Shown here: positions 1-64,000 of the stretch, one piece after another
How positions within the stretch are numbered: the stretch's first letter is position 1
Layout: each line of letters begins with the position of its first letter
Assembly (NCBI RefSeq): GCF_003925875.1
Contig: NZ_AP019309.1
Coordinates: 186,001 to 250,000, forward strand
Origin: Intestinibaculum porci
Lineage (GTDB): Bacteria; Bacillota_I; Bacilli_A; Erysipelotrichales; Coprobacillaceae
DNA length: 64,000 nucleotides
Direction: 5' to 3'
Position numbers and translations under genes: made by a program
Notes under the pieces: model-generated
Databases searched by the model: none
What the model was told of the DNA's origin: nothing
The model's input: the letters and a program-made list of their open reading frames with translations, nothing else

Positions 1-2
1 TA

Positions 3-1772
3 ACTCCAGAATTATTAAAATTAGCGAAACGCTGTGAATTCCCTGATCGTGTCATTGCAAAACTCAATGGTAAGACCAGAGAAGAAGTGTATTACTTACG
101 TAAAGGTTTAAATATTACGGCAGCCTTCAAAACAGTAGATACCTGTGCGGCAGAATTTGATGCCCAGACGCCATACTTTTATTCTGTTTATGGTGGCGAA
201 CATGAAATTCAGCCAGATCAGGCTAAAAAGAAAGTTATCGTCTTTGGTTCTGGACCAATCAGAATTGGTCAGGGGATCGAGTTCGATTACTGCTCTGTAC
301 ACTGTGTATGGGCGTTAAAGAAAGCCGGCTATGAAACTATTATCGTAAACAACAACCCAGAAACCGTTTCAACCGATTTCGATATTGCTGATCGTCTCTA
401 CTTTGAACCATTAACCCCAGAAGATGTTCAAAGCATTATTGAATTAGAAAAACCAGATGGTGCGATCGTACAGTTTGGTGGTCAGACAGCTATCAAGTTA
501 TCTCAGGACTTATTAAGCATGGGTGTGCCAATCTTAGGAACTTCAGCTGATTCTGTCGATGCGGCTGAAGATAGAGAACGTTTCGATGAAATCTTAGAGA
601 AATGTCATATTGACCGTCCAAGAGGACAGACGGTCTTCACCGTTGAAGAAGCCTTAAAAGCAGCTAACAGCTTAGGTTATCCAGTCTTAGTTCGTCCATC
701 TTATGTGTTAGGTGGAGCGGGTATGGAAATTGCCTTAAATGATGGTGATTTAAGACGTTTCATTGGCCACATCACCAGTCAGTTTGATATCCAGGATCAT
801 CCAATCCTGATCGATAAATACTTAGCTGGTAAAGAATGTGAAGTCGATGCTATCTGTGATGATGAAGGTATCCTGATTCCAGGGATCATGGAACATGTCG
901 AAAGAGCCGGTGTCCATTCTGGTGACTCAATTTCTATCTATCCGCCACAGAAGATCTCTCAGGCAATGAAAGATCGCATTGTCGAATATTCTAAACGTTT
1001 AGCTAAAGCCTTAAAGGTCAAAGGCTTAATGAATATCCAGTTCATCGTTTATGAAGATGAAGTCTATGTCATCGAAGTAAACCCAAGATCTTCTCGTACC
1101 ATTCCTTATATCTCTAAGGTTACTGGTATTCCACTTGTCGATGTCGCTACTAATGTTATTATTGGGAAATCCATTAAGGAACAGGGCTACGAATATGGCT
1201 TAGCGCCAGAAAAGAAAACTGTCGCAGTGAAGATGCCAGTCTTCTCATTCGAAAAGATCAAAGGTGCGGAAATTGCCTTAGGCCCAGAAATGAAATCAAC
1301 AGGAGAAGTCTTAGGTATTTCAGAAAACGTTGATGAAGCGATCTACAAAGCTTTCATGGGGACTGGTTTAGACTTACCAAAACGCAAGAATATTATCTGT
1401 ACTATTAAAGATTCTGCGAAAGAAGAATTCTTACCAATTGCGAAACAGTATTATATGTTCGGTTATGACTTATATGCGACGAGCGGGACATACAACTTCT
1501 TAAAAGAACATGATGTCCCAGTTCATAAAGTCAATCGGATCAATGAAAAGAAGAATACTATCTTCGATCTGATCTTAACGGATACGGTTGACTTAGTCAT
1601 CGATATTCCAACCCGTAATGATAACTTGAAAGATGGTTTCTTAATCAGACGTTTCGCAGTAGAAGCAGGGATTCCAATCTATACTTCATTAGATACGGCA
1701 CAGGCTTTAATTAATTCCTTAGAAGCGAAACATAAAGGCGAAATGTCTTTAGTGGATATCACAACATTATAA
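3..1772 (+). CDS. carB: Carbamoyl-phosphate synthase large subunit, C-terminal half (partial)
   Basis: This subunit makes carbamoyl phosphate from bicarbonate, ammonia and two ATP, for pyrimidine and arginine synthesis. The reading frame is open from the left edge, so the gene begins outside the window; about 590 of the usual roughly 1070 residues are present. The visible part includes the second ATP-grasp half: the stretch GSGPIRIGQGIEFDY, then NNNPETVSTDFD, FGGQTAIKL, and the lid and metal region ending in EVNPRSSRTIPYISK. A C-terminal MGS-like allosteric domain of about 140 residues follows, with TSGTYNFL and IPTRND. An internal GTG at 87 is not the start, because the frame upstream encodes conserved CarB sequence. 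A strong intrinsic terminator follows, so it is the last gene of its operon. Confidence 0.97.
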   Translation, partial: TPELLKLAKRCEFPDRVIAKLNGKTREEVYYLRKGLNITAAFKTVDTCAAEFDAQTPYFYSVYGGEHEIQPDQAKKKVIVFGSGPIRIGQGIEFDYCSVHCVWALKKAGYETIIVNNNPETVSTDFDIADRLYFEPLTPEDVQSIIELEKPDGAIVQFGGQTAIKLSQDLLSMGVPILGTSADSVDAAEDRERFDEILEKCHIDRPRGQTVFTVEEALKAANSLGYPVLVRPSYVLGGAGMEIALNDGDLRRFIGHITSQFDIQDHPILIDKYLAGKECEVDAICDDEGILIPGIMEHVERAGVHSGDSISIYPPQKISQAMKDRIVEYSKRLAKALKVKGLMNIQFIVYEDEVYVIEVNPRSSRTIPYISKVTGIPLVDVATNVIIGKSIKEQGYEYGLAPEKKTVAVKMPVFSFEKIKGAEIALGPEMKSTGEVLGISENVDEAIYKAFMGTGLDLPKRKNIICTIKDSAKEEFLPIAKQYYMFGYDLYATSGTYNFLKEHDVPVHKVNRINEKKNTIFDLILTDTVDLVIDIPTRNDNLKDGFLIRRFAVEAGIPIYTSLDTAQALINSLEAKHKGEMSLVDITTL

Positions 1773-1779
1773 TCACATC

Positions 1780-1809
1780 AGACCCATTTATGTGGGTCTT
1801 TTGTTTTTC
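1780..1809 (+). terminator. Intrinsic terminator after carB
   Basis: A 7-bp perfect stem (AGACCCA at 1780-1786 with TGGGTCT at 1793-1799) with a 6-base loop is followed by a T-rich run. It starts 8 bases after the carB stop codon. Confidence 0.88.
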
Positions 1810-1848
1810 TTAAGAAATGCACCCATATTTCTTTTAGATTTAGATGTT

Positions 1849-1959
1849 ATGTTTATCACCGAGGTGAATAAAATAAAAAAAGTTATTATTGGATTATCCG
1901 TTGCCATCGTTGCAATCGCTTTATATTTACATCATCATGAAAAAGGGTTTTATGATTAA
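1849..1959 (+). CDS. Possible small single-pass membrane peptide
   Basis: A short frame encodes up to 36 residues: a lysine-rich start, one hydrophobic segment (VIIGLSVAIVAIALYL), then HHHEKGFYD. The first ATG (1849) has no clear ribosome binding site. A good Shine-Dalgarno-like GAGGTG (1861-1866) lies six bases before an ATA codon (1873-1875), from which the product would read (M)KKVIIGL, a typical small membrane peptide start. Either a rare ATA start is used or the ATG has mutated. It sits alone between the carB terminator and the promoter of the next gene. Function unknown. Confidence 0.35.
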   Translation: MFITEVNKIKKVIIGLSVAIVAIALYLHHHEKGFYD

Positions 1960-1967
1960 ATATAGTC

Positions 1968-1996
1968 TTAACACGCTTATTAATCCGTGATACTAT
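1968..1996 (+). promoter_or_regulatory. Sigma-A-type promoter of the DUF218 gene
   Basis: TTAACA (1968-1973), a 17-bp spacer and TACTAT (1991-1996). Transcription would begin near 2003, downstream of an in-frame GTG at 1987, which supports the ATG at 2020 as the real start of the next gene. Confidence 0.6.
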
Positions 1997-2019
1997 TATG
2001 CACAGCAAGGAGGGAGAGC

Positions 2020-2622
2020 ATGTTAAAGAAAATCATTCTGACACCCATTTTAGTCATAATGATTGTTGTGGGCTATATTGGTTTTAATGCCTTTTCAATC
2101 TATATGTATGGACAACAGGATCATGCTCAGAAAGCCGATGTCATTATCGTCTTAGGGGCTTCGGTCTCCTATCGACGGGTTTCTCCGGTATATCGAGAAC
2201 GCATCAATCATGGCATTACCCTTCTTAATGAGCATTATGCCAGCAGGATGATCTTAACGGGCGGCCGGATTGCTGGTCAGCAGTATTCCGATGCGTCTGT
2301 CGCCCGTTCTTATGCTTTGTCAAAAGGTGTCTCAAGCGCCGCAATTCTCATTGAAGAGAAATCCACGGAAACCGTGGAAAACTTAAAATACGCGAAAGAG
2401 ATTATGGACCATTATGGTTATAAAACAGCCATTATTGTCTCCGATCCTTTACATATGAAAAGGGCGATGCTAATGGCGAAAGATGAAGGAATTGACGCCT
2501 ATTCATCACCAACGCCGACAACGATGTATAAAAGTAAATCATCGCAGGAACAGTTCCTCAAAAAGGAAGTCTTCACGTATATCTATTATAAGTTCTATCG
2601 CATATATAAAATCTTTGTCTAA
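2020..2622 (+). CDS. DUF218 (YdcF/SanA-like) membrane-anchored protein
   Basis: A 200-residue protein with an N-terminal membrane anchor (residues about 4-26) followed by a DUF218 domain. Seen in the sequence: the opening ADVIIVLGA, the ILTGGR strand, then the ES-T motif region ILIEEKSTETVENL and IVSDPLHMKRA. These are the standard conserved blocks of the YdcF/SanA family. Family members are linked to cell-envelope integrity and vancomycin tolerance, but the biochemical activity is not settled. The start at ATG 2020 follows AAGGAGGGAG at the right distance; the frame could extend to a GTG at 1987 but that lies upstream of the predicted transcription start. Single-gene unit with its own promoter and terminator. 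Confidence 0.85.
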   Translation: MLKKIILTPILVIMIVVGYIGFNAFSIYMYGQQDHAQKADVIIVLGASVSYRRVSPVYRERINHGITLLNEHYASRMILTGGRIAGQQYSDASVARSYALSKGVSSAAILIEEKSTETVENLKYAKEIMDHYGYKTAIIVSDPLHMKRAMLMAKDEGIDAYSSPTPTTMYKSKSSQEQFLKKEVFTYIYYKFYRIYKIFV

Positions 2623-2647
2623 CTTCAGGGGTTCCTGAAGTTTTTTT
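2622..2647 (+). terminator. Intrinsic terminator after DUF218 gene
   Basis: An 8-bp perfect stem (2622-2629 with 2634-2641), a 4-base loop and a run of seven T. It begins at the last base of the stop codon. Confidence 0.88.
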
Positions 2648-2780
2648 GTCTTATTTTGACTCATTTTAAGTTGCAGTAATCTACATTGTGACAATAATAA
2701 ATATTTTCTTTATATAAAGATGATTTTCATATAATAAAAAAGTGAAATGTGCTATAGTGGAAGAAAGAGGAGGAATGAAA

Positions 2781-3329
2781 ATGGTTCTTATTATTGTTAT
2801 TGTGATTGTGGCTTTGCTTGTCATTTATGGAATTGCCACCTTTAATGGCTTAGTGAAGTTGCGTAATAAAGCCCAGGCAGCCTGGGCCCAGGTGGACGTG
2901 GTGCTCAAACGTCGTGCTGACCTGATTCCAAATTTAGTGGAAACGGTCAAAGGCTATGCTAGCCACGAATCAAAAACTTTAACGGAAGTGATGAATGCGC
3001 GTAATCGTTATACGAAAGCAACGACTGCGGAAGATAAGATTGAGTCGTCCAATATGTTAACGCAAGCGTTAGGACACTTATTTGCGGTCGCGGAAGCGTA
3101 TCCTGATTTAAAAGCGAACACCAACTTCTTAGAATTACAGAAACAGCTGCAGGAAACGGAAGATAAGATTCAGTATGCCCGTCAGTTCTATAATGATGAT
3201 GTCACACAGTATAAAAACAAGTGTGAGATGTTCCCATCAAACATTATTGCCGGGATTGGCGGCTTTAAAGCCATGCCATTTTATGAAATTGATGAAGCTT
3301 CTAGAGAAGCCCCAAAAGTTTCTTTCTAA
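2781..3329 (+). CDS. lemA: LemA family membrane protein
   Basis: A 182-residue LemA family protein: one N-terminal transmembrane segment (VLIIVIVIVALLVIYGI), then the signature block NGLVKLRNKAQAAWAQVDV, the RRADLIPNLVETVKGYA motif and a helical bundle ending in FKAMPFYEIDE. LemA proteins are single-pass proteins with an extracytoplasmic or cytoplasmic helical domain, and their molecular role is unclear. The start at ATG 2781 lies seven bases after AGAGGAGG (2766-2773); the in-frame ATG at 2775 is too close to that site. It is followed after one base by a DUF2207 gene, a pairing that recurs in many bacteria and suggests that the two work together in the envelope. Confidence 0.93.
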   Translation: MVLIIVIVIVALLVIYGIATFNGLVKLRNKAQAAWAQVDVVLKRRADLIPNLVETVKGYASHESKTLTEVMNARNRYTKATTAEDKIESSNMLTQALGHLFAVAEAYPDLKANTNFLELQKQLQETEDKIQYARQFYNDDVTQYKNKCEMFPSNIIAGIGGFKAMPFYEIDEASREAPKVSF

Positions 3330-3330
3330 G

Positions 3331-5079
3331 ATGAAAAAATTATTTTTAAGCCTGCTGCTTGTCTTGCCATTGCTGATGCCCCAAAGCGTTATGGCAAAAG
3401 AAAATGCCATTGCATCAATGGACATCAAATGCACTATTGATGCGCAGGGGACCGGCACCTTTACCGAAACCTGGGATATGAATGTCTCTTCCGGGACGGA
3501 AGTGTATAAAACGTTCAATCAAATGGAAGAGAAGAAGTTATCTATTATCTCAGTCAGTGATGGTCATAAGACTTATGAAAATATTGGGGACTGGGACGTC
3601 GATGCCTCAAGATCGGAAAAGGCTTATAAATGCGGAATCAATGAAACGGACAGCGGTTATGAATTATGTTTCGGAATAGGGAATTATGGTCATAAAACCT
3701 ATACCATGAAATATAAGATCACCCACTTAGTTAACAAGTATAAAGATGCTTATGCTATCAATTATGCCTTCATGAGTGATATGTCTATTGATGTTGGCAA
3801 AGCGACTGTCTTAATCGCGTCAAAAGCGCAGCGCTTTAGCGCCGCAAAAGATAAGATCTGGGGCTTTGGCTATGATGGCCGCTGCGACTTTATGCAGGAT
3901 GGTAAAATCTACATGACCACCAATGGCCGTATTCATAAATTACAGCTATTAGCCAAGCTCTCACATGCTTATGGCTCTCCCGATACTAGCTATAGTGATC
4001 AAAGCTGGAAAGATGTTTATGATGATGCCATGGAGGGCGCCTCTTTCTCTAAAAAAGAGAATGATAATGTCTCTTATGAAATGGGAGAAGCATCCGATGA
4101 TGAAAACGACTGGCTCTTCTTTCTCATTTTCGGGGTTATTGTCATTGTGGCCCTCTTAGTGATTATTTATAAGATCATTGAGATGTCAGTGCGTAAAACA
4201 AGTAAAGATCATTTCGATGACGGCAGTGTCTTTGATCCGAAAGAAGTGCATCCATTTCGTGATATTCCTACTAAGGATATCAATTACTTCTACTATTTAG
4301 CCTATCAGATGGGCATTGCCTTTAAAGATGGCGGGATTATGTCCGCCTATGTTTTAAAGTGGATCAAAGATGAGCAAATTCAGTTAACTGAAAGCAAAGA
4401 AGGACTCTTTAAAAAACAGACTTTTAACATTGATTTTCATAAGCCGTTAAATACGGACAATAAAGTAGAAAAAGAACTTTATGAGATGTTTAGAAAAGCG
4501 GCTGGAGCCAATCAAATTCTTGAAACGAAAGAATTTGATCGCTACTGCCGTGATCATTATGAGCAGGTCAGAGGCTTTTTTGGAAAAGCCTTAGCGGCCG
4601 GCGGTAAGGTCTTAACTGATCAGCATTTACGCATCAAAAGAGATTATAAGAAAGTCTTATGCTTTGATATCGATACGAATCATTCAATTTATCCAACTGC
4701 AATCAGAGATGATGTGGAACATATTATGGGGCTGAAAAAGTTCTTGCTTGATCAGCATAATATGGAAGAAAAGAAAGCCATTGAAGTGCATCTCTGGCAG
4801 GAATATCTGATGTATGCGAGCATCTTAGGGATTGCTGATGAAGTGGAAAAACAGCTGAAAAATATTCAGCCGCATTTCTATTCACCAGAGAGTGATTACT
4901 ATGCTTATTTCAGAGCCTGGTACATTATGGACACCTTCATCCCATCGGGCATCACCAGTGCCAACCATGCTTATACGACCGCTAATAGCGGGTCTGCTTT
5001 TGCCGGCGGCGGAGGCGGGGCCTCCTTTGGCGGCGGGGGCGGCGGCTTCTCCGGAGGGGGCGGAGGCGGCGTCCGTTAA
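3331..5079 (+). CDS. DUF2207 secreted/membrane protein with glycine-rich tail
   Basis: A 582-residue protein. It has a signal peptide (MKKLFLSLLLVLPLLMPQSVMA), an extracytoplasmic domain of about 250 residues typical of DUF2207, one central transmembrane segment (WLFFLIFGVIVIVALLVIIY), a cytoplasmic region, and a C-terminal run of about 35 residues made almost only of Gly, Ala, Ser and Phe ending in GGGGGGVR. This Gly-rich tail is usual for the family. The ATG at 3331 comes one base after the lemA stop with no strong ribosome binding site, so translation is probably coupled to lemA. The last four bases overlap the stop of the convergent pdxR gene. The molecular function is not known. Confidence 0.88.
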   Translation: MKKLFLSLLLVLPLLMPQSVMAKENAIASMDIKCTIDAQGTGTFTETWDMNVSSGTEVYKTFNQMEEKKLSIISVSDGHKTYENIGDWDVDASRSEKAYKCGINETDSGYELCFGIGNYGHKTYTMKYKITHLVNKYKDAYAINYAFMSDMSIDVGKATVLIASKAQRFSAAKDKIWGFGYDGRCDFMQDGKIYMTTNGRIHKLQLLAKLSHAYGSPDTSYSDQSWKDVYDDAMEGASFSKKENDNVSYEMGEASDDENDWLFFLIFGVIVIVALLVIIYKIIEMSVRKTSKDHFDDGSVFDPKEVHPFRDIPTKDINYFYYLAYQMGIAFKDGGIMSAYVLKWIKDEQIQLTESKEGLFKKQTFNIDFHKPLNTDNKVEKELYEMFRKAAGANQILETKEFDRYCRDHYEQVRGFFGKALAAGGKVLTDQHLRIKRDYKKVLCFDIDTNHSIYPTAIRDDVEHIMGLKKFLLDQHNMEEKKAIEVHLWQEYLMYASILGIADEVEKQLKNIQPHFYSPESDYYAYFRAWYIMDTFIPSGITSANHAYTTANSGSAFAGGGGGASFGGGGGGFSGGGGGGVR

Positions 5080-6461
5080 TAAGAGGAACGTGACTGTTCC
5101 TCTTTTATGATGTCATACATCATATCAAAAGCACCTGGTAAATCATCTAATGACAAAGAAGAATAGTTAATAATGAAGGTGGGTGTCGGATCTCCGCCAT
5201 AATCACTTAACGATTTGATTTTGATCTGATGGTTTTTCAGGATCTCTTTAAAATGATTCACGTCGATGGCACAGTCAATCGTTAAAAGGAAATGCAGACC
5301 GGCATTTTCTTCAGAAATATGCGAACATGATGATAAAGGATGAGAGGTAAATAAATGGAGTACCTCATTACGTTTACGACGGTAAATTGTCCGCATCCGG
5401 TTGATATGCTTTTCAAAATAGCCTTCCTGAATAAAGGAAGCGAGAATCTCCTGTTCAAAGGAAGAGACACTGCAGTTATAGAAAGAAAGTTTTTTCTTGA
5501 AAGCTTCGACCAAATGCACCGGTAAAACCATATAGCTGACACGGACCGTAGATGATAAGGTCTTGGTAAATGTATTCATATAGATGACATGATCCGTTGT
5601 ATCGATCGAAAATAATGAGGGTAATGGTTTGCCCATCATTCGGAATTCACTGTCATAATCATCTTCGATAATATAACGGGAGGTATTAACCCAGGATAAG
5701 AGTTCTACGCGGCGATTGATTGGCATGGTAATGCCAGTGGGGAAATGATGACCAGGAGTGACATGTAAGATATCTACAGGAGAATCATAAAGAGCGGACA
5801 TCTTGACTCCTTCATGATCAATGGGCAAAGGAATGCTGGTGACATGATAGGCTTCATAGACATGGGATAAGGTTGCATAACCTGGCGTTTCTAAGCCATA
5901 GAACACATCAAAGCCAAAAAACTGAATTAATAAGCCATAGAGATATTCGGTTCCCGCCCCGATGATGATCTGACTGGGGGAGACGGCCATATCTTTGAAG
6001 TCTAACAGATGCAAAGCGATCGCTTCCCGTAAATCCGCAAGACCTTGCGAAGGCATGGGCTCGAGTAACTGTTTTTGTTTATTCGTTAAAACATAGCGGG
6101 ACACTTTGGCCCATGATGTGAATGGGAAATGATCAGGACTGGTCGCATTAGAGGAAAAGTCGATTTTCATCTTTTCCTTTTTTTCTTCATGGATCAGGGG
6201 AATTGTTTGACGTTTTGGCCGATGTAAAATATGGGCAACGTAGTAACCGCTGCGGGGTTTCGAGTAAATATAGCCTTCGGAAAGCAGCTGCATGTAGGCA
6301 TTTTCCACGGTAATCGTAGAAATGTTTAAATGCTTGGCTAAGGCTCTCTTGGAAGGCAGTTTTTCGTTATCTTTTAAAGTGCCATTGGTGATATCGTTTT
6401 TAATGGCTTCATATAACTGATTGGTGAGGGTATCCTCATTGGTAAATGAATAAGTGATCAT
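5076..6461 (-). CDS. pdxR: MocR/PdxR-type regulator (GntR HTH fused to aminotransferase fold)
   Basis: A 461-residue MocR-family regulator. Residues about 1-75 form a GntR winged helix (LPSKRALAKHLNISTITVENAYMQL). Residues about 105-455 form a fold-type I aminotransferase domain with TPGHHFPTGI, EDDYDSEF and the PLP-lysine region TFTKTLSSTVRVSYMVLP. Known PdxR proteins sense pyridoxal phosphate and control pyridoxal 5'-phosphate synthesis or salvage genes. Here the gene is divergent from a pyridoxamine kinase gene, with two direct repeats between them that look like its binding sites. Other MocR regulators control different genes, but the neighbour makes PdxR the best reading. Confidence 0.88.
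   Translation of the reverse strand: MITYSFTNEDTLTNQLYEAIKNDITNGTLKDNEKLPSKRALAKHLNISTITVENAYMQLLSEGYIYSKPRSGYYVAHILHRPKRQTIPLIHEEKKEKMKIDFSSNATSPDHFPFTSWAKVSRYVLTNKQKQLLEPMPSQGLADLREAIALHLLDFKDMAVSPSQIIIGAGTEYLYGLLIQFFGFDVFYGLETPGYATLSHVYEAYHVTSIPLPIDHEGVKMSALYDSPVDILHVTPGHHFPTGITMPINRRVELLSWVNTSRYIIEDDYDSEFRMMGKPLPSLFSIDTTDHVIYMNTFTKTLSSTVRVSYMVLPVHLVEAFKKKLSFYNCSVSSFEQEILASFIQEGYFEKHINRMRTIYRRKRNEVLHLFTSHPLSSCSHISEENAGLHFLLTIDCAIDVNHFKEILKNHQIKIKSLSDYGGDPTPTFIINYSSLSLDDLPGAFDMMYDIIKEEQSRSSY
5081..5104. terminator. Bidirectional terminator between convergent genes
   Basis: A 9-bp perfect stem (AAGAGGAAC at 5081-5089 with GTTCCTCTT at 5096-5104) lies between the DUF2207 gene and the end of pdxR. 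It has A-rich and T-rich flanks on either side, so it can serve both strands. It lies inside the pdxR C-terminal coding region. Confidence 0.75.
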
Positions 6462-6505
6462 AGATCCTCCTGACTATATTGAATTTATTAAATCTGGCTA
6501 TTTAT

Positions 6506-6535
6506 ATAAGGTCACGTTACATTATAATAAGGTCA
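6506..6535. promoter_or_regulatory. Candidate PdxR operator (two direct repeats)
   Basis: The 9-mer ATAAGGTCA occurs at 6506-6514 and again at 6527-6535, 21 bp apart, which is two helical turns on the same DNA face. It lies in the 98-bp gap between divergent pdxR and pdxK. Paired direct repeats are the known operator style of MocR regulators. A weak promoter, TTGAAT (6479-6484) with TTATAT (6502-6507), overlaps the first repeat. Confidence 0.6.
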
Positions 6536-6559
6536 TCCTAAGAAAGAAAGAGGAAGCTT

Positions 6560-7411
6560 ATGAAACGTGTATTAACTATTCAGGATATTTCCTGTGTGGG
6601 GAAATGTTCTTTAACGATTGCTTTACCAGTCATTTCGGCGATGGGGGTGGAAACGGCGATTTTACCAACCGCTTTATTATCAACGCATACCATGTTTAAA
6701 GGATTTACCTTTAAAGATCTCAGTGATCAGATTCATCCCATTATCGATCACTGGCAAAATGAAGGGATCAGTTTTGATGCGATTTATACTGGTTATTTAG
6801 GTTCAATTGAAGAAATTGATCTGATGAAAGAACTCTTTAAACGTTTTAAAACCAAAGAGAATTTTATTTTTGTCGATCCCGTGATGGGGGATCATGGGAA
6901 ACTGTATCCGCATTTTGATGATGCTTATGCGAAAAAGAATAAAGAATTATGTGCCCTAGCCGATTATATTGTCCCGAATTTAACGGAAGCCTGCTTATTA
7001 ACGGATACTCCTTATCAGGAAGATTATGATCGTCCTTATATTGAAGACTTATTACAGAAGCTTGCAGCGTTAGGGGCGAAAGTCGTGGCGATCACGGGCA
7101 TCGCTTTTACCAAAGGAAAAACGGGTGTCTATGGTTATGACACCCGCAGCAAACAGTATTTTTCTTATGAAACGCAGCAGATTGAAGCGATGTATCATGG
7201 CACCGGGGATTTATTCTCGAGTGTCACGGTCGGCGCGCTCATGCGCGGTCTTAGTGAAGCGAAGGCTTTTAAGTTAGCCTGTGATTATACCGCTTTAACG
7301 ATCCAGAAGACTTTAGAAAATCCTAGCAAACCATGGTATGGAGTGGATTTTGAAGCGACTCTGCCAAGTCTTATCGCGTCTTTGTCGAAAGATACAGACG
7401 GAACATATTAA
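6560..7411 (+). CDS. pdxK: Pyridoxamine/pyridoxal kinase
   Basis: A 283-residue ribokinase-superfamily enzyme that phosphorylates pyridoxal, pyridoxamine or pyridoxine in B6 salvage. Visible blocks are the N-terminal TIQDISCVGKCSLTIALPVI, the substrate region GVETAILPTALLSTHT, YTGYLGS, FVDPVMGDHGKLY, VPNLTEACLLTD and the anion-hole/ATP motif HGTGDLFSS. It starts at ATG 6560 behind AAAGAGGAAG. The 3' end overlaps a convergent membrane-protein gene by 41 bp. It is divergent from pdxR and is probably its target. A thiD-type HMP kinase is a less likely alternative because the PdxY-type N-terminus is clear. Confidence 0.92.
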   Translation: MKRVLTIQDISCVGKCSLTIALPVISAMGVETAILPTALLSTHTMFKGFTFKDLSDQIHPIIDHWQNEGISFDAIYTGYLGSIEEIDLMKELFKRFKTKENFIFVDPVMGDHGKLYPHFDDAYAKKNKELCALADYIVPNLTEACLLTDTPYQEDYDRPYIEDLLQKLAALGAKVVAITGIAFTKGKTGVYGYDTRSKQYFSYETQQIEAMYHGTGDLFSSVTVGALMRGLSEAKAFKLACDYTALTIQKTLENPSKPWYGVDFEATLPSLIASLSKDTDGTY

Positions 7412-8327
7412 AGGCATTTTTGATCAGTTTAAAGATGATAATGACCTCAATGAGGATCACCGCACTGACGACGAAGGTATTAATAACGCTGTTGGCTGAC
7501 CGCTCTCTTACTGGCAACATGAAGTCGGTAAGAAACTTGCTTTGAATAACCGCGATATTTACCGGAATAAAGGTGAGCAAGTTGGTGATAAACGATAAAA
7601 TCAGATAGCCTTTGGTATAATTTCTTTTCGCGAGATCAAGAAAGTAAGATAAGTAGATAATAGCCACATACGGCTGGATGAAGTAAAAGATGACATCAAT
7701 CGTCGCATGCGCGCTGGTATTATAAGAGACGACATTGGAAATAAAGAAACCGCCAAAGGCTATAAAGAATAATGTCATAATGCCCATCAGAATCGTCTCA
7801 TATAAATGATGGGAATAGGTCCGATAGCTGGGAATGGCATACAGCTTTTCTTTATTCCAGGATAGGTCTTCTTCGACTTTGTCTTTACGGATATTGTCAC
7901 GAACGACGAAGAGCGCAATGACCAAAGAAAAAAGAATGCAGGAAGCCACAAAAGGATGTTCAAAAAGCAGTGATAAGTACTGATGATTGGCAATCTTAGC
8001 GAACAAAGTGGGGGCATTGATATAGCCAAAGGCGGCTAAATAAAGATAAGACGAGAGTAATAAAAAGAGATCAAATAAGATCATTAAAGTATATGTAAAA
8101 GCATTCTGTAAATCCGGATGGAACTGATGTGTGAGGATCGGCCGATAGCCCATCGTATAGGCTAAGCTTTTTGGATGACCAAAATGTATAAGCATATCTT
8201 CAACACTATCATATTCATGTAAATGATCAGCCATTTCCTGGATCAGTTCCTTGCGTACCTGGATTTTCTTTCCAAGGTGGAAGTAGGAACAGACATAAGC
8301 CAAATAATTTTTTTGAATCGTCTCCAT
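7371..8327 (-). CDS. Multi-pass membrane protein with HAAS-like N-terminus
   Basis: A 318-residue protein. The first 65 residues are a soluble helical region (YLAYVCSYFHLGKKIQVRKE, then EMADHLHEY and FGHPKSLAYTMGY) that resembles the HAAS/DUF1700-type signalling domain found with PadR-like regulators. Six or so hydrophobic segments follow. No PadR-type regulator lies beside it, so the partner, if any, is elsewhere. It begins at an ATG on the minus strand (8325-8327) behind AAGGAGG. The function is unknown; assignment to a family is by look only. Confidence 0.7.
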   Translation of the reverse strand: METIQKNYLAYVCSYFHLGKKIQVRKELIQEMADHLHEYDSVEDMLIHFGHPKSLAYTMGYRPILTHQFHPDLQNAFTYTLMILFDLFLLLSSYLYLAAFGYINAPTLFAKIANHQYLSLLFEHPFVASCILFSLVIALFVVRDNIRKDKVEEDLSWNKEKLYAIPSYRTYSHHLYETILMGIMTLFFIAFGGFFISNVVSYNTSAHATIDVIFYFIQPYVAIIYLSYFLDLAKRNYTKGYLILSFITNLLTFIPVNIAVIQSKFLTDFMLPVRERSANSVINTFVVSAVILIEVIIIFKLIKNAFNMFRLYLSTKTR

Positions 8328-8423
8328 AAGAAAACCTCCTTGAGAACAATAGTAGCACTTAATTATGGAAAAATCATGGACTTATGGAAATTTATGATTA
8401 TCATAAAAGATGAGGTGAGAATA

Positions 8424-9071
8424 ATGATTGTAAATGAAGAAGCAGTCAAAAAAGTATTAAATGATGTCAAGCCAGCGACCTTAGTGGCAGCCACGAAATA
8501 TGTCGATGCGCCGGAATTAGATAAGTTAGAGGCATTAGGGGTGACAATCTTTGGGGAAAACCGCGTTCAGGCCTTTTTGGAGAAGTATGAAAAGTACCAT
8601 GGAAACGCCCACTGGCATTTTATTGGCACACTGCAGTGTAATAAAGTGAAATACATTATTGATAAGGTCGAACTGATTCATTCGGTCAATTCTTATAAGC
8701 TGATTGATGAAATTGAAAAGCAGGCCAAGAAACATGATTTAGTAATGGATGTTTTATTACAGGTCAATATTGCCCAGGAAGAAAGCAAACATGGCTTTGC
8801 GGCGCAGGAAATGGATCAGGTGATGGATTACTTAAAAGATAAACCGCATCTCCATCCGCGCGGTTTGATGATGATGGCTCCTCATATTGAACCAGAAGAA
8901 ACGAGACAGTATTTTAAAGCCACCAAAGACTTATTAACAGCTCTAACGCAGAAGTATCCACAGTATCAGTTAACTGAGTTATCCATGGGAATGACCAATG
9001 ATTACAAGATCGCCATTGAAGAAGGTTCAACGATGGTGCGTTTAGGCCATGCCTTATTTAAAGAAGCATAG
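8424..9071 (+). CDS. yggS: YggS/PLPBP family pyridoxal phosphate homeostasis protein
   Basis: A 215-residue single-domain fold-type III PLP-binding protein. Family members bind PLP on a lysine and buffer free PLP without known catalysis. Seen: the PLP-lysine strand LVAATKYVD (K about 26), FGENRVQ, WHFIGTLQCNKVKY, HSVNS, LLQVNIAQEESKHGF, RGLMMMAP and the phosphate-binding end LSMGMTNDYKIAIEEGSTMVRLG. The start at ATG 8424 follows GAGGTGAG. The in-frame sequence further upstream lies inside the divergent gene and is not used. Its closeness to pdxR and pdxK makes a small vitamin B6 group. Confidence 0.94.
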   Translation: MIVNEEAVKKVLNDVKPATLVAATKYVDAPELDKLEALGVTIFGENRVQAFLEKYEKYHGNAHWHFIGTLQCNKVKYIIDKVELIHSVNSYKLIDEIEKQAKKHDLVMDVLLQVNIAQEESKHGFAAQEMDQVMDYLKDKPHLHPRGLMMMAPHIEPEETRQYFKATKDLLTALTQKYPQYQLTELSMGMTNDYKIAIEEGSTMVRLGHALFKEA

Positions 9072-9077
9072 TTTTTT

Positions 9078-9110
9078 AGACAGATAACATAATGTTGTCT
9101 GTCTTTTTTG
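9078..9110 (+). terminator. Intrinsic terminator after yggS
   Basis: Arms 9078-9084 and 9098-9104 (AGACAGA with TCTGTCT) are extended inward with one mismatch and followed by six T. It starts 7 bases after the yggS stop. Confidence 0.85.
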
Positions 9111-9162
9111 TCGTTTACATATAAAACATGTCAATATAGACATTATTTTTAAAGTTTCATCA

Positions 9163-9191
9163 TTGACATTATTTGAGATGGTGAGTAAGAT
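9163..9191 (+). promoter_or_regulatory. Strong sigma-A-type promoter
   Basis: TTGACA (9163-9168), a spacer of exactly 17 bp and TAAGAT (9186-9191). It drives the small protein at 9234 and probably the large fusion gene at 9502. Confidence 0.75.
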
Positions 9192-9233
9192 ACAAATGCT
9201 TAGTAATACAAATAAGTAGTATGAGGTGAGATG

Positions 9234-9428
9234 ATGGAAGATCCGGATTATAAAAGACTCGTCGTTAATAAATGTAAATATTTCAATATGCGCGAAGTCT
9301 GTGAGAAAGCCGGCATTAATTATTCAACCTATCGCGGGTGGAAAAACAATGGCCGTTCCTTTTCTGATGAAAAGGCCAAAATATTATTTTTAACAATGAA
9401 AGAGATTTGCGAGAAGTCGCAAAAGTAA
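9234..9428 (+). CDS. Small helix-turn-helix-like protein
   Basis: A 64-residue protein starting MEDPDYKRLVV, followed by REVCEKAGINYSTYRGWKNN, which has the spacing of a helix-turn-helix with a Trp-containing recognition helix. AGGTGA (9224-9229) lies four bases before the ATG at 9234; an ATG at 9231 is also possible. It has its own strong promoter and is followed 73 bp later by the 1409-residue activase/dehydratase gene, so it may regulate that gene. I do not recognise the family. Confidence 0.65.
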   Translation: MEDPDYKRLVVNKCKYFNMREVCEKAGINYSTYRGWKNNGRSFSDEKAKILFLTMKEICEKSQK

Positions 9429-9501
9429 GCAAATAAGCAAATAGATTGATAAATTTCGTATATTCCATTACTATACGGGAAGGTAAGGAGGTTACCAAGC
9501 A

Positions 9502-12500
9502 GTGAAGTACTATTTAGGAATTGACGTCGGTTCAACGACTGTCAAACTGTATCTGACAGATGAGCAGGATAATTGTCTGTACTCAAACTATGTCAGACAC
9601 TTTTCTGACGTAAGAGCCACAATTTTTACCTTACTTAAAGAGGTAAAAGACCAATTAGGGGACATTGAGATCTATCCTGCCATGACAGGTTCAGGCGGAT
9701 TATCTTTAGCACAATCATTAAATATTGAATTTATTCAGGAAGTGATCGCCTGTACAAAGACCGTTGAAACATATATTCCAAGAACGGATGTCGTGATCGA
9801 ATTAGGCGGGGAAGATGCCAAGATCACGTATTTTGACGGTGCCTTAGAACAGCGTATGAACGGAACCTGTGCCGGCGGTACAGGGGCCTTTATCGACCAG
9901 ATGGCAACGTTATTACAAACCGATGCCAAGGGCTTAAATGAATTAGCCAAACATTATCAGACGATTTATCCGATCGCCTCACGCTGCGGGGTCTTTGCGA
10001 AGACCGATGTGCAGCCGCTCATTAACGATGGGGTATCGAAAGAAGATATCGCCGTATCGATTTTCCAGGCGGTTGTCAACCAGACGATTTCTGGCTTAGC
10101 TTGCGGGAAACCTATTCGCGGGAATGTGGCCTTCTTAGGCGGACCACTTTATTTCTTGTCCGAATTACGCCAGCGTTTCATTGAAACGTTAAAGCTGACG
10201 GATGATGAAATCATCTTCCCTGAAAACTCGCAGTTATTCGTAGCCATGGGGGCTTGTCTGAATGCGAAAGAAAAAGCCACACAGGCTTTTAAAATTTCTG
10301 ATCTATTAAATGCGTTAGAAGCTTTAAAAGGGAAAACATCAGAAATTACTAATGAAATTGAACCGCTCTTTAAAAATGATGAAGAGTTAAAAGCATTCCG
10401 CGAAAGACATCTTTCTCATATTACGAAGAAACATTCTTTAGCGAAATATAAAGGGAAAGTTTATGTTGGGATCGATGTTGGTTCCACGACATCGAAAGTG
10501 ATTTTAACCGATGATCAGGGAGCGATCTTATGGTCATTCTATTCATCTAATGAAGGGAATCCTTTAAAACTGATCATTAAGATTATGGGCGATGTTTATG
10601 AAATGCTGCCAGAAGGGGCATATATTGCGAAAGCGGGGGTTACTGGTTATGGTGAAGCCTTAATTCGTAATGCCATTAAAGTAGACTATGGGGAAGTGGA
10701 AACGATTGCCCACTACACCGCTGCCAAAGCTTATGATCCAGATGTTGATTTCATCTTAGATATCGGCGGTCAGGATATGAAGGCAATCACGATTCGTGAT
10801 AATGTCATTCAGAATATTTCCTTAAACGAAGCCTGTTCAGCGGGCTGCGGTTCATTCTTAGAGACCTTTGCGAAATCATTAGGTTATACGATTGAAGAAT
10901 TTGCGGCTTTAGCCTTAAAGTCACGTCATCCGATGGACTTAGGCTCACGCTGTACGGTTTTCATGAACTCTAAAGTGAAACAGGCCCAGAAGGAAGGGGC
11001 TACTGTTGAAGATATTTCAGCCGGGCTCTCTTATTCCGTTATTAAAAATGCCTTATACAAGGTTATCAAATTACGTTCTAAAGAAGATATTGGTAAGCAT
11101 GTCGTCGTTCAGGGCGGGACGTTCTATAATGAAGCCGTCTTAAGAGCCTTTGAAAAGGAAACCGGCATTGAAGTGACCAGACCAGATATCGCCGGGTTAA
11201 TGGGCGCTTATGGGATGGCGCGTATCGCTATTGAAAATGATGATGGCGAGCCAACAACCTTGCTTACAAAAGATGAATTAGAACAGTTAACTTATACCAC
11301 ATCGATGCGTAACTGCGGGTTATGTACGAATAACTGTATGTTAACAGTAACGCAGTTTAATGATGATCGTCAGTTTATTTCCGGTAACCGCTGTGAACGC
11401 GGGGCTGGTTTACCATTATCATCAAAGAAGTATCCAAACTTATATGATTATAAATACAAACGTATTTTTGGTTATAAGTCTTTATTACCAAAAGAAGCGC
11501 CACGCGGCAGCGTTGGTATTCCTCGTGTTCTTAACATGTATGAGAACTATCCATTCTGGCATACTTTCTTCACAAACTTAGGCTTCAGAGTGGTCTTAAG
11601 TGCCCGTTCAAGCAAGCAGTTATATGAAAAAGGGATTGAATCAATTCCAAGTGAAAACGTATGTTATCCAGCAAAGTTAGCACATGGTCATATTGAAAAC
11701 TTAATTGCCCGTCATATTTCATTTATTTTCTATCCTTCTGTTGTTTATGAAAGACAGGAATATCAGGATGCCGGAAACCATTATAACTGTCCGATTGTCG
11801 GCTCTTATCCGGAAACCATTAAAAACAATGTGGATAACTTAGAATTGAATCATATCAATTACAAGAATCCATTTATTTCGTTAAATAATCCAAAAACTTT
11901 ATTTAAGACTTTAAAAGAATCATTAGCGGAATTTCATATCTCTGATCAGGAATTACATACCGCTATTGATAAAGCCTATGATGAATTAGCGAGAGCCAAA
12001 CGTGATGTCCAGGAAAAAGGAAAAGAAGCCTTAGAATGGATGCATGCGAACCATAAACATGGGATCGTTTTAGCCGGACGTCCCTATCATGTCGACCCAG
12101 AAATCAACCATGGGATTGCGGATCTGATCTGTTCGGAAGGATTTGCGGTCTTAACGGAGGATTCTGTCTGCAACCTCAACAAAGAAGAAACCGAATTCCG
12201 CGTTGTCGATCAGTGGACTTACCATTCTCGTTTATACCGGGCGGCGGAATTTGTCTCTACCCAGAAAGACTTAGAACTCGTACAGCTGACCTCATTTGGC
12301 TGCGGCTTAGACGCCGTAACGAGCGATCAGGTACAGGAATTATTACAGGCCAGAGGGAAGATCTTTACATTAATCAAGATTGATGAAACCTCAAACTTAG
12401 GGCCTATTCGTATCCGTATCCGTTCCTTAAAAGCAACGGTGCGTAAACGCATGGATGATATTGATTTATCAAAACACTATGAGTTAAAGAAAGTGCCATT

Positions 12501-13731
12501 CACCAAAGAGATGAAAGACAAAGGCTGGACGATTCTCTGTCCACAGATGTCACCCATTCATTTCCAGTTCGTCGAAACAGCACTGCGTTCTGAAGGGTAT
12601 AACTTTGAAGTACTTCCTTCGGTTGATAAAGGGGCTACTGATGCTGGCTTAAAATATGTCAATAACGATGCCTGCTATCCAAGTATCCTGGTTACCGGGC
12701 AGTTAATGGAAGCTTTACAGTCAGGTAAATACGATGTTCATAAAACCGCTGTTATTATTTCACAGACTGGCGGGGGCTGTCGTGCTACCAACTATATTGC
12801 CTTTATCCGTAAAGCCTTAAAAGATGCGCACTTAGATTTCGTTCCAGTCATTTCCGCAAACTTAGCTGGTTTAGAATCTAACCCAGGCTTTAAGATTACT
12901 TATAACGTGGCGAAAAAAGCCACGATGGCAGCAATGTATGGGGATTTATTCATGCGTGTGCTTTACCGGGTACGTCCATATGAAGCGATCAAAGGTTCAA
13001 CCAATGAACTCTATCAGTCGTGGATTGATAAGTGTCAGGAAAACGTCAAAGATGGCAATATGAAAGAATTTAAGAAGAACGTTTACCAGATCGTTAAAGA
13101 ATTTGATGAACTGCCTTGTTTAGATATTAAAAAACCACGTGTTGGTTTAGTTGGAGAAATCTTAGTTAAATTCCATCCAACAGCGAATAATGAAATTGTG
13201 AAAACAATTGAAGCCGAAGGGGCGGAAGCTGTGATGCCAGACTTGATCGACTTCTTCCAGTATTCATTCTATAATGCGAAGTTCAAACATGAACATTTCG
13301 ATACGACATGGAAGAATGAAAAGTTATGTAACTTAGCCATCAAGTTAGTTGATTTCTTAAGAAAAGATATGATCAAAGCGCTCAAAGCATCCAAACGTTT
13401 TGAAGCACCAACGCCAATTGAAGACTTAGCGAAAGCTGCTTCAGAAGTTGTTTCTTTAGGAAACATGACAGGTGAAGGCTGGTTCTTAACTGCCGAAATG
13501 ATCGAATTAATTAATGAAGGGGCTGGTAATATTGTCTGCATGCAGCCATTTGGCTGTCTGCCTAACCACGTGACTGGGAAAGGGGTTATTAAAGCCTTAC
13601 GTAAGAAATATCCACAATCGAATATTGTGGCCATCGATTACGATCCAGGGGCTTCCGAAACGAACCAGTTAAACCGTATTAAACTGATGTTATCAACCGC
13701 ATTCAAGAACTTAGAAAAAGCAGATTCCTAA
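9502..13731 (+). CDS. Double 2-hydroxyacyl-CoA dehydratase activase fused to dehydratase-type subunit
   Basis: A 1409-residue protein. Two BadF/BcrA/HgdC-type ASKHA ATPase modules are in tandem: one at the start (GIDVGSTTVKLYL, then NGTCAGGTGAFIDQMA and SRCGVFAKTD), one from about residue 320 (GIDVGSTTSKVIL, EACSAGCGSFLETFA, SRCTVFMNS). Their cysteines match the [4Fe-4S]-bridging positions of the archerase activators. A Cys-rich link (RNCGLCTNNCML) leads into a DUF2229-like region and a C-terminal HgdB/D-type domain (GRPYHVDPEINHGIAD, CPQMSPIHFQF, QTGGGCRATNY, QPFGCLPNHV). The start is GTG 9502, nine bases after AAGGAGGT. Proteins of this layout are common in anaerobic Bacillota, but the substrate is unknown. 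It probably performs ATP-driven one-electron transfer. Confidence 0.92.
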   Translation: MKYYLGIDVGSTTVKLYLTDEQDNCLYSNYVRHFSDVRATIFTLLKEVKDQLGDIEIYPAMTGSGGLSLAQSLNIEFIQEVIACTKTVETYIPRTDVVIELGGEDAKITYFDGALEQRMNGTCAGGTGAFIDQMATLLQTDAKGLNELAKHYQTIYPIASRCGVFAKTDVQPLINDGVSKEDIAVSIFQAVVNQTISGLACGKPIRGNVAFLGGPLYFLSELRQRFIETLKLTDDEIIFPENSQLFVAMGACLNAKEKATQAFKISDLLNALEALKGKTSEITNEIEPLFKNDEELKAFRERHLSHITKKHSLAKYKGKVYVGIDVGSTTSKVILTDDQGAILWSFYSSNEGNPLKLIIKIMGDVYEMLPEGAYIAKAGVTGYGEALIRNAIKVDYGEVETIAHYTAAKAYDPDVDFILDIGGQDMKAITIRDNVIQNISLNEACSAGCGSFLETFAKSLGYTIEEFAALALKSRHPMDLGSRCTVFMNSKVKQAQKEGATVEDISAGLSYSVIKNALYKVIKLRSKEDIGKHVVVQGGTFYNEAVLRAFEKETGIEVTRPDIAGLMGAYGMARIAIENDDGEPTTLLTKDELEQLTYTTSMRNCGLCTNNCMLTVTQFNDDRQFISGNRCERGAGLPLSSKKYPNLYDYKYKRIFGYKSLLPKEAPRGSVGIPRVLNMYENYPFWHTFFTNLGFRVVLSARSSKQLYEKGIESIPSENVCYPAKLAHGHIENLIARHISFIFYPSVVYERQEYQDAGNHYNCPIVGSYPETIKNNVDNLELNHINYKNPFISLNNPKTLFKTLKESLAEFHISDQELHTAIDKAYDELARAKRDVQEKGKEALEWMHANHKHGIVLAGRPYHVDPEINHGIADLICSEGFAVLTEDSVCNLNKEETEFRVVDQWTYHSRLYRAAEFVSTQKDLELVQLTSFGCGLDAVTSDQVQELLQARGKIFTLIKIDETSNLGPIRIRIRSLKATVRKRMDDIDLSKHYELKKVPFTKEMKDKGWTILCPQMSPIHFQFVETALRSEGYNFEVLPSVDKGATDAGLKYVNNDACYPSILVTGQLMEALQSGKYDVHKTAVIISQTGGGCRATNYIAFIRKALKDAHLDFVPVISANLAGLESNPGFKITYNVAKKATMAAMYGDLFMRVLYRVRPYEAIKGSTNELYQSWIDKCQENVKDGNMKEFKKNVYQIVKEFDELPCLDIKKPRVGLVGEILVKFHPTANNEIVKTIEAEGAEAVMPDLIDFFQYSFYNAKFKHEHFDTTWKNEKLCNLAIKLVDFLRKDMIKALKASKRFEAPTPIEDLAKAASEVVSLGNMTGEGWFLTAEMIELINEGAGNIVCMQPFGCLPNHVTGKGVIKALRKKYPQSNIVAIDYDPGASETNQLNRIKLMLSTAFKNLEKADS

Positions 13732-13749
13732 TTAGGAACCTGCTTTTTT
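13715..13749. terminator. Bidirectional terminator
   Basis: A long hairpin: AAAAAGCAG (13715-13723) pairs with CTGCTTTTT (13740-13748), and TTCCT (13725-13729) pairs with AGGAA (13734-13738). It overlaps the 3' ends of two convergent genes and has T-runs on both strands. Confidence 0.85.
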
Positions 13750-14184
13750 CATCTGCTTTTTAAAGTTTTGGATGTCTTGTCTGGTCATAATGCCGCGATC
13801 GATGAGAAGATGCGCATTGCGATAGCGTTCTTCCTCTTCCAGATCCTCATTTAACATATCCTGGGCAGCCATGGCACAGTCACTGATATGGCAGCGGGAG
13901 ATCAGCTGTACTTTTTCCTGAACATCAGTGACCATCCGAATATCCTGCCGCAGTAAGTCTAATTCCGCAGCTGTATTCGTATGAATTTTAGGCGCTTTCG
14001 TAACACCGTTAATACGAGATAAACCGTTACTGGCGCGATCTCCTAAGATATAGCTGAAAAGCAGGAAGATCCCGGCGATAATAAGAATGACGCCGATCAT
14101 ATCCATCCAGAAGGCTGAGGCAAAGGCAATCAGGAGAAAGCCGGCAACCATTAAAGACAACGTAAGCGTAATAATTGTTTTCAT
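13732..14184 (-). CDS. Small two-helix membrane protein, unknown
   Basis: A 150-residue protein with two closely spaced transmembrane segments (IITLTLSLMVAGFLLIAFASA and MIGVILIIAGIFLLFSYIL) and a soluble C-terminal half rich in charged helices (VTDVQEKVQLISRCHISDCA, then EDLEEEERYRNAHLLIDRGIM). The start at position 14184 lies six bases after AAAGG on the minus strand; upstream in-frame ATGs are less well placed. It is downstream of, and in the same direction as, the diguanylate cyclase gene, 25 bp away, so the two are probably co-transcribed. No family recognised. Confidence 0.65.
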   Translation of the reverse strand: MKTIITLTLSLMVAGFLLIAFASAFWMDMIGVILIIAGIFLLFSYILGDRASNGLSRINGVTKAPKIHTNTAAELDLLRQDIRMVTDVQEKVQLISRCHISDCAMAAQDMLNEDLEEEERYRNAHLLIDRGIMTRQDIQNFKKQMKKAGS

Positions 14185-14209
14185 AAGCATCCTTTCGCTT
14201 ACTATTATA

Positions 14210-16393
14210 TCACAGTTTTTCATCCATCAACTGATGATGACGTTTTTTGCTTTCATACATGAAGCTATCCGCATTATCAATGAGATGTTTAATTTCGCCT
14301 GGTGTTGCATTGTGATCAAAGACACTCATCCCATAGGCGATCGATACCGTAAATGGATAATCATGTTCTAAGGCAAAGTTTTCACTTTGCGTGACAATCC
14401 GATCATCAACGGTTTTAATAAAAGCGGGATACCGTGTCTTAATAATGACCATGAATTCATCACCGCCAATGCGTCCGACTAAGTCGCGCGGGAAGGCATT
14501 GGTAAGTATGGAGGCAGCGCCGATAATGGCCTGGTCACCCGCTTCGTGGCCATACTGATCATTGATCTTTTTGAGACGATCTAAATCCGCAAATAAAATA
14601 TAGGCAAATTCATCAAAGCGCAGCGTCGCAATCGTTTCATCGAGTTTTTCTAAGATGCCGCGGCGATTGAAGACGCCCGTTAATTCATCGGTGATCGACT
14701 GAATGTTGAGCTTCTCTAAGATACCAGTAATATAGAACGCGGTGCCAAACTGCGATAGTAAGAACTCAATATCAGAGAGTTTCTCATACGGATAATCGGT
14801 CAATAAAATGCCATACTGTTCTTCATTGAACGAAATCGTTGAGACAGTTTTATAATTGCCAGGGAAATGATTTAATAAATCATCGAGGCTATAAAAGGTA
14901 TTGAGCGTTTTCTCCGGTTTGCCATCTTTGATATGAGCTTTCAAAAAAGCCATTGATGGCGGAATAAAGTCATCTTCACGATTGAAGTAAATCTTTTCTG
15001 GGAAGACCAGCAGCATCGCATTTTTGACGTTCATGATCGTTAATGATTCGGCAATCAGATCATAAATGCTTTGGCCCTGATTGACGCCCATGGTAATGCG
15101 GGAACTGATGTTGAGTGATAATTTATCTTCATCATAGTCTGTGCTGTTTTGCGCGGCCATGGCACTATAAGATAAAATGATATGATTGAATAAATCATTC
15201 TGTAATGCTGTAAGTAATGGGATTTGATCTGGCTCATACTGGAGGCGCGCTTTAAAGAGAGCGACCAAAATGGCGTTGAAGCGATCGATGTCAATAAACT
15301 TCATGTTCGTAAAAGTGATAATGTGTCCTAACTGGACAAATAAGAATTGATGGAAGCTTTCTGGCATCTCCTGGATACTGATAACTTTTCTAAAGAAAGT
15401 TGTCACTTCTTCTTTGAGCACATTATCAAAAACGATCTTATCGTCAAAAAGGAAAATCGTTAAAACGTGTGCGATCTCATCCGCATCACAGTGATTGCGG
15501 TAAGCCTGATTGAGGTATTCAGATAGCGTATCATCCATCGCAAAGTGGGCGCCTAGCGAGCTGCGCGAGACAAATGTCGTCGGCACCGATGAGTGAAAAA
15601 TATCGGTATGCGGCGCGAGTGCTTCCAAACCAGCAAGATAAGCTAATAGAGCACTGTCACCGTGAACGCTCGCTAGTGGTGGGTTAGTATAAGCAGAGTG
15701 GGAATCATCATCAAAACTGCCAACTAAAATATCCTTGCCAATATTTTTCTTGAGATCATGAAGAATATCATAAACGCAGTAAGCAAGGCGATCAGTAACG
15801 GTAAAGATGCCATCGATTTCTGGATGGGCCTTAAGGAATGGCTCAATAATATCACGATTATAGCTGGTATAGTTAGCGCAGTGGCAGACTAATGAGAAAT
15901 CCAGGGATATCTGATGATAGGATAAAGCCATTTTATAAGCTTCAAAGCGCGCTTTCGTGCCTTGACGATCAGCCGGTCCGCCGATAAAGGCAATATGCCG
16001 ACAGCCCTTGCTAATCATAAAACTGATTTCATCGATTACGCCTTTCCCGGCATCATACATTACTGAACTGTAATGTTCATTGTAATAGTTGAGGGTGATT
16101 AGGGGAATATCATAACGCGCTAAAAACTGTTCAGTCGTCATATGAGAACCAAGAATAATATTAGAAACCGGTACTAACAGCTGATCAATGCCGGCGATAT
16201 TAGCATAATCATAAGCCATATTATTTTTGTTTAGAAAATCCTCAAAGTGCGTGCGTCGCTGGGCGCCTGTCCCGGTAAAGACCACTAACTCCGCATCGCT
16301 TTCATCAGCGGCTGCCTGGGCACCACGAATGAGCTCTAAATTATATTCATCGGTTGTCTCAATGAGGATTCCTAATCGTTTCTTCTCATGCAT
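14210..16393 (-). CDS. Diguanylate cyclase with LacI-type periplasmic-binding-fold sensor domain
   Basis: A 727-residue soluble protein. Residues about 5-290 have the fold signature of LacI/GalR effector domains (RLGILIETTDEYNLELIRGA, IAFIGGPADRQGTKARFEAY, DGIFTVTDRLAYCVYDIL, VGSFDDD) but with no DNA-binding headpiece. A middle region of about 260 residues follows. The C-terminal about 165 residues are a GGDEF domain (TDELTGVFNRRG, FADLDRLKKINDQYGHEAGD, GRIGGDEFMVII) that should make cyclic di-GMP. The inhibitory RxxD site that normally lies five residues before GGDEF reads FPRD here, so product inhibition is probably absent. The start (16393) lies eight bases after AAAAGGAG. There is no signal peptide, so it would sense a cytoplasmic ligand, perhaps a sugar. 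Confidence 0.88.
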   Translation of the reverse strand: MHEKKRLGILIETTDEYNLELIRGAQAAADESDAELVVFTGTGAQRRTHFEDFLNKNNMAYDYANIAGIDQLLVPVSNIILGSHMTTEQFLARYDIPLITLNYYNEHYSSVMYDAGKGVIDEISFMISKGCRHIAFIGGPADRQGTKARFEAYKMALSYHQISLDFSLVCHCANYTSYNRDIIEPFLKAHPEIDGIFTVTDRLAYCVYDILHDLKKNIGKDILVGSFDDDSHSAYTNPPLASVHGDSALLAYLAGLEALAPHTDIFHSSVPTTFVSRSSLGAHFAMDDTLSEYLNQAYRNHCDADEIAHVLTIFLFDDKIVFDNVLKEEVTTFFRKVISIQEMPESFHQFLFVQLGHIITFTNMKFIDIDRFNAILVALFKARLQYEPDQIPLLTALQNDLFNHIILSYSAMAAQNSTDYDEDKLSLNISSRITMGVNQGQSIYDLIAESLTIMNVKNAMLLVFPEKIYFNREDDFIPPSMAFLKAHIKDGKPEKTLNTFYSLDDLLNHFPGNYKTVSTISFNEEQYGILLTDYPYEKLSDIEFLLSQFGTAFYITGILEKLNIQSITDELTGVFNRRGILEKLDETIATLRFDEFAYILFADLDRLKKINDQYGHEAGDQAIIGAASILTNAFPRDLVGRIGGDEFMVIIKTRYPAFIKTVDDRIVTQSENFALEHDYPFTVSIAYGMSVFDHNATPGEIKHLIDNADSFMYESKKRHHQLMDEKL

Positions 16394-16566
16394 TTCAAAA
16401 ACTCCTTTTGATAGTAACCGCTTACATATCAATATACAAAGAAAACCCTTTACTTTTTTCTATCCTTATTCCATGATACGCGGATTCAGCAAGAAAAACA
16501 AGCTGAATACGCCAATAAATATTGCCCTGAAATGCAAACTTAACTTACAGCCTGTAGTGAGTGATT

Positions 16567-16626
16567 TGGAAGTAAGTCTTTCACTTCTGAAGGGAGTAAA
16601 ATGTATGGAAGTAAGTCCTTCACTTA
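16567..16626 (+). repeat. Short direct repeats at left edge of the mobile island
   Basis: TGGAAGTAAGTC followed by TTTCACTTC starts at 16567 and is repeated almost exactly at 16606 (one T to C change, last base different). A related copy, TGGAAGTTAGTCC, is at 34218 at the other edge of the island. The surrounding 16433-16734 stretch has no gene; it holds these repeats and two hairpins. They may be the outer end of the IS30-type element. Confidence 0.5.
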
Positions 16627-16685
16627 ACAATTATCTAAAAGATGTTAAAATGTAATGAAGATCATCAAAAGGAAGCGAAAAAAAA

Positions 16686-16737
16686 TGATGAGTGTAAGCT
16701 CTGGTAAAGTATCACTCATCATGTTCCAAAGAACATG
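16686..16737 (+). promoter_or_regulatory. Two leader hairpins overlapping the DUF6431 gene start
   Basis: A 9-bp perfect stem (TGATGAGTG at 16686-16694 with CACTCATCA at 16713-16721) is followed by a second 7-bp stem (CATGTTC at 16720-16726 with GAACATG at 16731-16737) whose right arm contains the ATG of the next gene. A similar GATGAG/CTCATC hairpin precedes the second copy of this gene (30829-30861). Confidence 0.5.
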
Positions 16738-17406
16738 TTAAATATATATCTAAATCAGTCTGCCTGCAACTACTTTCAGACAAAATATTCAATAGTTTGC
16801 AATTTTAAATCGATCATCGCTAGATGCGAGCATAAACAGTCTGTCAGCCACCTTACCAGCAGCGAGCTGGAATCTCTTATTAGCCATGAAATCCAGAAAC
16901 TGTATGACACAATTGTGGATTCTGTTGACTTCAATCAGCTGTTTAACGGACATGGTCATGATTGGATCAGAAATGGCCATAAGAAAAGAATCATATCATG
17001 CTATGAATACAGCTTTCATATTAACATCCAGAGAATATACTCCAAAGAGCTTAATGAGTCTCATATGGTCTATATATCCCTTTTACTGCCCTTTATTCGC
17101 TTATCTACCGAAGCTGTTATTGATACCCTTAAACAGGACGGCCAGCTCCCTGCAGCCTTAAAAACGCTGCCGAGCTTATTTAATAATCTTTTTAACACCA
17201 TAAAGCAAAGCAGCTCTACTATGATCCCTCTTGCACTGATTAAAAGTCTCTATAAGATCCTTGTTAGTCGTAAAAAAAGACAGTTCAAGGTCTTTTTTTC
17301 TGTTTTATATATGTACCAACACGCCTATGATCATTCCGTTCTCAAAAATAGTCTATTATGTCTTAAAGAAAGGAAAAGGTGGTGTAAGTATGAACAAATC
17401 AAATAA
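16735..17406 (+). CDS. DUF6431-like transposon accessory protein (copy A)
   Basis: A 223-residue protein of unknown function. Its middle, WIRNGHKKRIISCYEYSFHI followed by QRIYSKELNESH, aligns with the protein encoded at 29910-30809 (WIKYGHYKKTV, QRIYSKKLGKTH). Proteins with this pattern (DUF6431-like) lie directly upstream of IS30-type transposases in Bacillota. Both copies here are followed by a small gene and an IS30-type transposase, so the three form one transposable unit. The start ATG at 16735 has no ribosome binding site and sits in a hairpin. The protein is about 75 residues shorter at the N-terminus than copy B. Confidence 0.6.
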   Translation: MLNIYLNQSACNYFQTKYSIVCNFKSIIARCEHKQSVSHLTSSELESLISHEIQKLYDTIVDSVDFNQLFNGHGHDWIRNGHKKRIISCYEYSFHINIQRIYSKELNESHMVYISLLLPFIRLSTEAVIDTLKQDGQLPAALKTLPSLFNNLFNTIKQSSSTMIPLALIKSLYKILVSRKKRQFKVFFSVLYMYQHAYDHSVLKNSLLCLKERKRWCKYEQIK

Positions 17407-17608
17407 GACATCCTTGCATTCAGAGGCTTATATGGCTGACTACAGGCAGATAATGGACTGTATTCACTCCCTGGAGGCTAAGGTCAAAGAGCTAGACACT
17501 GATGTATCTAAGCTTGTAGAAAATGAGTCTGAAGAGAATCTGCCTCATTATGAGTTTACAACCATTTATGACTTTATTGATGATCCTAAAGAAGGCGATG
17601 TCCATTGA
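17390..17608 (+). CDS. Small accessory protein of IS30-type element (copy A)
   Basis: A 72-residue acidic protein with a central predicted coiled coil (IMDCIHSLEAKVKELDTDVS) and a C-terminus ending FIDDPKEGDVH. AAAGGAAAAGGTGG lies upstream. It overlaps the DUF6431-like gene by 17 bases and its stop codon overlaps the TTG start of the transposase (TTGA), so the three genes are translationally coupled. A small gene occupies the same place in copy B, with little visible sequence similarity. Function unknown. Confidence 0.6.
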   Translation: MNKSNKTSLHSEAYMADYRQIMDCIHSLEAKVKELDTDVSKLVENESEENLPHYEFTTIYDFIDDPKEGDVH

Positions 17609-18540
17609 CCAAAAAGAATAAACATATGTCACTAAGCGATCGTATTGTGATCGAATCAGGCATTAGAGAAGGCTGTTCCAAGGCTGAAATAGCCAAAAGA
17701 ATCGGCAAGAGTCCATCAACCGTCGGAAAGGAAATCAAGCGTAACCTTCACATTACTCATAGATTCACTCTTCCAAGGGAATGTGCAGCTTATAAACACT
17801 GTAAACGCGGACGCACCTGTGAAAATGACTGCCCTGATTTCGTTCAGTATATATGCTTAAGAAGGGACAGATCACCTGGTGCCTGCAATGGCTGCTCTAA
17901 GTATTCTCACTGCAGATTTACCAAGTATACATATACGGCTAAAGCAGCAGAAAGCAATTACCGTGTAAACATGAGAGTCCCCAGAGAAGGCGTTAACATG
18001 AAGTATTCAGAGGCTCATCGTATGGCTAAGATTATCGGACCTCAGCTTAAGCGGGGAATGTCCCCTTATGCCATTGTCACTAACAATCCTCAGCTTGGCA
18101 TTTCCGAAAAAACTCTTTACAACTACATTGAAGAAGGAGTGTTTGAGGAAGACGGAATCGACTGCACTTGCCTAAGACGACAAACCGGCAGAAAAATGAC
18201 CAAGAAACGTAAGCAAATGTACAAAAAGAGAAAAGATAGATCTTATCTTAAAGGCCGTACATGGGATGTGTTTCAGGAGGCCTTGAAGGAGAACCCTGAC
18301 GCTTCAATCCTTGAGATGGATACAGTTTATTCAAACGAAACGAATGGACCGTTCATGCAGACGTTCAAGTTTATTGATTTTGGACTCCTGATGGAGGTAT
18401 ATCACGATACAAAGACCGCTCAAGCTATGGTTGACGGCCTTAACTATTTGGAAGGTATCATTGGAAGAGATCTATTTAGCAAGTATGTGACCTTTATAGT
18501 TACTGATTATCACACAAAAATATTTAACCCGAAGATTTAA
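17605..18540 (+). pseudogene. IS30-type transposase, 5' part (copy A), cut at the catalytic Asp
   Basis: The first 300 or so residues of an IS30-family DDE transposase. An N-terminal HTH (SKAEIAKRIGKSPSTVGKEI) leads into a Cys-rich region (CKRGRTCENDCPDF, CNGCSKYSHC) and the first catalytic Asp (ILEMDTVYSNE). The sequence is homologous up to the second catalytic motif, Thr-Asp (ACT GAT at 18502-18507). From the GAT onwards it enters the terminal repeat of the RIT element and ends 11 codons later. The missing part (TDRGSEF to the end) is at 33816-34214. TTG start at 17605. Confidence 0.85.
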
Positions 18541-18593
18541 AAAAGCGATGAATTTATCAACACTTTCATAAATTTCTTCGGGTTAATCAATTT
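18505..18593 (+). repeat. Left terminal inverted repeat of RIT element
   Basis: 89 bp that match the reverse complement of 24878-24966 with six mismatches and no gaps. Inside it, TTAACCCGAAGA (18524-18535) and TCTTCGGGTTAA (18575-18586) form a perfect 12-bp inverted pair around a 39-bp spacer, a layout suited to binding two recombinase protomers. Confidence 0.88.
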
Positions 18594-18646
18594 TTCCTGT
18601 ATACTGAAATTAAAGAAGGGAGCATACAAACAGGAGATAATATGAA

Positions 18647-18743
18647 GTGACCTCCCTAAGAGTTGTCAAACTGTGAATTTATACTCATAATAAATAGTAG
18701 CAAAAAATAAAAGAGTTATCACAGGATAACAACAGGAGGTCAC
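18647..18743 (+). promoter_or_regulatory. Leader hairpin covering the IS110 transposase ribosome binding site
   Basis: GTGACCTCC (18647-18655) is the exact reverse complement of GGAGGTCAC (18735-18743), which includes the AGGAGGT ribosome binding site of the IS110-type transposase. A smaller hairpin, GTTATC/GATAAC (18715-18730), lies between them. The structure could hold back translation until the element is mobilised, or be part of the element's guide RNA region. Confidence 0.5.
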
Positions 18744-18809
18744 CATGAAAAGTATAGTTTATATTGGAGCAGATGTCCATAAGGATACCTATAGTTTATG
18801 TGCTGTAGA

Positions 18810-20044
18810 CGTGTTGTTAACAATTTAGTGACTTGGTATGATTTTTAGTTGATAGCGCACAATTTAATATCTCTCTACGAGTCATAAATTCCATTAACTT
18901 TATTTTTACAGATCAAATATACTATTGCTAAACTTAAATATACTTTCTTTACTGAGTTGGCGAATGTAGAAATATTGCTGATGCTGTCTCAGCATCCCTA
19001 AAAGCTTTGTAACTTTCTCGCTGATATTGAGTTTTCTGAAATTATATTGGATCATAAATAACGAGTTATATCTATTTATATACTTTGTAGATATATTTCT
19101 ATAATAGATGATTTCTGATTCAATAAATGAATGAAGTCCATTTACAGTATTCAAATGATCAGTTTTTGTATACTCATCGAGTTTTAGATGCTTTACGCCG
19201 CAATTTCGTTTTTTCAGACTCCAGTCATAAATATTGATACCATCTATAAAGCAGTAGCTTTCTTTATCAATATGCTGACAAAATTCATAGCCATTCACGT
19301 CAGTAGGTCGACCGGTATTATAGGTGTGAATAAATGTATTTCCGCCTCGGGAAACTACGGTCATAATACATACTAGAATATCAGTTATGCCTGGTTTCGG
19401 TGCTATTGATCCATGTTTTCGAGGATCAACGCCTTCCAGCTTGGTCCCTTTATGACTCGCCAGGATGTACTTCTCATCTATTTCAGCTACATCACCTACA
19501 GAATCATTAGCTAGGATCATTTCAATGAAATGAAGTAGCTTATGACGCATTCTAAATACAGTTACATAATGCACACCGATTTTGAATGCAGTTTCGCGTA
19601 AAGCTAAACCGTTGAGTGTATCTTTAAGAACAATTTTCCACTTTGAAAGGCTCTGATGTGAATAGAAAGTTAATTGACCGGTATCCGCTACAAAGCGTTT
19701 ATTACAGCTTTTACATCTATACATTTGCTTGCCACTTTTTGTGTGTCCTGCTTTGATCATTTTAGGATGTTTTTCAGGACATTTTGGGCAATGCTCTATG
19801 ATAGGTGTAGACGCAGTTTCATTAGCTTCAATATACTCCTCAACCATATCAAGAATCTGTTCAATTTGAAATTGATCTAGTTTAATATTAGATAAGTTAG
19901 CAGCAATGTTTTGAATTTCCATATTAATACCTCCAGGTACTATATATTTTAGCAAATATACATATATCCTGATGTTCAATACATCGCTTGAAAGGGATAA
20001 ATACGGAGCTTATATGTGAAAGTCACTTATTTGTTAACAACACG
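18810..20044. mobile_element. IS1595-type insertion sequence, complete
   Basis: 1235 bp. The ends are inverted repeats: CGTGTTGTTAACAA plus a variable triplet plus AGTGACTT, 23 of 25 positions matching between 18810-18834 and 20020-20044. It is flanked by an 8-bp direct duplication GCTGTAGA (18802-18809 and 20045-20052), the size expected for the IS1595 family. It has one transposase gene on the minus strand. Confidence 0.92.
18906..19922 (-). CDS. IS1595-family transposase
   Basis: A 338-residue transposase. The N-terminal zinc ribbon has CPKCPEKHPKMIKAGHTKSG followed by YRCKSCNKRF. It leads into a helical region (LNGLALRETAFKIGVHYVTV) and an ISXO2-like DDE domain: VAEIDEKYIL for the first acidic residue, the DKESYCFIDGINIYDWS segment for the second, and LNTVNGLHSFIESEI for the N/E end. 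The start at 19922 lies six bases after GGAGGT; an upstream in-frame ATG at 19979 is not needed. No frame damage is visible, so the element may be active. It runs opposite to the interrupted IS110 gene. Confidence 0.9.
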   Translation of the reverse strand: MEIQNIAANLSNIKLDQFQIEQILDMVEEYIEANETASTPIIEHCPKCPEKHPKMIKAGHTKSGKQMYRCKSCNKRFVADTGQLTFYSHQSLSKWKIVLKDTLNGLALRETAFKIGVHYVTVFRMRHKLLHFIEMILANDSVGDVAEIDEKYILASHKGTKLEGVDPRKHGSIAPKPGITDILVCIMTVVSRGGNTFIHTYNTGRPTDVNGYEFCQHIDKESYCFIDGINIYDWSLKKRNCGVKHLKLDEYTKTDHLNTVNGLHSFIESEIIYYRNISTKYINRYNSLFMIQYNFRKLNISEKVTKLLGMLRQHQQYFYIRQLSKESIFKFSNSIFDL

Positions 20045-21146
20045 GCTGTAGAAGGCGCTACTGGAGCTATTATTTTAGAAAATAAAGTAAATGCTAGTGC
20101 AAAGAAGATTGAAGGATTTATTGACAAAATCAAAGGCATGAGAGTTGATCTTAATGATGCTGATTTCATTGTTGGCTATGAGTCCGGCTGCTTAGGTTAT
20201 TCACTTTGTAGAGAACTGAAGGATCTAGGAATTGAATGTGTTATTTTAGCAACTTCAACGATCCAGGGAGCCGCTAAAAACAAAGTAGTTAAAAACGATA
20301 GAATGGATGCGCGTATGATCGCAACCAATATCAATAACTCACAATGTAAAAGAGTTCACATTCCAACACCTGAAGAAGAAGCAGTTGCTAATTACATGAA
20401 AATGGTTGATCAGCATAAAAATGCACTAAAAGTTATTAAGCAGGAAATAAACGCTTTCGTACTTCGCTTAGGCTTTAGATTCCCTGGCAAGAGTACATGG
20501 ACTTTAAAGCATATTAAATGGCTTCGCGAGCTAGATCTGGATGGCTATAACAAGCTGACTCTTGAAGAATATCTACACGATTATGAGACAGCCAAAAATA
20601 ACTTGGAAAGACTTGAACAGAGTGTTGTTGAGCTTTCACAAGATGAAAAGTACAAGGAAAAAGCTGATAAGCTTAAATGCTTTAAGGGTATTAAGGAGAA
20701 GACTGCTATGACTATGATTGCCAACACCTTTGATTTTGACCGATTTAATAGTGCCAATGCTTTCGCTGCTTATCTTGGTTTAGTGCCTGGTGAGAATTCC
20801 AGTGGTCAAAAGGAGAACAATACCTCGATCACCAAGATGGGAAACAGCTATATGAGAAAAGCAATGGTAGAAGCAGCAAGAGCATGTGTTAAAGGTAAAA
20901 TTGGTTATAAAGGCAAAGCATTAAAGGCAAGACAGGCAGGTATGAGTGCAGAAATTATCGGCTATGCGGATAAAGGGACTGAACGTATTCAAAGGAAATA
21001 TCACAAACTTTTAAACCGAGGTATGCCTTTAAATAAGGTTATTACAGCCTGTGCAAGAGAGTTTTCATGCTTTGTATGGGGAATGATGACTGGAAACATC
21101 TATTAGCAAAAAAGTTACTCACACAAGGAACTATTCTTAGTAATGG

Positions 21147-21547
21147 TTATTCACAAATCTACTTATTGCCTGTCTGGTGAACATATCGGATAGGAAAAGA
21201 CTAAATATTAAAAGAAAGGAATGAAGTGCAGTCAGAGAAAATAAAACATCGATGACATAGATGAGTCTCAAAATGGATAGCAGGTCTGGCTATCTACGTT
21301 TCACCTCTGAAGGATCAGCATTGGGTGATATACGGCCATATGGAGCCCATAGACGCTGATAATCCGCGCTAGGAGATTATAGGGCCTTTTCGACTGGACC
21401 ATTAACATGCTTAATCCACGAATAACAGGTTGGTTAACTGTCGAATAGATCTACTTTTGGGATTCTTCTATGTCATTGATGGAAAAACTGAATAAGAATC
21501 TGCAAAGTTATTCACAGTATGATTAAGATATTAAAGCTTTATCCACA
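21147..21547 (+). other. Three DnaA-box-like 9-mers
   Basis: TTATTCACA at 21147-21155 and 21508-21516, and TTATCCACA at 21539-21547, all on the plus strand and all fitting the TTATNCACA consensus. They lie in the gene-free stretch between the IS110 transposase and the first RIT recombinase. Whether DnaA binds here is unknown. Confidence 0.4.
21270..21400 (+). ncRNA. Candidate IS110/IS1111 bridge (seeker) RNA
   Basis: In the 441-bp gene-free region after the IS110-type transposase there are three consecutive hairpins: GATAGC/GCTATC (21276-21294), ATCAGC/GCTGAT (21314-21360) with an inner TGGG/CCCA pair and large internal loops, and ATAATC/GATTAT (21359-21380). A string of stem-loops with internal loops next to the transposase gene is the known form of the guide RNA of this family. 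The exact ends are not known. Confidence 0.45.
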
Positions 21548-22861
21548 ATGGTCAAGTGGGCTTACTGCAGAATAAAATGTGGATTCGATATGAAGTATAA
21601 ATTTTCTCTTGACAAAGGTCACTTCATAACAGGTGAGGAAATGTATACAGTTGCTGAACTGTGCGAACTATGTATGCAGGCAGCTATCAGTGAAGACTTT
21701 ACCGAGCTCACCAGAACACGCTATGAACGCACGGTAAAACGAATCTTAAAATTTGCCGAGAATCATGGATACGTTGAATTCAGCGAAGAGTTTGCTGAAG
21801 ATTATATCGCTAATGGTGGCTCTGATAATTACGGCTGCTATAAGGATGGAAGATATTCAAAACGTGATAGGCTTCGCTTTATGAATCTCTTTCGTGAACA
21901 AGTTTATGAAGGCCAGATAATTTTTCGTGTGTATGGAAAGACCAGACTTGAACCTGACACCGATTACTACCGCAATGAGCTGGAAATGTTTGTACGCTAT
22001 CTTCATGCTACCGGCATTGAAGAAAATACAGTACTTGCATATAGATTTCCAGTATATAGGATGTTTCAATACTATGAGATCAATCAGATAATGGACACGT
22101 CACAGATCACTGTTGAAAGCATGCCGGACTTGTTCGAATACCTTAATCGGTTCTTCAGTCCGCATGGAGGGCTGAAAAACGCTTTATGCGGTCTAAGAGC
22201 TTATGCAAGATATGCCGAGCGTGACGATCTTCTTTCATTCTTCAGCACGCTGAAGCCAAGATCTGAAAAGAAGATCATTCCCTGCCTGAATAATGAAGAG
22301 CGTGAATCATTAGTGGATGTCCTATATTCAGGCGATATTCTTCTGCGTGACAAGGCTATCGTTCTTCTCTCTCTGACGATTGGCATAAGAGCGTGCGATA
22401 TTATTGCCCTTGAATTTGATAATATTGACTGGCATTCAGGTACAATTTCATTTGTTCAGGAGAAAACAAATAATCCCGTCAATGATCCAGGACTTGCAGC
22501 CGTTCTTAATGCCATTTATGACTACATCGTCAATGAGCGGCCAAGAGTGTCATGCAAAAATATTTTTCTCAGAAGTTTTGCACCCTATCGCCCGCTTACT
22601 GATCATTCAGCGATTTACGGCATCATCAAAAGAGTCTTTACGAAAGCCGAAATATCATTTGATAAAAGAATATGCGGTACGACATTTCTGCGTCATAACG
22701 TCACCACCCATATGCTAAGACAGAAAATACCCCAGGAAGTCATCGCATCAGTTGTCGGACATGCAGATGTTAATACAACGAGCATTTACATGAGCGCCGA
22801 TGACAAGGAAATTGCGGAGTGCATGCTTCCAATGATCAAGTGTGGTGTTACGGATGAGTGA
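21548..22861 (+). CDS. ritA: RIT tyrosine recombinase A
   Basis: A 437-residue tyrosine recombinase, first of the trio. N-terminal SAM-like DNA-binding helices occupy about residues 40-250. In the catalytic domain the first Arg is in TIGIRACDIIALEFDNIDW, the lysine hairpin carries QEKT, box II reads TFLRHNVTTHML, then VVGHADVNTTSIYM with the nucleophilic Tyr. The first position of the usual HxxR box is Thr, not His. The start could be ATG 21548 or ATG 21590; neither has a good ribosome binding site. The stop overlaps the start of the next gene by 8 bases. Confidence 0.85.
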   Translation: MVKWAYCRIKCGFDMKYKFSLDKGHFITGEEMYTVAELCELCMQAAISEDFTELTRTRYERTVKRILKFAENHGYVEFSEEFAEDYIANGGSDNYGCYKDGRYSKRDRLRFMNLFREQVYEGQIIFRVYGKTRLEPDTDYYRNELEMFVRYLHATGIEENTVLAYRFPVYRMFQYYEINQIMDTSQITVESMPDLFEYLNRFFSPHGGLKNALCGLRAYARYAERDDLLSFFSTLKPRSEKKIIPCLNNEERESLVDVLYSGDILLRDKAIVLLSLTIGIRACDIIALEFDNIDWHSGTISFVQEKTNNPVNDPGLAAVLNAIYDYIVNERPRVSCKNIFLRSFAPYRPLTDHSAIYGIIKRVFTKAEISFDKRICGTTFLRHNVTTHMLRQKIPQEVIASVVGHADVNTTSIYMSADDKEIAECMLPMIKCGVTDE

Positions 22862-23855
22862 AGTTATTTTTAAAAGCAGTATGGCCGAGAAGATTGAAGG
22901 CTTCATAAGGTTTAAGCGCAGCCAGGGATACAAGTATGATGTAGCACCCATATACACCCTTAGATATTTTGATGAATACTGCCTCACTCATGGCAACCCG
23001 ACTGAATACAGCGAGCGGCTTGTCACCGGCTTTATAATCCATTTTCAGGAAAAGAGAAATTTTAAAAAATGTGACTTCATCAGCACACTGAGGGAAATGG
23101 GATCTTATTTACGTGCCACAGGTAATTCATCTGCTTATGTTCCCGGCAAGGAATTTCAGACCAAAAGGCATGTAAAGAACGTCTACGTAATGTCAGAAGA
23201 GGAAATTATCGCCTTCTTTGGTGAGATGGATAGATACTACTATGAAAAACGTGATGATCAGAGCGTCTGTCATTGTGGAAGAAATTTTGTCTATCCAGCA
23301 TACTTTCGTCTTCTCCATGCAACAGGTGTTCGAACATTTGAAGCCAGATGGCTGAAGTCATCTGATGTAAATCTTGATCAGAAGTACATTGATATAATGA
23401 ACTCCAAGGGAAACAGGGACAGAAGGCTCTACATCAGAGATGATCTTGCTGACTATCTTATCAAGTATCATGAACAGATCATTAGAATGTTTCCTGATAC
23501 GGAATGGTTTTTCCCGTCTGTAGAAGGAATGAAATGTGAAAATGCTGGAGCCTTTGCTGCATTCTTCAATAAAATTTGGAAAAAAACGCCATTTTACATT
23601 GAAGGTGCCAAGCATCCGACGCCGTATTCGCTGCGCCACCATTTTGCAACGGCCAACATTATTAGATGGGCCTCCAACGGCGAGGATGTTCATGCTCATC
23701 TCCCATACCTGATGAGAGCCATGGGACATAGTGAAATTGAGGCTACGTATTATTACGTGCATCTGGTCCAGGAGCACTATGGAATGATTAAAGAAAAGTG
23801 TTCAGAACTCGAAGATCTGTTTCCAGAGGTGATCAAATATGATGAAAATTTCTGA
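22854..23855 (+). CDS. ritB: RIT tyrosine recombinase B
   Basis: A 333-residue tyrosine recombinase, second of the trio. Catalytic features: ATGVRTFEARWLKSSDV (Arg I), the lysine hairpin NSKGNRDRRLYI, box II PYSLRHHFAT with Tyr in place of the first His, and MGHSEIEATYYYVHL (His and candidate Tyr). A CHCGRN motif precedes the catalytic core. The ATG at 22854 overlaps the ritA stop (ATGAGTGA), and the end overlaps ritC by 17 bases, so all three are co-translated. RIT recombinases are thought to act together in one complex; which one cleaves is not clear. Confidence 0.85.
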   Translation: MSEVIFKSSMAEKIEGFIRFKRSQGYKYDVAPIYTLRYFDEYCLTHGNPTEYSERLVTGFIIHFQEKRNFKKCDFISTLREMGSYLRATGNSSAYVPGKEFQTKRHVKNVYVMSEEEIIAFFGEMDRYYYEKRDDQSVCHCGRNFVYPAYFRLLHATGVRTFEARWLKSSDVNLDQKYIDIMNSKGNRDRRLYIRDDLADYLIKYHEQIIRMFPDTEWFFPSVEGMKCENAGAFAAFFNKIWKKTPFYIEGAKHPTPYSLRHHFATANIIRWASNGEDVHAHLPYLMRAMGHSEIEATYYYVHLVQEHYGMIKEKCSELEDLFPEVIKYDENF

Positions 23856-24867
23856 TGATTCGTTAAAGTTTTGGAAGATTTCACGTGACTATCTTCACAG
23901 CTATATCAGCCTGGTTTCTGGGTGCTCCAAAGAGACGCTCAGGTCGTATAAGACATCGATGAACAATTATATTGACTTCATCGAGAAAACATACGGAATT
24001 AAAAGGACTGAAATGACATTCGATATCTTCTCGCGTGATAAGTTTGAGGAATACATCAAATGGATGAAGACAGATAAGCAATATTCTGTTGACACAGTCC
24101 GACTGCGAATAAGTGCCATTAGATCCTTTCTTGAATATGCCGGATCTGTGGATATTGAACTGATGCATTATTATGTGTCAGTTGCCAAAGTTAAGCTTCC
24201 CCGAAAGGTGAAGAAACCAATTTTATATCTGACAAAGGAAGAAATGAAGGCAATCCTTTCTGCTACGGATGGCGATACGAAACTTCATCGAAGAGATAGG
24301 ATCATTGTCATCCTTCTCTATGCTCTCGGCTGCAGAGTATCTGAAATTACCAGCCTCATGCTATCATCATTACACCTGAACTGTAATGACCCATATGTAG
24401 TCGTTCATGGTAAAGGAAATAAAACGAGACATGTGCCAATATTTGATAATACAATTGATCATCTGAATGAATACATCAGGGAATATCATCCTGATAATGT
24501 GGAGGCGCCTTTATTTTATTCTTATTACAGGGGTGATAAGCGAGAGCTTTCTGATGACACCATTGAACGTGTTTTAAAAAGAGCCGCTGATGTCGCAAGA
24601 AAAGAATGTGAGTCAATTCCTATGAAAATCCATGTGCATCTTATAAGAAAGACACGTGCAATGCATCTGTTTCAGCAGGGAATACCGCTTATTCTTATAT
24701 CCCAAATGCTCGGCCATGAACAGGTTTCTACAACAACAGGTTTCTACGCATTTGCGACTTATGACATGATGGTGAATGCAGTAAAGAAAGCCAATTCTGA
24801 TCTTGCGGAAGAGCCTGTTAAATACAATGTAAAGGATATTGAAGAATATCTCTGTACGCTGGACTGA
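23839..24867 (+). CDS. ritC: RIT tyrosine recombinase C
   Basis: A 342-residue XerC/D-like recombinase, third of the trio, and the only one with a fully canonical active site: LGCRVSEITSLML (Arg I), VHGKGNKTRHVPI (Lys), HLIRKTRAMHLF (HxxR), MLGHEQVSTTTGFYAFA (His and Tyr). The N-terminal SAM-like domain includes RSYKTSMNNYIDFIE. It begins within the end of ritB and stops 10 bp before the right terminal repeat (24878). Confidence 0.88.
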   Translation: MMKISDDSLKFWKISRDYLHSYISLVSGCSKETLRSYKTSMNNYIDFIEKTYGIKRTEMTFDIFSRDKFEEYIKWMKTDKQYSVDTVRLRISAIRSFLEYAGSVDIELMHYYVSVAKVKLPRKVKKPILYLTKEEMKAILSATDGDTKLHRRDRIIVILLYALGCRVSEITSLMLSSLHLNCNDPYVVVHGKGNKTRHVPIFDNTIDHLNEYIREYHPDNVEAPLFYSYYRGDKRELSDDTIERVLKRAADVARKECESIPMKIHVHLIRKTRAMHLFQQGIPLILISQMLGHEQVSTTTGFYAFATYDMMVNAVKKANSDLAEEPVKYNVKDIEEYLCTLD

Positions 24868-24877
24868 ACAATATGAT

Positions 24878-24966
24878 AAATTGATTAACCCGAAGATATT
24901 TTTGAAAGTGCCGATAAATTCATCGCTTTTCTAAATCTTCGGGTTAAATATTTTTGCGTGATAATC
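24878..24966 (-). repeat. Right terminal inverted repeat of RIT element
   Basis: The reverse complement matches 18505-18593 at 83 of 89 positions. It contains the same inner inverted pair (TTAACCCGAAGA and TCTTCGGGTTAA as read on the plus strand, 24885-24896 and 24936-24947, the inner one varying at the last bases). Confidence 0.88.
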
Positions 24967-25754
24967 TGTTAATATAGAACCTATATTATCGATAAATACA
25001 TCAGGACCCAGAAGGTTTTCAATATAGTCGATGCCCTTCACCATTTCCTCAGCTGTCTTCTCATCATGATAGACTGCCAGGAATACGCCACCGGGCATAA
25101 TTTTAAAGGTCTGAATAAATGGGCCATTGGAAACATCGTTATAGACAGTATCCATTAGGATATAGCCAACGGGATGATCCATCACCTGATCAGTATTCTT
25201 GCCGTCATCATCATGGATCTTCACGCTATGATTGATGTTATACTGTGCGGCCACCAGCGGGTTGTAATCAAGAAAGTCCTTGAACGTTCTGCCGATAAGA
25301 TAGCTGCTGTCCTTACGCTTTCTGTACTGATTGGCACGTGCCTTGGGCATCTTCCTTCTCTTGACCTGGTTTCTCAGATCAAGACAGTTGATTCCAAACT
25401 GTTCAAAGGCACCCATCTCAATATAGTTGTAGAGACACTTCTCAGAAATATTGAGCTCCGGATGCTCAGTAATAATGGCATATGGAGACTTGCCCTGTTC
25501 AAGCTCCGGCTTGATGATGTCGGCCATCCACTGAGCCTCTGAATAGGTGAGGTTAAAGCCGGTTCTTGAATCCTTTAGCGTGTACTCGTACGCCCTCTGG
25601 GCGGCTTCCGCTCTGTAGTAGTACTTAGTGAACCTGCAGCTGGGTGCCTTAGGACATCCGTTGCAGACGCCAGGCGATCTGTCCCTTCTGTTGCACCTGA
25701 ACTTCTCATAGTCAGGACAGTCAGGAGGATCCTGACGCTCGGCCTTGCATGATC
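24967..25754 (-). pseudogene. IS30-type transposase copy B, middle part
   Basis: On the minus strand from 25754: KAERQDPPDCPDYEKF, CNGCPKAPSCRFTKYYYRAE, NLTYSEAQWMADIIKPELEQ, EKCLYNYIEMGAFEQFGINC, the first catalytic Asp in YILMDTVYNDVSNGPF, and VFLAVYHDEKTAEEMV, ending at ILTD where the RIT terminal repeat begins (Asp codon 24964-24966, shared with the repeat). It continues the fragment at 29443-29694, from which it was separated by the IS66-type insertion. It encodes about 40 more residues before the Asp motif than copy A does in the same place (insert around NPLVAAQYNINHSV). The 3' end of the gene is absent here. Confidence 0.85.
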
Positions 25755-25846
25755 GTAAGCGTATGAGGTAATATCCATGAAATTAGTTATGCCTTCTATT
25801 AGAATTATTAATGTATCAAATTATTCTAATAGGGAGGCTTTTGCAT

Positions 25847-26269
25847 ATGTATTTTTCGGAAAAGGATTGCAAAATGATCATTAAATGGACTGGCATTATT
25901 GAAAATCAGGGAAAAAGCGGTCTTTCCTTAGCTAAATGGTGTACCAAAAATAATGTTGGTTTAAGTACACTGTCACATTATAAAAAGATTATCAGGGATC
26001 TCATGATAAAACACGGAATCAGCACCTACAGTGATTTAAGATCACTGGCAGAGCGCAGCTGCCAAAACAATAATATTGACCCGTATCGGGGTGACGGCAA
26101 CGGCACTTTTTATTCTGTTGATTTAAATGACAGTTCTCCTCAAACCGGTAATAGCGTCTCCAAATCGTCAGGAGTGAGACTTCAGAAGAATGGATTTGTC
26201 ATTGAGATTGATTCACATTTTGATGAAGAAACGCTGACAAGAGTTATGGCGGTGGTTAAAAATGCTTAG
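25847..26269 (+). CDS. tnpA: IS66 TnpA-type protein
   Basis: A 140-residue protein in the TnpA place of an IS66 element. The N-terminal half (CKMIIKWTGIIENQGKSGLS, then AKWCTKNNVGLSTLSHYKK) looks like the helix-turn-helix of IS66 OrfA proteins; the C-terminal part ends FDEETLTRVMAVVKNA, the typical motif after which tnpB starts. The ATG at 25847 lies behind GGGAGG. It overlaps tnpB by 8 bases. It is thought to assist transposition, probably by DNA binding. Confidence 0.82.
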   Translation: MYFSEKDCKMIIKWTGIIENQGKSGLSLAKWCTKNNVGLSTLSHYKKIIRDLMIKHGISTYSDLRSLAERSCQNNNIDPYRGDGNGTFYSVDLNDSSPQTGNSVSKSSGVRLQKNGFVIEIDSHFDEETLTRVMAVVKNA

Positions 26270-26600
26270 AGAACTGACAGGCATCAAAAGAATTGTAATA
26301 AGAACCGGAAAGACTGATCTGCGCAGAGGCATTACCGGTCTGGCTTCAGTTATAGCCGCTGAATATCATATGAATCCGATGGAAAAAGGAACCATTTATC
26401 TTTTCTGCGGTGGCAGAAGAGATCGTATCAAGGGGCTTCTTTACGAAGAAGGCGGATGGGTTCTTATCTATGTCCGACTTTCAAAAGGAAGTGCCTTTCA
26501 GTGGCCTAGAGATGATCAGGAAGCTCGTGATATAACGCGTGAACAGTACGAAAGACTGTTGGACGGATTTACTTTGGATGGTACAATAAATAAGCGCTGA
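26262..26600 (+). CDS. tnpB: IS66 TnpB (Orf2) accessory protein
   Basis: A 112-residue IS66 Orf2 family protein (PF05717). Seen: RIVIRTGKTDLRRGITGLAS, then GTIYLFCGGRRDRIKGLLY, followed by the FQWPR block. This small protein is required for transposition in studied IS66 elements, with unknown mechanism. Translationally coupled to tnpA. Confidence 0.93.
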   Translation: MLRELTGIKRIVIRTGKTDLRRGITGLASVIAAEYHMNPMEKGTIYLFCGGRRDRIKGLLYEEGGWVLIYVRLSKGSAFQWPRDDQEARDITREQYERLLDGFTLDGTINKR

Positions 26601-26681
26601 TAAAGGAAATATCACTCCTCTGATGGTAATTCAAAACTGAACAATATAGTGATATTATATTCGCTTAATATCACTATTATC

Positions 26682-26710
26682 TTGAATTTTAGTCTTCATA
26701 GTGTTATAAT
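26682..26710 (+). promoter_or_regulatory. Promoter inside the IS66-type element
   Basis: TTGAAT (26682-26687), a 17-bp spacer, and a perfect TATAAT (26705-26710). It lies in the 133-bp gap after tnpB and would drive the extra gene and tnpC separately from tnpA-tnpB. Confidence 0.7.
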
Positions 26711-26733
26711 AGTATATAGGACGAGGTGATGGA

Positions 26734-27102
26734 ATGGCTATCATCAAACAGACCAACAAGACTACAGGCATTACCTATGTCTACGAGTCTAAGAGCTACT
26801 GGGATCCTGAAAAGAAGCAGGCTCGCTCCAAGCGAAAGCTGATCGGAAAAATTGATCCCGAAACCGGCAAAATGGTCCCCACCGGCAAAAAAGGTCCACA
26901 GAAGAAAAAGAGCGGAGAACCTTCAGCTGCCGAGAGGAGACAGTCAGCCGAATTAGCCAGACTGAAAAAGGAAAATATGGATCAGATGATATTAATCACT
27001 GATCTTCGCAAGCAGATAGAATCATTAAGCAGCCAGAACACAAAATTAAAGCAGCTGATTAGTGAGATCAGACAGCTAACCGTATCGTCAGAGGAGATCT
27101 AA
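26734..27102 (+). CDS. Extra IS66-associated protein with basic N-terminus and coiled coil
   Basis: A 122-residue protein between tnpB and tnpC. The N-terminal 60 residues are rich in Lys/Arg (TGITYVYESKSYWDPEKKQA, then RSKRKLIGKIDPETG) and look like the N-terminal domain that starts many IS1634/IS4-related transposases. The C-terminal half is a leucine-zipper-like coiled coil (LARLKKENMDQMILITDLRK). The ATG follows GAGGTGATGG and has its own promoter upstream. It is not part of the classic three-gene IS66 plan and may be an accessory for DNA binding. Confidence 0.7.
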   Translation: MAIIKQTNKTTGITYVYESKSYWDPEKKQARSKRKLIGKIDPETGKMVPTGKKGPQKKKSGEPSAAERRQSAELARLKKENMDQMILITDLRKQIESLSSQNTKLKQLISEIRQLTVSSEEI

Positions 27103-27112
27103 ACGTAACACT

Positions 27113-29011
27113 ATGAAGGCAGACAGCGCATATTTTAAACAGCAACTGAATAAAATGAGTTATGCGGACCTGATTGCGGTTGCTTTAAAATATTATGAAG
27201 AGTGCTGCGGATTACGTGCCGAACTGGATGAATTAAAAAACACATTCAGCTACACAGCCGATGAGCTTAAGAAGGTTAAAGCCGAATGCGAAGATCTAGT
27301 TATAAGAGTTAACACTCTTAATCATGAGAATACCAGACTTCAGAATCAGACGGATGAGCTCAAAAAGAATCGCTTTGGAAGAAAGTCTGAAAAGATGAAT
27401 GGCAAAATCCACGATGATGAGTTTAGCGACCCTCTTTCGGAAGAAATGAATGAAAGCGACTGTGATGGTAAAAAACAGAATAATAATGACAGCCAAAAAT
27501 CCAGGAAAATAAAAAGACCTGCCTGCAGGCAGCTAAACAGGAAAAAGAAGACCAGACAGATACCAGAAATAACGATTATTGACTTTGACAGGGAGCGTAT
27601 CGATAAAGAATACGGCTACGGCAAATGGACATTAAAAGGCTGGAACATATCCGAAGAATTTATGTTTATTCCAGGAAATCTCTACAGGGTATATGTCAAA
27701 CGCCCAGTGATCAGAGTCTATGACGATGATGATACTAATGATTTACGCGAAGTGGCACTGCCGGTTAATAAGCTGATGTTAAGGAGCAAGGTTACGCCTT
27801 CACTGCTGGCTTTTATCATGTCTTTCAAATTTGTGCTGGGAGTTCCCCTGGCAAGGCTGTCAAGGGTTCTGTCATATCAGGGAATCAACCTGTCAAAAGA
27901 GATAATGTCAGACTGGGTCATTAAATGCACTGACAGATATCTAAAGCCAGTCTATAGCGAGATAATGAGACAAATGGCCTGCCGGACATACACCCAGATT
28001 GATGAAACCTATCTGGAAGTCATCAATGACGGAAGAAATGCGGGAAGCAAAAGCTACATATGGTGTCATATCACTGGCGAATTTGAAGAAGAGCGGCCGC
28101 TGGCAGTCTTCTGCTTCGAGCTGACAAGATCAGCGGATCACCTTCTTGAGTTCTATGCGGATCTTAACGACGGCACAATCCATCTGACATCTGATGCCTA
28201 CAGCGCCTATTATAAGCTGGCTTCGGAGAAAAAGGATCATGTAATACTCGGCGGGTGCTTTATGCATCTGAGACGCAGACTGTACAAGGCATATGAAGTG
28301 AAATTTAAAGCGGTAAAGGATAAAGAGCTTCTTGAGGAAAGCCCCGAAAAAAAGTGTCTCGATATGATCGGTGATCTTTACAGCGCTGATGATGATGCCA
28401 AAGAACTTACCGCCAAGGAAAGAGCTAAAGTCCGAGACGAAATCGAAAGACCGCTTGTCGATGCATACTTTGATTATATCAAGTCCCTTGATATCAGCAG
28501 CGGCACTTTTAGTGAGGAAATGGAGGATGCGGTGAGCTACAGCCTCAATCATGAGGATGCATTCAGAGTGTTTCTTGATGATCCAATGGTTCCAATCGAT
28601 AACGGTGAATGCGAACGCAAGATTCGTAATATAGCCATGGTCAGAAACAATAGTCTGTTCTGCTATTCCATCGGCGGCGCTGAAACGCTCTGCATCATTA
28701 TGACGCTTATTGAAACTGCCAAGTCAAACGGCTGCGATCCGCATACGTATCTGGAATATCTTTTCGAAAGCTCACTTGCCCATGCCAGCGTCGATATTAG
28801 CGAATATATCGATGAGATGATGCCCTGGTCAAGCGAATACCAAAAATTCGAGGAAGAGAGGTTCAGCAGACCGTTAGGGAAAATACCAGACTTCTGCACT
28901 GAAGAGCCTGAAATGCCAGTTAAAGCTGATGTGGATACTGCAAGAGCTGAAAGACGACACGCAATGATGACAGAAAATATAAATAGCACAACATCCAGGC
29001 CAGCGGCTTAA
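27113..29011 (+). CDS. tnpC: IS66 transposase TnpC
   Basis: A 632-residue IS66 DDE transposase. An N-terminal coiled coil and zinc-finger-like area (ELKKNRFGRKSEKM, the common IS66 signature) precede the domain with MSFKFVLGVPLARLSRVLSY and SKEIMSDWVIKC. Catalytic acidic residues are in TQIDETYLEV, HLTSDAYSAYYKL and VPIDNGECERKIRNIAMVRN, and the end has CIIMTLIETAKSNGCDPHTY. The reading frame is complete. It starts at ATG 27113, 10 bases after the stop of the small gene upstream. Confidence 0.95.
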   Translation: MKADSAYFKQQLNKMSYADLIAVALKYYEECCGLRAELDELKNTFSYTADELKKVKAECEDLVIRVNTLNHENTRLQNQTDELKKNRFGRKSEKMNGKIHDDEFSDPLSEEMNESDCDGKKQNNNDSQKSRKIKRPACRQLNRKKKTRQIPEITIIDFDRERIDKEYGYGKWTLKGWNISEEFMFIPGNLYRVYVKRPVIRVYDDDDTNDLREVALPVNKLMLRSKVTPSLLAFIMSFKFVLGVPLARLSRVLSYQGINLSKEIMSDWVIKCTDRYLKPVYSEIMRQMACRTYTQIDETYLEVINDGRNAGSKSYIWCHITGEFEEERPLAVFCFELTRSADHLLEFYADLNDGTIHLTSDAYSAYYKLASEKKDHVILGGCFMHLRRRLYKAYEVKFKAVKDKELLEESPEKKCLDMIGDLYSADDDAKELTAKERAKVRDEIERPLVDAYFDYIKSLDISSGTFSEEMEDAVSYSLNHEDAFRVFLDDPMVPIDNGECERKIRNIAMVRNNSLFCYSIGGAETLCIIMTLIETAKSNGCDPHTYLEYLFESSLAHASVDISEYIDEMMPWSSEYQKFEEERFSRPLGKIPDFCTEEPEMPVKADVDTARAERRHAMMTENINSTTSRPAA

Positions 29012-29283
29012 CAGCCGCCGGCCTAGGAGTGCTTGTTTTGGGTTTTATTAATATCCCGGGCAAAAAGAATTGCCTTAATCGATTAATATGCAGCCTGCTG
29101 AAGACAGCTGAAAGATCATAAATCTATGCAAACACTAACCAGACATAGTACCGCTAGCAGATCAGACTATGAAGTTATATCTTTATTACACTGATCCAGC
29201 CCGCAGCAGCCTTCAGGCATAACAAAAAAGTAAAATCAATACTCTGAATAAGATGTCATTAATATAACTTAGCCAAATTAAAC

Positions 29284-29323
29284 ACCCCCGGCAACACTGT
29301 TAGCAGCAGTAGCTGGGGGATTT
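29284..29323 (+). terminator. GC-rich hairpin near the 3' end of the IS66-type element
   Basis: CCCCC (29285-29289) pairs with GGGGG (29315-29319), extended by the neighbouring GC pairs, around a 25-base loop and followed by ATTTCC. The 431 bases between tnpC and the element end hold no other clear feature. Confidence 0.5.
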
Positions 29324-29442
29324 CCATTAAAAGTTATATTTATTCAAGTTAGAGAGTAACCGGTTTAAAATCAAAAATCATGCTTATATAGATTTTAAAT
29401 TATCATAATTTTGTAATTATGGATATTTAATCTAACGCTTAC

Positions 29443-29694
29443 GCATGATCTGCCGTGCTTGCATTTCTTGTAGTTGGCGCATTCATGAGGAGCCTTGCAG
29501 GGGGATCCCGAAATGATTCTATGATTCTTGATCTCCTTGGCGACGGTTGTCGGGTCCTTATTAATGACCTTGGCAATCTGAGCCTTGTTAAGGCCATTCT
29601 TGGTACCGTCCTCGATCGTCACACGAACCTTAAGGTTCATGTGCTTCTGATAGCCGCAGGTCTCGCTGTTACTTTTTCCCATTACTATCACCAT
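29443..29694 (-). pseudogene. IS30-type transposase copy B, N-terminal part
   Basis: On the minus strand, MVIVMGKSNSETCGYQKHMN, then VTIEDGTKNGLNKAQIAKVI, a helix-turn-helix like that of copy A (KAQIAKVINKDPTTVAKEI), and the Cys region ANYKKCKHGRSC. The homologous part stops at the cysteine encoded by the 8-bp duplication (29443-29450), where the IS66 end follows. It continues at 25754. Overlaps the upstream small gene by 26 bases. Confidence 0.85.
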
Positions 29695-29875
29695 CCTGCA
29701 GACTCATGCGGTAGCAGTACTCAAATACCGTATAGGGATAGAGCCTTCTCATTAATGAGTCCTCATCGATTCCGGAGCGCCTTCTGCTGCGTTTCCTTCC
29801 GCTTGAAGGGTGACCGGCCCCTCTGTCTTCCTGACCTGCTTTTGAAGCGGTCAGCTTATCACTAATATCTGACAT
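29669..29875 (-). CDS. Small accessory protein of IS30-type element (copy B)
   Basis: A 68-residue basic protein (SDISDKLTASKAGQEDRGAG, then SSGRKRSRRRSGIDED and RRLYPYTVFEYCYRM). Start at ATG 29875, eight bases after AAGGAGGTGG. It holds the same place as the acidic 72-residue protein of copy A but is hardly similar to it. Function unknown. Confidence 0.55.
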   Translation of the reverse strand: MSDISDKLTASKAGQEDRGAGHPSSGRKRSRRRSGIDEDSLMRRLYPYTVFEYCYRMSLQDGDSNGKK

Positions 29876-29909
29876 TTTTAATGCCACCTCCTTGATGTTC
29901 TTCTTGCTT

Positions 29910-30809
29910 TCAGGCAGTTTCCTGCTTCTCTACAAAGAAATTTAACACTTTAGGGGCGTGGAGGCAGTTTTCCCATGTTGGTGAGGCAAAAACCCCTTCA
30001 GGCCCGAGGTGGCAACTTTTTAGGCTCTTGCCGGTGAGGCCGATCTTCTCCGTCATGAATCTGTTCCTGTAAAAAAAGGCAAAGTGACCGGTGATAAATG
30101 AGCAGATGAGTTTAGAAAGTAAGCTGTCACTTGCCTTGCCGCCTTGAAGCCTGCAGCAGAGATGATTAAGAAGCCTGCCCAGACGGCCGTGAAAGGCTTC
30201 AGGCCGAACATGATCATGAAAAATCAGATGCAGGCATAAATGGATGTCAAAAAGATTTTCCTTTATGAAGGGTATGACTCCAGGAGGAAATATTGCATGG
30301 GTCTTGCCGAGCTTTTTTGAATAGATGCGCTGTACCTGAAACGCATATGGGGTGTCGACGATGTTTACGGTCTTTTTATAGTGGCCGTATTTTATCCAGT
30401 CGCTGGCACCCTCATCGGAAAGGCCGGGAGTCATTTCAGCTATGTCCTCTGCCGAGAAGCTGGCAAGGATATATGAATAGGCGGCATTGATAAAAAGCAT
30501 GATGTCATAAGCAAGCTCAGTTGATGAAAGCTTGGTGCTGTAGAGCTTTTCTGTCAGCCCGGAAAAGAATGAACCGTCAGAGCGTGCTAGAAGGTCTGCA
30601 GAAAAGCTGTTGTTCCATAGGCACTCTGAACTGTAGCTAAAAAAGCTGTCATCAGATCCGCAGTCAGCGCTGCTCTGATTTCTTATTGATCTTCTGAAGA
30701 TGGACATAACATTACTTTTGATTGTATCTTCGCTCCTGTGAGCGTTCTTGGCTAAAAGCCTGCTGATGCTTTTGCACTTGAAAACAGGCGATTCATGTAT
30801 TACTATCAT
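29910..30809 (-). CDS. DUF6431-like transposon accessory protein (copy B)
   Basis: A 299-residue protein related to the one at 16735-17406. Shared blocks include SDWIKYGHYKKTVN and FQVQRIYSKKLGKTH followed by a hydrophobic PGVIPFIKENLF. It also has a longer N-terminal region (CKSISRLLAKNAHRSEDTIK) and a C-terminal extension. First gene of the inverted IS30-type element, with a leader hairpin upstream. It has no known biochemical role; its constant position suggests a part in regulating or targeting transposition. Confidence 0.65.
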   Translation of the reverse strand: MIVIHESPVFKCKSISRLLAKNAHRSEDTIKSNVMSIFRRSIRNQSSADCGSDDSFFSYSSECLWNNSFSADLLARSDGSFFSGLTEKLYSTKLSSTELAYDIMLFINAAYSYILASFSAEDIAEMTPGLSDEGASDWIKYGHYKKTVNIVDTPYAFQVQRIYSKKLGKTHAIFPPGVIPFIKENLFDIHLCLHLIFHDHVRPEAFHGRLGRLLNHLCCRLQGGKASDSLLSKLICSFITGHFAFFYRNRFMTEKIGLTGKSLKSCHLGPEGVFASPTWENCLHAPKVLNFFVEKQETA

Positions 30810-30828
30810 ATTGTCTTAATCGGACAGG

Positions 30829-30861
30829 TGATGAGAAGCTTACCAGGGCATTAACTCATCA
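30829..30861 (-). promoter_or_regulatory. Leader hairpin upstream of DUF6431-like gene, copy B
   Basis: GATGAG (30830-30835) pairs with CTCATC (30855-30860). On the minus strand the loop contains CTGGTAA, as does the loop of the copy A hairpin (16686-16721), and the distance to the start codon is similar. The 339 bases between 30810 and 31148 otherwise hold only the promoter of the next gene. Confidence 0.45.
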
Positions 30862-31074
30862 TCTTTTTTTGTCCTCTGCCTCCAAACTGAATTTAATCCT
30901 TCAATTATCAAACATGTTAATTTTATCACATTTTGAAATAACTGAACGAGTAAATTCATGAAAGACATTAGGTTCCAGAAGTGAATGACATAATTCATAT
31001 TAGAAATGTCTAACTGGAATTTCGAAAATCATTTGACGTTATATATTCATAATTAAATTTATCTTCCTCCCTCA

Positions 31075-31103
31075 TTTTCAGTTTATTAGAGATGTAGTAT
31101 AAT
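31075..31103 (+). promoter_or_regulatory. Promoter of the secreted cargo protein gene
   Basis: TTTTCA (31075-31080), a 17-bp spacer and a perfect TATAAT (31098-31103), 45 bp before the start codon. Confidence 0.5.
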
Positions 31104-31148
31104 GTATTTATATTAATACAAACATTGATAAATTGAGAGGAGGTTACT

Positions 31149-33431
31149 ATGAACAAGATTATGACAATGGTGTTGTCTGTTATGATAATGATTACAATGC
31201 TGTATACTCCGGTATATGCATCAGATAACAGCACTGAACAAACATATGAACTTAGTGGTATAATTGCTGAAGATACTGTTTTAGATAAAACGGATGGGAA
31301 ATACGTAATTACAAGTGATGTTTCAATCAAAAATGGCAGTACAGTAACAATTAAACCAGGTGTAACTGTTGAAGGAAATAATTTCAGGATAAGGGTTTAT
31401 GGGAAAATAGACATTAATGAAGCTAATTTTAATAATGTACAGTTGGAGGCAGATAATACAGGATCTGATCCATGTACCATTACTATGAACAAAAGTACAT
31501 ATATTGGCGGAAGACTATTGTATCCAACAGGATACTCTGCTCACGTCTATTTGAATTTAACAAATAATAGGTTCTATAACTTGGAAGGGTACAGCTACAT
31601 ATGGTATCCTGCAGATGTTGCTTATATTACGGGAAACTATTTTGAAAATTGTGGTGCTCTAAGCATAGGTAGCGAAGAGGATGTGTATGTAACTAACAAC
31701 ACCTTTTATCATATGCATGCATTATCAAATGGCGATAAATATATTATAGAGGACTGGGCACAATATTACTCCAATCTTTATGTTGAAAAAAACAGCTTTT
31801 ATGATGATTCCCTGGTTCTGAAGTTAAGCTCAGATGGGAAGATGATAGCTAAAAACAATTTTTGGAACACAACTTCTTCTAGTTCCATTTCATCACGGAT
31901 TAGTGATGGAAACACAAATTTGAACTTGAAAGAAACCATTGAGTACGAACCATTCCTTACAGAGCCAGATCCTAATTCTCCTAATATAGAACATTTATAT
32001 AATGATGGCGAAATAACGGTTCAGCCAACGTGTCTTGAGGATGGGGAGAAGACGTATACGTGTTTAAGCTGTGGCGAGACTAAGACAGAAACCATCCCGG
32101 CGCTCGGTCATAAATGGAGGGAAGATTACACCGTAGATAAAGAACCATCCTGCACAGAGGTTGGAAGTAAATCTATACATTGTTCGGTTTGTAATGCTAT
32201 TAAAGAGGGTACAACAGTTGAAATACCTGCACTTGGTCATGCTTGGAGTGATCCAATTTTTGACTTCAGTTCTGATGGTAAAACAGCGACAGCAACAAGA
32301 ATATGCATTAACAATTCAATTCATAAAGATACCAAAGATACTACTATTACTAGTCAAGTAACGAAGGAACCAACCTGTGAAGAAAATGGTGAAACTACTT
32401 ATACTGCGAAAGTCACATTTGATGGAAAAGAGTATTCTGATACGAAGAAGTTAGTGGACATTGCGGCAATCGGCCATAAATGGGGTGATGTTTCCTACGT
32501 TTGGTCAGATGACAATAGCAAGTGCACGGCGACCAGAATTTGTCAGAATGACAACAGTCATAAGCAGGCTGAAACAGTAGGTACAACATCAGAGACGACA
32601 AAAGCAACCTGCGAGACAGCTGGAAAGACGATCTACACTGCGAACTTTGGTAATGAGGTATTCAAAACCCAGAATAAAACAGTAAAGATCGAAGCGATCG
32701 GTCATGATTTTTCCGATGAGTGGACAATCGATCGTGAAGCAACTTGCACAGAGAATGGAATCAAATCGCATCATTGTTCAAGGTGTGATGCAAAGTCTGA
32801 CGTAACAGAAATACTGGCATTTGGGCATTCGTATGTACCGGGAACCATCAAAGCGACTGTCACCACCGATGGAAAACATTTTGATAAATGTGAACGCTGT
32901 GGAAACGTTATAAATTTGATAAGCATCCCCATGGCATCAAATATTGGTCTGTCTGACACACAATATATCTGGGATGGTAAAGTTAAAACACCAACACTTT
33001 ATGTGAATGATTCAACAGGAAGAAATATTAGTACAGCTAACTACTCATTCACAGAGCCGTCTGGTAGGAATAACGTTGGTAAATACACTTATACTATCTC
33101 ATTCAGAGGGGATTTTTCCGGAACCATTAATCAGTCCTTTGCAATATACCCTGCTAAGGCTGCAATTAAGTCAATTAAGGCTGGCAAGAAGAGTATAACG
33201 GTTACTGCAAAGAAAAAGCCTGCTAAATATGGCGCAAAGTATATGCAGATTGCTTATAAGCTGAAAGGAACTAACAAGTGGAAGTACAAGACAACCACGA
33301 AAAACAAAAAGGTGGTAAAGAAATTAAAAGCAAAGAAGTACTATTATGTGAAGGTCCGTACATACAAAAAGGTCGGTAATGAGACTTATTATGGAGCGTG
33401 GTCTAAGCAGAAACGAGTTAAAGTTAAATAA
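31149..33431 (+). CDS. Large secreted protein: beta-helix plus repeated Cys-pair domains
   Basis: A 760-residue protein with a signal peptide (MNKIMTMVLSVMIMITMLYT, cut near VYAS). Residues about 60-270 look like a right-handed parallel beta-helix (DGKYVITSDVSIKNGSTVTI and repeated NN-F strands). Then come four or five copies of a short domain with CxxC pairs and an ALGHxW motif (PTCLEDGEKTYTCLSCGETK, IPALGHKW), a module common in surface proteins of gut Bacillota. The last 90 residues are an Fn3-like, very Lys-rich domain (SIKAGKKSITVTAKKKPAKY). There is no LPXTG signal, so it is probably released or bound by charge. Start behind GAGAGGAGG. It is cargo of the mobile island. Confidence 0.8.
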   Translation: MNKIMTMVLSVMIMITMLYTPVYASDNSTEQTYELSGIIAEDTVLDKTDGKYVITSDVSIKNGSTVTIKPGVTVEGNNFRIRVYGKIDINEANFNNVQLEADNTGSDPCTITMNKSTYIGGRLLYPTGYSAHVYLNLTNNRFYNLEGYSYIWYPADVAYITGNYFENCGALSIGSEEDVYVTNNTFYHMHALSNGDKYIIEDWAQYYSNLYVEKNSFYDDSLVLKLSSDGKMIAKNNFWNTTSSSSISSRISDGNTNLNLKETIEYEPFLTEPDPNSPNIEHLYNDGEITVQPTCLEDGEKTYTCLSCGETKTETIPALGHKWREDYTVDKEPSCTEVGSKSIHCSVCNAIKEGTTVEIPALGHAWSDPIFDFSSDGKTATATRICINNSIHKDTKDTTITSQVTKEPTCEENGETTYTAKVTFDGKEYSDTKKLVDIAAIGHKWGDVSYVWSDDNSKCTATRICQNDNSHKQAETVGTTSETTKATCETAGKTIYTANFGNEVFKTQNKTVKIEAIGHDFSDEWTIDREATCTENGIKSHHCSRCDAKSDVTEILAFGHSYVPGTIKATVTTDGKHFDKCERCGNVINLISIPMASNIGLSDTQYIWDGKVKTPTLYVNDSTGRNISTANYSFTEPSGRNNVGKYTYTISFRGDFSGTINQSFAIYPAKAAIKSIKAGKKSITVTAKKKPAKYGAKYMQIAYKLKGTNKWKYKTTTKNKKVVKKLKAKKYYYVKVRTYKKVGNETYYGAWSKQKRVKVK

Positions 33432-33438
33432 TCCATAT

Positions 33439-33469
33439 AAGCTCGGTCGGGAAACTGGCCGAGCTTTTG
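33439..33469 (+). terminator. Intrinsic terminator after the secreted protein gene
   Basis: AAGCTCGG (33439-33446) and CCGAGCTT (33459-33466) form an 8-bp perfect stem followed by TTTT. Confidence 0.85.
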
Positions 33470-33565
33470 AGGATTAATAGGGGCAAATAGGAAGGTTAAA
33501 ATCAATGGAATATTGAATAGACCAAAATATTATGCTAAGCTCGTGTCAGGAGAGGAGGAATGTCA

Positions 33566-33787
33566 TTGAGGGATGATAACAGAAAGGTGTCCTTATCAGA
33601 TTTTTATTGTGAGGATTGTGGCATTCGTTTGACACTTCCTCGACCCCGCAACAAGCAGAGAAACAATGGGCATATCAAAACCATGTGGTGCCCTAGATGT
33701 AGAAGGGAAACACAGTTTATTGAAGTAAGGGAATGCGACTTCGGTTTGGAGTATGTCAAGCAGTGGGAGGACCCTTTTATCGGGTAA
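33566..33787 (+). CDS. Small zinc-ribbon protein
   Basis: A 73-residue protein with two CxxC knuckles, FYCEDCGIRL and MWCPRCRRETQF, 29 residues apart: a zinc ribbon. The C-terminus is acidic and aromatic (FGLEYVKQWEDPFIG). AGGAGG (33553-33558) lies seven bases before a TTG (33566) but only one base before the in-frame ATG (33560), so TTG is the more likely start. It ends five bases before the palindrome that marks the right-hand breakpoint in the IS30-type transposase. Function unknown. Confidence 0.6.
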   Translation: MRDDNRKVSLSDFYCEDCGIRLTLPRPRNKQRNNGHIKTMWCPRCRRETQFIEVRECDFGLEYVKQWEDPFIG

Positions 33788-33791
33788 TAAT

Positions 33792-33817
33792 GTCTTAACC
33801 CGAATCCGGGTTAAGAC
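33792..33817. repeat. Perfect palindrome at the right breakpoint of the island
   Basis: GTCTTAACCCG (33792-33802) and CGGGTTAAGAC (33807-33817) around a 4-base centre. It shares the TTAACCCG core with the inner repeats of the RIT ends and lies directly against the Thr-Asp codons of the transposase 3' fragment. Confidence 0.7.
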
Positions 33818-34214
33818 AGACAGAGGCTCTGAGTTTACAGACGCTGAGCATCTTGAGCATAGACCTGATGGTTCATTTAGATGCCCGGTCTTCTACTGTG
33901 ATCCTATGCGTTCCAACCAGAAAGGATCACTGGAAAATAAGCATCATGAAGTCAGATATATATTTCCAAAATCAGAGAAAGATTTAAGAAAATTAGGACT
34001 GATCGATCAGGATTCGTTAAGAATAGCTGTTAATAACATCAACTCTTATGTGCTTAAGGATAAACACGGTAAAACACCATATGAAATCGTGCAGTTCGCC
34101 GCTCCAGATCTCTATGAGGCACTCAAGCAACATGGCTATCATCAGCTGGACAAAAACCAGATCAATTTGACTAAGCATTGTTTGCTTGACTATAAGAAAA
34201 AACATCAAAAATAA
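33816..34214 (+). pseudogene. IS30-type transposase, 3' part
   Basis: Begins at the second catalytic motif (TDRGSEFTDAEHLEH; Asp codon 33819-33821) and runs to the natural end: YCDPMRSNQKGSLENKHHEV with the catalytic Glu, RYIFPKSEKDLRKLGLIDQD and the tail KKKHQK. This is exactly the part missing from copies A and B. It lies on the plus strand, in line with copy A, so copy A (17605-18507) and this fragment read as the two halves of one gene split by about 15.3 kb. The frame is open upstream to 33753, but that part is not transposase sequence. Confidence 0.85.
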
Positions 34215-34216
34215 AA

Positions 34217-34260
34217 ATGGAAGTTAGTCCTACTCCTAAGGGAGTGGTGCTAACGTCCAT
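34217..34260 (+). terminator. Hairpin at the right edge of the island
   Basis: ATGGA plus GTTAG pair with CTAAC plus TCCAT, with an inner ACTCC/GGAGT stem. It starts 3 bases after the transposase stop. There is no T-run, so it could be an element end rather than a terminator. The 257 bases from 34215 to 34471 hold no gene. Confidence 0.5.
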
Positions 34261-34471
34261 ATTTTCGCTGTTACTGAAAATATTAAAATTATAAACAGGA
34301 ATCACTTAATTCTAGGGCATTTTGAAGTAAGCAAATCAACTAAATACCGTTAGGTGAAAGAGTAAGTTCCTTAAAAATGGAATTAAAAAATATCGAGAAT
34401 TTAACTTTTCAGTTCAGCCAATAAATATTGCAGGAATGCTTTGAATCGCTTATAGTGGGGGAGGTGATAAG

Positions 34472-34999
34472 ATGAAAAGAATTAAAGAAGTTGTGGTCGT
34501 TGAAGGCAAGACCGATACGGCCACGTTAAAACAGTTATTTGATGTCGATACGATTGAAACCCATGGCAGTGCGATTAATAAAAAAACGATTGATCTGATT
34601 AAAACAACCGCGCAAAACCGTGGCGTTATTATTCTGACGGATCCAGATGGACCGGGCAAACGCATCCGCGATAAAATCGTTCAGGCGGTGCCTAATGCGA
34701 AGCATGCTTTCGTTGCCCAGAAGGATGCCCGCGGGAAAAAGAAACTCGGGATCGCCGAAGCCCGTCATGATGCGATTATTGAAGCAATCGAAAATGCGGT
34801 AACCTTTGAAGAAAGTGAACCATCACTTTCCTGGAGTGAATTTATTGATTTAGATATTATGGGCAATAAAGCCAAACGTCTCTATATTTATCAGTATTTC
34901 CATTTAGGTTATGGCAATGTGAAGACGCTCTTTAAACGTCTTAATATGGTCGGCATTACCAAAGCGCAAATAGAAGAAGCACTCGCTAAACGTCAATAA
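34472..34999 (+). CDS. rnmV: Ribonuclease M5
   Basis: A 175-residue RNase M5, which matures the 5S rRNA precursor in low-GC Gram-positives. An N-terminal Toprim domain shows VVVEGKTDTATLKQLF (catalytic Glu) and IILTDPDGPGKRIRDK (the DxD motif), then GIAEA and a C-terminal helical region (SWSEFIDLDIMGNKAKRLYI). Start at ATG 34472, behind GGGGGAGGTGA. In relatives rnmV sits next to tatD and rsmA; here the sucrose genes and niaR lie between it and rsmA (43071). Confidence 0.95.
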   Translation: MKRIKEVVVVEGKTDTATLKQLFDVDTIETHGSAINKKTIDLIKTTAQNRGVIILTDPDGPGKRIRDKIVQAVPNAKHAFVAQKDARGKKKLGIAEARHDAIIEAIENAVTFEESEPSLSWSEFIDLDIMGNKAKRLYIYQYFHLGYGNVKTLFKRLNMVGITKAQIEEALAKRQ

Positions 35000-35023
35000 G
35001 GATCCACTCGCGTGGATCCTTTT
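35000..35023 (+). terminator. Intrinsic terminator after rnmV
   Basis: GGATCCAC (35000-35007) and GTGGATCC (35012-35019) form an 8-bp perfect stem with a TCGC loop and TTTT. Confidence 0.88.
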
Positions 35024-35034
35024 CAATACAAAAA

Positions 35035-35080
35035 AGTCCCCACTTAGGTCGCTGTTTTAAAACTGAAGCGTGGGGGGCAC
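35035..35080 (+). other. Unassigned hairpin downstream of rnmV
   Basis: CCCCAC (near 35038) can pair with GTGGGG (near 35070) around a loop of about 25 bases. It lies in the 140-bp gap between the rnmV terminator and the end of niaR. It may be the niaR terminator without a clear T-run, or an insertion remnant. Confidence 0.3.
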
Positions 35081-35164
35081 TGTTGAAAATATAATATCTT
35101 CACATTTTATGCTTGATAATTGATTTTTGCTTTTTATCTGATCTCCTGAAAAGCAAATTTATAT

Positions 35165-35665
35165 TCATTCAAGGTAGAGAAAGCCATGCTCTTTTAAAGC
35201 CTGAACAATAAGGTTATAGACATCTTCGCTAGCGACGGTGATCGTATGTAAGTGAACACCGTTGGTTAGTGAAGAAAGAGGGCTAGCCTGATTGTCTTTG
35301 ACTTTCTGCATAAACATCTGCACATCATGACGGGAACGCAGCTGCAGATTCCCTTTGATTTCGCCATAAAGGGGATGGTCCACAATCACGTCATTGACAC
35401 AGCCGCCATAATCGACAATCAGATTGAGCTCTTCTTCCATTTGGCTAGGCTGATGACAAACGGCAATGGTGTGTATAATACCCTGGCTGTTTTCGATCAT
35501 ATAGCCGCGCGGCGTGGCGATGATGGCATGGCCAGCAGCGCGTAAAAGTGCGACATCACCGACAATAATCTGACGTGAAACATGTAAGCTTTTGGCGATT
35601 TTTGCGGCCGATAAAGGCTGACTGCTTTGAGCGATGAGATTGAAAACTTGTTGGCGTCGATCCAT
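35165..35665 (-). CDS. niaR: NiaR-type niacin-responsive repressor
   Basis: A 166-residue protein: an N-terminal HTH_11 domain (LSAAKIAKSLHVSRQIIVGD) and a C-terminal 3H domain with three conserved histidines (IIHTIAVCH, VIVDHPLYGEI, TNGVHLHTI). NiaR represses NAD synthesis and niacin uptake genes when nicotinate is plentiful, with a metal held by the 3H histidines. It follows the DUF554 gene by 11 bp on the same strand, so both are likely one operon. Confidence 0.9.
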   Translation of the reverse strand: MDRRQQVFNLIAQSSQPLSAAKIAKSLHVSRQIIVGDVALLRAAGHAIIATPRGYMIENSQGIIHTIAVCHQPSQMEEELNLIVDYGGCVNDVIVDHPLYGEIKGNLQLRSRHDVQMFMQKVKDNQASPLSSLTNGVHLHTITVASEDVYNLIVQALKEHGFLYLE

Positions 35666-35676
35666 AATATCACCTC

Positions 35677-36390
35677 CTAAAATAATGAAAAGATAATGGC
35701 GACGATTAATGAGGGCAGAAAATTAGCAACGCGGATATGACGATCCGAAAGCAAATTGATACCGACACAAAAGATCAGAATCGAACCGACGAATGAGATA
35801 TTGTTTAAGGCGGCCGTTGTCATTAACGGCGCGAGTAAGCTCGCTAATAGGGTAATACTGCCTTGCAGTAACCCAACTGACACAAAGGCGAATAAACAGC
35901 CTTTGCCCATTGTGGCCGTCATAACAATAATAATGGTAAAGTCTAAGACTGATTTCGCAATCAGGGTATCGGGATTATGGGCAATCCCATCCTGGATCGA
36001 TCCAACGATTGCCATCGCGCCAATACAGACGACTAAGGATGCATTGACAAAGGCAGAGGTAAAATCGGGATCCTTGGCGTTACCGCTCTTTTCTTTGAGA
36101 AAGTCGCCTAGGCGTCCAAAAAGCGCTTCAATATTAAGCAGTTCACCAATGAGGCCGCCAATCACTAAGGATAAAATCATCATCATCGAGTCCTTGGTTG
36201 TTAAGGAGCCGTTGCTGATCACTAACATCTTTGACAAAGCCCCGCCGATGCCTAAAAAGAGGGTACCGAGGGCGCAGGCTTGCATCAATGTTTCCTGAAT
36301 ACGCTGTTTTAAAAAGGAACCGAAAATGAGTCCGATGAGTCCGCCGGCGATAATGGCGCCGACGTTAATCAAAGTTCCGAGTCCGGGCAT
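35677..36390 (-). CDS. DUF554 family membrane protein
   Basis: A 237-residue membrane protein with six or seven hydrophobic segments and the DUF554 pattern (GTLINVGAIIAGGLIGLIFG, LGTLFLGIGGALSKML, GAMAIVGSIQDGI, FVGSILIFCVGINLL). Family members are presumed transporters, substrate unknown. The start at 36390 lies six bases after GAGGTGA; earlier in-frame codons reach 36456 but have no ribosome binding site. It shares a transcript with niaR, so a link to niacin or NAD is possible but unproven. Confidence 0.88.
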   Translation of the reverse strand: MPGLGTLINVGAIIAGGLIGLIFGSFLKQRIQETLMQACALGTLFLGIGGALSKMLVISNGSLTTKDSMMMILSLVIGGLIGELLNIEALFGRLGDFLKEKSGNAKDPDFTSAFVNASLVVCIGAMAIVGSIQDGIAHNPDTLIAKSVLDFTIIIVMTATMGKGCLFAFVSVGLLQGSITLLASLLAPLMTTAALNNISFVGSILIFCVGINLLSDRHIRVANFLPSLIVAIIFSLF

Positions 36391-36473
36391 AGAAGTCACC
36401 TCACATGGGGAGATTATACCATAAAAAGACGCTTTTTTATTTTCGATTTCATGCATTAAATAGCATCAACCAT

Positions 36474-36515
36474 TTTCATAAAATAAAAAAAACCCGGCTT
36501 TTTTATTTTATGAAA
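36474..36515. repeat. 17-bp perfect palindrome upstream of the sucrose operon
   Basis: The left arm (36474-36490, TTTCATAAAATAAAAAA) is the exact reverse complement of the right arm (36499-36515), around AACCCGGC. It lies between two divergent genes, so it is not at the end of a gene. It could be an attenuator in a long leader or an operator. Confidence 0.6.
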
Positions 36516-36516
36516 G

Positions 36517-36530
36517 AGCAAACGCTTTCA
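36517..36530 (+). promoter_or_regulatory. cre-like / LacI-family operator in front of scrK
   Basis: AGCAAACGCTTTCA matches the catabolite-responsive element consensus at 12 of 14 positions and lies inside a partial palindrome (ATGAAAG..CTTTCAT). A TATGAT at about 36543 would place it over the -35 region, where a repressor would block transcription. No sucrose repressor gene is seen in the window, so CcpA is the best candidate. Confidence 0.5.
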
Positions 36531-36588
36531 TATTTTTCAAAAATATGATAGAGTTTTCATAGTCAAGAGAGAGAGGAAGAAAAGACAA

Positions 36589-37563
36589 ATGAGCGATTTG
36601 AAACAATATGATGTTGTAGCTTTAGGAGAGCTGCTCATCGACTTTACACAAAATGGTATTTCCGACCAAGGCAATCCACTCTTTGAAGCCAATCCTGGCG
36701 GAGCGCCATGTAACGTTTTGTCAATGCTGACAAGATTTGGTAAAAAAGTAGGCTTCATTGGCAAGGTTGGTAAAGATGGCTTTGGCACACAGTTAGCCGA
36801 AGCGATCAAGGAACAGGGAATCAGTACGGATGGCTTATGTTTCGATGAAGAAATTCATACGACATTAGCATTAGTCCACAAGTTACCTAACGGTGACCGT
36901 GATTTTTCTTTCTATCGTAAACCAGGGGCAGATGTCAATCTGAAACCTGAAGAAGTGAATACGGAGATGATTAAAAATGCCCGTTTATTCCACTTCGGAA
37001 CGTTATCATTAACTGATGAACCAGTGCGCAGTGCAACGAAAAAAGCAGTGGAATGCGCAGAAGAAAATGGCTTAATCATTTCTTTTGATCCAAACTTAAG
37101 AGAACCTTTATGGGATAGTCTGGATGATGCGAAAAAAGCCTTTGACTATGGCATGAAACATGCTTCAGTCTTAAAGATTTCCGATAATGAAATCTTATGG
37201 TTTACCGGCAAAGAAACCTATGATGAAGGATTAGCTTATTTACGAGAAACATATCCTAATCTGAAGCTGATCTGCTTATCATTAGGCGGTGACGGCAGCC
37301 GTGCTGTTTACAAAGATGTAGATATTACTGTTCCAGCCTTCCTGCAGTCTGGAACCATTGAAACCACAGGAGCTGGGGACACATTCTGTGCCTGCGTTTT
37401 AAATGGTGTACTGGAATATGGTATCGATCATTTAAATGAAGACAATCTGAAAACCATCATCACTTTCGCTAATGGTGCAGCAAGTATGATTACCACCAAG
37501 AAAGGTGCCTTACGAGTAATGCCTCAGGTTGATGATGTTAAAGAATTTATTAAAAACTTTTAG
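36589..37563 (+). CDS. scrK: Fructokinase (PfkB family)
   Basis: A 324-residue PfkB/ribokinase-type sugar kinase converting fructose to fructose 6-phosphate. Seen: VALGELLIDF, the substrate block NPGGAPCNVLSMLTRFGKKV with GFIGKVGKDGFG, ISFDPNLREPLW, KISDNE and the anion hole/catalytic motif ETTGAGDTFCACVL. Start at ATG 36589 behind AGAGAGGAAG. It is the first gene of a sucrose operon, 14 bases before the GH13 gene. The fructose it uses would come from sucrose cleaved by that enzyme. Confidence 0.92.
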   Translation: MSDLKQYDVVALGELLIDFTQNGISDQGNPLFEANPGGAPCNVLSMLTRFGKKVGFIGKVGKDGFGTQLAEAIKEQGISTDGLCFDEEIHTTLALVHKLPNGDRDFSFYRKPGADVNLKPEEVNTEMIKNARLFHFGTLSLTDEPVRSATKKAVECAEENGLIISFDPNLREPLWDSLDDAKKAFDYGMKHASVLKISDNEILWFTGKETYDEGLAYLRETYPNLKLICLSLGGDGSRAVYKDVDITVPAFLQSGTIETTGAGDTFCACVLNGVLEYGIDHLNEDNLKTIITFANGAASMITTKKGALRVMPQVDDVKEFIKNF

Positions 37564-37577
37564 GAGAGGTGAATGCA

Positions 37578-39890
37578 GTGATTGATCCAAACTGGGAACC
37601 AGAGTTCAAAGAACGTCTGGAGAAAAACTATGATGAATTAAAGTGGTTATACGCCGAAATTTATAATAACAATGAACAGGCATTTAATTATTTCTGCTCT
37701 ATGCTGCATCAGTATTATCAGGAAAGAAGTCCGGAATTAAAAGAATGGGACGAAGCGCGTGAAGCTGTTCCTGACTGGTATCGCGGTAACGATATGGTTG
37801 GGGAACTGATGTATACACAGTGCTTCAATAAAAACTTAAAAGGTGTTAAAGAAAAGCTTCCTTATTTAAAGGAATGCCACATTAACTATTTACACTTAAT
37901 GCCATTATTACAGTCACCAAAAGATCGTAGTGATGGCGGTTATGCCGTTTCTGATTTCCGCAAAGTACAGCCGGAATTAGGAACGATGGAAGACTTAGCT
38001 GATTTAGCGAGTGAATGTCATAAAAATGGGATGTCAGTCTGCTTAGACTTCGTTATGAACCATACGTCTGAAGACCATGAATGGGCCGTTCGTGCACGTC
38101 GTGGCGAAAAGGAATATCAGGATCGTTATTTCTTCTTTGATAACTGGAATATTCCTGATGAATTTGAAAAGACGGTACCACAGGTCTTCCCAACAACGGC
38201 TCCGGGTAACTTCTCATGGTGTGAAGAAGCACAGAAAGTCGTTATGACAACATTCTATCCATATCAGTGGGACTTAAACTATGCTAACCCAACAGTATTT
38301 AATGATATGACAGCCAACATGTTATTCCTTTGTAATCATGGTGTCGACATCATTCGTTTAGATGCGGTACCTTATATCTGGAAAACATTAGGGACGAACT
38401 GCCGTAACTTACCACAGGTGCATACGTTAGTTCGTATTATGCATATCGCAGCGGATATCGTTTGCCCGGGTACGTTATTATTAGGTGAAGTTGTTATGGA
38501 ACCTTCAAAGGTTGTACCATACTTCGGAACAGTGGAAAAACCAGAATGTCAGATGTTATACAACGTTACGACGATGTGTACAACATGGCATACAGTAGCG
38601 ACGAAAGATGTCCGTTTATTAAGACATCAGATGGAATCTGTGTTCGCTTTGCCTAAGCAGTATACTTTCTTAAACTATTTACGCTGTCACGATGATATCG
38701 GCTGGGGTCTTGATTTTGACTTCTTAAGACAGTTCGGTATTGAAGAAGTATCACATAAGAAGTTCTTAAATGATTACTTCAAAGGCGCTTTATGGGAATC
38801 ACAGTCACGTGGTGAATTATACAATGATGACCCACGTTTAGGCGATGCCCGTATGTGCGGGACAACGGCTTCATTATGCGGCATCGAAGCTGCGGTTTAT
38901 GAAGACAACAAATGGAAATTAAAGATGGCCGTTGATTTAGACATCACATTACATGCCTTCCTGTTTACGCAGAGCGGTATCCCTGTTTTATACAGCGGTG
39001 ATGAAATCGGTCAGTTAAATGATTACACTTATCATGATGATCCTGTAAAATGGGATGATTCAAGATACTTACATCGTGGTAACCTGAACTGGGAACATGT
39101 TGCGATGCGTAACGATTTATCAACGCGTCAGGGTCAGGTTTATCAGGCAATCAAACGTTTAATCGAAATCCGTGCGTCTTATGATGTTTTCGATTCCAAT
39201 GCCGATACTTGGATCGTTGAACCTTGGAATGATCATATCTTAGGGATCGGTCGTTACTATAACGATCAGAAGCTGATTGCCTTATTCAACTTCGCAGATG
39301 ATGAACAGACAGCTTGGATCAACGAAGAAGAAGACTATGTTGAATTAATGACTGGTCGCATGATGGAAGCGAAAGCTGTCAATATGCCTCCACATAGCTT
39401 CGTTTGGTTACTTCACGACTTTAATCCAAAGAGCATTAAAGAAGAAGCGCCCGATTTTGAAGCCATTAAAAAGATGGAAGCTCAGCGCGCTGCTGATGAA
39501 GCTCAGGAAGCGAAACGTGTGGCGGAAGCCGCTGCTAAAAGAGCGGCTGAAAAAGAAGCGGCCGCTGCTCGCGCCGAAGCTGAAGCGCGTGAATTAGAAG
39601 CACAGCGTAAAGAAAAAGAAGCGGCCATCGCGAAAGCTAAAGCGGAAGATGCGGCAAAAAAGAAAGCCGAAGCGGAAAAAGCAAAAAAGCTTGAAGAAGA
39701 AGCCAAAGCGCGCGTAGAAGCCGAAGAAAAAGAAAAAGCTGCAAAATTAGCAGCGCAGGCAGAAGTTGAAAAGGCGAAAAAGGAAACAGCGAAACCAGCT
39801 GCCAAAGCTGCGCCTAAAGCAACTGCCAAAAAGAAAACAGCTGCGAAAAAACCAAGAAGCAGTACAACAAAGAGAAAGGCAAGAAAATAA
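37578..39890 (+). CDS. Amylosucrase-type GH13 enzyme with basic coiled-coil tail
   Basis: A 770-residue protein. Residues 1-620 are a GH13 enzyme closest by motif to amylosucrase/sucrose hydrolase: VLDFVMNHTSEDHEWA-like block (CLDFVMNHTSEDHEWAVRAR), nucleophile in IIRLDAVPYIWKTLGTNCRN (Asp near 262), general acid in LLLGEVVMEP (Glu near 304), and LRCHDDIGW (Asp near 372). It should act on sucrose, releasing fructose and passing glucose to glucan or water. Residues about 622-770 are an unusual Ala/Glu/Lys coiled coil (EAQRAADEAQEAKRVAEAAA) ending in a histone H1-like Lys tail (KKKTAAKKPRSSTTKRKARK). The best start is GTG 37578, eight bases after AGGAGAGG; GTG 37569 is also open. Confidence 0.85.
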   Translation: MIDPNWEPEFKERLEKNYDELKWLYAEIYNNNEQAFNYFCSMLHQYYQERSPELKEWDEAREAVPDWYRGNDMVGELMYTQCFNKNLKGVKEKLPYLKECHINYLHLMPLLQSPKDRSDGGYAVSDFRKVQPELGTMEDLADLASECHKNGMSVCLDFVMNHTSEDHEWAVRARRGEKEYQDRYFFFDNWNIPDEFEKTVPQVFPTTAPGNFSWCEEAQKVVMTTFYPYQWDLNYANPTVFNDMTANMLFLCNHGVDIIRLDAVPYIWKTLGTNCRNLPQVHTLVRIMHIAADIVCPGTLLLGEVVMEPSKVVPYFGTVEKPECQMLYNVTTMCTTWHTVATKDVRLLRHQMESVFALPKQYTFLNYLRCHDDIGWGLDFDFLRQFGIEEVSHKKFLNDYFKGALWESQSRGELYNDDPRLGDARMCGTTASLCGIEAAVYEDNKWKLKMAVDLDITLHAFLFTQSGIPVLYSGDEIGQLNDYTYHDDPVKWDDSRYLHRGNLNWEHVAMRNDLSTRQGQVYQAIKRLIEIRASYDVFDSNADTWIVEPWNDHILGIGRYYNDQKLIALFNFADDEQTAWINEEEDYVELMTGRMMEAKAVNMPPHSFVWLLHDFNPKSIKEEAPDFEAIKKMEAQRAADEAQEAKRVAEAAAKRAAEKEAAAARAEAEARELEAQRKEKEAAIAKAKAEDAAKKKAEAEKAKKLEEEAKARVEAEEKEKAAKLAAQAEVEKAKKETAKPAAKAAPKATAKKKTAAKKPRSSTTKRKARK

Positions 39891-40717
39891 TGGCAGAAAA
39901 GTTAATTTTCTTGGACATTGATGGAACATTGACCGAAGCAGGATCGAATGTTCCTCCTGATAGCGCACTGAAAGCGATGGAATTAGCCAAAGCTGCCGGT
40001 AATAAGGTCTTCTTATGTACCGGCCGCAATGTCGGGATGCTTTCGCCACTTCTCAAATATGGATTTGATGGATTAGTAGCACTTGGCGGCGGATATGTAA
40101 CCGTTGGAGACGAAGTCATCTTTGATTGTCCGATGACAAATGAGCAGCGAGATATCGCGTTAGATGTCTTAAAGCGTAATGGGGTATTTAGAACCATTGA
40201 AGCCCGCGATGCTACATTCGGGGATGAAAGCTTAGGCGATTTCTTAAAAGATGCCGATGGCGGCAACTCAGAAATCGAAAGATGGCGTAAAGCCTTAGCA
40301 GAAGGATTAGGCATCCGTCCAATCAGTGAATATGATGGACGTCCAATTTATAAAGTAGTAATTATGTGTACTCAGAGTTCACAGCTGGATGAAGCGAAAG
40401 CGTTATTAGAAAAAGATTTCGCCTTCATGATCCAGGATGTGTCTGCGCACAACTGTCTGAATGGGGACTTAGTCAATCGGAAATTTGACAAAGGACAGGG
40501 AATTAAGCGCATCTGCGAAAAACTCGGTGTACCAATTGAAAATACGTATGGTTTTGGCGATTCGATGAATGATAAAGAAATGATCGAAACCGTTGGCACC
40601 AGCGTCGTCATGGAAAACGGCTCACCACAGTTAAAGGCGATTGCCGACTTAGTGACCGATTCCGTTACTGATGACGGTCTTTACAAAGCTTTTGAAAAGC
40701 TTGGTTTGTTTGAATAG
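39890..40717 (+). CDS. HAD-superfamily (Cof-type) phosphatase
   Basis: A 275-residue Cof-type HAD hydrolase. Motif I is FLDIDGTLTEAG, with the two catalytic aspartates; LCTGRNVGML is motif II; the lysine of motif III lies in the region around KFDKGQGIKRIC; motif IV is YGFGDSMNDKEMIE. A C2-type cap fills the middle. Its ATG overlaps the stop of the GH13 gene (TAATG). Being between a sucrose-splitting enzyme and a sucrose PTS transporter, it may remove the phosphate from sucrose 6-phosphate, but its substrate cannot be read from sequence. Confidence 0.88.
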   Translation: MAEKLIFLDIDGTLTEAGSNVPPDSALKAMELAKAAGNKVFLCTGRNVGMLSPLLKYGFDGLVALGGGYVTVGDEVIFDCPMTNEQRDIALDVLKRNGVFRTIEARDATFGDESLGDFLKDADGGNSEIERWRKALAEGLGIRPISEYDGRPIYKVVIMCTQSSQLDEAKALLEKDFAFMIQDVSAHNCLNGDLVNRKFDKGQGIKRICEKLGVPIENTYGFGDSMNDKEMIETVGTSVVMENGSPQLKAIADLVTDSVTDDGLYKAFEKLGLFE

Positions 40718-40741
40718 GTGAAACCACAATTTTGTGTTTCA
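40718..40741 (+). promoter_or_regulatory. Small hairpin in the gap before the PTS gene
   Basis: GTGAAAC and GTTTCA arms with inner CACA/TGTG pairing lie directly after the HAD gene stop, without a full T-run. It may stabilise or partly end the upstream transcript. Confidence 0.35.
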
Positions 40742-40786
40742 TATACATTTACATTATTTAGTGTAGGAGAGGGGTAAAAAAATTTT

Positions 40787-42694
40787 ATGGCACTAGATTA
40801 CAGAAAATGTGCAGAAGAAATTTACAGCCACTTAGGCGGTAAAGACAATATTGCTTCTGCAGCACACTGTGCGACTCGTCTGAGACTGGCTATTGTTGAT
40901 ATCAATAAAGTCGATACGAAAGCACTTGAAAACGTAGAAGGGGTACAGGGCGTATTCAGTTCGAATGGTCAGTTACAGTGTATCATTGGGACCGGGACTG
41001 TAAACCATGTCTACGATGAATTCTTAGCTGTTACAGGTTTAACAGCTGCATCTAAGGAAGACGTAAAAGCAGCGGCCGCTGCTAACCAGCCATTACCACA
41101 GCGTATGGTGAAGACTTTAGGGGACGTCTTCGTACCAATCTTACCAGCCATCGTTGCTTCTGGTTTAATGATGGGGTTAGTCGAAGCTTTAGGTAAAGCT
41201 TTCCCTGGTTTCGCTCAGACTGACTGGTACAACTTCCTTGATATGGTATCTAATACAGCATTTGCTTACTTACCAGTTATTGTCGCTGTTTCTTCAGCCC
41301 GCGTCTTTGGCGGTAATATCTTCTTAGGCGCTGTTATCGGTTTATTAATGATCCACTCTGCTTTACTAAACGGCTGGAATGTCGGTTCTAAGGATGCCAT
41401 CAATAGTTTCTTCGGTGTCAAAGATGGCGTCATTCCTACTTGGAACTTATTTGGTAATGCAAAAATTGGTAACTATGTCATCGGTTCAATTCGTCGTACA
41501 GGTTATCAGGGTCACGTCATCCCAGTTATTATCTCTGTCTGGTTCATGTCTAAAATCGAAAAGAAATTACATGACGTCGTACCAGCTGTCATTGACTTAT
41601 TCGTTACACCATTAACAACAGTTATTGTGACTTCATTATTAACATTCGTTGTTATTGGTCCAATCTTCTCGACTCTTGAAACTTATGTACTGGAAGGCGC
41701 AAAAGTCTTAATCACTGTCGGCTTCGGTGTTGGTGCCGGGGTAATGGGTGCTGTTTACCCAGTAACCGTTGTTATGGGTCTGCATCATATGTACAACGTT
41801 ATCGAAGCTGGTTTATTAGCTTCTAAAGAATTTGGTAACTTAAATATCTGGATGCCAATCGCTTCGGCAGCTAACTTCGCTCAGTTTGGTGCCTGCTTAG
41901 CAGTCGCTGTTAAGACTAAGAATCCTAAGATGAAAACAGTCGCAGTTCCTTCAGCTTTATCTGCTTCATTAGGTATCACAGAACCTGCTATCTTCGGGGT
42001 TAACTTACGATTAATGAAACCATTTATCGCTGGTATGGTCGGCGGTGCTGTTGGTGCTTGGTTCGGTTCATTCACACACTTAGGTGCATCTGCTTATGGT
42101 GTTACTGGTATTCCTGGTTATTTAACAATCAACAACCCATTAGTTTATACAATCGAATTAGCAATTGCTGCCGGTATCGCTTTTGCTGGTACTATGGTCT
42201 TCTGGCATGAAGATCCAGCAGATTTACCAGACGCTGCCGTAGAAAAGATGGAAGCTCCAACTGAAGTAGCTTTCGAAACTGACAAAGGTAAAGTTATCGC
42301 TCCAGTTAATGGTAAGATCGTGCCTGCATCTGCTATCCCAGATCCAATGTTCGCTGCTGAAACTATGGGTCCATCAATTGGTATTGAACCAACTCAAGGA
42401 CGTGTTTACGCACCATTCAATGGTACTGTATCAATGATCTTCCCAACGAAACATGCCATCGGTATCGTTTCTGATGAAGGTATTGAATTATTAATCCACG
42501 TTGGTGTTGATACTGTTAACATGGAAGGTAAAGGATTCGAATCAACTGTTAACCAGGGTGATAAGATCACTCAGGGTCAGGTATTATTAGAATTCGACCG
42601 TTCAGAAATCAAAGCAGCTGGCTACTCTGATACTGTTGTCGTTGTTATTACCAACAAAGACGCTTTAAAAGAAATCAAAAAAGCTGCTGAATAA
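40787..42694 (+). CDS. scrA: PTS sucrose-type EIIBCA transporter
   Basis: A 635-residue fused PTS permease. EIIB (1-90) has the phospho-cysteine in SAAHCATRLRLAI. EIIC (about 105-475) has ten or so hydrophobic segments and GYQGHVIPVI and GITEPAIFGVNLRL, typical of the sucrose/trehalose/beta-glucoside family. EIIA (about 490-635) has the phospho-histidine in LLIHVGVDTVNMEGKGFE. It imports the sugar and phosphorylates it, giving sucrose 6-phosphate if specificity is for sucrose. The neighbouring fructokinase and sucrose-type GH13 enzyme favour sucrose over trehalose. The ATG at 40787 lies behind AGGAGAGGGG with a rather long spacer. Confidence 0.88.
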   Translation: MALDYRKCAEEIYSHLGGKDNIASAAHCATRLRLAIVDINKVDTKALENVEGVQGVFSSNGQLQCIIGTGTVNHVYDEFLAVTGLTAASKEDVKAAAAANQPLPQRMVKTLGDVFVPILPAIVASGLMMGLVEALGKAFPGFAQTDWYNFLDMVSNTAFAYLPVIVAVSSARVFGGNIFLGAVIGLLMIHSALLNGWNVGSKDAINSFFGVKDGVIPTWNLFGNAKIGNYVIGSIRRTGYQGHVIPVIISVWFMSKIEKKLHDVVPAVIDLFVTPLTTVIVTSLLTFVVIGPIFSTLETYVLEGAKVLITVGFGVGAGVMGAVYPVTVVMGLHHMYNVIEAGLLASKEFGNLNIWMPIASAANFAQFGACLAVAVKTKNPKMKTVAVPSALSASLGITEPAIFGVNLRLMKPFIAGMVGGAVGAWFGSFTHLGASAYGVTGIPGYLTINNPLVYTIELAIAAGIAFAGTMVFWHEDPADLPDAAVEKMEAPTEVAFETDKGKVIAPVNGKIVPASAIPDPMFAAETMGPSIGIEPTQGRVYAPFNGTVSMIFPTKHAIGIVSDEGIELLIHVGVDTVNMEGKGFESTVNQGDKITQGQVLLEFDRSEIKAAGYSDTVVVVITNKDALKEIKKAAE

Positions 42695-42704
42695 TTGAAG
42701 CCTT

Positions 42705-42733
42705 AAGCAGGTGCCCAAGGCACCTGCTTTTTT
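42705..42733 (+). terminator. Intrinsic terminator after scrA
   Basis: AAGCAGGTGCC (42705-42715) and GGCACCTGCTT (42719-42729) form an 11-bp perfect stem with a CAA loop and six T. Confidence 0.93.
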
Positions 42734-42750
42734 AAAGAAAGGAATATGTT

Positions 42751-43014
42751 ATGAAAGAATTTATCTACGTTATGCAGGATCCTGAAGGCAACCATGCCCG
42801 TCCTGCTGGAAAAGTTGTCGCGATTGCGAAAAACTATCAGTCGAAAGCTTCTTTATGGATTGGTGATCAGTCTTATGATTTAAAGAAGTTATTATCCTTC
42901 ATGTCTGCGCCTATTAAAAAAGGTGATGAAGTAGTCATCCGCGTAGAAGGTGACGATGAAGACATCGCAGCCGATACCTTAAAGAAAGAATTCGAAGAAG
43001 CCTTCAAAGGCTAA
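42751..43014 (+). CDS. HPr-like phosphocarrier without the regulatory serine
   Basis: An 87-residue HPr family protein. The active-site histidine is in GNHARPAGKVVAIA (His 15-equivalent), so it can take a phosphate from enzyme I and pass it to EIIA. The region that in Bacillus HPr contains the kinase target Ser46 (NLKSIMGVMSL) reads DLKKLLSFMSA: the serine is Lys. HPr kinase therefore should not be able to modify it and it should not act as the CcpA co-repressor. It lies 56 bp after scrA but behind a strong terminator, with AAAGGAA before its ATG. It is probably a second, sugar-dedicated HPr. Confidence 0.9.
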   Translation: MKEFIYVMQDPEGNHARPAGKVVAIAKNYQSKASLWIGDQSYDLKKLLSFMSAPIKKGDEVVIRVEGDDEDIAADTLKKEFEEAFKG

Positions 43015-43020
43015 TTTCAA

Positions 43021-43058
43021 AAAGTGCGAGAATCATTGATTGCCGCACTTTCTTTTTT
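43021..43058 (+). terminator. Intrinsic terminator after the HPr gene
   Basis: AAAGTGCG (43021-43028) and CGCACTTT (43044-43051) form an 8-bp stem followed by a T-run. The rsmA promoter is embedded in it. Confidence 0.88.
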
Positions 43059-43064
43059 TATAAT
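43036..43064 (+). promoter_or_regulatory. rsmA promoter embedded in the terminator
   Basis: TTGATT (43036-43041), a 17-bp spacer and a perfect TATAAT (43059-43064). The expected transcription start (six to seven bases on) falls on the rsmA ATG at 43071. Confidence 0.65.
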
Positions 43065-43070
43065 AGAGTC

Positions 43071-43886
43071 ATGAGAAATATAGCGAAAAAATCCAATACC
43101 CTAGACATATTAAACAAATATCATTTAACTGCGGCCAAAAAGTATGGCCAGAACTTTTTAGTCGATCCCCATATCATTGAAAAGATCGCTTCCTGTGCGC
43201 CGATTACGAAAGATACGTACGTCATTGAAATCGGTCCTGGCATCGGCGCTTTAACCGAAGCATTAGCTTTGCGCGCGAAAAAGGTGATCTGCTTTGAAAT
43301 TGATGAGCGCCTGAAACCTGTTTTAGCGGATACCTTGGCAGATTATGATAATGTGGAAATCATCTTTGAAGATTTCATGAAAGCAGATTTAGATGGCTTA
43401 GTGACCTCATTACATTCAGATGATGTCTGCGTCGTTACCAATCTGCCTTACTATATCACCAGTGATATTATTACCAAGGTCGTTACCGCGCAAAGTCAGA
43501 TTCATCATATGGCGGCGATGGTGCAAAAAGAAGTCGCGCTCAAGTTAACGCGCGATAAAAGTCCGTTGACTTTAATGATCGATTATGTCGGATCGATTGA
43601 TTATGCCATGACTGTTTCTAAAAACGTCTTTATTCCCGCGCCTCATGTCGATAGTGCGGTCTTCACGATCACGAAAGAAAGAACGATTCCATTAGATTTA
43701 TGTGAACTGATCAAAGGCGCATTTAAACAAAAACGCAAAACCATTCTCAATAATATGAAGCCTTTCTTTAATGATGTGCGAAAGGCGTTAGCGGCGTGCG
43801 GTATTGATCCGACTAAGCGCCCCGCTGATTTATCGATTGAGGATTATGTAGCCCTCAACCAGGAAAGGAGAAACCATGAAAGTTAA
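43071..43886 (+). CDS. rsmA: 16S rRNA dimethyladenosine transferase RsmA/KsgA
   Basis: A 271-residue enzyme that dimethylates two adenosines near the 3' end of 16S rRNA. Seen: KKYGQNFLVDPHIIEKI, the SAM motif VIEIGPGIGALTEAL, CFEIDERLKPVL and the catalytic NLPYYITSDIITKV. Its N-terminus (MRNIAKKSNTLDILNKYHL) fits the family, so ATG 43071 is right. No ribosome binding site precedes it and its promoter's -10 box is only six bases upstream, which points to a leaderless transcript. Its last 11 bases overlap ispE. Confidence 0.95.
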   Translation: MRNIAKKSNTLDILNKYHLTAAKKYGQNFLVDPHIIEKIASCAPITKDTYVIEIGPGIGALTEALALRAKKVICFEIDERLKPVLADTLADYDNVEIIFEDFMKADLDGLVTSLHSDDVCVVTNLPYYITSDIITKVVTAQSQIHHMAAMVQKEVALKLTRDKSPLTLMIDYVGSIDYAMTVSKNVFIPAPHVDSAVFTITKERTIPLDLCELIKGAFKQKRKTILNNMKPFFNDVRKALAACGIDPTKRPADLSIEDYVALNQERRNHES

Positions 43887-44733
43887 AGCTTATGCCAAAG
43901 TCAACCTGGCTTTAGATGTTGTCCGTAAAAGAGAAGACGGCTATCATGATCTGGAGATGATCATGTCACCCATTACGCTGCATGATCTGATTATTATTGA
44001 AAAGATTCCCGAAGGCATCGCTCTCACCGCCAATACTTATCGCGTGCCTACTGATGAACGTAATATTATGTATAAAGTGGCCGCTTTGATGATTGAACGT
44101 TATCATATTCATGGCGGAGTGAAAATGCATGTGTATAAACATATTCCTTCACAGGCTGGTTTAGCTGGCGGCAGCGCTGATGGCGCTGCGGTGATTCGGG
44201 CTATCAATAAACTTTATAAACTGCACTTATCGTTGGCCCAAATGGCCGACTTAGGCAAAGAAGTCGGGGCCGATATCCCTTTCTGCATTTACAACAAATT
44301 GGCAGTGGTGAAAGGGATCGGCGAAAAATTAGACTTTATCAAAACCCATGATTTTTCTGCGCATTTGCTTTTAGTGAAACCAAAGAAGGGGGTTTCCACC
44401 AAACGCTGTTTTGAATCCTTAGATATTCCCCATGCGTCTCATCCAGATATTGAAAAGATGGCGCATGGCATCCGCACTGTTAACTATGAGGAAGTCATTA
44501 CCTCTTTAGGCAATACCTTAGAGACGCCATCATTAGAAATGGTCAAAGATATTGCGACGATCAAACAGGAATTATTAGATTTTGGCTTTGATGGGGCATT
44601 AATGAGCGGCAGCGGCAGCTGTGTCTTTGGCATTACCAAAGATGAATCATTGTTTGATGAAGCGATTCCTTATTTTCGAAAGAAATACCCGTTTGTCAGA
44701 CGGACAGAGATCTTAGATGAATTCCACATCTAA
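43876..44733 (+). CDS. ispE: 4-diphosphocytidyl-2-C-methyl-D-erythritol kinase
   Basis: A 285-residue GHMP kinase of the MEP isoprenoid pathway. Seen: the N-terminal KAYAKVNLALDVVRKREDGY, the ATP-binding GHMP motif SQAGLAGGSADGAAVIRAIN and a C-terminal GALMSGSGSCVFGI. The ATG at 43876 follows AGGAAAGGAG within the end of rsmA. It implies that isoprenoids are made by the MEP route. rsmA-ispE pairing is standard in Bacillota. Confidence 0.95.
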   Translation: MKVKAYAKVNLALDVVRKREDGYHDLEMIMSPITLHDLIIIEKIPEGIALTANTYRVPTDERNIMYKVAALMIERYHIHGGVKMHVYKHIPSQAGLAGGSADGAAVIRAINKLYKLHLSLAQMADLGKEVGADIPFCIYNKLAVVKGIGEKLDFIKTHDFSAHLLLVKPKKGVSTKRCFESLDIPHASHPDIEKMAHGIRTVNYEEVITSLGNTLETPSLEMVKDIATIKQELLDFGFDGALMSGSGSCVFGITKDESLFDEAIPYFRKKYPFVRRTEILDEFHI

Positions 44734-44859
44734 GATTTTTTGCATAAAAATTGTAAAAATATTAGAAATATGCATGACTTTTCTTAGGAATCCATGTCCA
44801 TCTCTTTAAATTTACGTTAAAGTTTGTTATAGTATGCTCGAATAGGAGATTTTTAGAGA

Positions 44860-45804
44860 ATGAATGTCTATGCAATCGTTTTAGCGGCGGGTAAAGGTAC
44901 CCGTATGAAATCAGACAAGCCAAAGGTTGTTCATGAAGTTTTATACAAACCAATGATCAATCATGTGGTGGATGAACTTAAGAAACTTGGTGTGGATGAA
45001 ACGATCGTGATCGTCGGACATAAGGCTGATGAAGTGAAGGCATTATTAAATGATGATGTCAAAACGGTTTATCAGAAAGAGCAGTTAGGAACAGGTCATG
45101 CTGTCTTAATGGCGAAAGATGTCTTAGGCGACAAAGAAGGGATGACACTCGTCTTAAATGGTGATGCACCATTAATCAGAGTAGAAACCTTAAAAGGAAT
45201 GATCGAAGCACATCAGCAGGCTCATAACATGGCTACCGTGATGAGTGCTGACTGTGATCCTTCAACCCATTACGGTCGTATTGTGAAAGAAAATGGTCAG
45301 GTCAAAGGAATCGTGGAATTCAAGGATCTGCAGAGCGATCAGATGGATATCACTGAAATGAATACTGGTGAATACTGCTTTGACAATCAGGCACTGTTTG
45401 AAGCCTTATCAAAGGTTTCTAACGAAAATGCTCAGAATGAATACTATTTAACTGATGTCATCGGCATTATGAATGACGAAGGCAAGAAAGTTGATGCGTA
45501 TAAGATTGAAGACTTCAATGAAGTCGGCGGGGTCAATGATCGTGTCGCTTTGGAAGAATCAACCAAGATGTTACAAAAACGTATCAATCAGCAGTGGCTT
45601 ACAGCCGGCGTCAGCATCATCGATGCGAGCACGACTTATATCGGTCGTGATGTGGTGATCGGCGCAGATAGCGTGATTGAACCAGGCTGTATTATTCGCG
45701 GTCATAGTACTATTGGAAAGAATTGTCATATTGGTCCGTATTGCGTCCTTGATGACGTGACATTAGAAGACAATACGGTGGTAGAAGCTTTTACAAAAAG
45801 ATAA
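44860..45804 (+). CDS. glmU: GlmU-type uridyltransferase with shortened C-terminal domain
   Basis: A 314-residue protein. The N-terminal domain has every expected feature of GlcNAc-1-P uridyltransferase: IVLAAGKGTRMKSDKPKVVH, EQLGTGHAV, LVLNGDAPLI, YGRIVKENG, EMNTGEY and NEYYLTDVIG. The C-terminal left-handed beta-helix begins (VIGADSVIEPGCIIRGHSTI) but stops after about three to four coils at VVEAFTKR. Normal GlmU has about 455 residues, and the acetyltransferase active site lies in the missing part. Only 22 bases separate the stop from prs, so there is no remnant. Glucosamine-1-phosphate acetylation must be done by another protein or by a different route. Confidence 0.88.
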   Translation: MNVYAIVLAAGKGTRMKSDKPKVVHEVLYKPMINHVVDELKKLGVDETIVIVGHKADEVKALLNDDVKTVYQKEQLGTGHAVLMAKDVLGDKEGMTLVLNGDAPLIRVETLKGMIEAHQQAHNMATVMSADCDPSTHYGRIVKENGQVKGIVEFKDLQSDQMDITEMNTGEYCFDNQALFEALSKVSNENAQNEYYLTDVIGIMNDEGKKVDAYKIEDFNEVGGVNDRVALEESTKMLQKRINQQWLTAGVSIIDASTTYIGRDVVIGADSVIEPGCIIRGHSTIGKNCHIGPYCVLDDVTLEDNTVVEAFTKR

Positions 45805-45826
45805 ATATAAAGGGGTCAAAAAACAC

Positions 45827-46786
45827 ATGAAAAATCAAATTACAATCTTTGCCTTATCGGCTAGTCAGCAGTTAGCTGAAGATATCGCCGGGATCTTAGG
45901 AACAGAAGTAGGAAAAAGCAAGGTACATCATTTCGCTGATGGTGAAATCTTAGTTGAAATCGGAGAATCTGTTCGTGGTAAGGATGTCTTTATCGTGCAG
46001 TCTACATGTAATCCAGTTACCGAAAACTTAATGGAAATCTTAGTCTTATGTGACGCTTTAAAACGTGCATCTGCGCGTCAGATCACTGCGGTTATCCCAT
46101 ATTTCGGTTATGCTCGTCAGGATCGTAAAGCGAAACCTAGACAGCCAATCACTTCAAAATTAGTAGCTGATTTATTAACGACTGCTGGTGTTGATCGCGT
46201 GGTAACGATCGATTTACATGCCCGTCAGATTCAGGGCTTCTTCGATATCCCTGTTGATGAAATGCAGGCTTTACCATTAATCTGTAAATACTTCAAAGAA
46301 CAGAATTTAGAAGACTTATGCGTTGTCTCTCCAGACCATGGCGGAGCAACCAGAGCGCGTCAGATGTCTGAATTCTTCGATTGTCCAATCGCGATCATCG
46401 ATAAACGTAGACCTAAACCAAATGTGGCCGAAGTTATGGGCATCATTGGTGATGTTGAAGGCAAAAACTGTATCTTAATTGATGATATGATCGATACTGC
46501 TGGCACAATTACTGCCGGGGTGGATATGTTAAAGAAAAAAGGCGCTAAAGATGTTTACATCGCTTGCTCACATGGGGTTTTAAGCGGACCTGCAATTGAT
46601 CGTTTAAAAAGCTGTGATGCCAAGGAAATCGTTATTACTGACACCATTCCATTACCAAAAGAAAAACAGTTCGATCGTATGAAAGTCGTTACTGTCGCTG
46701 ATTTATTAGCCCATACGATTGATAACATCGAAAACAATTTACCAGTTTCTGATGTCGTAAAAAGATACGGCTGGAACCAGGACTAA
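45827..46786 (+). CDS. prs: Ribose-phosphate pyrophosphokinase
   Basis: A 319-residue class I PRPP synthetase, making PRPP from ribose 5-phosphate and ATP. Seen: FADGEILVEIGESVRGKDVF, YFGYARQDRKAKPRQPITSK, the flexible-loop region, VVSPDHGGATRAR and the PRPP-binding ILIDDMIDTAGTI. ATG at 45827 behind AAAGGGGTC. It follows glmU in one operon, an order conserved in Bacillus (glmU-prs). A terminator follows. Confidence 0.96.
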   Translation: MKNQITIFALSASQQLAEDIAGILGTEVGKSKVHHFADGEILVEIGESVRGKDVFIVQSTCNPVTENLMEILVLCDALKRASARQITAVIPYFGYARQDRKAKPRQPITSKLVADLLTTAGVDRVVTIDLHARQIQGFFDIPVDEMQALPLICKYFKEQNLEDLCVVSPDHGGATRARQMSEFFDCPIAIIDKRRPKPNVAEVMGIIGDVEGKNCILIDDMIDTAGTITAGVDMLKKKGAKDVYIACSHGVLSGPAIDRLKSCDAKEIVITDTIPLPKEKQFDRMKVVTVADLLAHTIDNIENNLPVSDVVKRYGWNQD

Positions 46787-46791
46787 TCATT

Positions 46792-46816
46792 AAGCCATAG
46801 GTCACCTATGGCTTTT
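46792..46816 (+). terminator. Intrinsic terminator after prs
   Basis: AAGCCATAGG (46792-46801) and CCTATGGCTT (46805-46814), a 10-bp perfect stem with a TCA loop and TTTT. Confidence 0.88.
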
Positions 46817-46831
46817 AAAAAGGAGGAAACA

Positions 46832-47590
46832 ATGTATTATAATACACATACTCATCTAAACGCTAAGGAGCTGTATCCTACCCGTGATACCTATATTGCC
46901 CATGCCCATGAAGCCGGCGTGACAAGAATGACAGTCGTTGGCTATGATGTGTCCTCTTCGCGTTTAGCCGTTATGATAGCGCATGAATATGAAGGCATCG
47001 TGGCCACTGTAGGCATTTCCCCTAATGACTGTGAAGAGACCACTGACGAAGATTTAGCGATCATTAAAGAATTAGCCAAGGATCCGAAAGTTGTGGCGAT
47101 TGGTGAGATCGGTTTAGATTATCATTATGATGTGCCCAAAGATAAACAAAGAGATGTCTTTGCCAAGCAAATGGCTTTTGCGCAAGAATATCACTTACCC
47201 ATTGTCATTCACTGCCGTGATGCTTATGAAGAATGTTTTCAGATGCTGGAATCCTCTTCTTTAAAAGGCATTATGCACTGTTATTCAGGCTCTGATCAGA
47301 TGGCTTTACGCTTTATCAAGTTAGGTTTCTATATCTCATTAGCCGGACCAGTGACTTTCAAAAATGCGAAGATGCCTAAATTGGTTGCCCAAAATGTGCC
47401 ATTAGATCGTTTACTAATTGAAACCGATGATCCTTATATGGCGCCGGTGCCACTACGCGGCACGACCAATGAACCCGCTAACTGTGTGTACATTGCGCAG
47501 AAGATTGCGGAGCTTAAAGGCATCTCAGTTGAAGACGTCGCTTCAACGACATACCACAATGCGTTAGATATCTTTGGCCTGAAAGAATAA
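46832..47590 (+). CDS. tatD: TatD-family metal-dependent DNase
   Basis: A 252-residue TatD hydrolase. Metal ligands are visible: YYNTHTHLNAKEL (HxH), IGEIGLDYHYD (Glu), VIHCRDAY and MHCYSG (His), and LLIETDDPYMAP (Asp). Family members are 3'-5' exonucleases or D-tyrosyl-tRNA deacylase-like enzymes. ATG 46832 lies behind AAAGGAGGAAAC; the in-frame ATG at 46808 is inside the preceding terminator stem and is rejected. In relatives tatD precedes rnmV; here it lies 12 kb away from it. Confidence 0.93.
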   Translation: MYYNTHTHLNAKELYPTRDTYIAHAHEAGVTRMTVVGYDVSSSRLAVMIAHEYEGIVATVGISPNDCEETTDEDLAIIKELAKDPKVVAIGEIGLDYHYDVPKDKQRDVFAKQMAFAQEYHLPIVIHCRDAYEECFQMLESSSLKGIMHCYSGSDQMALRFIKLGFYISLAGPVTFKNAKMPKLVAQNVPLDRLLIETDDPYMAPVPLRGTTNEPANCVYIAQKIAELKGISVEDVASTTYHNALDIFGLKE

Positions 47591-47637
47591 TTTTTGAAAA
47601 TGTTTTAAAAAAAGATTTTTAATTTATGCATGGAAAA

Positions 47638-47666
47638 TTGAGAAACAGCGATAAAACTGTTACAAT
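47638..47666 (+). promoter_or_regulatory. Promoter of efp
   Basis: TTGAGA (47638-47643), a 17-bp spacer and TACAAT (47661-47666), 37 bp before the efp start. Confidence 0.7.
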
Positions 47667-47702
47667 GTAAAAGAAAAATGAAAGAAATAGGAGTGAAATA
47701 TT

Positions 47703-48260
47703 ATGGCTATTTTAGCAGGTGATTTTAGAACCGGTTTAACTTTAACAATTGATGGCGACCCATGGGTTGTCTTAGATTTCCAGCATGTTAAACCTGGAAA
47801 AGGAGCAGCCATCTTAAAAACAAAGATGAAAAACCTGAAAACAGGAGCAACTCAGGAACGTAACTTCAATGCGTCAACGAAGTTTGAACCAGCAACTATT
47901 GTGAAAAAGGTGGCTTCATATTCTTATGCAGCTGATGGAACATACTACTTCATGGATACCGAAACCTATGATATGTATGAATTATCAGAAGAACAGGTTG
48001 GTTTCACAAAGTACTTCTTAACTGAAGGTATGGAAGTTAACTTATTGTTCTTCGAAGGTGACTTATTAACCTTATCAGTTCCAGAAAAAGTGGAAGTAAC
48101 GATTGCGGAAACTGCTCCAGCAATCAAAGGGGCACCATCAAACCAGACCAAAGATGCCGTTACTGATACTGGTTTAAAGATTTTAGTTCCTCAGTTCATC
48201 GCTGAAGGCGAAAAAGTTGTCGTATATACCGCTGATGGTAAATACGCAGGAAGAGCTTAA
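47703..48260 (+). CDS. efp: Translation elongation factor P
   Basis: A 185-residue EF-P, which rescues ribosomes stalled at polyproline. The three beta-barrel domains have standard length. The tip loop carries FQHVKPGKGAAILKTKMKN with the modifiable Lys; NRVEGDDLT-like and GLKILVPQFIAEGEKVVVYT end-domain motifs are visible. Start behind AATAGGAGTGAAA. It has its own promoter and a terminator overlapping its stop. Confidence 0.96.
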   Translation: MAILAGDFRTGLTLTIDGDPWVVLDFQHVKPGKGAAILKTKMKNLKTGATQERNFNASTKFEPATIVKKVASYSYAADGTYYFMDTETYDMYELSEEQVGFTKYFLTEGMEVNLLFFEGDLLTLSVPEKVEVTIAETAPAIKGAPSNQTKDAVTDTGLKILVPQFIAEGEKVVVYTADGKYAGRA

Positions 48261-48275
48261 ACAAGCTCTTTTTTC
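48251..48275 (+). terminator. Intrinsic terminator at the end of efp
   Basis: AAGAGCTT (48251-48258) and AAGCTCTT (48263-48270), an 8-bp stem followed by six T. The left arm is in the last codons of efp. Confidence 0.85.
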
Positions 48276-48281
48276 ATATCT

Positions 48282-49025
48282 ATGAAGAAATGTGTAGTAG
48301 TGACAGGCGGCGCGCAAGGCATCGGTAAAGCCATCTGTCACGCTTGTGCGAAGCAGTATGATGTGGTGATTAATTATCATACTTCTAAGCAAGAAGCTTT
48401 AGCACTGCGAAAAGAACTGATCGAAAAATATCATATCAATTGTCTAGCCGTTCAGGCAGATGTCAGTGATGAAAAACAAGTGGAAGAGATGTTTAAAAAG
48501 ATTGCAGAAGCCGGAATGCATTGCGATATTCTCATCAATAATGCGGCGATCGATCTCTCCAATCTCTGGCATTTAAAAACGGCCGAGGAGTTTCGTCGAA
48601 CCCTCAACGTTAATGTGGTAGGGGCCTATAACTGTGCAAAAGCCGCACTACATGGGATGATTGAGCGGGAATGGGGGAGGATTATTAATATTGCCTCGAC
48701 TAATGGCATCAATACCTATTATCCGATGTGTATTGATTATGATGCCTCCAAAGCAGCGCTGATTTCTTTAACTCATAACTTAGCCGTGGAAGGCAGTCCT
48801 TATGTATTGGTGAATGCCATTGCGCCAGGCTTTATTGGAACTGAAAATGAATTAGATGGCTATGATGAAGAGTTCCTCAAAGAGGAAACCGAAAAGATTA
48901 TGGTCAAACGTTATGGTGAGCCAGAAGAAGTGGCTTACTTAGTGATGTTTCTGATCAGTGAGCAGGCTAACTATATTAATAATACCGTCATTCGTATAGA
49001 TGGCGGACAAATGGGCAGTGTGTAA
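48282..49025 (+). CDS. Short-chain dehydrogenase/reductase
   Basis: A 247-residue classical SDR. Seen: the NAD(P) motif VVTGGAQGIGKAI, the LINNAA block, the catalytic set (IINIASTNG Ser, YDASKAALISL Tyr and Lys) and the C-terminal RIDGGQ. It resembles FabG/YmfI-type reductases but the substrate cannot be deduced. No ribosome binding site is obvious before ATG 48282, which lies only 21 bases after efp and directly after its terminator. Confidence 0.88.
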   Translation: MKKCVVVTGGAQGIGKAICHACAKQYDVVINYHTSKQEALALRKELIEKYHINCLAVQADVSDEKQVEEMFKKIAEAGMHCDILINNAAIDLSNLWHLKTAEEFRRTLNVNVVGAYNCAKAALHGMIEREWGRIINIASTNGINTYYPMCIDYDASKAALISLTHNLAVEGSPYVLVNAIAPGFIGTENELDGYDEEFLKEETEKIMVKRYGEPEEVAYLVMFLISEQANYINNTVIRIDGGQMGSV

Positions 49026-49088
49026 AAAACATTGCAATACCATTCTTACTTATTTATGATATAAGTAGGAAATGAGAGGTGGATGTTT

Positions 49089-50045
49089 ATGAAGAAATGT
49101 CTTGCGATGATGTTAACTGTCGCATTACTGATGCCACTATCATCAGTTTATGCGAAATCATCATTAACAATGAATAAATGGCAAACAGTCAAAGGGGATC
49201 CAAAGAAAAAGATTACCTATCAGGTGAAAGTGCCAAAAACAAGTTATGTCTCTTTCAGCTGGAAAGATGAGGATCGTAAAGATGGCTATATCAAGCTGAC
49301 GCGTAAGAAGAAAAGCTATAAGATTCATGATCAGCAGTTTAAAGTGATCTATTTAAAAAGAGGCACTTATAAGCTTTCTTATCATGGAGAAGATCATAAG
49401 CAAAGTCGAAAGATCAAAATGGTGATGCATCGTAAAAGTAAGATGCCAGCATTAAAACTCAATACGTATAAGAGTTTCAATGTGAAAAAACATGAAGTGA
49501 TTGCCTATAAGGTAAGAGTTAAACATAAAGGCTATTTAAAAGCCCAGACAACTTTATTAGCTAATAGCTATGTCATGAGTGCATCAACACGTCAAGAAGT
49601 CAATATGAAGAGAATCCTGAAACCAGGGACTTACTACGTCTTTAAAGAAGCTCTTTCTAAAGGTAAACTGCAGGTGCAGGATCAGTTAGTCACACTTTCA
49701 CATCTGATGGATGTCAAGAAGTATAATCAGCCGTCAAAAGCATATCCGCTGCAGTTTGGCCATACCTATGAAGGACAGACGACGCAGGATCGTGTCTATT
49801 TTAAATTCACGCTTAAGGAAAAGACCAAAATCACTGGCACCTTTGACTTAGAAAATGCGGAACGCATTTTGCATGCTAAAGATATTGATGAAATGGATGA
49901 ATGGAAGCTAGCGGAAGTCGCAGCGGTGAATATTGAACAAAGCAAACAGACCTTTACTTTAAAGAAAGGCACGTATTACTTAGTCTTAGCCAATGGCTCG
50001 GAAGCGATGTATCCATACTTTAAGTTCACGCTAGAAAAGAAATAA
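49089..50045 (+). CDS. Secreted basic protein with PPC-like beta-sandwich repeats
   Basis: A 318-residue protein with a signal peptide (MKKCLAMMLTVALLMPLSSV, cut near VYA). The mature part is very basic and made of beta-rich units with recurring KxGTYYxxL-like ends (YLKRGTYKLSYHGE, LKPGTYYVFKEAL, LKKGTYYLVLANGSE), as in bacterial pre-peptidase C-terminal (PPC) domains. There is no cell-wall sorting signal. ATG 49089 is six bases after AGAGGTGG; ATG 49083 is too close. The function is unknown; its charge suggests binding to wall polymers. Confidence 0.7.
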   Translation: MKKCLAMMLTVALLMPLSSVYAKSSLTMNKWQTVKGDPKKKITYQVKVPKTSYVSFSWKDEDRKDGYIKLTRKKKSYKIHDQQFKVIYLKRGTYKLSYHGEDHKQSRKIKMVMHRKSKMPALKLNTYKSFNVKKHEVIAYKVRVKHKGYLKAQTTLLANSYVMSASTRQEVNMKRILKPGTYYVFKEALSKGKLQVQDQLVTLSHLMDVKKYNQPSKAYPLQFGHTYEGQTTQDRVYFKFTLKEKTKITGTFDLENAERILHAKDIDEMDEWKLAEVAAVNIEQSKQTFTLKKGTYYLVLANGSEAMYPYFKFTLEKK

Positions 50046-50058
50046 ATAGGGGAGTCTT

Positions 50059-50346
50059 ATGATGAATCGAAAAAAGAGCGTATTCTCATTTTTAAATCAA
50101 GTCCTTGATGATCAATCACTCAATCCTCAGGAATATACAGTGATTAAGAAATGCGCTGATGAGATTGAACAAGGCACTGATATCAATCGTGCACTGTTGA
50201 CATTAAAAGCCACTCTTTCAGCGTTATCAGTTAAACAGGAACTCTCGCCAAGTGGTCTAAGCTGCTTATCAGAAATATCAAGACGAGAACCTAGTACATC
50301 AGTAAGTTCAATGTGGAACTTTATGATGAAAAAGAAAAAAGATTAA
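50059..50346 (+). CDS. Small helical protein, unknown
   Basis: A 95-residue protein (94 from ATG 50062) behind AGGGGAG and 13 bases after the secreted-protein gene, so probably in one operon. It is mainly helical: SFLNQVLDDQSLNPQEYTVI, then CADEIEQGTDINRALLTLKA and LSALSVKQELSPSGLSCLSE. The length and helix layout recall small bacteriocin immunity proteins, but no clear family motif was recognised. Confidence 0.55.
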   Translation: MMNRKKSVFSFLNQVLDDQSLNPQEYTVIKKCADEIEQGTDINRALLTLKATLSALSVKQELSPSGLSCLSEISRREPSTSVSSMWNFMMKKKKD

Positions 50347-50504
50347 AAATCTTAAGGTGTTCACTGATGAGAAAGCTGAAATGTTTTGCCGGCCCTTTTA
50401 GCTGCTTTGTCAATAAATAGGGTCAGGACACCCTTAGAAAATACGATCGTTCTATTTATATAATATGGATTATTTGTCGTTTAACAAGTGATAAAGAAAT
50501 GTAA

Positions 50505-50541
50505 AAAAGATGGCAAGATGCAATCGCATCGGCCATCTTTT
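50505..50541. terminator. Bidirectional terminator
   Basis: AAAAGATGGC (50505-50514) and GCCATCTTTT (50532-50541) with an inner GATGC/GCATC stem. It lies between the small helical protein gene and the convergent gene on the minus strand. Confidence 0.85.
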
Positions 50542-50562
50542 CATTTCCCTTTTAACAAAACT

Positions 50563-51813
50563 TTATTTTTTTAAGTTGGATAAAGCTAATAGAATGGATA
50601 ACTTCCCATATTCTATGCTTAGACCACCCTGCATATACAGCGTATAAGGAGGGACCACAGGCGCATCAGCACTTAATTCAATGGTACTGCCTTGAGTGAA
50701 ACTGCCGGCTGCCATGACTTCGTCAAAAGGATAACCAGGCATCGGTGCCGGTAACACTTTCACAAAGGCATCAATCGGGGAAGCGGACTGAATGCCCTGA
50801 GTGAATTTCACTAAGGCTTCCTTGCTGCCAAGTTCTACCGTCTGAATAATATCCGTACGGTGATCACGTGAGCCAGGCCAGATCTTCTGGTAGCCGAGTT
50901 TTTCTAACATATAAGACGCAAAGACCGCGGTCTTTAAAGCATTCTTTACGGCATTAGGAGCCATAAAGATCCCCTTAAAGAAAGAGTTGTTTAAATTAAA
51001 GTTAGCCCCTAATTCTTTGCCAATGCCGGGCGCGGTTAAACGTTCTGCAACCATCTGAATGAATTCCTTTTTCCCCGCGACGTAGCCGCCGGTACTGGCA
51101 ATGCCGCCGCCTAAGTTTTTCATGAGCGAGCCAACGACAAGATCGGCGCCGACATCACAAGGTTCTAATTCTTCAACCAGTTCACCATAACAGTTATCCA
51201 CCATAATAATGACATCCTGATTAACTTCACGAATCTTTTCAATGACATGAGCGATTTTCGCAATGGATAGAGAATCCCGCGCAGAGTAGCCGCGGGAACG
51301 CTGGATTTCTACGAGTTTCACATTATGTTCTTTCAGGCGATGGACAATCTTTTCTTCATCAAAAGCATTATTGATGAGATCAATCTGTTCATAAGCGACA
51401 CCATTGGCTTTTAATGATTGGCTTGAATCGCCATAAAGACCAATCATTTCCTGAAGGGAATCATAAGGATCTCCAGAGAGGGAAATCATCGTATCACCAT
51501 GTTTTAATAAAGCGGAAAGAGTGAGATAGATGGCATTCGTTCCACTCATGATCTGCGGTCTCACTAAAGCATCTTCTGCGCCTAGAACACGGGCAAAGAT
51601 ACGTTCTAATTTATCACGGCCTTCATCATAATTGCCATAACCATTGATATCCGCAAAGTCTGTATAAGAGACATTGTTTTCAATAAAAGCGGATAACACT
51701 TTATTGGAATTTTTCAGACAGACATCATCAATCTGGGCATAGATGTCTGCTAAGTCCATGTCGGACTGCTTGGCAAGAGCGAGCAGCTCTTGATCTATTT
51801 GATTTAATATCAT
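50563..51813 (-). CDS. Methionine gamma-lyase-family PLP enzyme (YnbB/aluminium-resistance type)
   Basis: A 416-residue fold-type I PLP enzyme of the family once called aluminium resistance protein. Seen: RIFARVLGAEDALVRPQIMS, GTNAIYLTLSALL, SLSGDPYDSLQEMIGL, VMVDNCYGELVEELEP and the PLP-lysine in VVGSLMKNLGGGIASTGGYV; the C-terminus has MQGGLSIEYGKLSILLAL. The true substrate is not known; a cysteine/methionine lyase role is assumed from the family. Single gene with a terminator. Confidence 0.9.
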   Translation of the reverse strand: MILNQIDQELLALAKQSDMDLADIYAQIDDVCLKNSNKVLSAFIENNVSYTDFADINGYGNYDEGRDKLERIFARVLGAEDALVRPQIMSGTNAIYLTLSALLKHGDTMISLSGDPYDSLQEMIGLYGDSSQSLKANGVAYEQIDLINNAFDEEKIVHRLKEHNVKLVEIQRSRGYSARDSLSIAKIAHVIEKIREVNQDVIIMVDNCYGELVEELEPCDVGADLVVGSLMKNLGGGIASTGGYVAGKKEFIQMVAERLTAPGIGKELGANFNLNNSFFKGIFMAPNAVKNALKTAVFASYMLEKLGYQKIWPGSRDHRTDIIQTVELGSKEALVKFTQGIQSASPIDAFVKVLPAPMPGYPFDEVMAAGSFTQGSTIELSADAPVVPPYTLYMQGGLSIEYGKLSILLALSNLKK

Positions 51814-52029
51814 ATCTATTTACCTACCTTCCTTACCATTATACGCAAATTTATCTATTATTGAAGGGACTTCAAAAGATCTTTCTTCGGACAAAGTGAA
51901 ATGATGTACATTGTCTCTTGGAATATTGAGAAAGAGATCCAAAAAGCTTGTTTCATTGTTAACAAGACATTACAATAGACATAGAATGTGTTGCTTTTTT
52001 TAGGTTTATATCAAGTTTGTTGGATGCGC

Positions 52030-52058
52030 TTGAAACCTAAAAATGATCCATGTATAGT
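52030..52058 (+). promoter_or_regulatory. Promoter of glgP-malQ
   Basis: TTGAAA (52030-52035), a 17-bp spacer and TATAGT (52053-52058) with an extended -10 TG. The start codon of glgP is 24 bp downstream. Confidence 0.7.
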
Positions 52059-52081
52059 ATCATTGAACGGAGGTTAATATT

Positions 52082-54349
52082 ATGGAACTCGAAAAAATGT
52101 TGGAAGAAAAAGCCCAGCAGTTATTTAATGGCACATTACGTGATTTAACAGACGAACAGACTTATATTACATTATTAAGCGTCGTTAAAGAACTCTTAGC
52201 AGATAAAAAGACTATTGAAGGGGAAAGAAAGGTTTACTATTTCTCCGCTGAATTCTTAATTGGTAAGTTAATGAGTAATAACTTAATCAACTTAGGAATT
52301 CGTAAAGAAGTCAAAGAGATTTTAAATAAAAATGGCAAGAGCTTAAGTGAAATTGAAGAAATCGAAAATGAACCATCTTTAGGAAATGGTGGTTTAGGCC
52401 GTTTAGCAGCCTGCTTCTTAGACTCTATTGCCACATTAGGCTTACCTGGTGATGGGATTGGTTTAAACTATCACTTAGGTTTATTCAAACAGGAATTCAA
52501 AGACAATAAACAGTATGAAACACCAAACCCTTGGATCGGGGAATACTCATGGTTAAATAAGACGAAGAAATCTTATATGGTCGAATATAAAGATTTCTGC
52601 TTAAAGTCAACATTATATGATATTGATGTCTTAGGTTATAAAGGTGATAAAAACAAATTACACTTATTTGATATCGATACTGTTGATGAATCTATCGTTC
52701 ATGATGGCATTGCCTTTGATAAAGAAAACTTATTAAAGAATTTAACATTATTCTTATACCCAGATGATTCGGATGAAGATGGTAAGAAATTACGTGTTTA
52801 CCAGCAGTACTTCATGGTGTCTAATGGCGCTCAGATGATCTTAGAAGATTTGAAGAGACGTAAAATCCCACTTACAGAATTAGACAAATATGTATGTATC
52901 CAGATCAATGATACCCACCCATCATTAGTCATCCCAGAATTAATCAGATTATTAATGAAGGAAGGTTTAACCTTCAAGAAATGTGTACAGATCGTTTCTC
53001 GTACCTGTGCCTATACTAACCATACGATCTTAGCGGAAGCGTTGGAAAAATGGCCAATGTACTACTTAGAAGAGATCGTGCCACAGTTAGTCCCAATTAT
53101 TGAAGCCTTAGATGCGGTCGCAAATGAACGCAGCGATAATCCTAAGACTGCCATTATCGATGAAAATAAACTTGTTCATATGGCCTCTATGGATATCCAT
53201 TTCGGTTTCTCAATCAATGGTGTAGCTGCCATCCATACGGATATCTTAAAACAGTCAGAATTAAAAGACTTCTATGATTTATATCCAAAGAAATTTAACA
53301 ATAAAACTAACGGTATTACATTCCGTCGCTGGTTAATGGACTGTGATGAAGAATTAACGGATTTCATCGATTCCTTAATCGGTGAAGATTATAAGACGGA
53401 TGCTGATGAATTAACAAAGTTAAGAGATTACTTAAATGATCATGATGCCTTAACGCGTTTATTAGACATCAAACAGACAAAGAAGAATCAGTTAGCGAAA
53501 GTGCTTTATGATAAAGAAGGCATCAAAGTTGATCCAGAATCCATCTTTGATATCCAGATCAAACGTTTGCACGAATACAAACGTCAGCAGATGAATGTTT
53601 TATACATCATCTATCAGTACTTACAGATCAAAGCAGGCCATTTACCTGCTCACCCAATTACCTGCATCTTTGGGGCTAAAGCAGCACCTGCTTACATCTT
53701 AGCTAAAGATATTATCCACACGATTCTCTGCCTCCAGCAGATCATCGATGCGGATCCAGAAGTATCACCATACTTAAAAGTTGTCATGGTTACAAACTAC
53801 AACGTCACTTATGCGGAACAGTTAATCCCAGCCTGTGATTTATCAGAACAGATCTCTTTAGCTTCTAAAGAAGCTTCTGGTACCGGTAATATGAAGATGA
53901 TGTTGAACGGGGCCGTAACAATTGGTACCGATGATGGGGCTAACGTCGAAATCCATGATTTAGTCGGTGACAAGAACATCTATATCTTCGGTATTGATTC
54001 TGATACAGTTATCAAACATTATGAAAAAGCGGATTACCATCCAGCAGATGTTTTAGCAAAAGATCCAGAATTAAAGAAATTAGTCGACTTCATCGTTTCT
54101 GATGAAATGGTTAAAGTCGGAGATCATGAATGCTTAGAACGTTTACATCATGATTTATGTACAAAAGACTGGTTCATGGCTTTAATTGATGCCAAAGACT
54201 ACATTGAAACCAAAGAGCGTGCTATCAAGGACTACAATGATCGTTATGCATGGGCTAAGAAGATGTTAATCAACATCTCTGCAGCTGGTTATTTCTCAAG
54301 TGACAGAACGATCCGTCAGTACAATGAAGACATCTGGAAACTTAAATAG
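52082..54349 (+). CDS. glgP: Glycogen/maltodextrin phosphorylase
   Basis: A 755-residue GT35 phosphorylase that releases glucose 1-phosphate from alpha-1,4-glucan. Seen: [102 protein letters not shown] and the PLP-lysine in [20 protein letters not shown]. The N-terminus is short, without the regulatory extension of animal enzymes. ATG 52082 lies behind ACGGAGG. Its 3' end overlaps malQ. Confidence 0.96.
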
Positions 54350-55760
54350 AGAAGCAGGCATTTTAATGCCTGTTTCTATGCTCAATGGACCACATGGTAT
54401 TGGTGATTTTGGGGAATGTGCACGCCATTTCTTAAGATCAACAGCTAAAGCTGGCTTTGCCATCTGGCAACTGCTGCCATTAAATCCTTTGGGCTATGGA
54501 AACTCACCTTATCAGCCATATTCTTCTTTTGCGGGAGATGAAATCTATATTTCTTTAGATGAACTCACCAAAGAAGGATTAATTGGTGAAGTCCCTCATT
54601 TCAATGCGATGAATCATCACATTGATTATGAAGGCGTGAGACAATTTAAAGAAAAGTATTTACGCGAAGCATTCGCACACTTCAAAGAAGATGAAGACTA
54701 CGCAGCCTTCATCAAACGGGCTTTCTGGCTCGATGATTATGCAAAATTCATGACCTTAAAGAAGGCTAATGGCAATAAGCAGTGGAACGAATGGACAACC
54801 TTTGATGTCGATGACAATGAAGTGGCTTATATTAAGTTCTTACAGTTTATTTTTGATAAACAGTGGGCTGCTTTAAAAGACTATGCCCATGCCTTGCACT
54901 TACAGGTAATGGGGGATATGCCTATTTACGTTGGGTTAGATAGTGCAGATGTCTATAGTCATAAAGAATGTTTCTTATTAGATCAGAATGACAAACCAAC
55001 AGCGGTAGCTGGTGTCCCACCTGATTACTTCAGTGAAGATGGTCAGTTATGGGGCAATCCGCTCTATGACTGGGATTACCTGAAAGACCATGGTTACTCA
55101 TTCTGGATGGAACGTTTAAGCTGGAACAAAGACTTATTCGATATTGTCCGCATCGATCACTTCCGTGCTTTCGATACGTACTGGAAAGTTCCAGCGGGAG
55201 AAACGACCGCCAAAAACGGCGAATGGATCTTAGGCCCAGCCTATGATTTCTTCGATGCGGTATTCGCTAAATTCCCTGACTTAAACGTCGTTGCCGAAGA
55301 TTTAGGTGACTTACGTAAGGAAGTCTTAGAATTAAAAGATCATTATCATATGTTAGGTATGCGTATCGTAGAATACAGCTTTGGCCCTGATGAAGAAAAA
55401 CATAACTTCGTCTTACCAGCTTTTGCAATCGCTTATACCGGGACTCATGATAATGCTCCAGTCAATGGCTGGTATCATGACTTACCAAAGAATGAACGTC
55501 GTCGCTTAAGAAAGATTATGTCGCATTATCCATATCATGGCGACATGGCTAATAAGTTAGTGCGTTTTACATTAGATTCACCATGTGTCAAAGCGATTAT
55601 TCCAATGTTTGATTTATTAGGCTTAGGTAATGAAGCCCGCATCAATACGCCAGGAACCATCGGTGAACCAAACTGGTGTTATAAGTTAAATACCTTAGAT
55701 GCTTATGATCGTAAGATCCATCGTATTCACTTATTATTAGAAAAATCACATCGTATTTAA
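54324..55760 (+). CDS. malQ: 4-alpha-glucanotransferase
   Basis: A 478-residue GH77 amylomaltase that moves alpha-1,4-glucan segments, releasing glucose. Seen: [80 protein letters not shown], the nucleophile region [22 protein letters not shown] (Glu) and YTGTHDN. The start at ATG 54324 lies inside the end of glgP; it keeps the family's N-terminal REAGIL block, which a later ATG (54366) would cut. With glgP it forms the standard pair for glucan breakdown. Confidence 0.93.
54352..54374 (+). promoter_or_regulatory. Hairpin just after the glgP stop
   Basis: AGCAGGCAT (from 54353) pairs with ATGCCTG plus TTT around TTTA, giving a short terminator-like hairpin inside the malQ coding sequence. It may reduce transcription into malQ. 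Confidence 0.35.
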
Positions 55761-55955
55761 AAAGGGGCTAACTATATAAAAATCAAGTAATTTTATGAAA
55801 AAGTTTGAAAATATTACGAGATTTTAGTTGGTTTACCTAAAGTATAGTAGAACTTTGAAAATTTGATATGTGCGTGAATTTATTCACAACAAAACTATGC
55901 AAAGATCCTTCAAATGTCATAACGATATATTATGGGAATTTTAATGAACTGGTTT

Positions 55956-57136
55956 TTATACTAGTTTTGCTGAATCAATTAATTCTCCGGTTATAAGGAT
56001 GTGAAAGAGAATTCTAATCAGCTTTCTCACACAATGTCCTTGCGCACACCTATGGCTTTTACCTTCACTTATTTTCTTATCGTAAAAGTCCTTAAATACT
56101 TTATTGTTGTTAATAACGGGTGTTATGACCTGATAAAGCATTTTCCTGAGATATTTATTCCCTTTTTTAGTAATGGCGCTATGTCTTTGCTCATATTGGC
56201 TTGATTCATAGTGCATGGGAGTATCAATGTATTTTGTCAATTTTGATACTGAATTAAAGTTGCTAATGCAGCGGATTTCAGCTAGTATAGTGATACAGGA
56301 AGTGTGTGAAATTTCTGGAATGGTTAAGATAGGAGAGTTGGTCTTTTTAGAAAACTCTTCTATTTTTTTATCCACTTTTGTAAGCCCTTTACTTAACAAC
56401 ATGTACTGGTTTAAATGACTTTCCAGGGCATACTCTTCACCTATGTTAGGCATGGCTACAGATCTTTGCGTTCATGCTTTAAGATCCTCTGCTGTGAACC
56501 TTACACGTCTTCCTCGACAGCACTGATTCATGACTTTTCTGATCTCCCTTATATCGACTTTTGCAATGCTTGCAGTTATTTAAAGGCTTTTAGGATATTC
56601 ATGTATGTCTTTCCGTAATGGAAGCTGAAAAGGCTGTTAAATTCCGGGAAAAGCATATCTAGTGATTTCTGGATTTTATGACCTACTGGGTTGAACGAAA
56701 AGTAAAGATCACTGTGCAAGCGGGTAAGACTTTTCATTTCATTCAGTTCGAAAAAAGATTTATCCACTTTTCTGTAGAGTTTCTTCCTCTCTGGGTAATC
56801 TAGTATTTCTGCGATTTGTACCGAATCTAGTTCATCATTTTTAGTGATGTTACGTGTCAATTTTCTGTCAGCGTTTGTTGTAACTGGATTTATGAGATAA
56901 ACGTTGTATTCCTTATTTATCAGATACCACAGCAGGTTAAAGTGATAATGGCCGGTATCTTCCATGCCAATTTTAATGTTGTCTTTCGAATAAGACTTGA
57001 TTGTTTCTTCAAGTTTTTTGAAACCATCAATGTTGTTTTGGATAGTCATTGGCTTACCAATGACATTGCCTGTTTCTAGATCGACGATAGTGAAGACATG
57101 TTTATTCTTCTAGGCGTCAATTCCTAATGAAATCAT
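55956..57136 (-). pseudogene. Decayed IS110-type transposase
   Basis: On the minus strand, MISLGIDA then a TAG stop, KNKHVFTIVDLETGNVIGKP, IGMEDTGHYHFNLLWYLINK, NDELDSVQIAEIL; the frame breaks near 56570 (TAA and a shift) and continues in another frame with a TGA before AQRSV-like sequence, then PNIGEEYALESHLNQYMLLS, YIDTPMHYESSQYEQRHSAI, TKKGNKYLRKMLYQVITPVI. At least two nonsense changes and one frameshift are visible, so it is dead. It is a different IS110 lineage from the copy at 18745. No terminal signals were recognised. It lies next to the pilus operon. Confidence 0.88.
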
Positions 57137-57393
57137 AAGTAAATGATCCTTTCATTACGATATTTGTGATTGCGTTGAACCCACAAGACTTAAACTGTAA
57201 AATCTGGTGCCAAATGCGAATTCAAAGACTCATCTAACTCATGTTTGCTCGTTGAATAAGCTTGTGGTATGAGACTTCTCTAAGTAGTCAAAGCTACAGG
57301 TTTTGTAATAAATCCACATACACATTCACGTTTTCAAACATATACTATTTCTAAACCGTAATCAACTACGGATATAAAGTTGATAGAAAGGAA

Positions 57394-57423
57394 ATGTATA
57401 TTTCTATTAGCTCGATGAGCTAA
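57394..57423 (+). promoter_or_regulatory. Possible leader peptide and hairpin before the pilin gene
   Basis: A nine-codon frame (MYISISSMS) starts two to three bases after AGAAAGGA. It ends inside an imperfect palindrome (ATTAGCTC with GAGCTAAT). The pilin ATG at 57446 has no ribosome binding site of its own. The 309 bases between the IS110 remnant and the pilin gene hold this and a TCAACT/AGTTGA hairpin (57362-57383), nothing else recognised. Confidence 0.35.
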
Positions 57424-57445
57424 TTAGAATATACCAGATTTTGAT

Positions 57446-58837
57446 ATGAAAAAAGGAAAAAAATTAAGCACAGCTTCAGCTTTGTCAGCAGTCCTGATGG
57501 CTGGTGCAATTATGAATGCAGTGCCTGCTTTTGCAGCGAACAACACGGGAGCTACTGCAGATCCATCAGCGACTGTGACAACTAAAACAACATTTGACAA
57601 GTATCTGGTAATGAAAAAGAACGCAAACGTTCCAAATGCTACATTCAGCTATACAGTGTCTATTCCAACAGATGATGAAATGAAAAGTCTTCCTAATCCG
57701 GAAGATACAAATGGAACAAATCTTACTATAAGAAAGGGTATTGGTTCACCAACGGCATCATCTACAACGTTTGAAGCAGGTGATCAGACATTTGATTCAG
57801 CACAGACAGTAAGAACAAACACAGACTCAAAAACATATGATGAAAAAACAGCTGATCAGGTTATTGGATTAGACAAAGATCATAAATACGCAAAGCAGAC
57901 ATCTACAGTTGATTTTTCAAAGGTAACATTCAGCGAACCGGGTGTCTACAGATACAAGATCACAGAAAATGATACCAGTGAAAAGGGCATCACAAAGGAC
58001 TCAACAGCAAGATATCTGGACGTTTATGTGGAATCAGACGATAATGGGAAACTGAGCATTCAAGGATACGTCTTCCATACAGCAAATAAAGCACAAAAAA
58101 AGGATGGCACAAATCCTGAAGAAAAAAACAAAGGATTCACAAACACCTATACAACACAGGATCTTACACTTACAAAAACTGTTACAGGAAATCAGGGGTT
58201 CAGAGATCAGTACTTCAAATTTCATGTAGATATTACAGATCTTGACGGAGGAGCACGATTATTCCTGACTGATAAGGACGGCCACAAGCCATACAAGAGC
58301 ACAGACACAGTTGCCTATGCCTACAATGCAGGTACAGGCAAAAGAGATGGCGGTCAGAAACGTTTTGTGGCAACAGAAGGAAAAGGATCGTTCGCCGATG
58401 TCTCCGCTCCAGCTGGGGCAGATGCCGACATGTCAGGACTTGCACTTACCGCTAACGACAGCGGAAATGCATCCTTCGACGTATACCTGAAACACGGTGA
58501 ATCACTGAAAGTCAACGGTCTTACTGAAGGCGCAAAATACACTGTAACGGAAACAAGTGAAGATTATTCTGCATCCGCTACAAAAAATGCTCAGGCTATC
58601 GATCTGACGCATAGCAAAGACGATCATACCGATGCAATTGCTACGCAGACATTGGCAGGGGACGAAACCATTGCATATACAAATGACCGTGAAGGCGTTC
58701 TTCCAACTGGTATTTATCACAATAACCGTGCAGCATTCAACATCATGGGCATTGCGGCAGCTGGCGGAGCAATTGCCATTGTCATCAGAAAGCGCAGAAA
58801 AAACGTTGAACAGGCACTGAAAAATTCGAATAAATAA
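57446..58837 (+). CDS. Major pilin with LPXTG-type sorting signal
   Basis: A 463-residue secreted wall protein. Signal peptide KKLSTASALSAVLMAGAIMN, cut near AFAA. Residues about 40-240 and 240-415 form two domains of the Spy0128/FctA type, with motifs for isopeptide bonds: a Lys early in the first strands (TTFDKYLVMKKN; DLTLTKTVTG) and E-containing ends (YKITEND; YTVTETSEDY). The C-terminus has LPTGIYHN, a hydrophobic segment (MGIAAAGGAIAIVI) and RKRRK. It should be the polymerised backbone, linked by the sortase encoded two genes on. Confidence 0.88.
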   Translation: MKKGKKLSTASALSAVLMAGAIMNAVPAFAANNTGATADPSATVTTKTTFDKYLVMKKNANVPNATFSYTVSIPTDDEMKSLPNPEDTNGTNLTIRKGIGSPTASSTTFEAGDQTFDSAQTVRTNTDSKTYDEKTADQVIGLDKDHKYAKQTSTVDFSKVTFSEPGVYRYKITENDTSEKGITKDSTARYLDVYVESDDNGKLSIQGYVFHTANKAQKKDGTNPEEKNKGFTNTYTTQDLTLTKTVTGNQGFRDQYFKFHVDITDLDGGARLFLTDKDGHKPYKSTDTVAYAYNAGTGKRDGGQKRFVATEGKGSFADVSAPAGADADMSGLALTANDSGNASFDVYLKHGESLKVNGLTEGAKYTVTETSEDYSASATKNAQAIDLTHSKDDHTDAIATQTLAGDETIAYTNDREGVLPTGIYHNNRAAFNIMGIAAAGGAIAIVIRKRRKNVEQALKNSNK

Positions 58838-59316
58838 TGAGCAGAAAGCAGCTCATTTATAAGTGGCTATGGCCGTTTGAAAAGCTAGTCATTCTGGCTG
58901 TAGCCATTTCTGCTGTTCTGATTTTTGTCTTCAGCTTTCATGTATGCGATGGATCATCGATGTATCCGACAATCAGCGATGGAGACATGTGCCTTTTCTA
59001 TCGTCTGGATACACCGGCAAGAGGAGATATCGTTTCCTATAAGACGCCATCCGGCATAAAGATCGGAAGAGCGGTCGGCATCGCCGGAGACAGAGTAAGC
59101 ATTGATCATGAAAAGCTTTATGTCAACGGATATGAGCAGGAGTCATTCTACACTGTGCCGGGAAACGTTGCGGAACATACAGTAAAAAGCGGTGAAATAT
59201 TTGTAGTCAATGACTACCGTACTGATACGTCAGATTCCAGAAAATATGGAGATATTTCGCTGAAGAATGTGGAAGGCGTGTATTTTGCATCACTTCGGAC
59301 AGGAGGCGTTTCATAA
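58837..59316 (+). CDS. Signal-peptidase-like pilus assembly protein (SipA type)
   Basis: A 159-residue type I signal peptidase homologue: one N-terminal anchor (VILAVAISAVLIFVFSFHV), the box B serine motif DGSSMYPTISDGD, and the box D/E region GRAVGIAGDRVSI. The catalytic lysine that normally begins box D (KRVIGLPGD) is Gly here, while the Ser is retained. Streptococcal SipA, a pilus-assembly factor, also has Gly at this position. It is therefore more likely a chaperone for pilin polymerisation than a protease. The ATG overlaps the pilin stop (TAATG). Confidence 0.88.
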   Translation: MSRKQLIYKWLWPFEKLVILAVAISAVLIFVFSFHVCDGSSMYPTISDGDMCLFYRLDTPARGDIVSYKTPSGIKIGRAVGIAGDRVSIDHEKLYVNGYEQESFYTVPGNVAEHTVKSGEIFVVNDYRTDTSDSRKYGDISLKNVEGVYFASLRTGGVS

Positions 59317-60017
59317 TGGGGATGAATTTTCTCAAAAAGCTTGGCGAATACGACGGAAGAACGCCGGAGGAAAGAGCGTATGCCATCGTCAACCATGTTG
59401 TAGATTTCTTTATTACGGCAGTTATTGTTGTTGCAATGATCATTGGCGGATATTCGTTCTACATCTATCAGCGTCAGCTTCACAAAGCAGACATCGGTTA
59501 TACAGGCTATACAATGGAACAGCTTGGAGCAGTGGGATGGATCACGATTGATCATACAGACATTGACTATCCGATCATGCAGGGGAAGACAAATACTGAA
59601 TACATGAACAGAAACCCGCTTGGGGAAATGTCGCTGTCAGGAAGCATTTTTCTTGATTCGGCATCAAAAAGCGATTTTTCTGATCCGTATTCGATTATCT
59701 ACGGGCATCATATGGCTCAGGGAAAGATGTTCGGCGCTCTTGACGCCTACCATGATAACGGCTATCTGAAAAAACATGCGACAGGGATTCTCAAAACAAG
59801 AAAAGGAAATACATACAGCCTGAAGATTGTTTCATGCATCAGCATAAGCGGAAAAAATCAGACAGTGTTTGACGTTCAGCAGAACATCAGCGACAAGAGA
59901 AAAGAACTGATCAGACTTTCGCCTGAGCTTGCAGGAAATAAGAAGATACTTGCGCTTTCAACCTGTCAGGATACGGAAACAGACGAAAGAACAGTCGTGT
60001 TTGCGACGTACGAATAG
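59316..60017 (+). CDS. Class B-type sortase (pilus polymerase)
   Basis: A 233-residue sortase with an N-terminal membrane anchor (FFITAVIVVAMIIGGYSFYI). The catalytic triad is visible: His in IIYGHHMAQGKMFG, Cys in LALSTCQDTETDERT, and Arg in DERTVVFATY. The spacing after Cys and the long helix before the His fit class B. With the SipA-like protein it should join pilins through the LPTG signal. The ATG overlaps the previous stop (TAATG). Confidence 0.9.
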   Translation: MGMNFLKKLGEYDGRTPEERAYAIVNHVVDFFITAVIVVAMIIGGYSFYIYQRQLHKADIGYTGYTMEQLGAVGWITIDHTDIDYPIMQGKTNTEYMNRNPLGEMSLSGSIFLDSASKSDFSDPYSIIYGHHMAQGKMFGALDAYHDNGYLKKHATGILKTRKGNTYSLKIVSCISISGKNQTVFDVQQNISDKRKELIRLSPELAGNKKILALSTCQDTETDERTVVFATYE

Positions 60018-60053
60018 CAGAAAACATAATACAAAAAGAAAGGAAGTTTTTTC

Positions 60054-60704
60054 ATGAGATTTATCAGAAATGCAGTCTTTGCATGTATTGCGGGAATGTG
60101 CCTGATGTGTGCTCCTGTTCATGCAGAAACGCCATCACTTGAAGTAAACATTCCTGTCACCTGTTCAGACAAAAACGCTCATACATTTACAATTTCATCA
60201 AATGATGCACCTCTTCCGGAAAAAACAGAGATGACGCTCAACAACAGTCAGGGAAATTTTACTGTGATATTAAGCGAGCCAAAGAACTATCATTATGCCA
60301 TTACTGATGATCAGAAAGATACATATGAAGTAAGTGTGCTTGTTACAACAGATAAAAGCGGTAAGCTTTCTTCTGAACTGACGGCAACAAAAGACGGAAA
60401 ATACAAGAAAGACATTATCTACAGTTATGACGGATCAAAGCCTGAAGAGCTGGGCAAAAAAACATCAACAAAAAAGCCAGAGCCTGTAAAGAAGAAAAAA
60501 ACTTCTGTGATCAACGACGGATCAATGCTTGAAGAGCTGGGCAAAAAAACACCAACAAGAAAGCCAAAGCCTGTAAAGAAGAAAAAAACTTCTGTGGTCA
60601 ACACAGGCGATCCAACAGAAATTGCAAAATGGTGTGCAGGGCTTGGCATCTCTGCCGTTCTTGCTATTACTCTTTTAAAAAAGGTCAAAAACAATGAGAA
60701 ATAA
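60054..60704 (+). CDS. Minor pilus/wall protein with internal duplication
   Basis: A 216-residue secreted protein: signal peptide (NAVFACIAGMCLMCAPVHA), a beta-rich N-terminal domain of about 110 residues like a single pilin domain (PLPEKTEMTLNNSQGNF, KNYHYAITDDQKDTYEV), then a Lys/Pro-rich stalk made of two 29-residue repeats, and a sorting-like end: VVNTGDP, a hydrophobic segment (GLGISAVLAITLL) and KKVKNNEK. The NTGD motif differs from the LPTG of the backbone pilin and may mark it as the base subunit. AAAGAAAGGAAG precedes the ATG. Confidence 0.75.
   Translation: MRFIRNAVFACIAGMCLMCAPVHAETPSLEVNIPVTCSDKNAHTFTISSNDAPLPEKTEMTLNNSQGNFTVILSEPKNYHYAITDDQKDTYEVSVLVTTDKSGKLSSELTATKDGKYKKDIIYSYDGSKPEELGKKTSTKKPEPVKKKKTSVINDGSMLEELGKKTPTRKPKPVKKKKTSVVNTGDPTEIAKWCAGLGISAVLAITLLKKVKNNEK
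60429..60602 (+). repeat. Two tandem 87-bp repeats in the minor pilin gene
   Basis: The unit from 60429 (GACGGATCAA...) recurs at 60516 with few changes. In protein it is two 29-residue units, each with EELGKKT, KPxPVKKKKTSV. The period is a multiple of three, so copy number can vary without frameshift. Confidence 0.85.
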
Positions 60705-60748
60705 TCTCAGAAAAATAAAACACTTATAGAAGGAGGAGAATGCATAAT

Positions 60749-63700
60749 ATGAAGAAGATTAAAAACTGCATGAGGTCAACTCTTGCAGTCTTCACAGTGA
60801 TGGCAGTAATATTTTCACTGATTTTGCCGTCACCGGTTGTAAAAGCTGAAGGCACAGGTGATCAGCAGCTTGAAAAGATTGAATCATTCAATGCAACACT
60901 TGAAAAAGGTGCAACGCTTGAAAACGGCAAATACATCTGGAACACAAAAACAGATGCGGACGATCATCGGTTTGTGTTCCGTGTAGATTACTCCATGTCA
61001 GGCGTCAAAGAGCTTGAACCGGGAGCCATAAAGATATGGATCCCAAAGACGATCCTGAAGGACAGAAGCGGAAAATACGCTGACTACATGGATCTTTCCA
61101 TTCCGTCAGAGGATGAATACAATTCAGCTTCTGAAGAGGATAAAAAAGACGTCAACTATGTCTGGAAGGAGCTGAAAGAGAGTGATCCTTCATACAAGGA
61201 TCACGAAAACTGCATTGAGATCACCAATGTGAAGCAAAGGACAGCAGGCGAGAACGGATACTTTGAAGTCGCCTATGTCACGAACGAACAGACATTCGAA
61301 TACAAGGATGAAGTGAAATACGATGCTGACCAGAATAAGTATACAATTAATGAAAAGCCTCAGAGCGATCCGTTCTATGCGAATATTTCCGTAACGAACA
61401 TATCTGATGGGAAGCCTCAGACCGTAACAGCATCATCTGACAAGATTCCTGTCTATATCAATACGACAGCAGAAATCTCTTCTACTGACAAACGCTATCC
61501 GAACAAGATGTATCGTAAATGGCAGTCATCATGGGGCAAGCAGCCTGATGAAGCGAAAGACAAATATTTCCTTGTATGGGAAATCGTGTCAAAAATCAAA
61601 AAGGATCCGACACAGCCTTTTACGTTCACGCTGGAAGATACGCCTGTTTCGAAAGAACTGCATCTTCTTGGATACAGCATGGGATCACAAAGCGGACCGT
61701 TTACAACAGCGAAAGAAAAGGGAAATCAGGTGACAGGTCAGCGAAGCGACAGGGACCGCTATGACTATGTGCTCACATACTATGACCCTGCCGAATTCAA
61801 GGGCAAGGACTACTATGAGCTGAAGAACTCAGTAAAGGCGACTGTCACGCCGGAAGACGGCATAGACGCTCCGACAAGCGCAAACTCGTCAAAAGTGTGG
61901 GAATGGGATACGCCTAAGTTTGTGCATCCTACAGGTCACTTCTATGGCGAAAAGTACGGTGACAATAACTGGCATGCAAAGTTCGGCTACTATCACGACT
62001 ACTCGTCCTATTCGCTCGATAAAATGCAGAAAAAGGATATAAACAGCATTGATACGTTCAGATATTATATCGACTCCTACGGGTATCCCCTTCCATGGAC
62101 GCGAGATGGAGATGCTGACGATCCTTCATCATACGGACGAAAGAAAGTAACATATCAGCTTTCTGATGATGAGCTGTATCTCGAAGACAAGATCACGACA
62201 AAGGATGTCGGCACCGACCAGCTTGAATTCGGCATTCCGGAAGGTGCACGCAGGCTTGACAGTAGTGACTATCAGTTCCTGTATGCGGACTGGAATATAT
62301 CATCACAGTTCAGAAAATACGATGACACCGAGAAGAAGTTTGTCACTGATCCGGATGGAAAATACTCATCATCTGATGTTATTCATTTCTGGGTAAAGAC
62401 TAACGAGAAGGACAGCCATGACGGTAAGTACAAAGAAGTTGCTTCATACAATCTCGGCAGCGAAAAAGCTTCAATCAGTGACAGCAGCATTGTCAAAGAG
62501 CTGACGCGCGATCGTATTACATTCAAAAGCGATAAGGATGACCCAAGCGTCACCGGCATCAGATTTACCACATCAAACGCATACTACTACACAAAAATTG
62601 AAGCCTATCCGATGGTCAGACTGAAAAACTCCGATTACGTCATGAAAAAACTCTTCAAAGATGAAAATCCGAAAAATGTAACGGAAAACAACTGCAAGAG
62701 CCTGATCAGACTGCACAATTTTGCTCAGAGCAATGTCTATCAGGCTGAAGAAGATGCTGATGTCAAAGACGACAACTTAATATACGGGGTGAAGGTTTAT
62801 GCCTTTGACAGAGCCATCAGGCCAAAGAAGGAGTCAGAGATCCACAAGCACATTGTTTCAACAGGCTCCAACAAGATAAAAAAGAGATACGTCATCAGAT
62901 GGAAGATCACACCAAGAGAGACGCTGACAACTGATTCAGGCACTGACTATCTTGTGCAGGACTCAGGCACATTCTATGATCTTCTGCCAAAGGGAACACA
63001 TCTGCAGAAGGGCAGCATAGATGTCGAGACAGAAAAAGGCATGCTCTCGCATTCATCATTCAGCTATTCCGTTGAAGAGGACTACAAGGGGAGCGGACGT
63101 GATCTGATAAAGGTCAGCGTTCCGGTGCAAGCAAAATACTATAATCTGTATCTCAACGCTGAAATGTCATGGGATGCCATTCACGACTACGGCACAAAAA
63201 TCAATAACCCGGTAGCCTATGAGACAGGCAATGACGAGATCTATAACGGCTATCCTGACGATGACTATGTTGACAGTTCCGGCACTGTCCATAAGTTGCC
63301 TCTGTCAGACGTTAATAAGGCTTATATGACAAAGCTTGATCCGAAATGCACGACAAACCGCTTCATCTATGATGAAGAGCCGCATGATATTGACACTCTG
63401 ACAGCTGCTGTTTCAGGGCTGAAGAAGCAAATAAAGGATTCTCACGATGCCTCTTATTCGTATGAAACATATACAACAACTAACGGCAGCTACTCATATA
63501 AGATCAGATTCGCCAATACAATGACTTGCAAGGCAAAAAACATGATTTTCTTTGACTCGCTTGAAAACTATAATCTGAACGGCAAGAAATCTGACTGGCA
63601 CGGGTTCCTGAAGAGATTTGATGTCTCTCAGCTGAAGCAGAAGGGTATTGAGCCTGTCATTTACGTTTCAAAGACCGCTGATCTGTCTATTGATGCTCAC

Positions 63701-64000
63701 CATGATCTGACTGACACTTCTGCATGGGAGAAGGTGACAAAAAGCACCGATCTTTCAGAGATGCACGCCTTTGCCATCGACTGCCGAAAGACATCTGACG
63801 GAAAAGACTTCGTGCTCAATCAGGGCGAATCTATTTCAGCAGTCGTCTACATGCAGGCACCTGAATCAGTAACTGAAAAAAAAGAAGGTCAATTTGAAAA
63901 GACCTATCCAAAAGCCTACAACAACATCTACATTCAGGACACCATCATGAGCGGTGAAACCTCTTCTGACTTCTTTATCCATCAGGACTACACGGAAATC
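60749..64000 (+). CDS. Very large pilus tip adhesin (partial, runs off the window)
   Basis: An open frame of at least 1084 residues without a stop up to the window edge. The signal peptide (CMRSTLAVFTVMAVIFSLIL, cut near VKA) is followed by a long series of beta-sandwich-type domains rich in Asp, Lys, Tyr and Ser (RFVFRVDYSMSGVKELEPGA, YKIRFANTMTCKAKNMIFFD) as in Gram-positive tip adhesins. AGGAGGAG (60731-60738) is ten bases before ATG 60749; the in-frame ATG 60740 is too close. As the fifth gene of the pilus operon it is probably the tip subunit. The C-terminal sorting signal is beyond the window. The domain families are not recognised with certainty. Confidence 0.8.
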   Translation, partial: MKKIKNCMRSTLAVFTVMAVIFSLILPSPVVKAEGTGDQQLEKIESFNATLEKGATLENGKYIWNTKTDADDHRFVFRVDYSMSGVKELEPGAIKIWIPKTILKDRSGKYADYMDLSIPSEDEYNSASEEDKKDVNYVWKELKESDPSYKDHENCIEITNVKQRTAGENGYFEVAYVTNEQTFEYKDEVKYDADQNKYTINEKPQSDPFYANISVTNISDGKPQTVTASSDKIPVYINTTAEISSTDKRYPNKMYRKWQSSWGKQPDEAKDKYFLVWEIVSKIKKDPTQPFTFTLEDTPVSKELHLLGYSMGSQSGPFTTAKEKGNQVTGQRSDRDRYDYVLTYYDPAEFKGKDYYELKNSVKATVTPEDGIDAPTSANSSKVWEWDTPKFVHPTGHFYGEKYGDNNWHAKFGYYHDYSSYSLDKMQKKDINSIDTFRYYIDSYGYPLPWTRDGDADDPSSYGRKKVTYQLSDDELYLEDKITTKDVGTDQLEFGIPEGARRLDSSDYQFLYADWNISSQFRKYDDTEKKFVTDPDGKYSSSDVIHFWVKTNEKDSHDGKYKEVASYNLGSEKASISDSSIVKELTRDRITFKSDKDDPSVTGIRFTTSNAYYYTKIEAYPMVRLKNSDYVMKKLFKDENPKNVTENNCKSLIRLHNFAQSNVYQAEEDADVKDDNLIYGVKVYAFDRAIRPKKESEIHKHIVSTGSNKIKKRYVIRWKITPRETLTTDSGTDYLVQDSGTFYDLLPKGTHLQKGSIDVETEKGMLSHSSFSYSVEEDYKGSGRDLIKVSVPVQAKYYNLYLNAEMSWDAIHDYGTKINNPVAYETGNDEIYNGYPDDDYVDSSGTVHKLPLSDVNKAYMTKLDPKCTTNRFIYDEEPHDIDTLTAAVSGLKKQIKDSHDASYSYETYTTTNGSYSYKIRFANTMTCKAKNMIFFDSLENYNLNGKKSDWHGFLKRFDVSQLKQKGIEPVIYVSKTADLSIDAHHDLTDTSAWEKVTKSTDLSEMHAFAIDCRKTSDGKDFVLNQGESISAVVYMQAPESVTEKKEGQFEKTYPKAYNNIYIQDTIMSGETSSDFFIHQDYTEI

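Follow-up and report, generated by a model that had tools for sequence, protein, structure and literature searches.

RIT elements, one in Intestinibaculum porci included, appear usually to insert in DNA encoding the active site of other mobile elements' enzymes

RIT (recombinase in trio) elements, including the copy in the window analysed here, appear from sequence comparison usually to insert precisely in the DNA that encodes the active site of other mobile elements' enzymes. The window is a stretch of 64,000 nucleotides (bases 186001-250000) from the 3.2-Mb, single-contig genome of Intestinibaculum porci, in which its RIT is a single copy; a second copy was not found in a same-genus search. 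We consider it highly probable that RITs target conserved motifs of mobile genes site-specifically, each clade its own, that they integrate as circles, and that a mosaic of transposase fragments in the window arose by exchange between two RIT-occupied genes followed by deletion. A target rule of this kind would explain the location of RITs in broken transposase genes, where one kind of mobile DNA strikes another at the point that can change least.

RIT elements have reportedly been known since 2009, from descriptions said to be those of Van Houdt (2009/2012) and Ricker (2013). Their three tyrosine recombinase genes overlap, and terminal inverted repeats and a palindrome mark the ends of the element (PMC3414803); RitA has two core-binding domains and RitC an extra C-terminal helix (PMC8138268). 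Single insertions are on record in an IS66 tnpA gene, in radC and in a Tn6049-type transposase gene (PMC2864759, PMC3414803), and a table of a 2023 paper enters RIT target specificity as 'not tested' (PMC10214605). No target rule is given in the RIT papers, Ricker 2013 aside, where a prior description may already stand; to the earlier descriptions we add the 6-bp core, the core-palindrome-core layout and the targeting of active sites.

A RIT among fragments of IS30-type transposase genes

The RIT in the window lies between 5' portions of two IS30-type transposase genes, copies A and B, and the 3' half of one of them is found on the far side of copy B (positions are those of the window):

17605-18506, plus strand: 5' half of IS30-type transposase copy A, an open reading frame with HTH_38 and IS30 profile matches (core TACTGA at 18501-18506)
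18507-24964, plus strand: RIT element, its ends found and aligned, with the same architecture as its relatives and terminal inverted repeats of about 100 bp
18507-18600, plus strand: RIT left end, with TTATCAC as outer arm, TTAACCCG as second arm starting 17 bp inside the end, and an inverted inner arm at 18579
21548-22861, plus strand: ritA, tyrosine recombinase of 437 aa (PF00589, E=4.6e-19)
22842-23855, plus strand: ritB, tyrosine recombinase of 337 aa (PF00589, E=8.5e-17)
23839-24867, plus strand: ritC, tyrosine recombinase of 342 aa (PF00589, E=6e-26)
24870-24964, minus strand: RIT right end, the left-end sequence in inverted copy
24965-25754, minus strand: IS30-type transposase copy B, 5' part, broken off at Thr-Asp (minus-strand core AACAGA, 24965-24970)
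25755-29443, plus strand: IS66-type element within copy B (8-bp target duplication GCATGATC)
29444-29694, minus strand: N-terminal part of copy B (HTH_38 match)
29910-30809, minus strand: open reading frame upstream of copy B, the counterpart of 16735-17406 upstream of copy A and also present in intact elements
33789-33794, plus strand: inverted core AATGTC adjoining the palindrome, its position set by analogy with relatives
33795-33814, no strand: 20-bp RIT companion palindrome TTAACCCGAATCCGGGTTAA, directly before the 3' half
33815-34214, plus strand: 3' half of the copy A transposase, starting at Thr-Asp (core GACAGA at 33815-33820; IS30 profile positions 195-263)

The three rit genes are adjacent on one strand, overlap by 20 and 17 bp and all encode PF00589 proteins, which identifies the element as a RIT. 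They are flanked, outside ritA and ritC, by terminal inverted repeats of about 90% identity across 102 bp, in which copies of TTAACCCG start at 18524, 18579, 24885 and 24940. An IS110-type and an IS1595-type element sit between the left end and ritA. The list of open reading frames holds none between ritC and the right end, and a fourth gene of the ginC/tfp type, as in GInts and SEs, is accordingly absent.

Both 5' halves, A to the left and B to the right of the RIT, point inward and end at Thr-Asp. A first-pass annotation had located the breaks at ACTGAT (18502-18507), at ACAGAT on the minus strand (24964-24969) and at ACAGAC (33816-33821), and had read all three as falling at the same Thr-Asp codons; both the coordinates and the reading were confirmed, in that homology to intact IS30 copies stops at these codons in all three fragments. 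Seven intact IS30 relatives are present in the same genome, and those inspected read ATCCTGACTGACAGAGGC (ILTDRGSEF) at the break site. None of the fragments is an intact DDE transposase, all being broken at the second Asp. The annotation had also placed TTAACCCG at all three breaks, which holds for the 3' fragment, where it abuts the core as part of the palindrome, but not for copies A and B, where it lies 17 bp inside the RIT ends. It had named a palindrome already present in intact IS30 genes as counter-evidence; they lack it, TTAACCCG being absent from intact IS30 elements at the loci checked and occurring once in an unrelated place (L060, position 201).

Amino acid identity to the intact gene is 50.5% for copy A, 57.7% for the 3' fragment and 85.6% for copy B (83% at the nucleotide level), and the 3' fragment was therefore assigned to copy A rather than to B. 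Together, copy A and this fragment align along the whole intact protein, in agreement with the earlier proposal that they rebuild one transposase; their matches to the IS30 transposase profile NF033563 (E=1.5e-08 and 4.8e-09, respectively) lie under the whole-protein cut-off, as expected of parts. The region that holds the open reading frame upstream of copy B (29460-30988) matches L054:13433-14948 at 69.5% of nucleotides.

Mosaics of two halves recur at other loci, with two 5' halves around one RIT also at L077, L078/L079, L105, L117 and L169. The first-pass annotation's idea of island building through rounds of insertion and inversion found no support here; the window mosaic fits an exchange between two RIT-occupied genes and a deletion. 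A RIT would first have entered IS30-type genes at Thr-Asp, exchange between two RIT copies in two occupied genes would then have produced the 5'-RIT-5' arrangement, and a later deletion would have brought foreign DNA up against the palindrome, stranding it with copy A's 3' half. We infer these steps as the simplest account of the mosaic; the reciprocal product, carrying the 3' half of B, was not found in the genome.

It is rather unlikely that the RIT instead captured its flanking DNA (the copy B half and the next 2.8 kb) through a pseudo-core at 33789-33794, in the manner of an integron cassette. Such capture would account for a palindrome whose inverted core AATGTC adjoins the 3' half, and for the foreign DNA between palindrome and RIT, but the pseudo-core matches other cores poorly, and the mosaics of two 5' halves at L077, L078/L079, L105 and L117 need only exchange between two occupied genes.

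Target motifs of RIT relatives

GTDB genomes were scanned once, with four aligned RitC proteins as the query, and 80 loci were returned; 62 of these, and one locus from a genome of the same family (L066), had a readable flank, giving 63. Motifs were assigned by patterns on the translated halves, a few ambiguous cases (L113, L121) being set by eye, and a generic inverted-repeat search for ends was unsuccessful at the short or rearranged loci L069, L092, L097-L099, L116, L136, L142, L144 and L147. In 59 of the 63 readable loci of the RIT-I clade, the break site is an active-site motif of another mobile element's enzyme; near-copies among the loci make the independent events fewer, and the query was biased towards one RIT clade. 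The motifs are the Ser/Thr-Asp of IS3/IS30 transposases (32 loci), the Asp of rve transposases (12), the Tyr-Thr-Thr(-Asn) of IS256 transposases (11), which lies 5 codons ahead of the catalytic Glu, and the Tyr-Ala-Asp(-Asp) of group II intron reverse transcriptases (4). Four loci fall outside the rule (L115, in IS66 TnpB, L093, L108 and L132), and one side of L105 is also unexplained.

Profile scans of 38 5' halves and 33 3' halves agree with the motif assignment; at L070, for example, IS3 profile position 282 is the last in the 5' half and 281 the first in the 3' half. The catalytic role of the named residues we take from established knowledge of the enzyme families, with an alignment check for the reverse transcriptase and IstA: one half (L148) ends at residue 223 of the GsI-IIC reverse transcriptase, at YAD|D, when aligned to structure 6ar1, and another (L159) reaches the PDN motif when aligned to IstA 8q4d.

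The target motif is a clade trait, each RIT clade having its own: mapped on the RitC tree it changes 4 times, the minimum possible, against a mean of 25.2 for shuffled motifs, with 0 of 200 shuffles as low. The window RitC falls in the Ser/Thr-Asp clade, on a long branch. Recognition of a conserved site in IS30-type genes, as first proposed, is sound as regards a conserved transposase site but too narrow, since IS3 genes and other elements and motifs are also entered. RITs at unrelated sequences had been put forward as a finding that would count against the proposal, and RITs do occur outside IS30 genes, yet mostly at the corresponding catalytic codon.

The search for interruptions at the same codons elsewhere, which the first-pass annotation had recommended, found them broken in dozens of loci, so that chance is not tenable for the shared break. 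A local accident, in which a single landing of one RIT in one IS30 gene was followed by spread of the junction through homologous recombination or duplication, is very improbable. The RIT-end sequences at A and B are nearly identical, and inverted ends invite homologous recombination, but A and B are distinct genes, 50% and 86% identical to the intact copy, and the target rule, with the codon broken independently in dozens of genomes and in several enzyme families, refutes such an origin of the shared codon; apart from this rule, local recombination may be the origin of the window mosaic. We give next to no credence to wide insertion followed by survival only in dispensable genes, with the conserved codon as a by-product of purifying selection. 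Transposase genes are, as a matter of general knowledge, dispensable and abundant, but survival of this kind would scatter insertions across the whole gene, whereas one codon is observed, the codon is a clade trait and the core duplication is exact.

A search with RitC found several further trios in the genome of the window. RIT-II (three copies) lies within an ISL3-type transposase at Met-Asp-Glu, RIT-III (three copies) within IS66 TnpC at Trp-Ala-His, one trio in an IS1182-type transposase and another in an rve transposase at a Lys-Ile-Glu-Arg motif. The IS66 and IS1182 breaks fall at conserved motifs of possible catalytic role. RIT-V directly follows domain V of a group II intron; the match to Rfam RF00029 (30.1 bits, gathering score 40) is under the cut-off, as expected with domain VI cut away, and the flanks, once joined, form two hairpins positioned as domains V and VI are. 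Placement of RIT-V within luxS was rejected, its flanks being these two domains.

Among plasmids of Proteobacteria, Actinomycetota and Firmicutes, 22 RIT loci were fetched and about half gave a target; ends were unfound at L156, L160, L162, L164, L166 and L172-L175, and L165 and L176 were left out of the analysis. The breaks lie at the PQGG motif of reverse transcriptases (L157, L171), the catalytic Tyr of a tyrosine recombinase (L158), the PDN motif of an IS21 IstA (L159) and the LLLD motif of IstB ATPases (L168, L169), with further RITs in IS256 (L161) and IS66 (L167). Targets outside transposons are a helicase-type gene (L163), an unknown protein (L170) and a DNA methylase (L177). Judged from these plasmid breaks, RITs target conserved motifs in genes that are frequent on mobile DNA, for the most part, though not exclusively, genes for transposon enzymes. 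DDE transposases as the only targets were rejected, since reverse transcriptase, tyrosine recombinase, IstB, methylase and helicase genes are interrupted as well.

Junction layout and spread between insertion sequences

The methylase insertion, on an E. coli plasmid, interrupts the gene at Asp-Pro of the VLDPFAGSG motif and could be compared with an empty site: a query with its flanks matched 4,732 E. coli records in some part, three of which hold at least 80% of it. The empty site reads GTGCTG GACCCG TTTGCAGGC, and the filled site GTGCTG GACCCG, palindrome, CGGGTC, RIT, GACCCG TTTGCAGGC. By this comparison, the core (GACCCG) is exactly 6 bp long and is repeated with no bases lost. Copies within one genome indicate a layout of 6-bp core, RIT, inverted core, 20-bp palindrome (TTA...TAA) and core, with the mirror order in RIT-II. 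The palindrome sits on the side of the 3' half in all 30 canonical loci, among which the orientation of the RIT is divided 14:16, and the cores inside a locus agree at 3.0-3.2 of 4 bases, compared with 1.6 when shuffled (maximum 2.35).

One of the three copies is reversed both in RIT-II and in RIT-III, with the order relative to the host gene unchanged; in the reversed RIT-II copy the palindrome is reversed too, and in RIT-III it is symmetrical, which makes a flip invisible. Flipped copies are expected if a circle, itself inferred, integrates by either of two inverted cores. The target would consist of a 6-bp core and its flanking arms, placed on whichever motif is best conserved in multicopy mobile genes, in most cases the active site. 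The three recombinases would excise a circle made of the RIT and the 20-bp palindrome, with two cores inverted to each other, and this circle would insert at a target core to give 5' gene, core, RIT, inverted core, palindrome, core and 3' gene, or in other clades the mirror order. Insertion takes place in either orientation and breaks the host enzyme. One set of recombinases could enter every copy of a family, and related families also, because the active-site codons are the sole stretch common to all members. Neither a circle nor an excision event was seen in the sequences analysed.

Evidence from relatives establishes that RITs are mobile, with identical copies in different host genes. In Clostridium sp. 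Marseille-P2415 a RIT of 3,352 bp, 100% identical between copies, occupies the Thr-Asp codons of different IS30-type genes, and similarity stops at the RIT boundary; RITs that are 89% identical lie in an IS30 gene at L082 and in an IS3 gene at L083. In the genome of the window, the three RIT-II copies have 0 mismatches in 4,110 bp while their hosts differ by 0.36-0.77% (Fisher p down to 3e-13 across comparisons), and two RIT-III copies (L052, L053) have 0 mismatches in 3,423 bp while their hosts differ by 1.29%. A genome search found no empty host copies of either insertion sequence; every copy found of the two, both of them diverged, has been entered by its RIT (RIT-II or RIT-III). As the RITs are identical while the hosts differ, the spread of RITs into these insertion sequences was most likely recent and followed the divergence of the hosts. 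Part of the RIT identity within one genome could come from gene conversion, but this alone would not explain the flipped copies.

That an insertion sequence and its RIT instead move as one composite, with the insertion sequence as vehicle, rather than by separate RIT entry into each copy, is possible but doubtful. Target duplications of 8 bp bound IS66::RIT-III and ISL3::RIT-II copies at different loci, and in Blautia parvula two loci share an IS256::RIT with 99.5% identity across 4,965 bp. In the window's genome, however, the host flanks are far more diverged than the RITs inside them and orientation differs, which argues for RIT entry after the insertion sequences had spread; after this divergence test, the 8-bp duplications were rejected as proof of joint movement.

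Likeness to homing and other site-specific elements

Homing introns and inteins insert where the codons or nucleotides of a gene family are most conserved, which makes every copy a target, and RITs resemble them in this choice of codons. Unlike RITs, they splice out and spare the host product; RITs have no recognised splicing element, break the product and use tyrosine recombinases. We lean slightly towards regarding RITs as homing-like hyperparasites, which recognise a lineage-specific active-site motif, enter every copy of a host element and switch that element off. If this is true, RITs could act in nature as a check on both insertion sequences and group II introns, and could provide a natural case of tyrosine recombinases whose target motif has switched many times. 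The 'safe haven' role for transposase genes suggested by the first-pass annotation is plausible; the evidence for a homing-like spread that reaches all copies of an insertion sequence is more direct.

Tn554 has radC as its target, and we know of no companion palindrome for its family. Like RITs, this family has three recombination genes, a fixed target and a 6-bp exchange of flanking bases (PMC10214605), but its gene set is tnpA, tnpB and tnpC and its fixed target is a single chromosomal one. GInts and SEs, as far as the portions of their descriptions available to us extend, share with RITs 6-nt staggered cuts, a circular form and site-specific integration in a conserved gene (PMC5385486, PMC10214605). 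They differ in having four conserved genes, including one for a ginC/tfp-type protein, and larger cargo islands, and the GInt assayed uses an ABC transporter gene as target, unlike RITs; these same portions make no mention of a 20-bp companion palindrome, which RITs possess.

A rule as clear as this (a 6-bp core, an active-site motif, clade specificity and exact insertion) makes the RIT mechanism directly testable, and the filled and empty sites of E. coli, together with the clades that have switched motif, can be used in assays and to follow target change among tyrosine recombinases.

Insertions within and beside the window RIT

In the recombinase-in-trio (RIT) element of the window, an IS110-type element (18660-21500) sits between the left end and ritA, with an IS1595-type element (about 18815-20045) interrupting it in turn. 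The IS110-type element may cut off the rit trio from its own promoter. To the right of the RIT, copy B, a 5' half of an IS30-type transposase gene, and the DNA between it and the 20-bp companion palindrome (33795-33814) hold the following features:

25755-29443, IS66-type element within copy B, with the 8-bp target duplication GCATGATC
31149-33431, large putative surface protein of 760 aa, between copy B and the palindrome
about 33560-33788, small zinc ribbon-like ORF, after the putative surface protein ORF

Reading frames across RIT ends

Among relatives of the window RIT (the RIT-I clade), the broken transposase frame runs on into the RIT end for about ten codons, as at the fetched loci L071 and L107, and the resulting peptide is conserved (D-YAEEKT...). 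The truncated transposase retains its DNA-binding part, and might work as a repressor.

Other settings of RIT relatives

At one locus of the same genome (L050, 4510-8060), a RIT separates domain V of a group II intron from domain VI, so that a ribozyme, and not a protein-coding gene, is the target here. At another (L054, 4516-12255), a composite of a RIT inside an ISL3-type element, with target duplication TTTTTTGA, lies in an IS30 copy, close to its 3' end, giving a nesting of three mobile elements (RIT in ISL3 in IS30). The E. coli plasmid RIT found in a DNA methylase gene (L177) carries a cargo ORF of about 191 aa (7172-7747) between ritC and its right end. Four fetched loci (L072, L081, L088 and L146) are contigs of 3.2-3.5 kb with termini at or near RIT ends, each representing a collapsed repeat or, possibly, a circular form.
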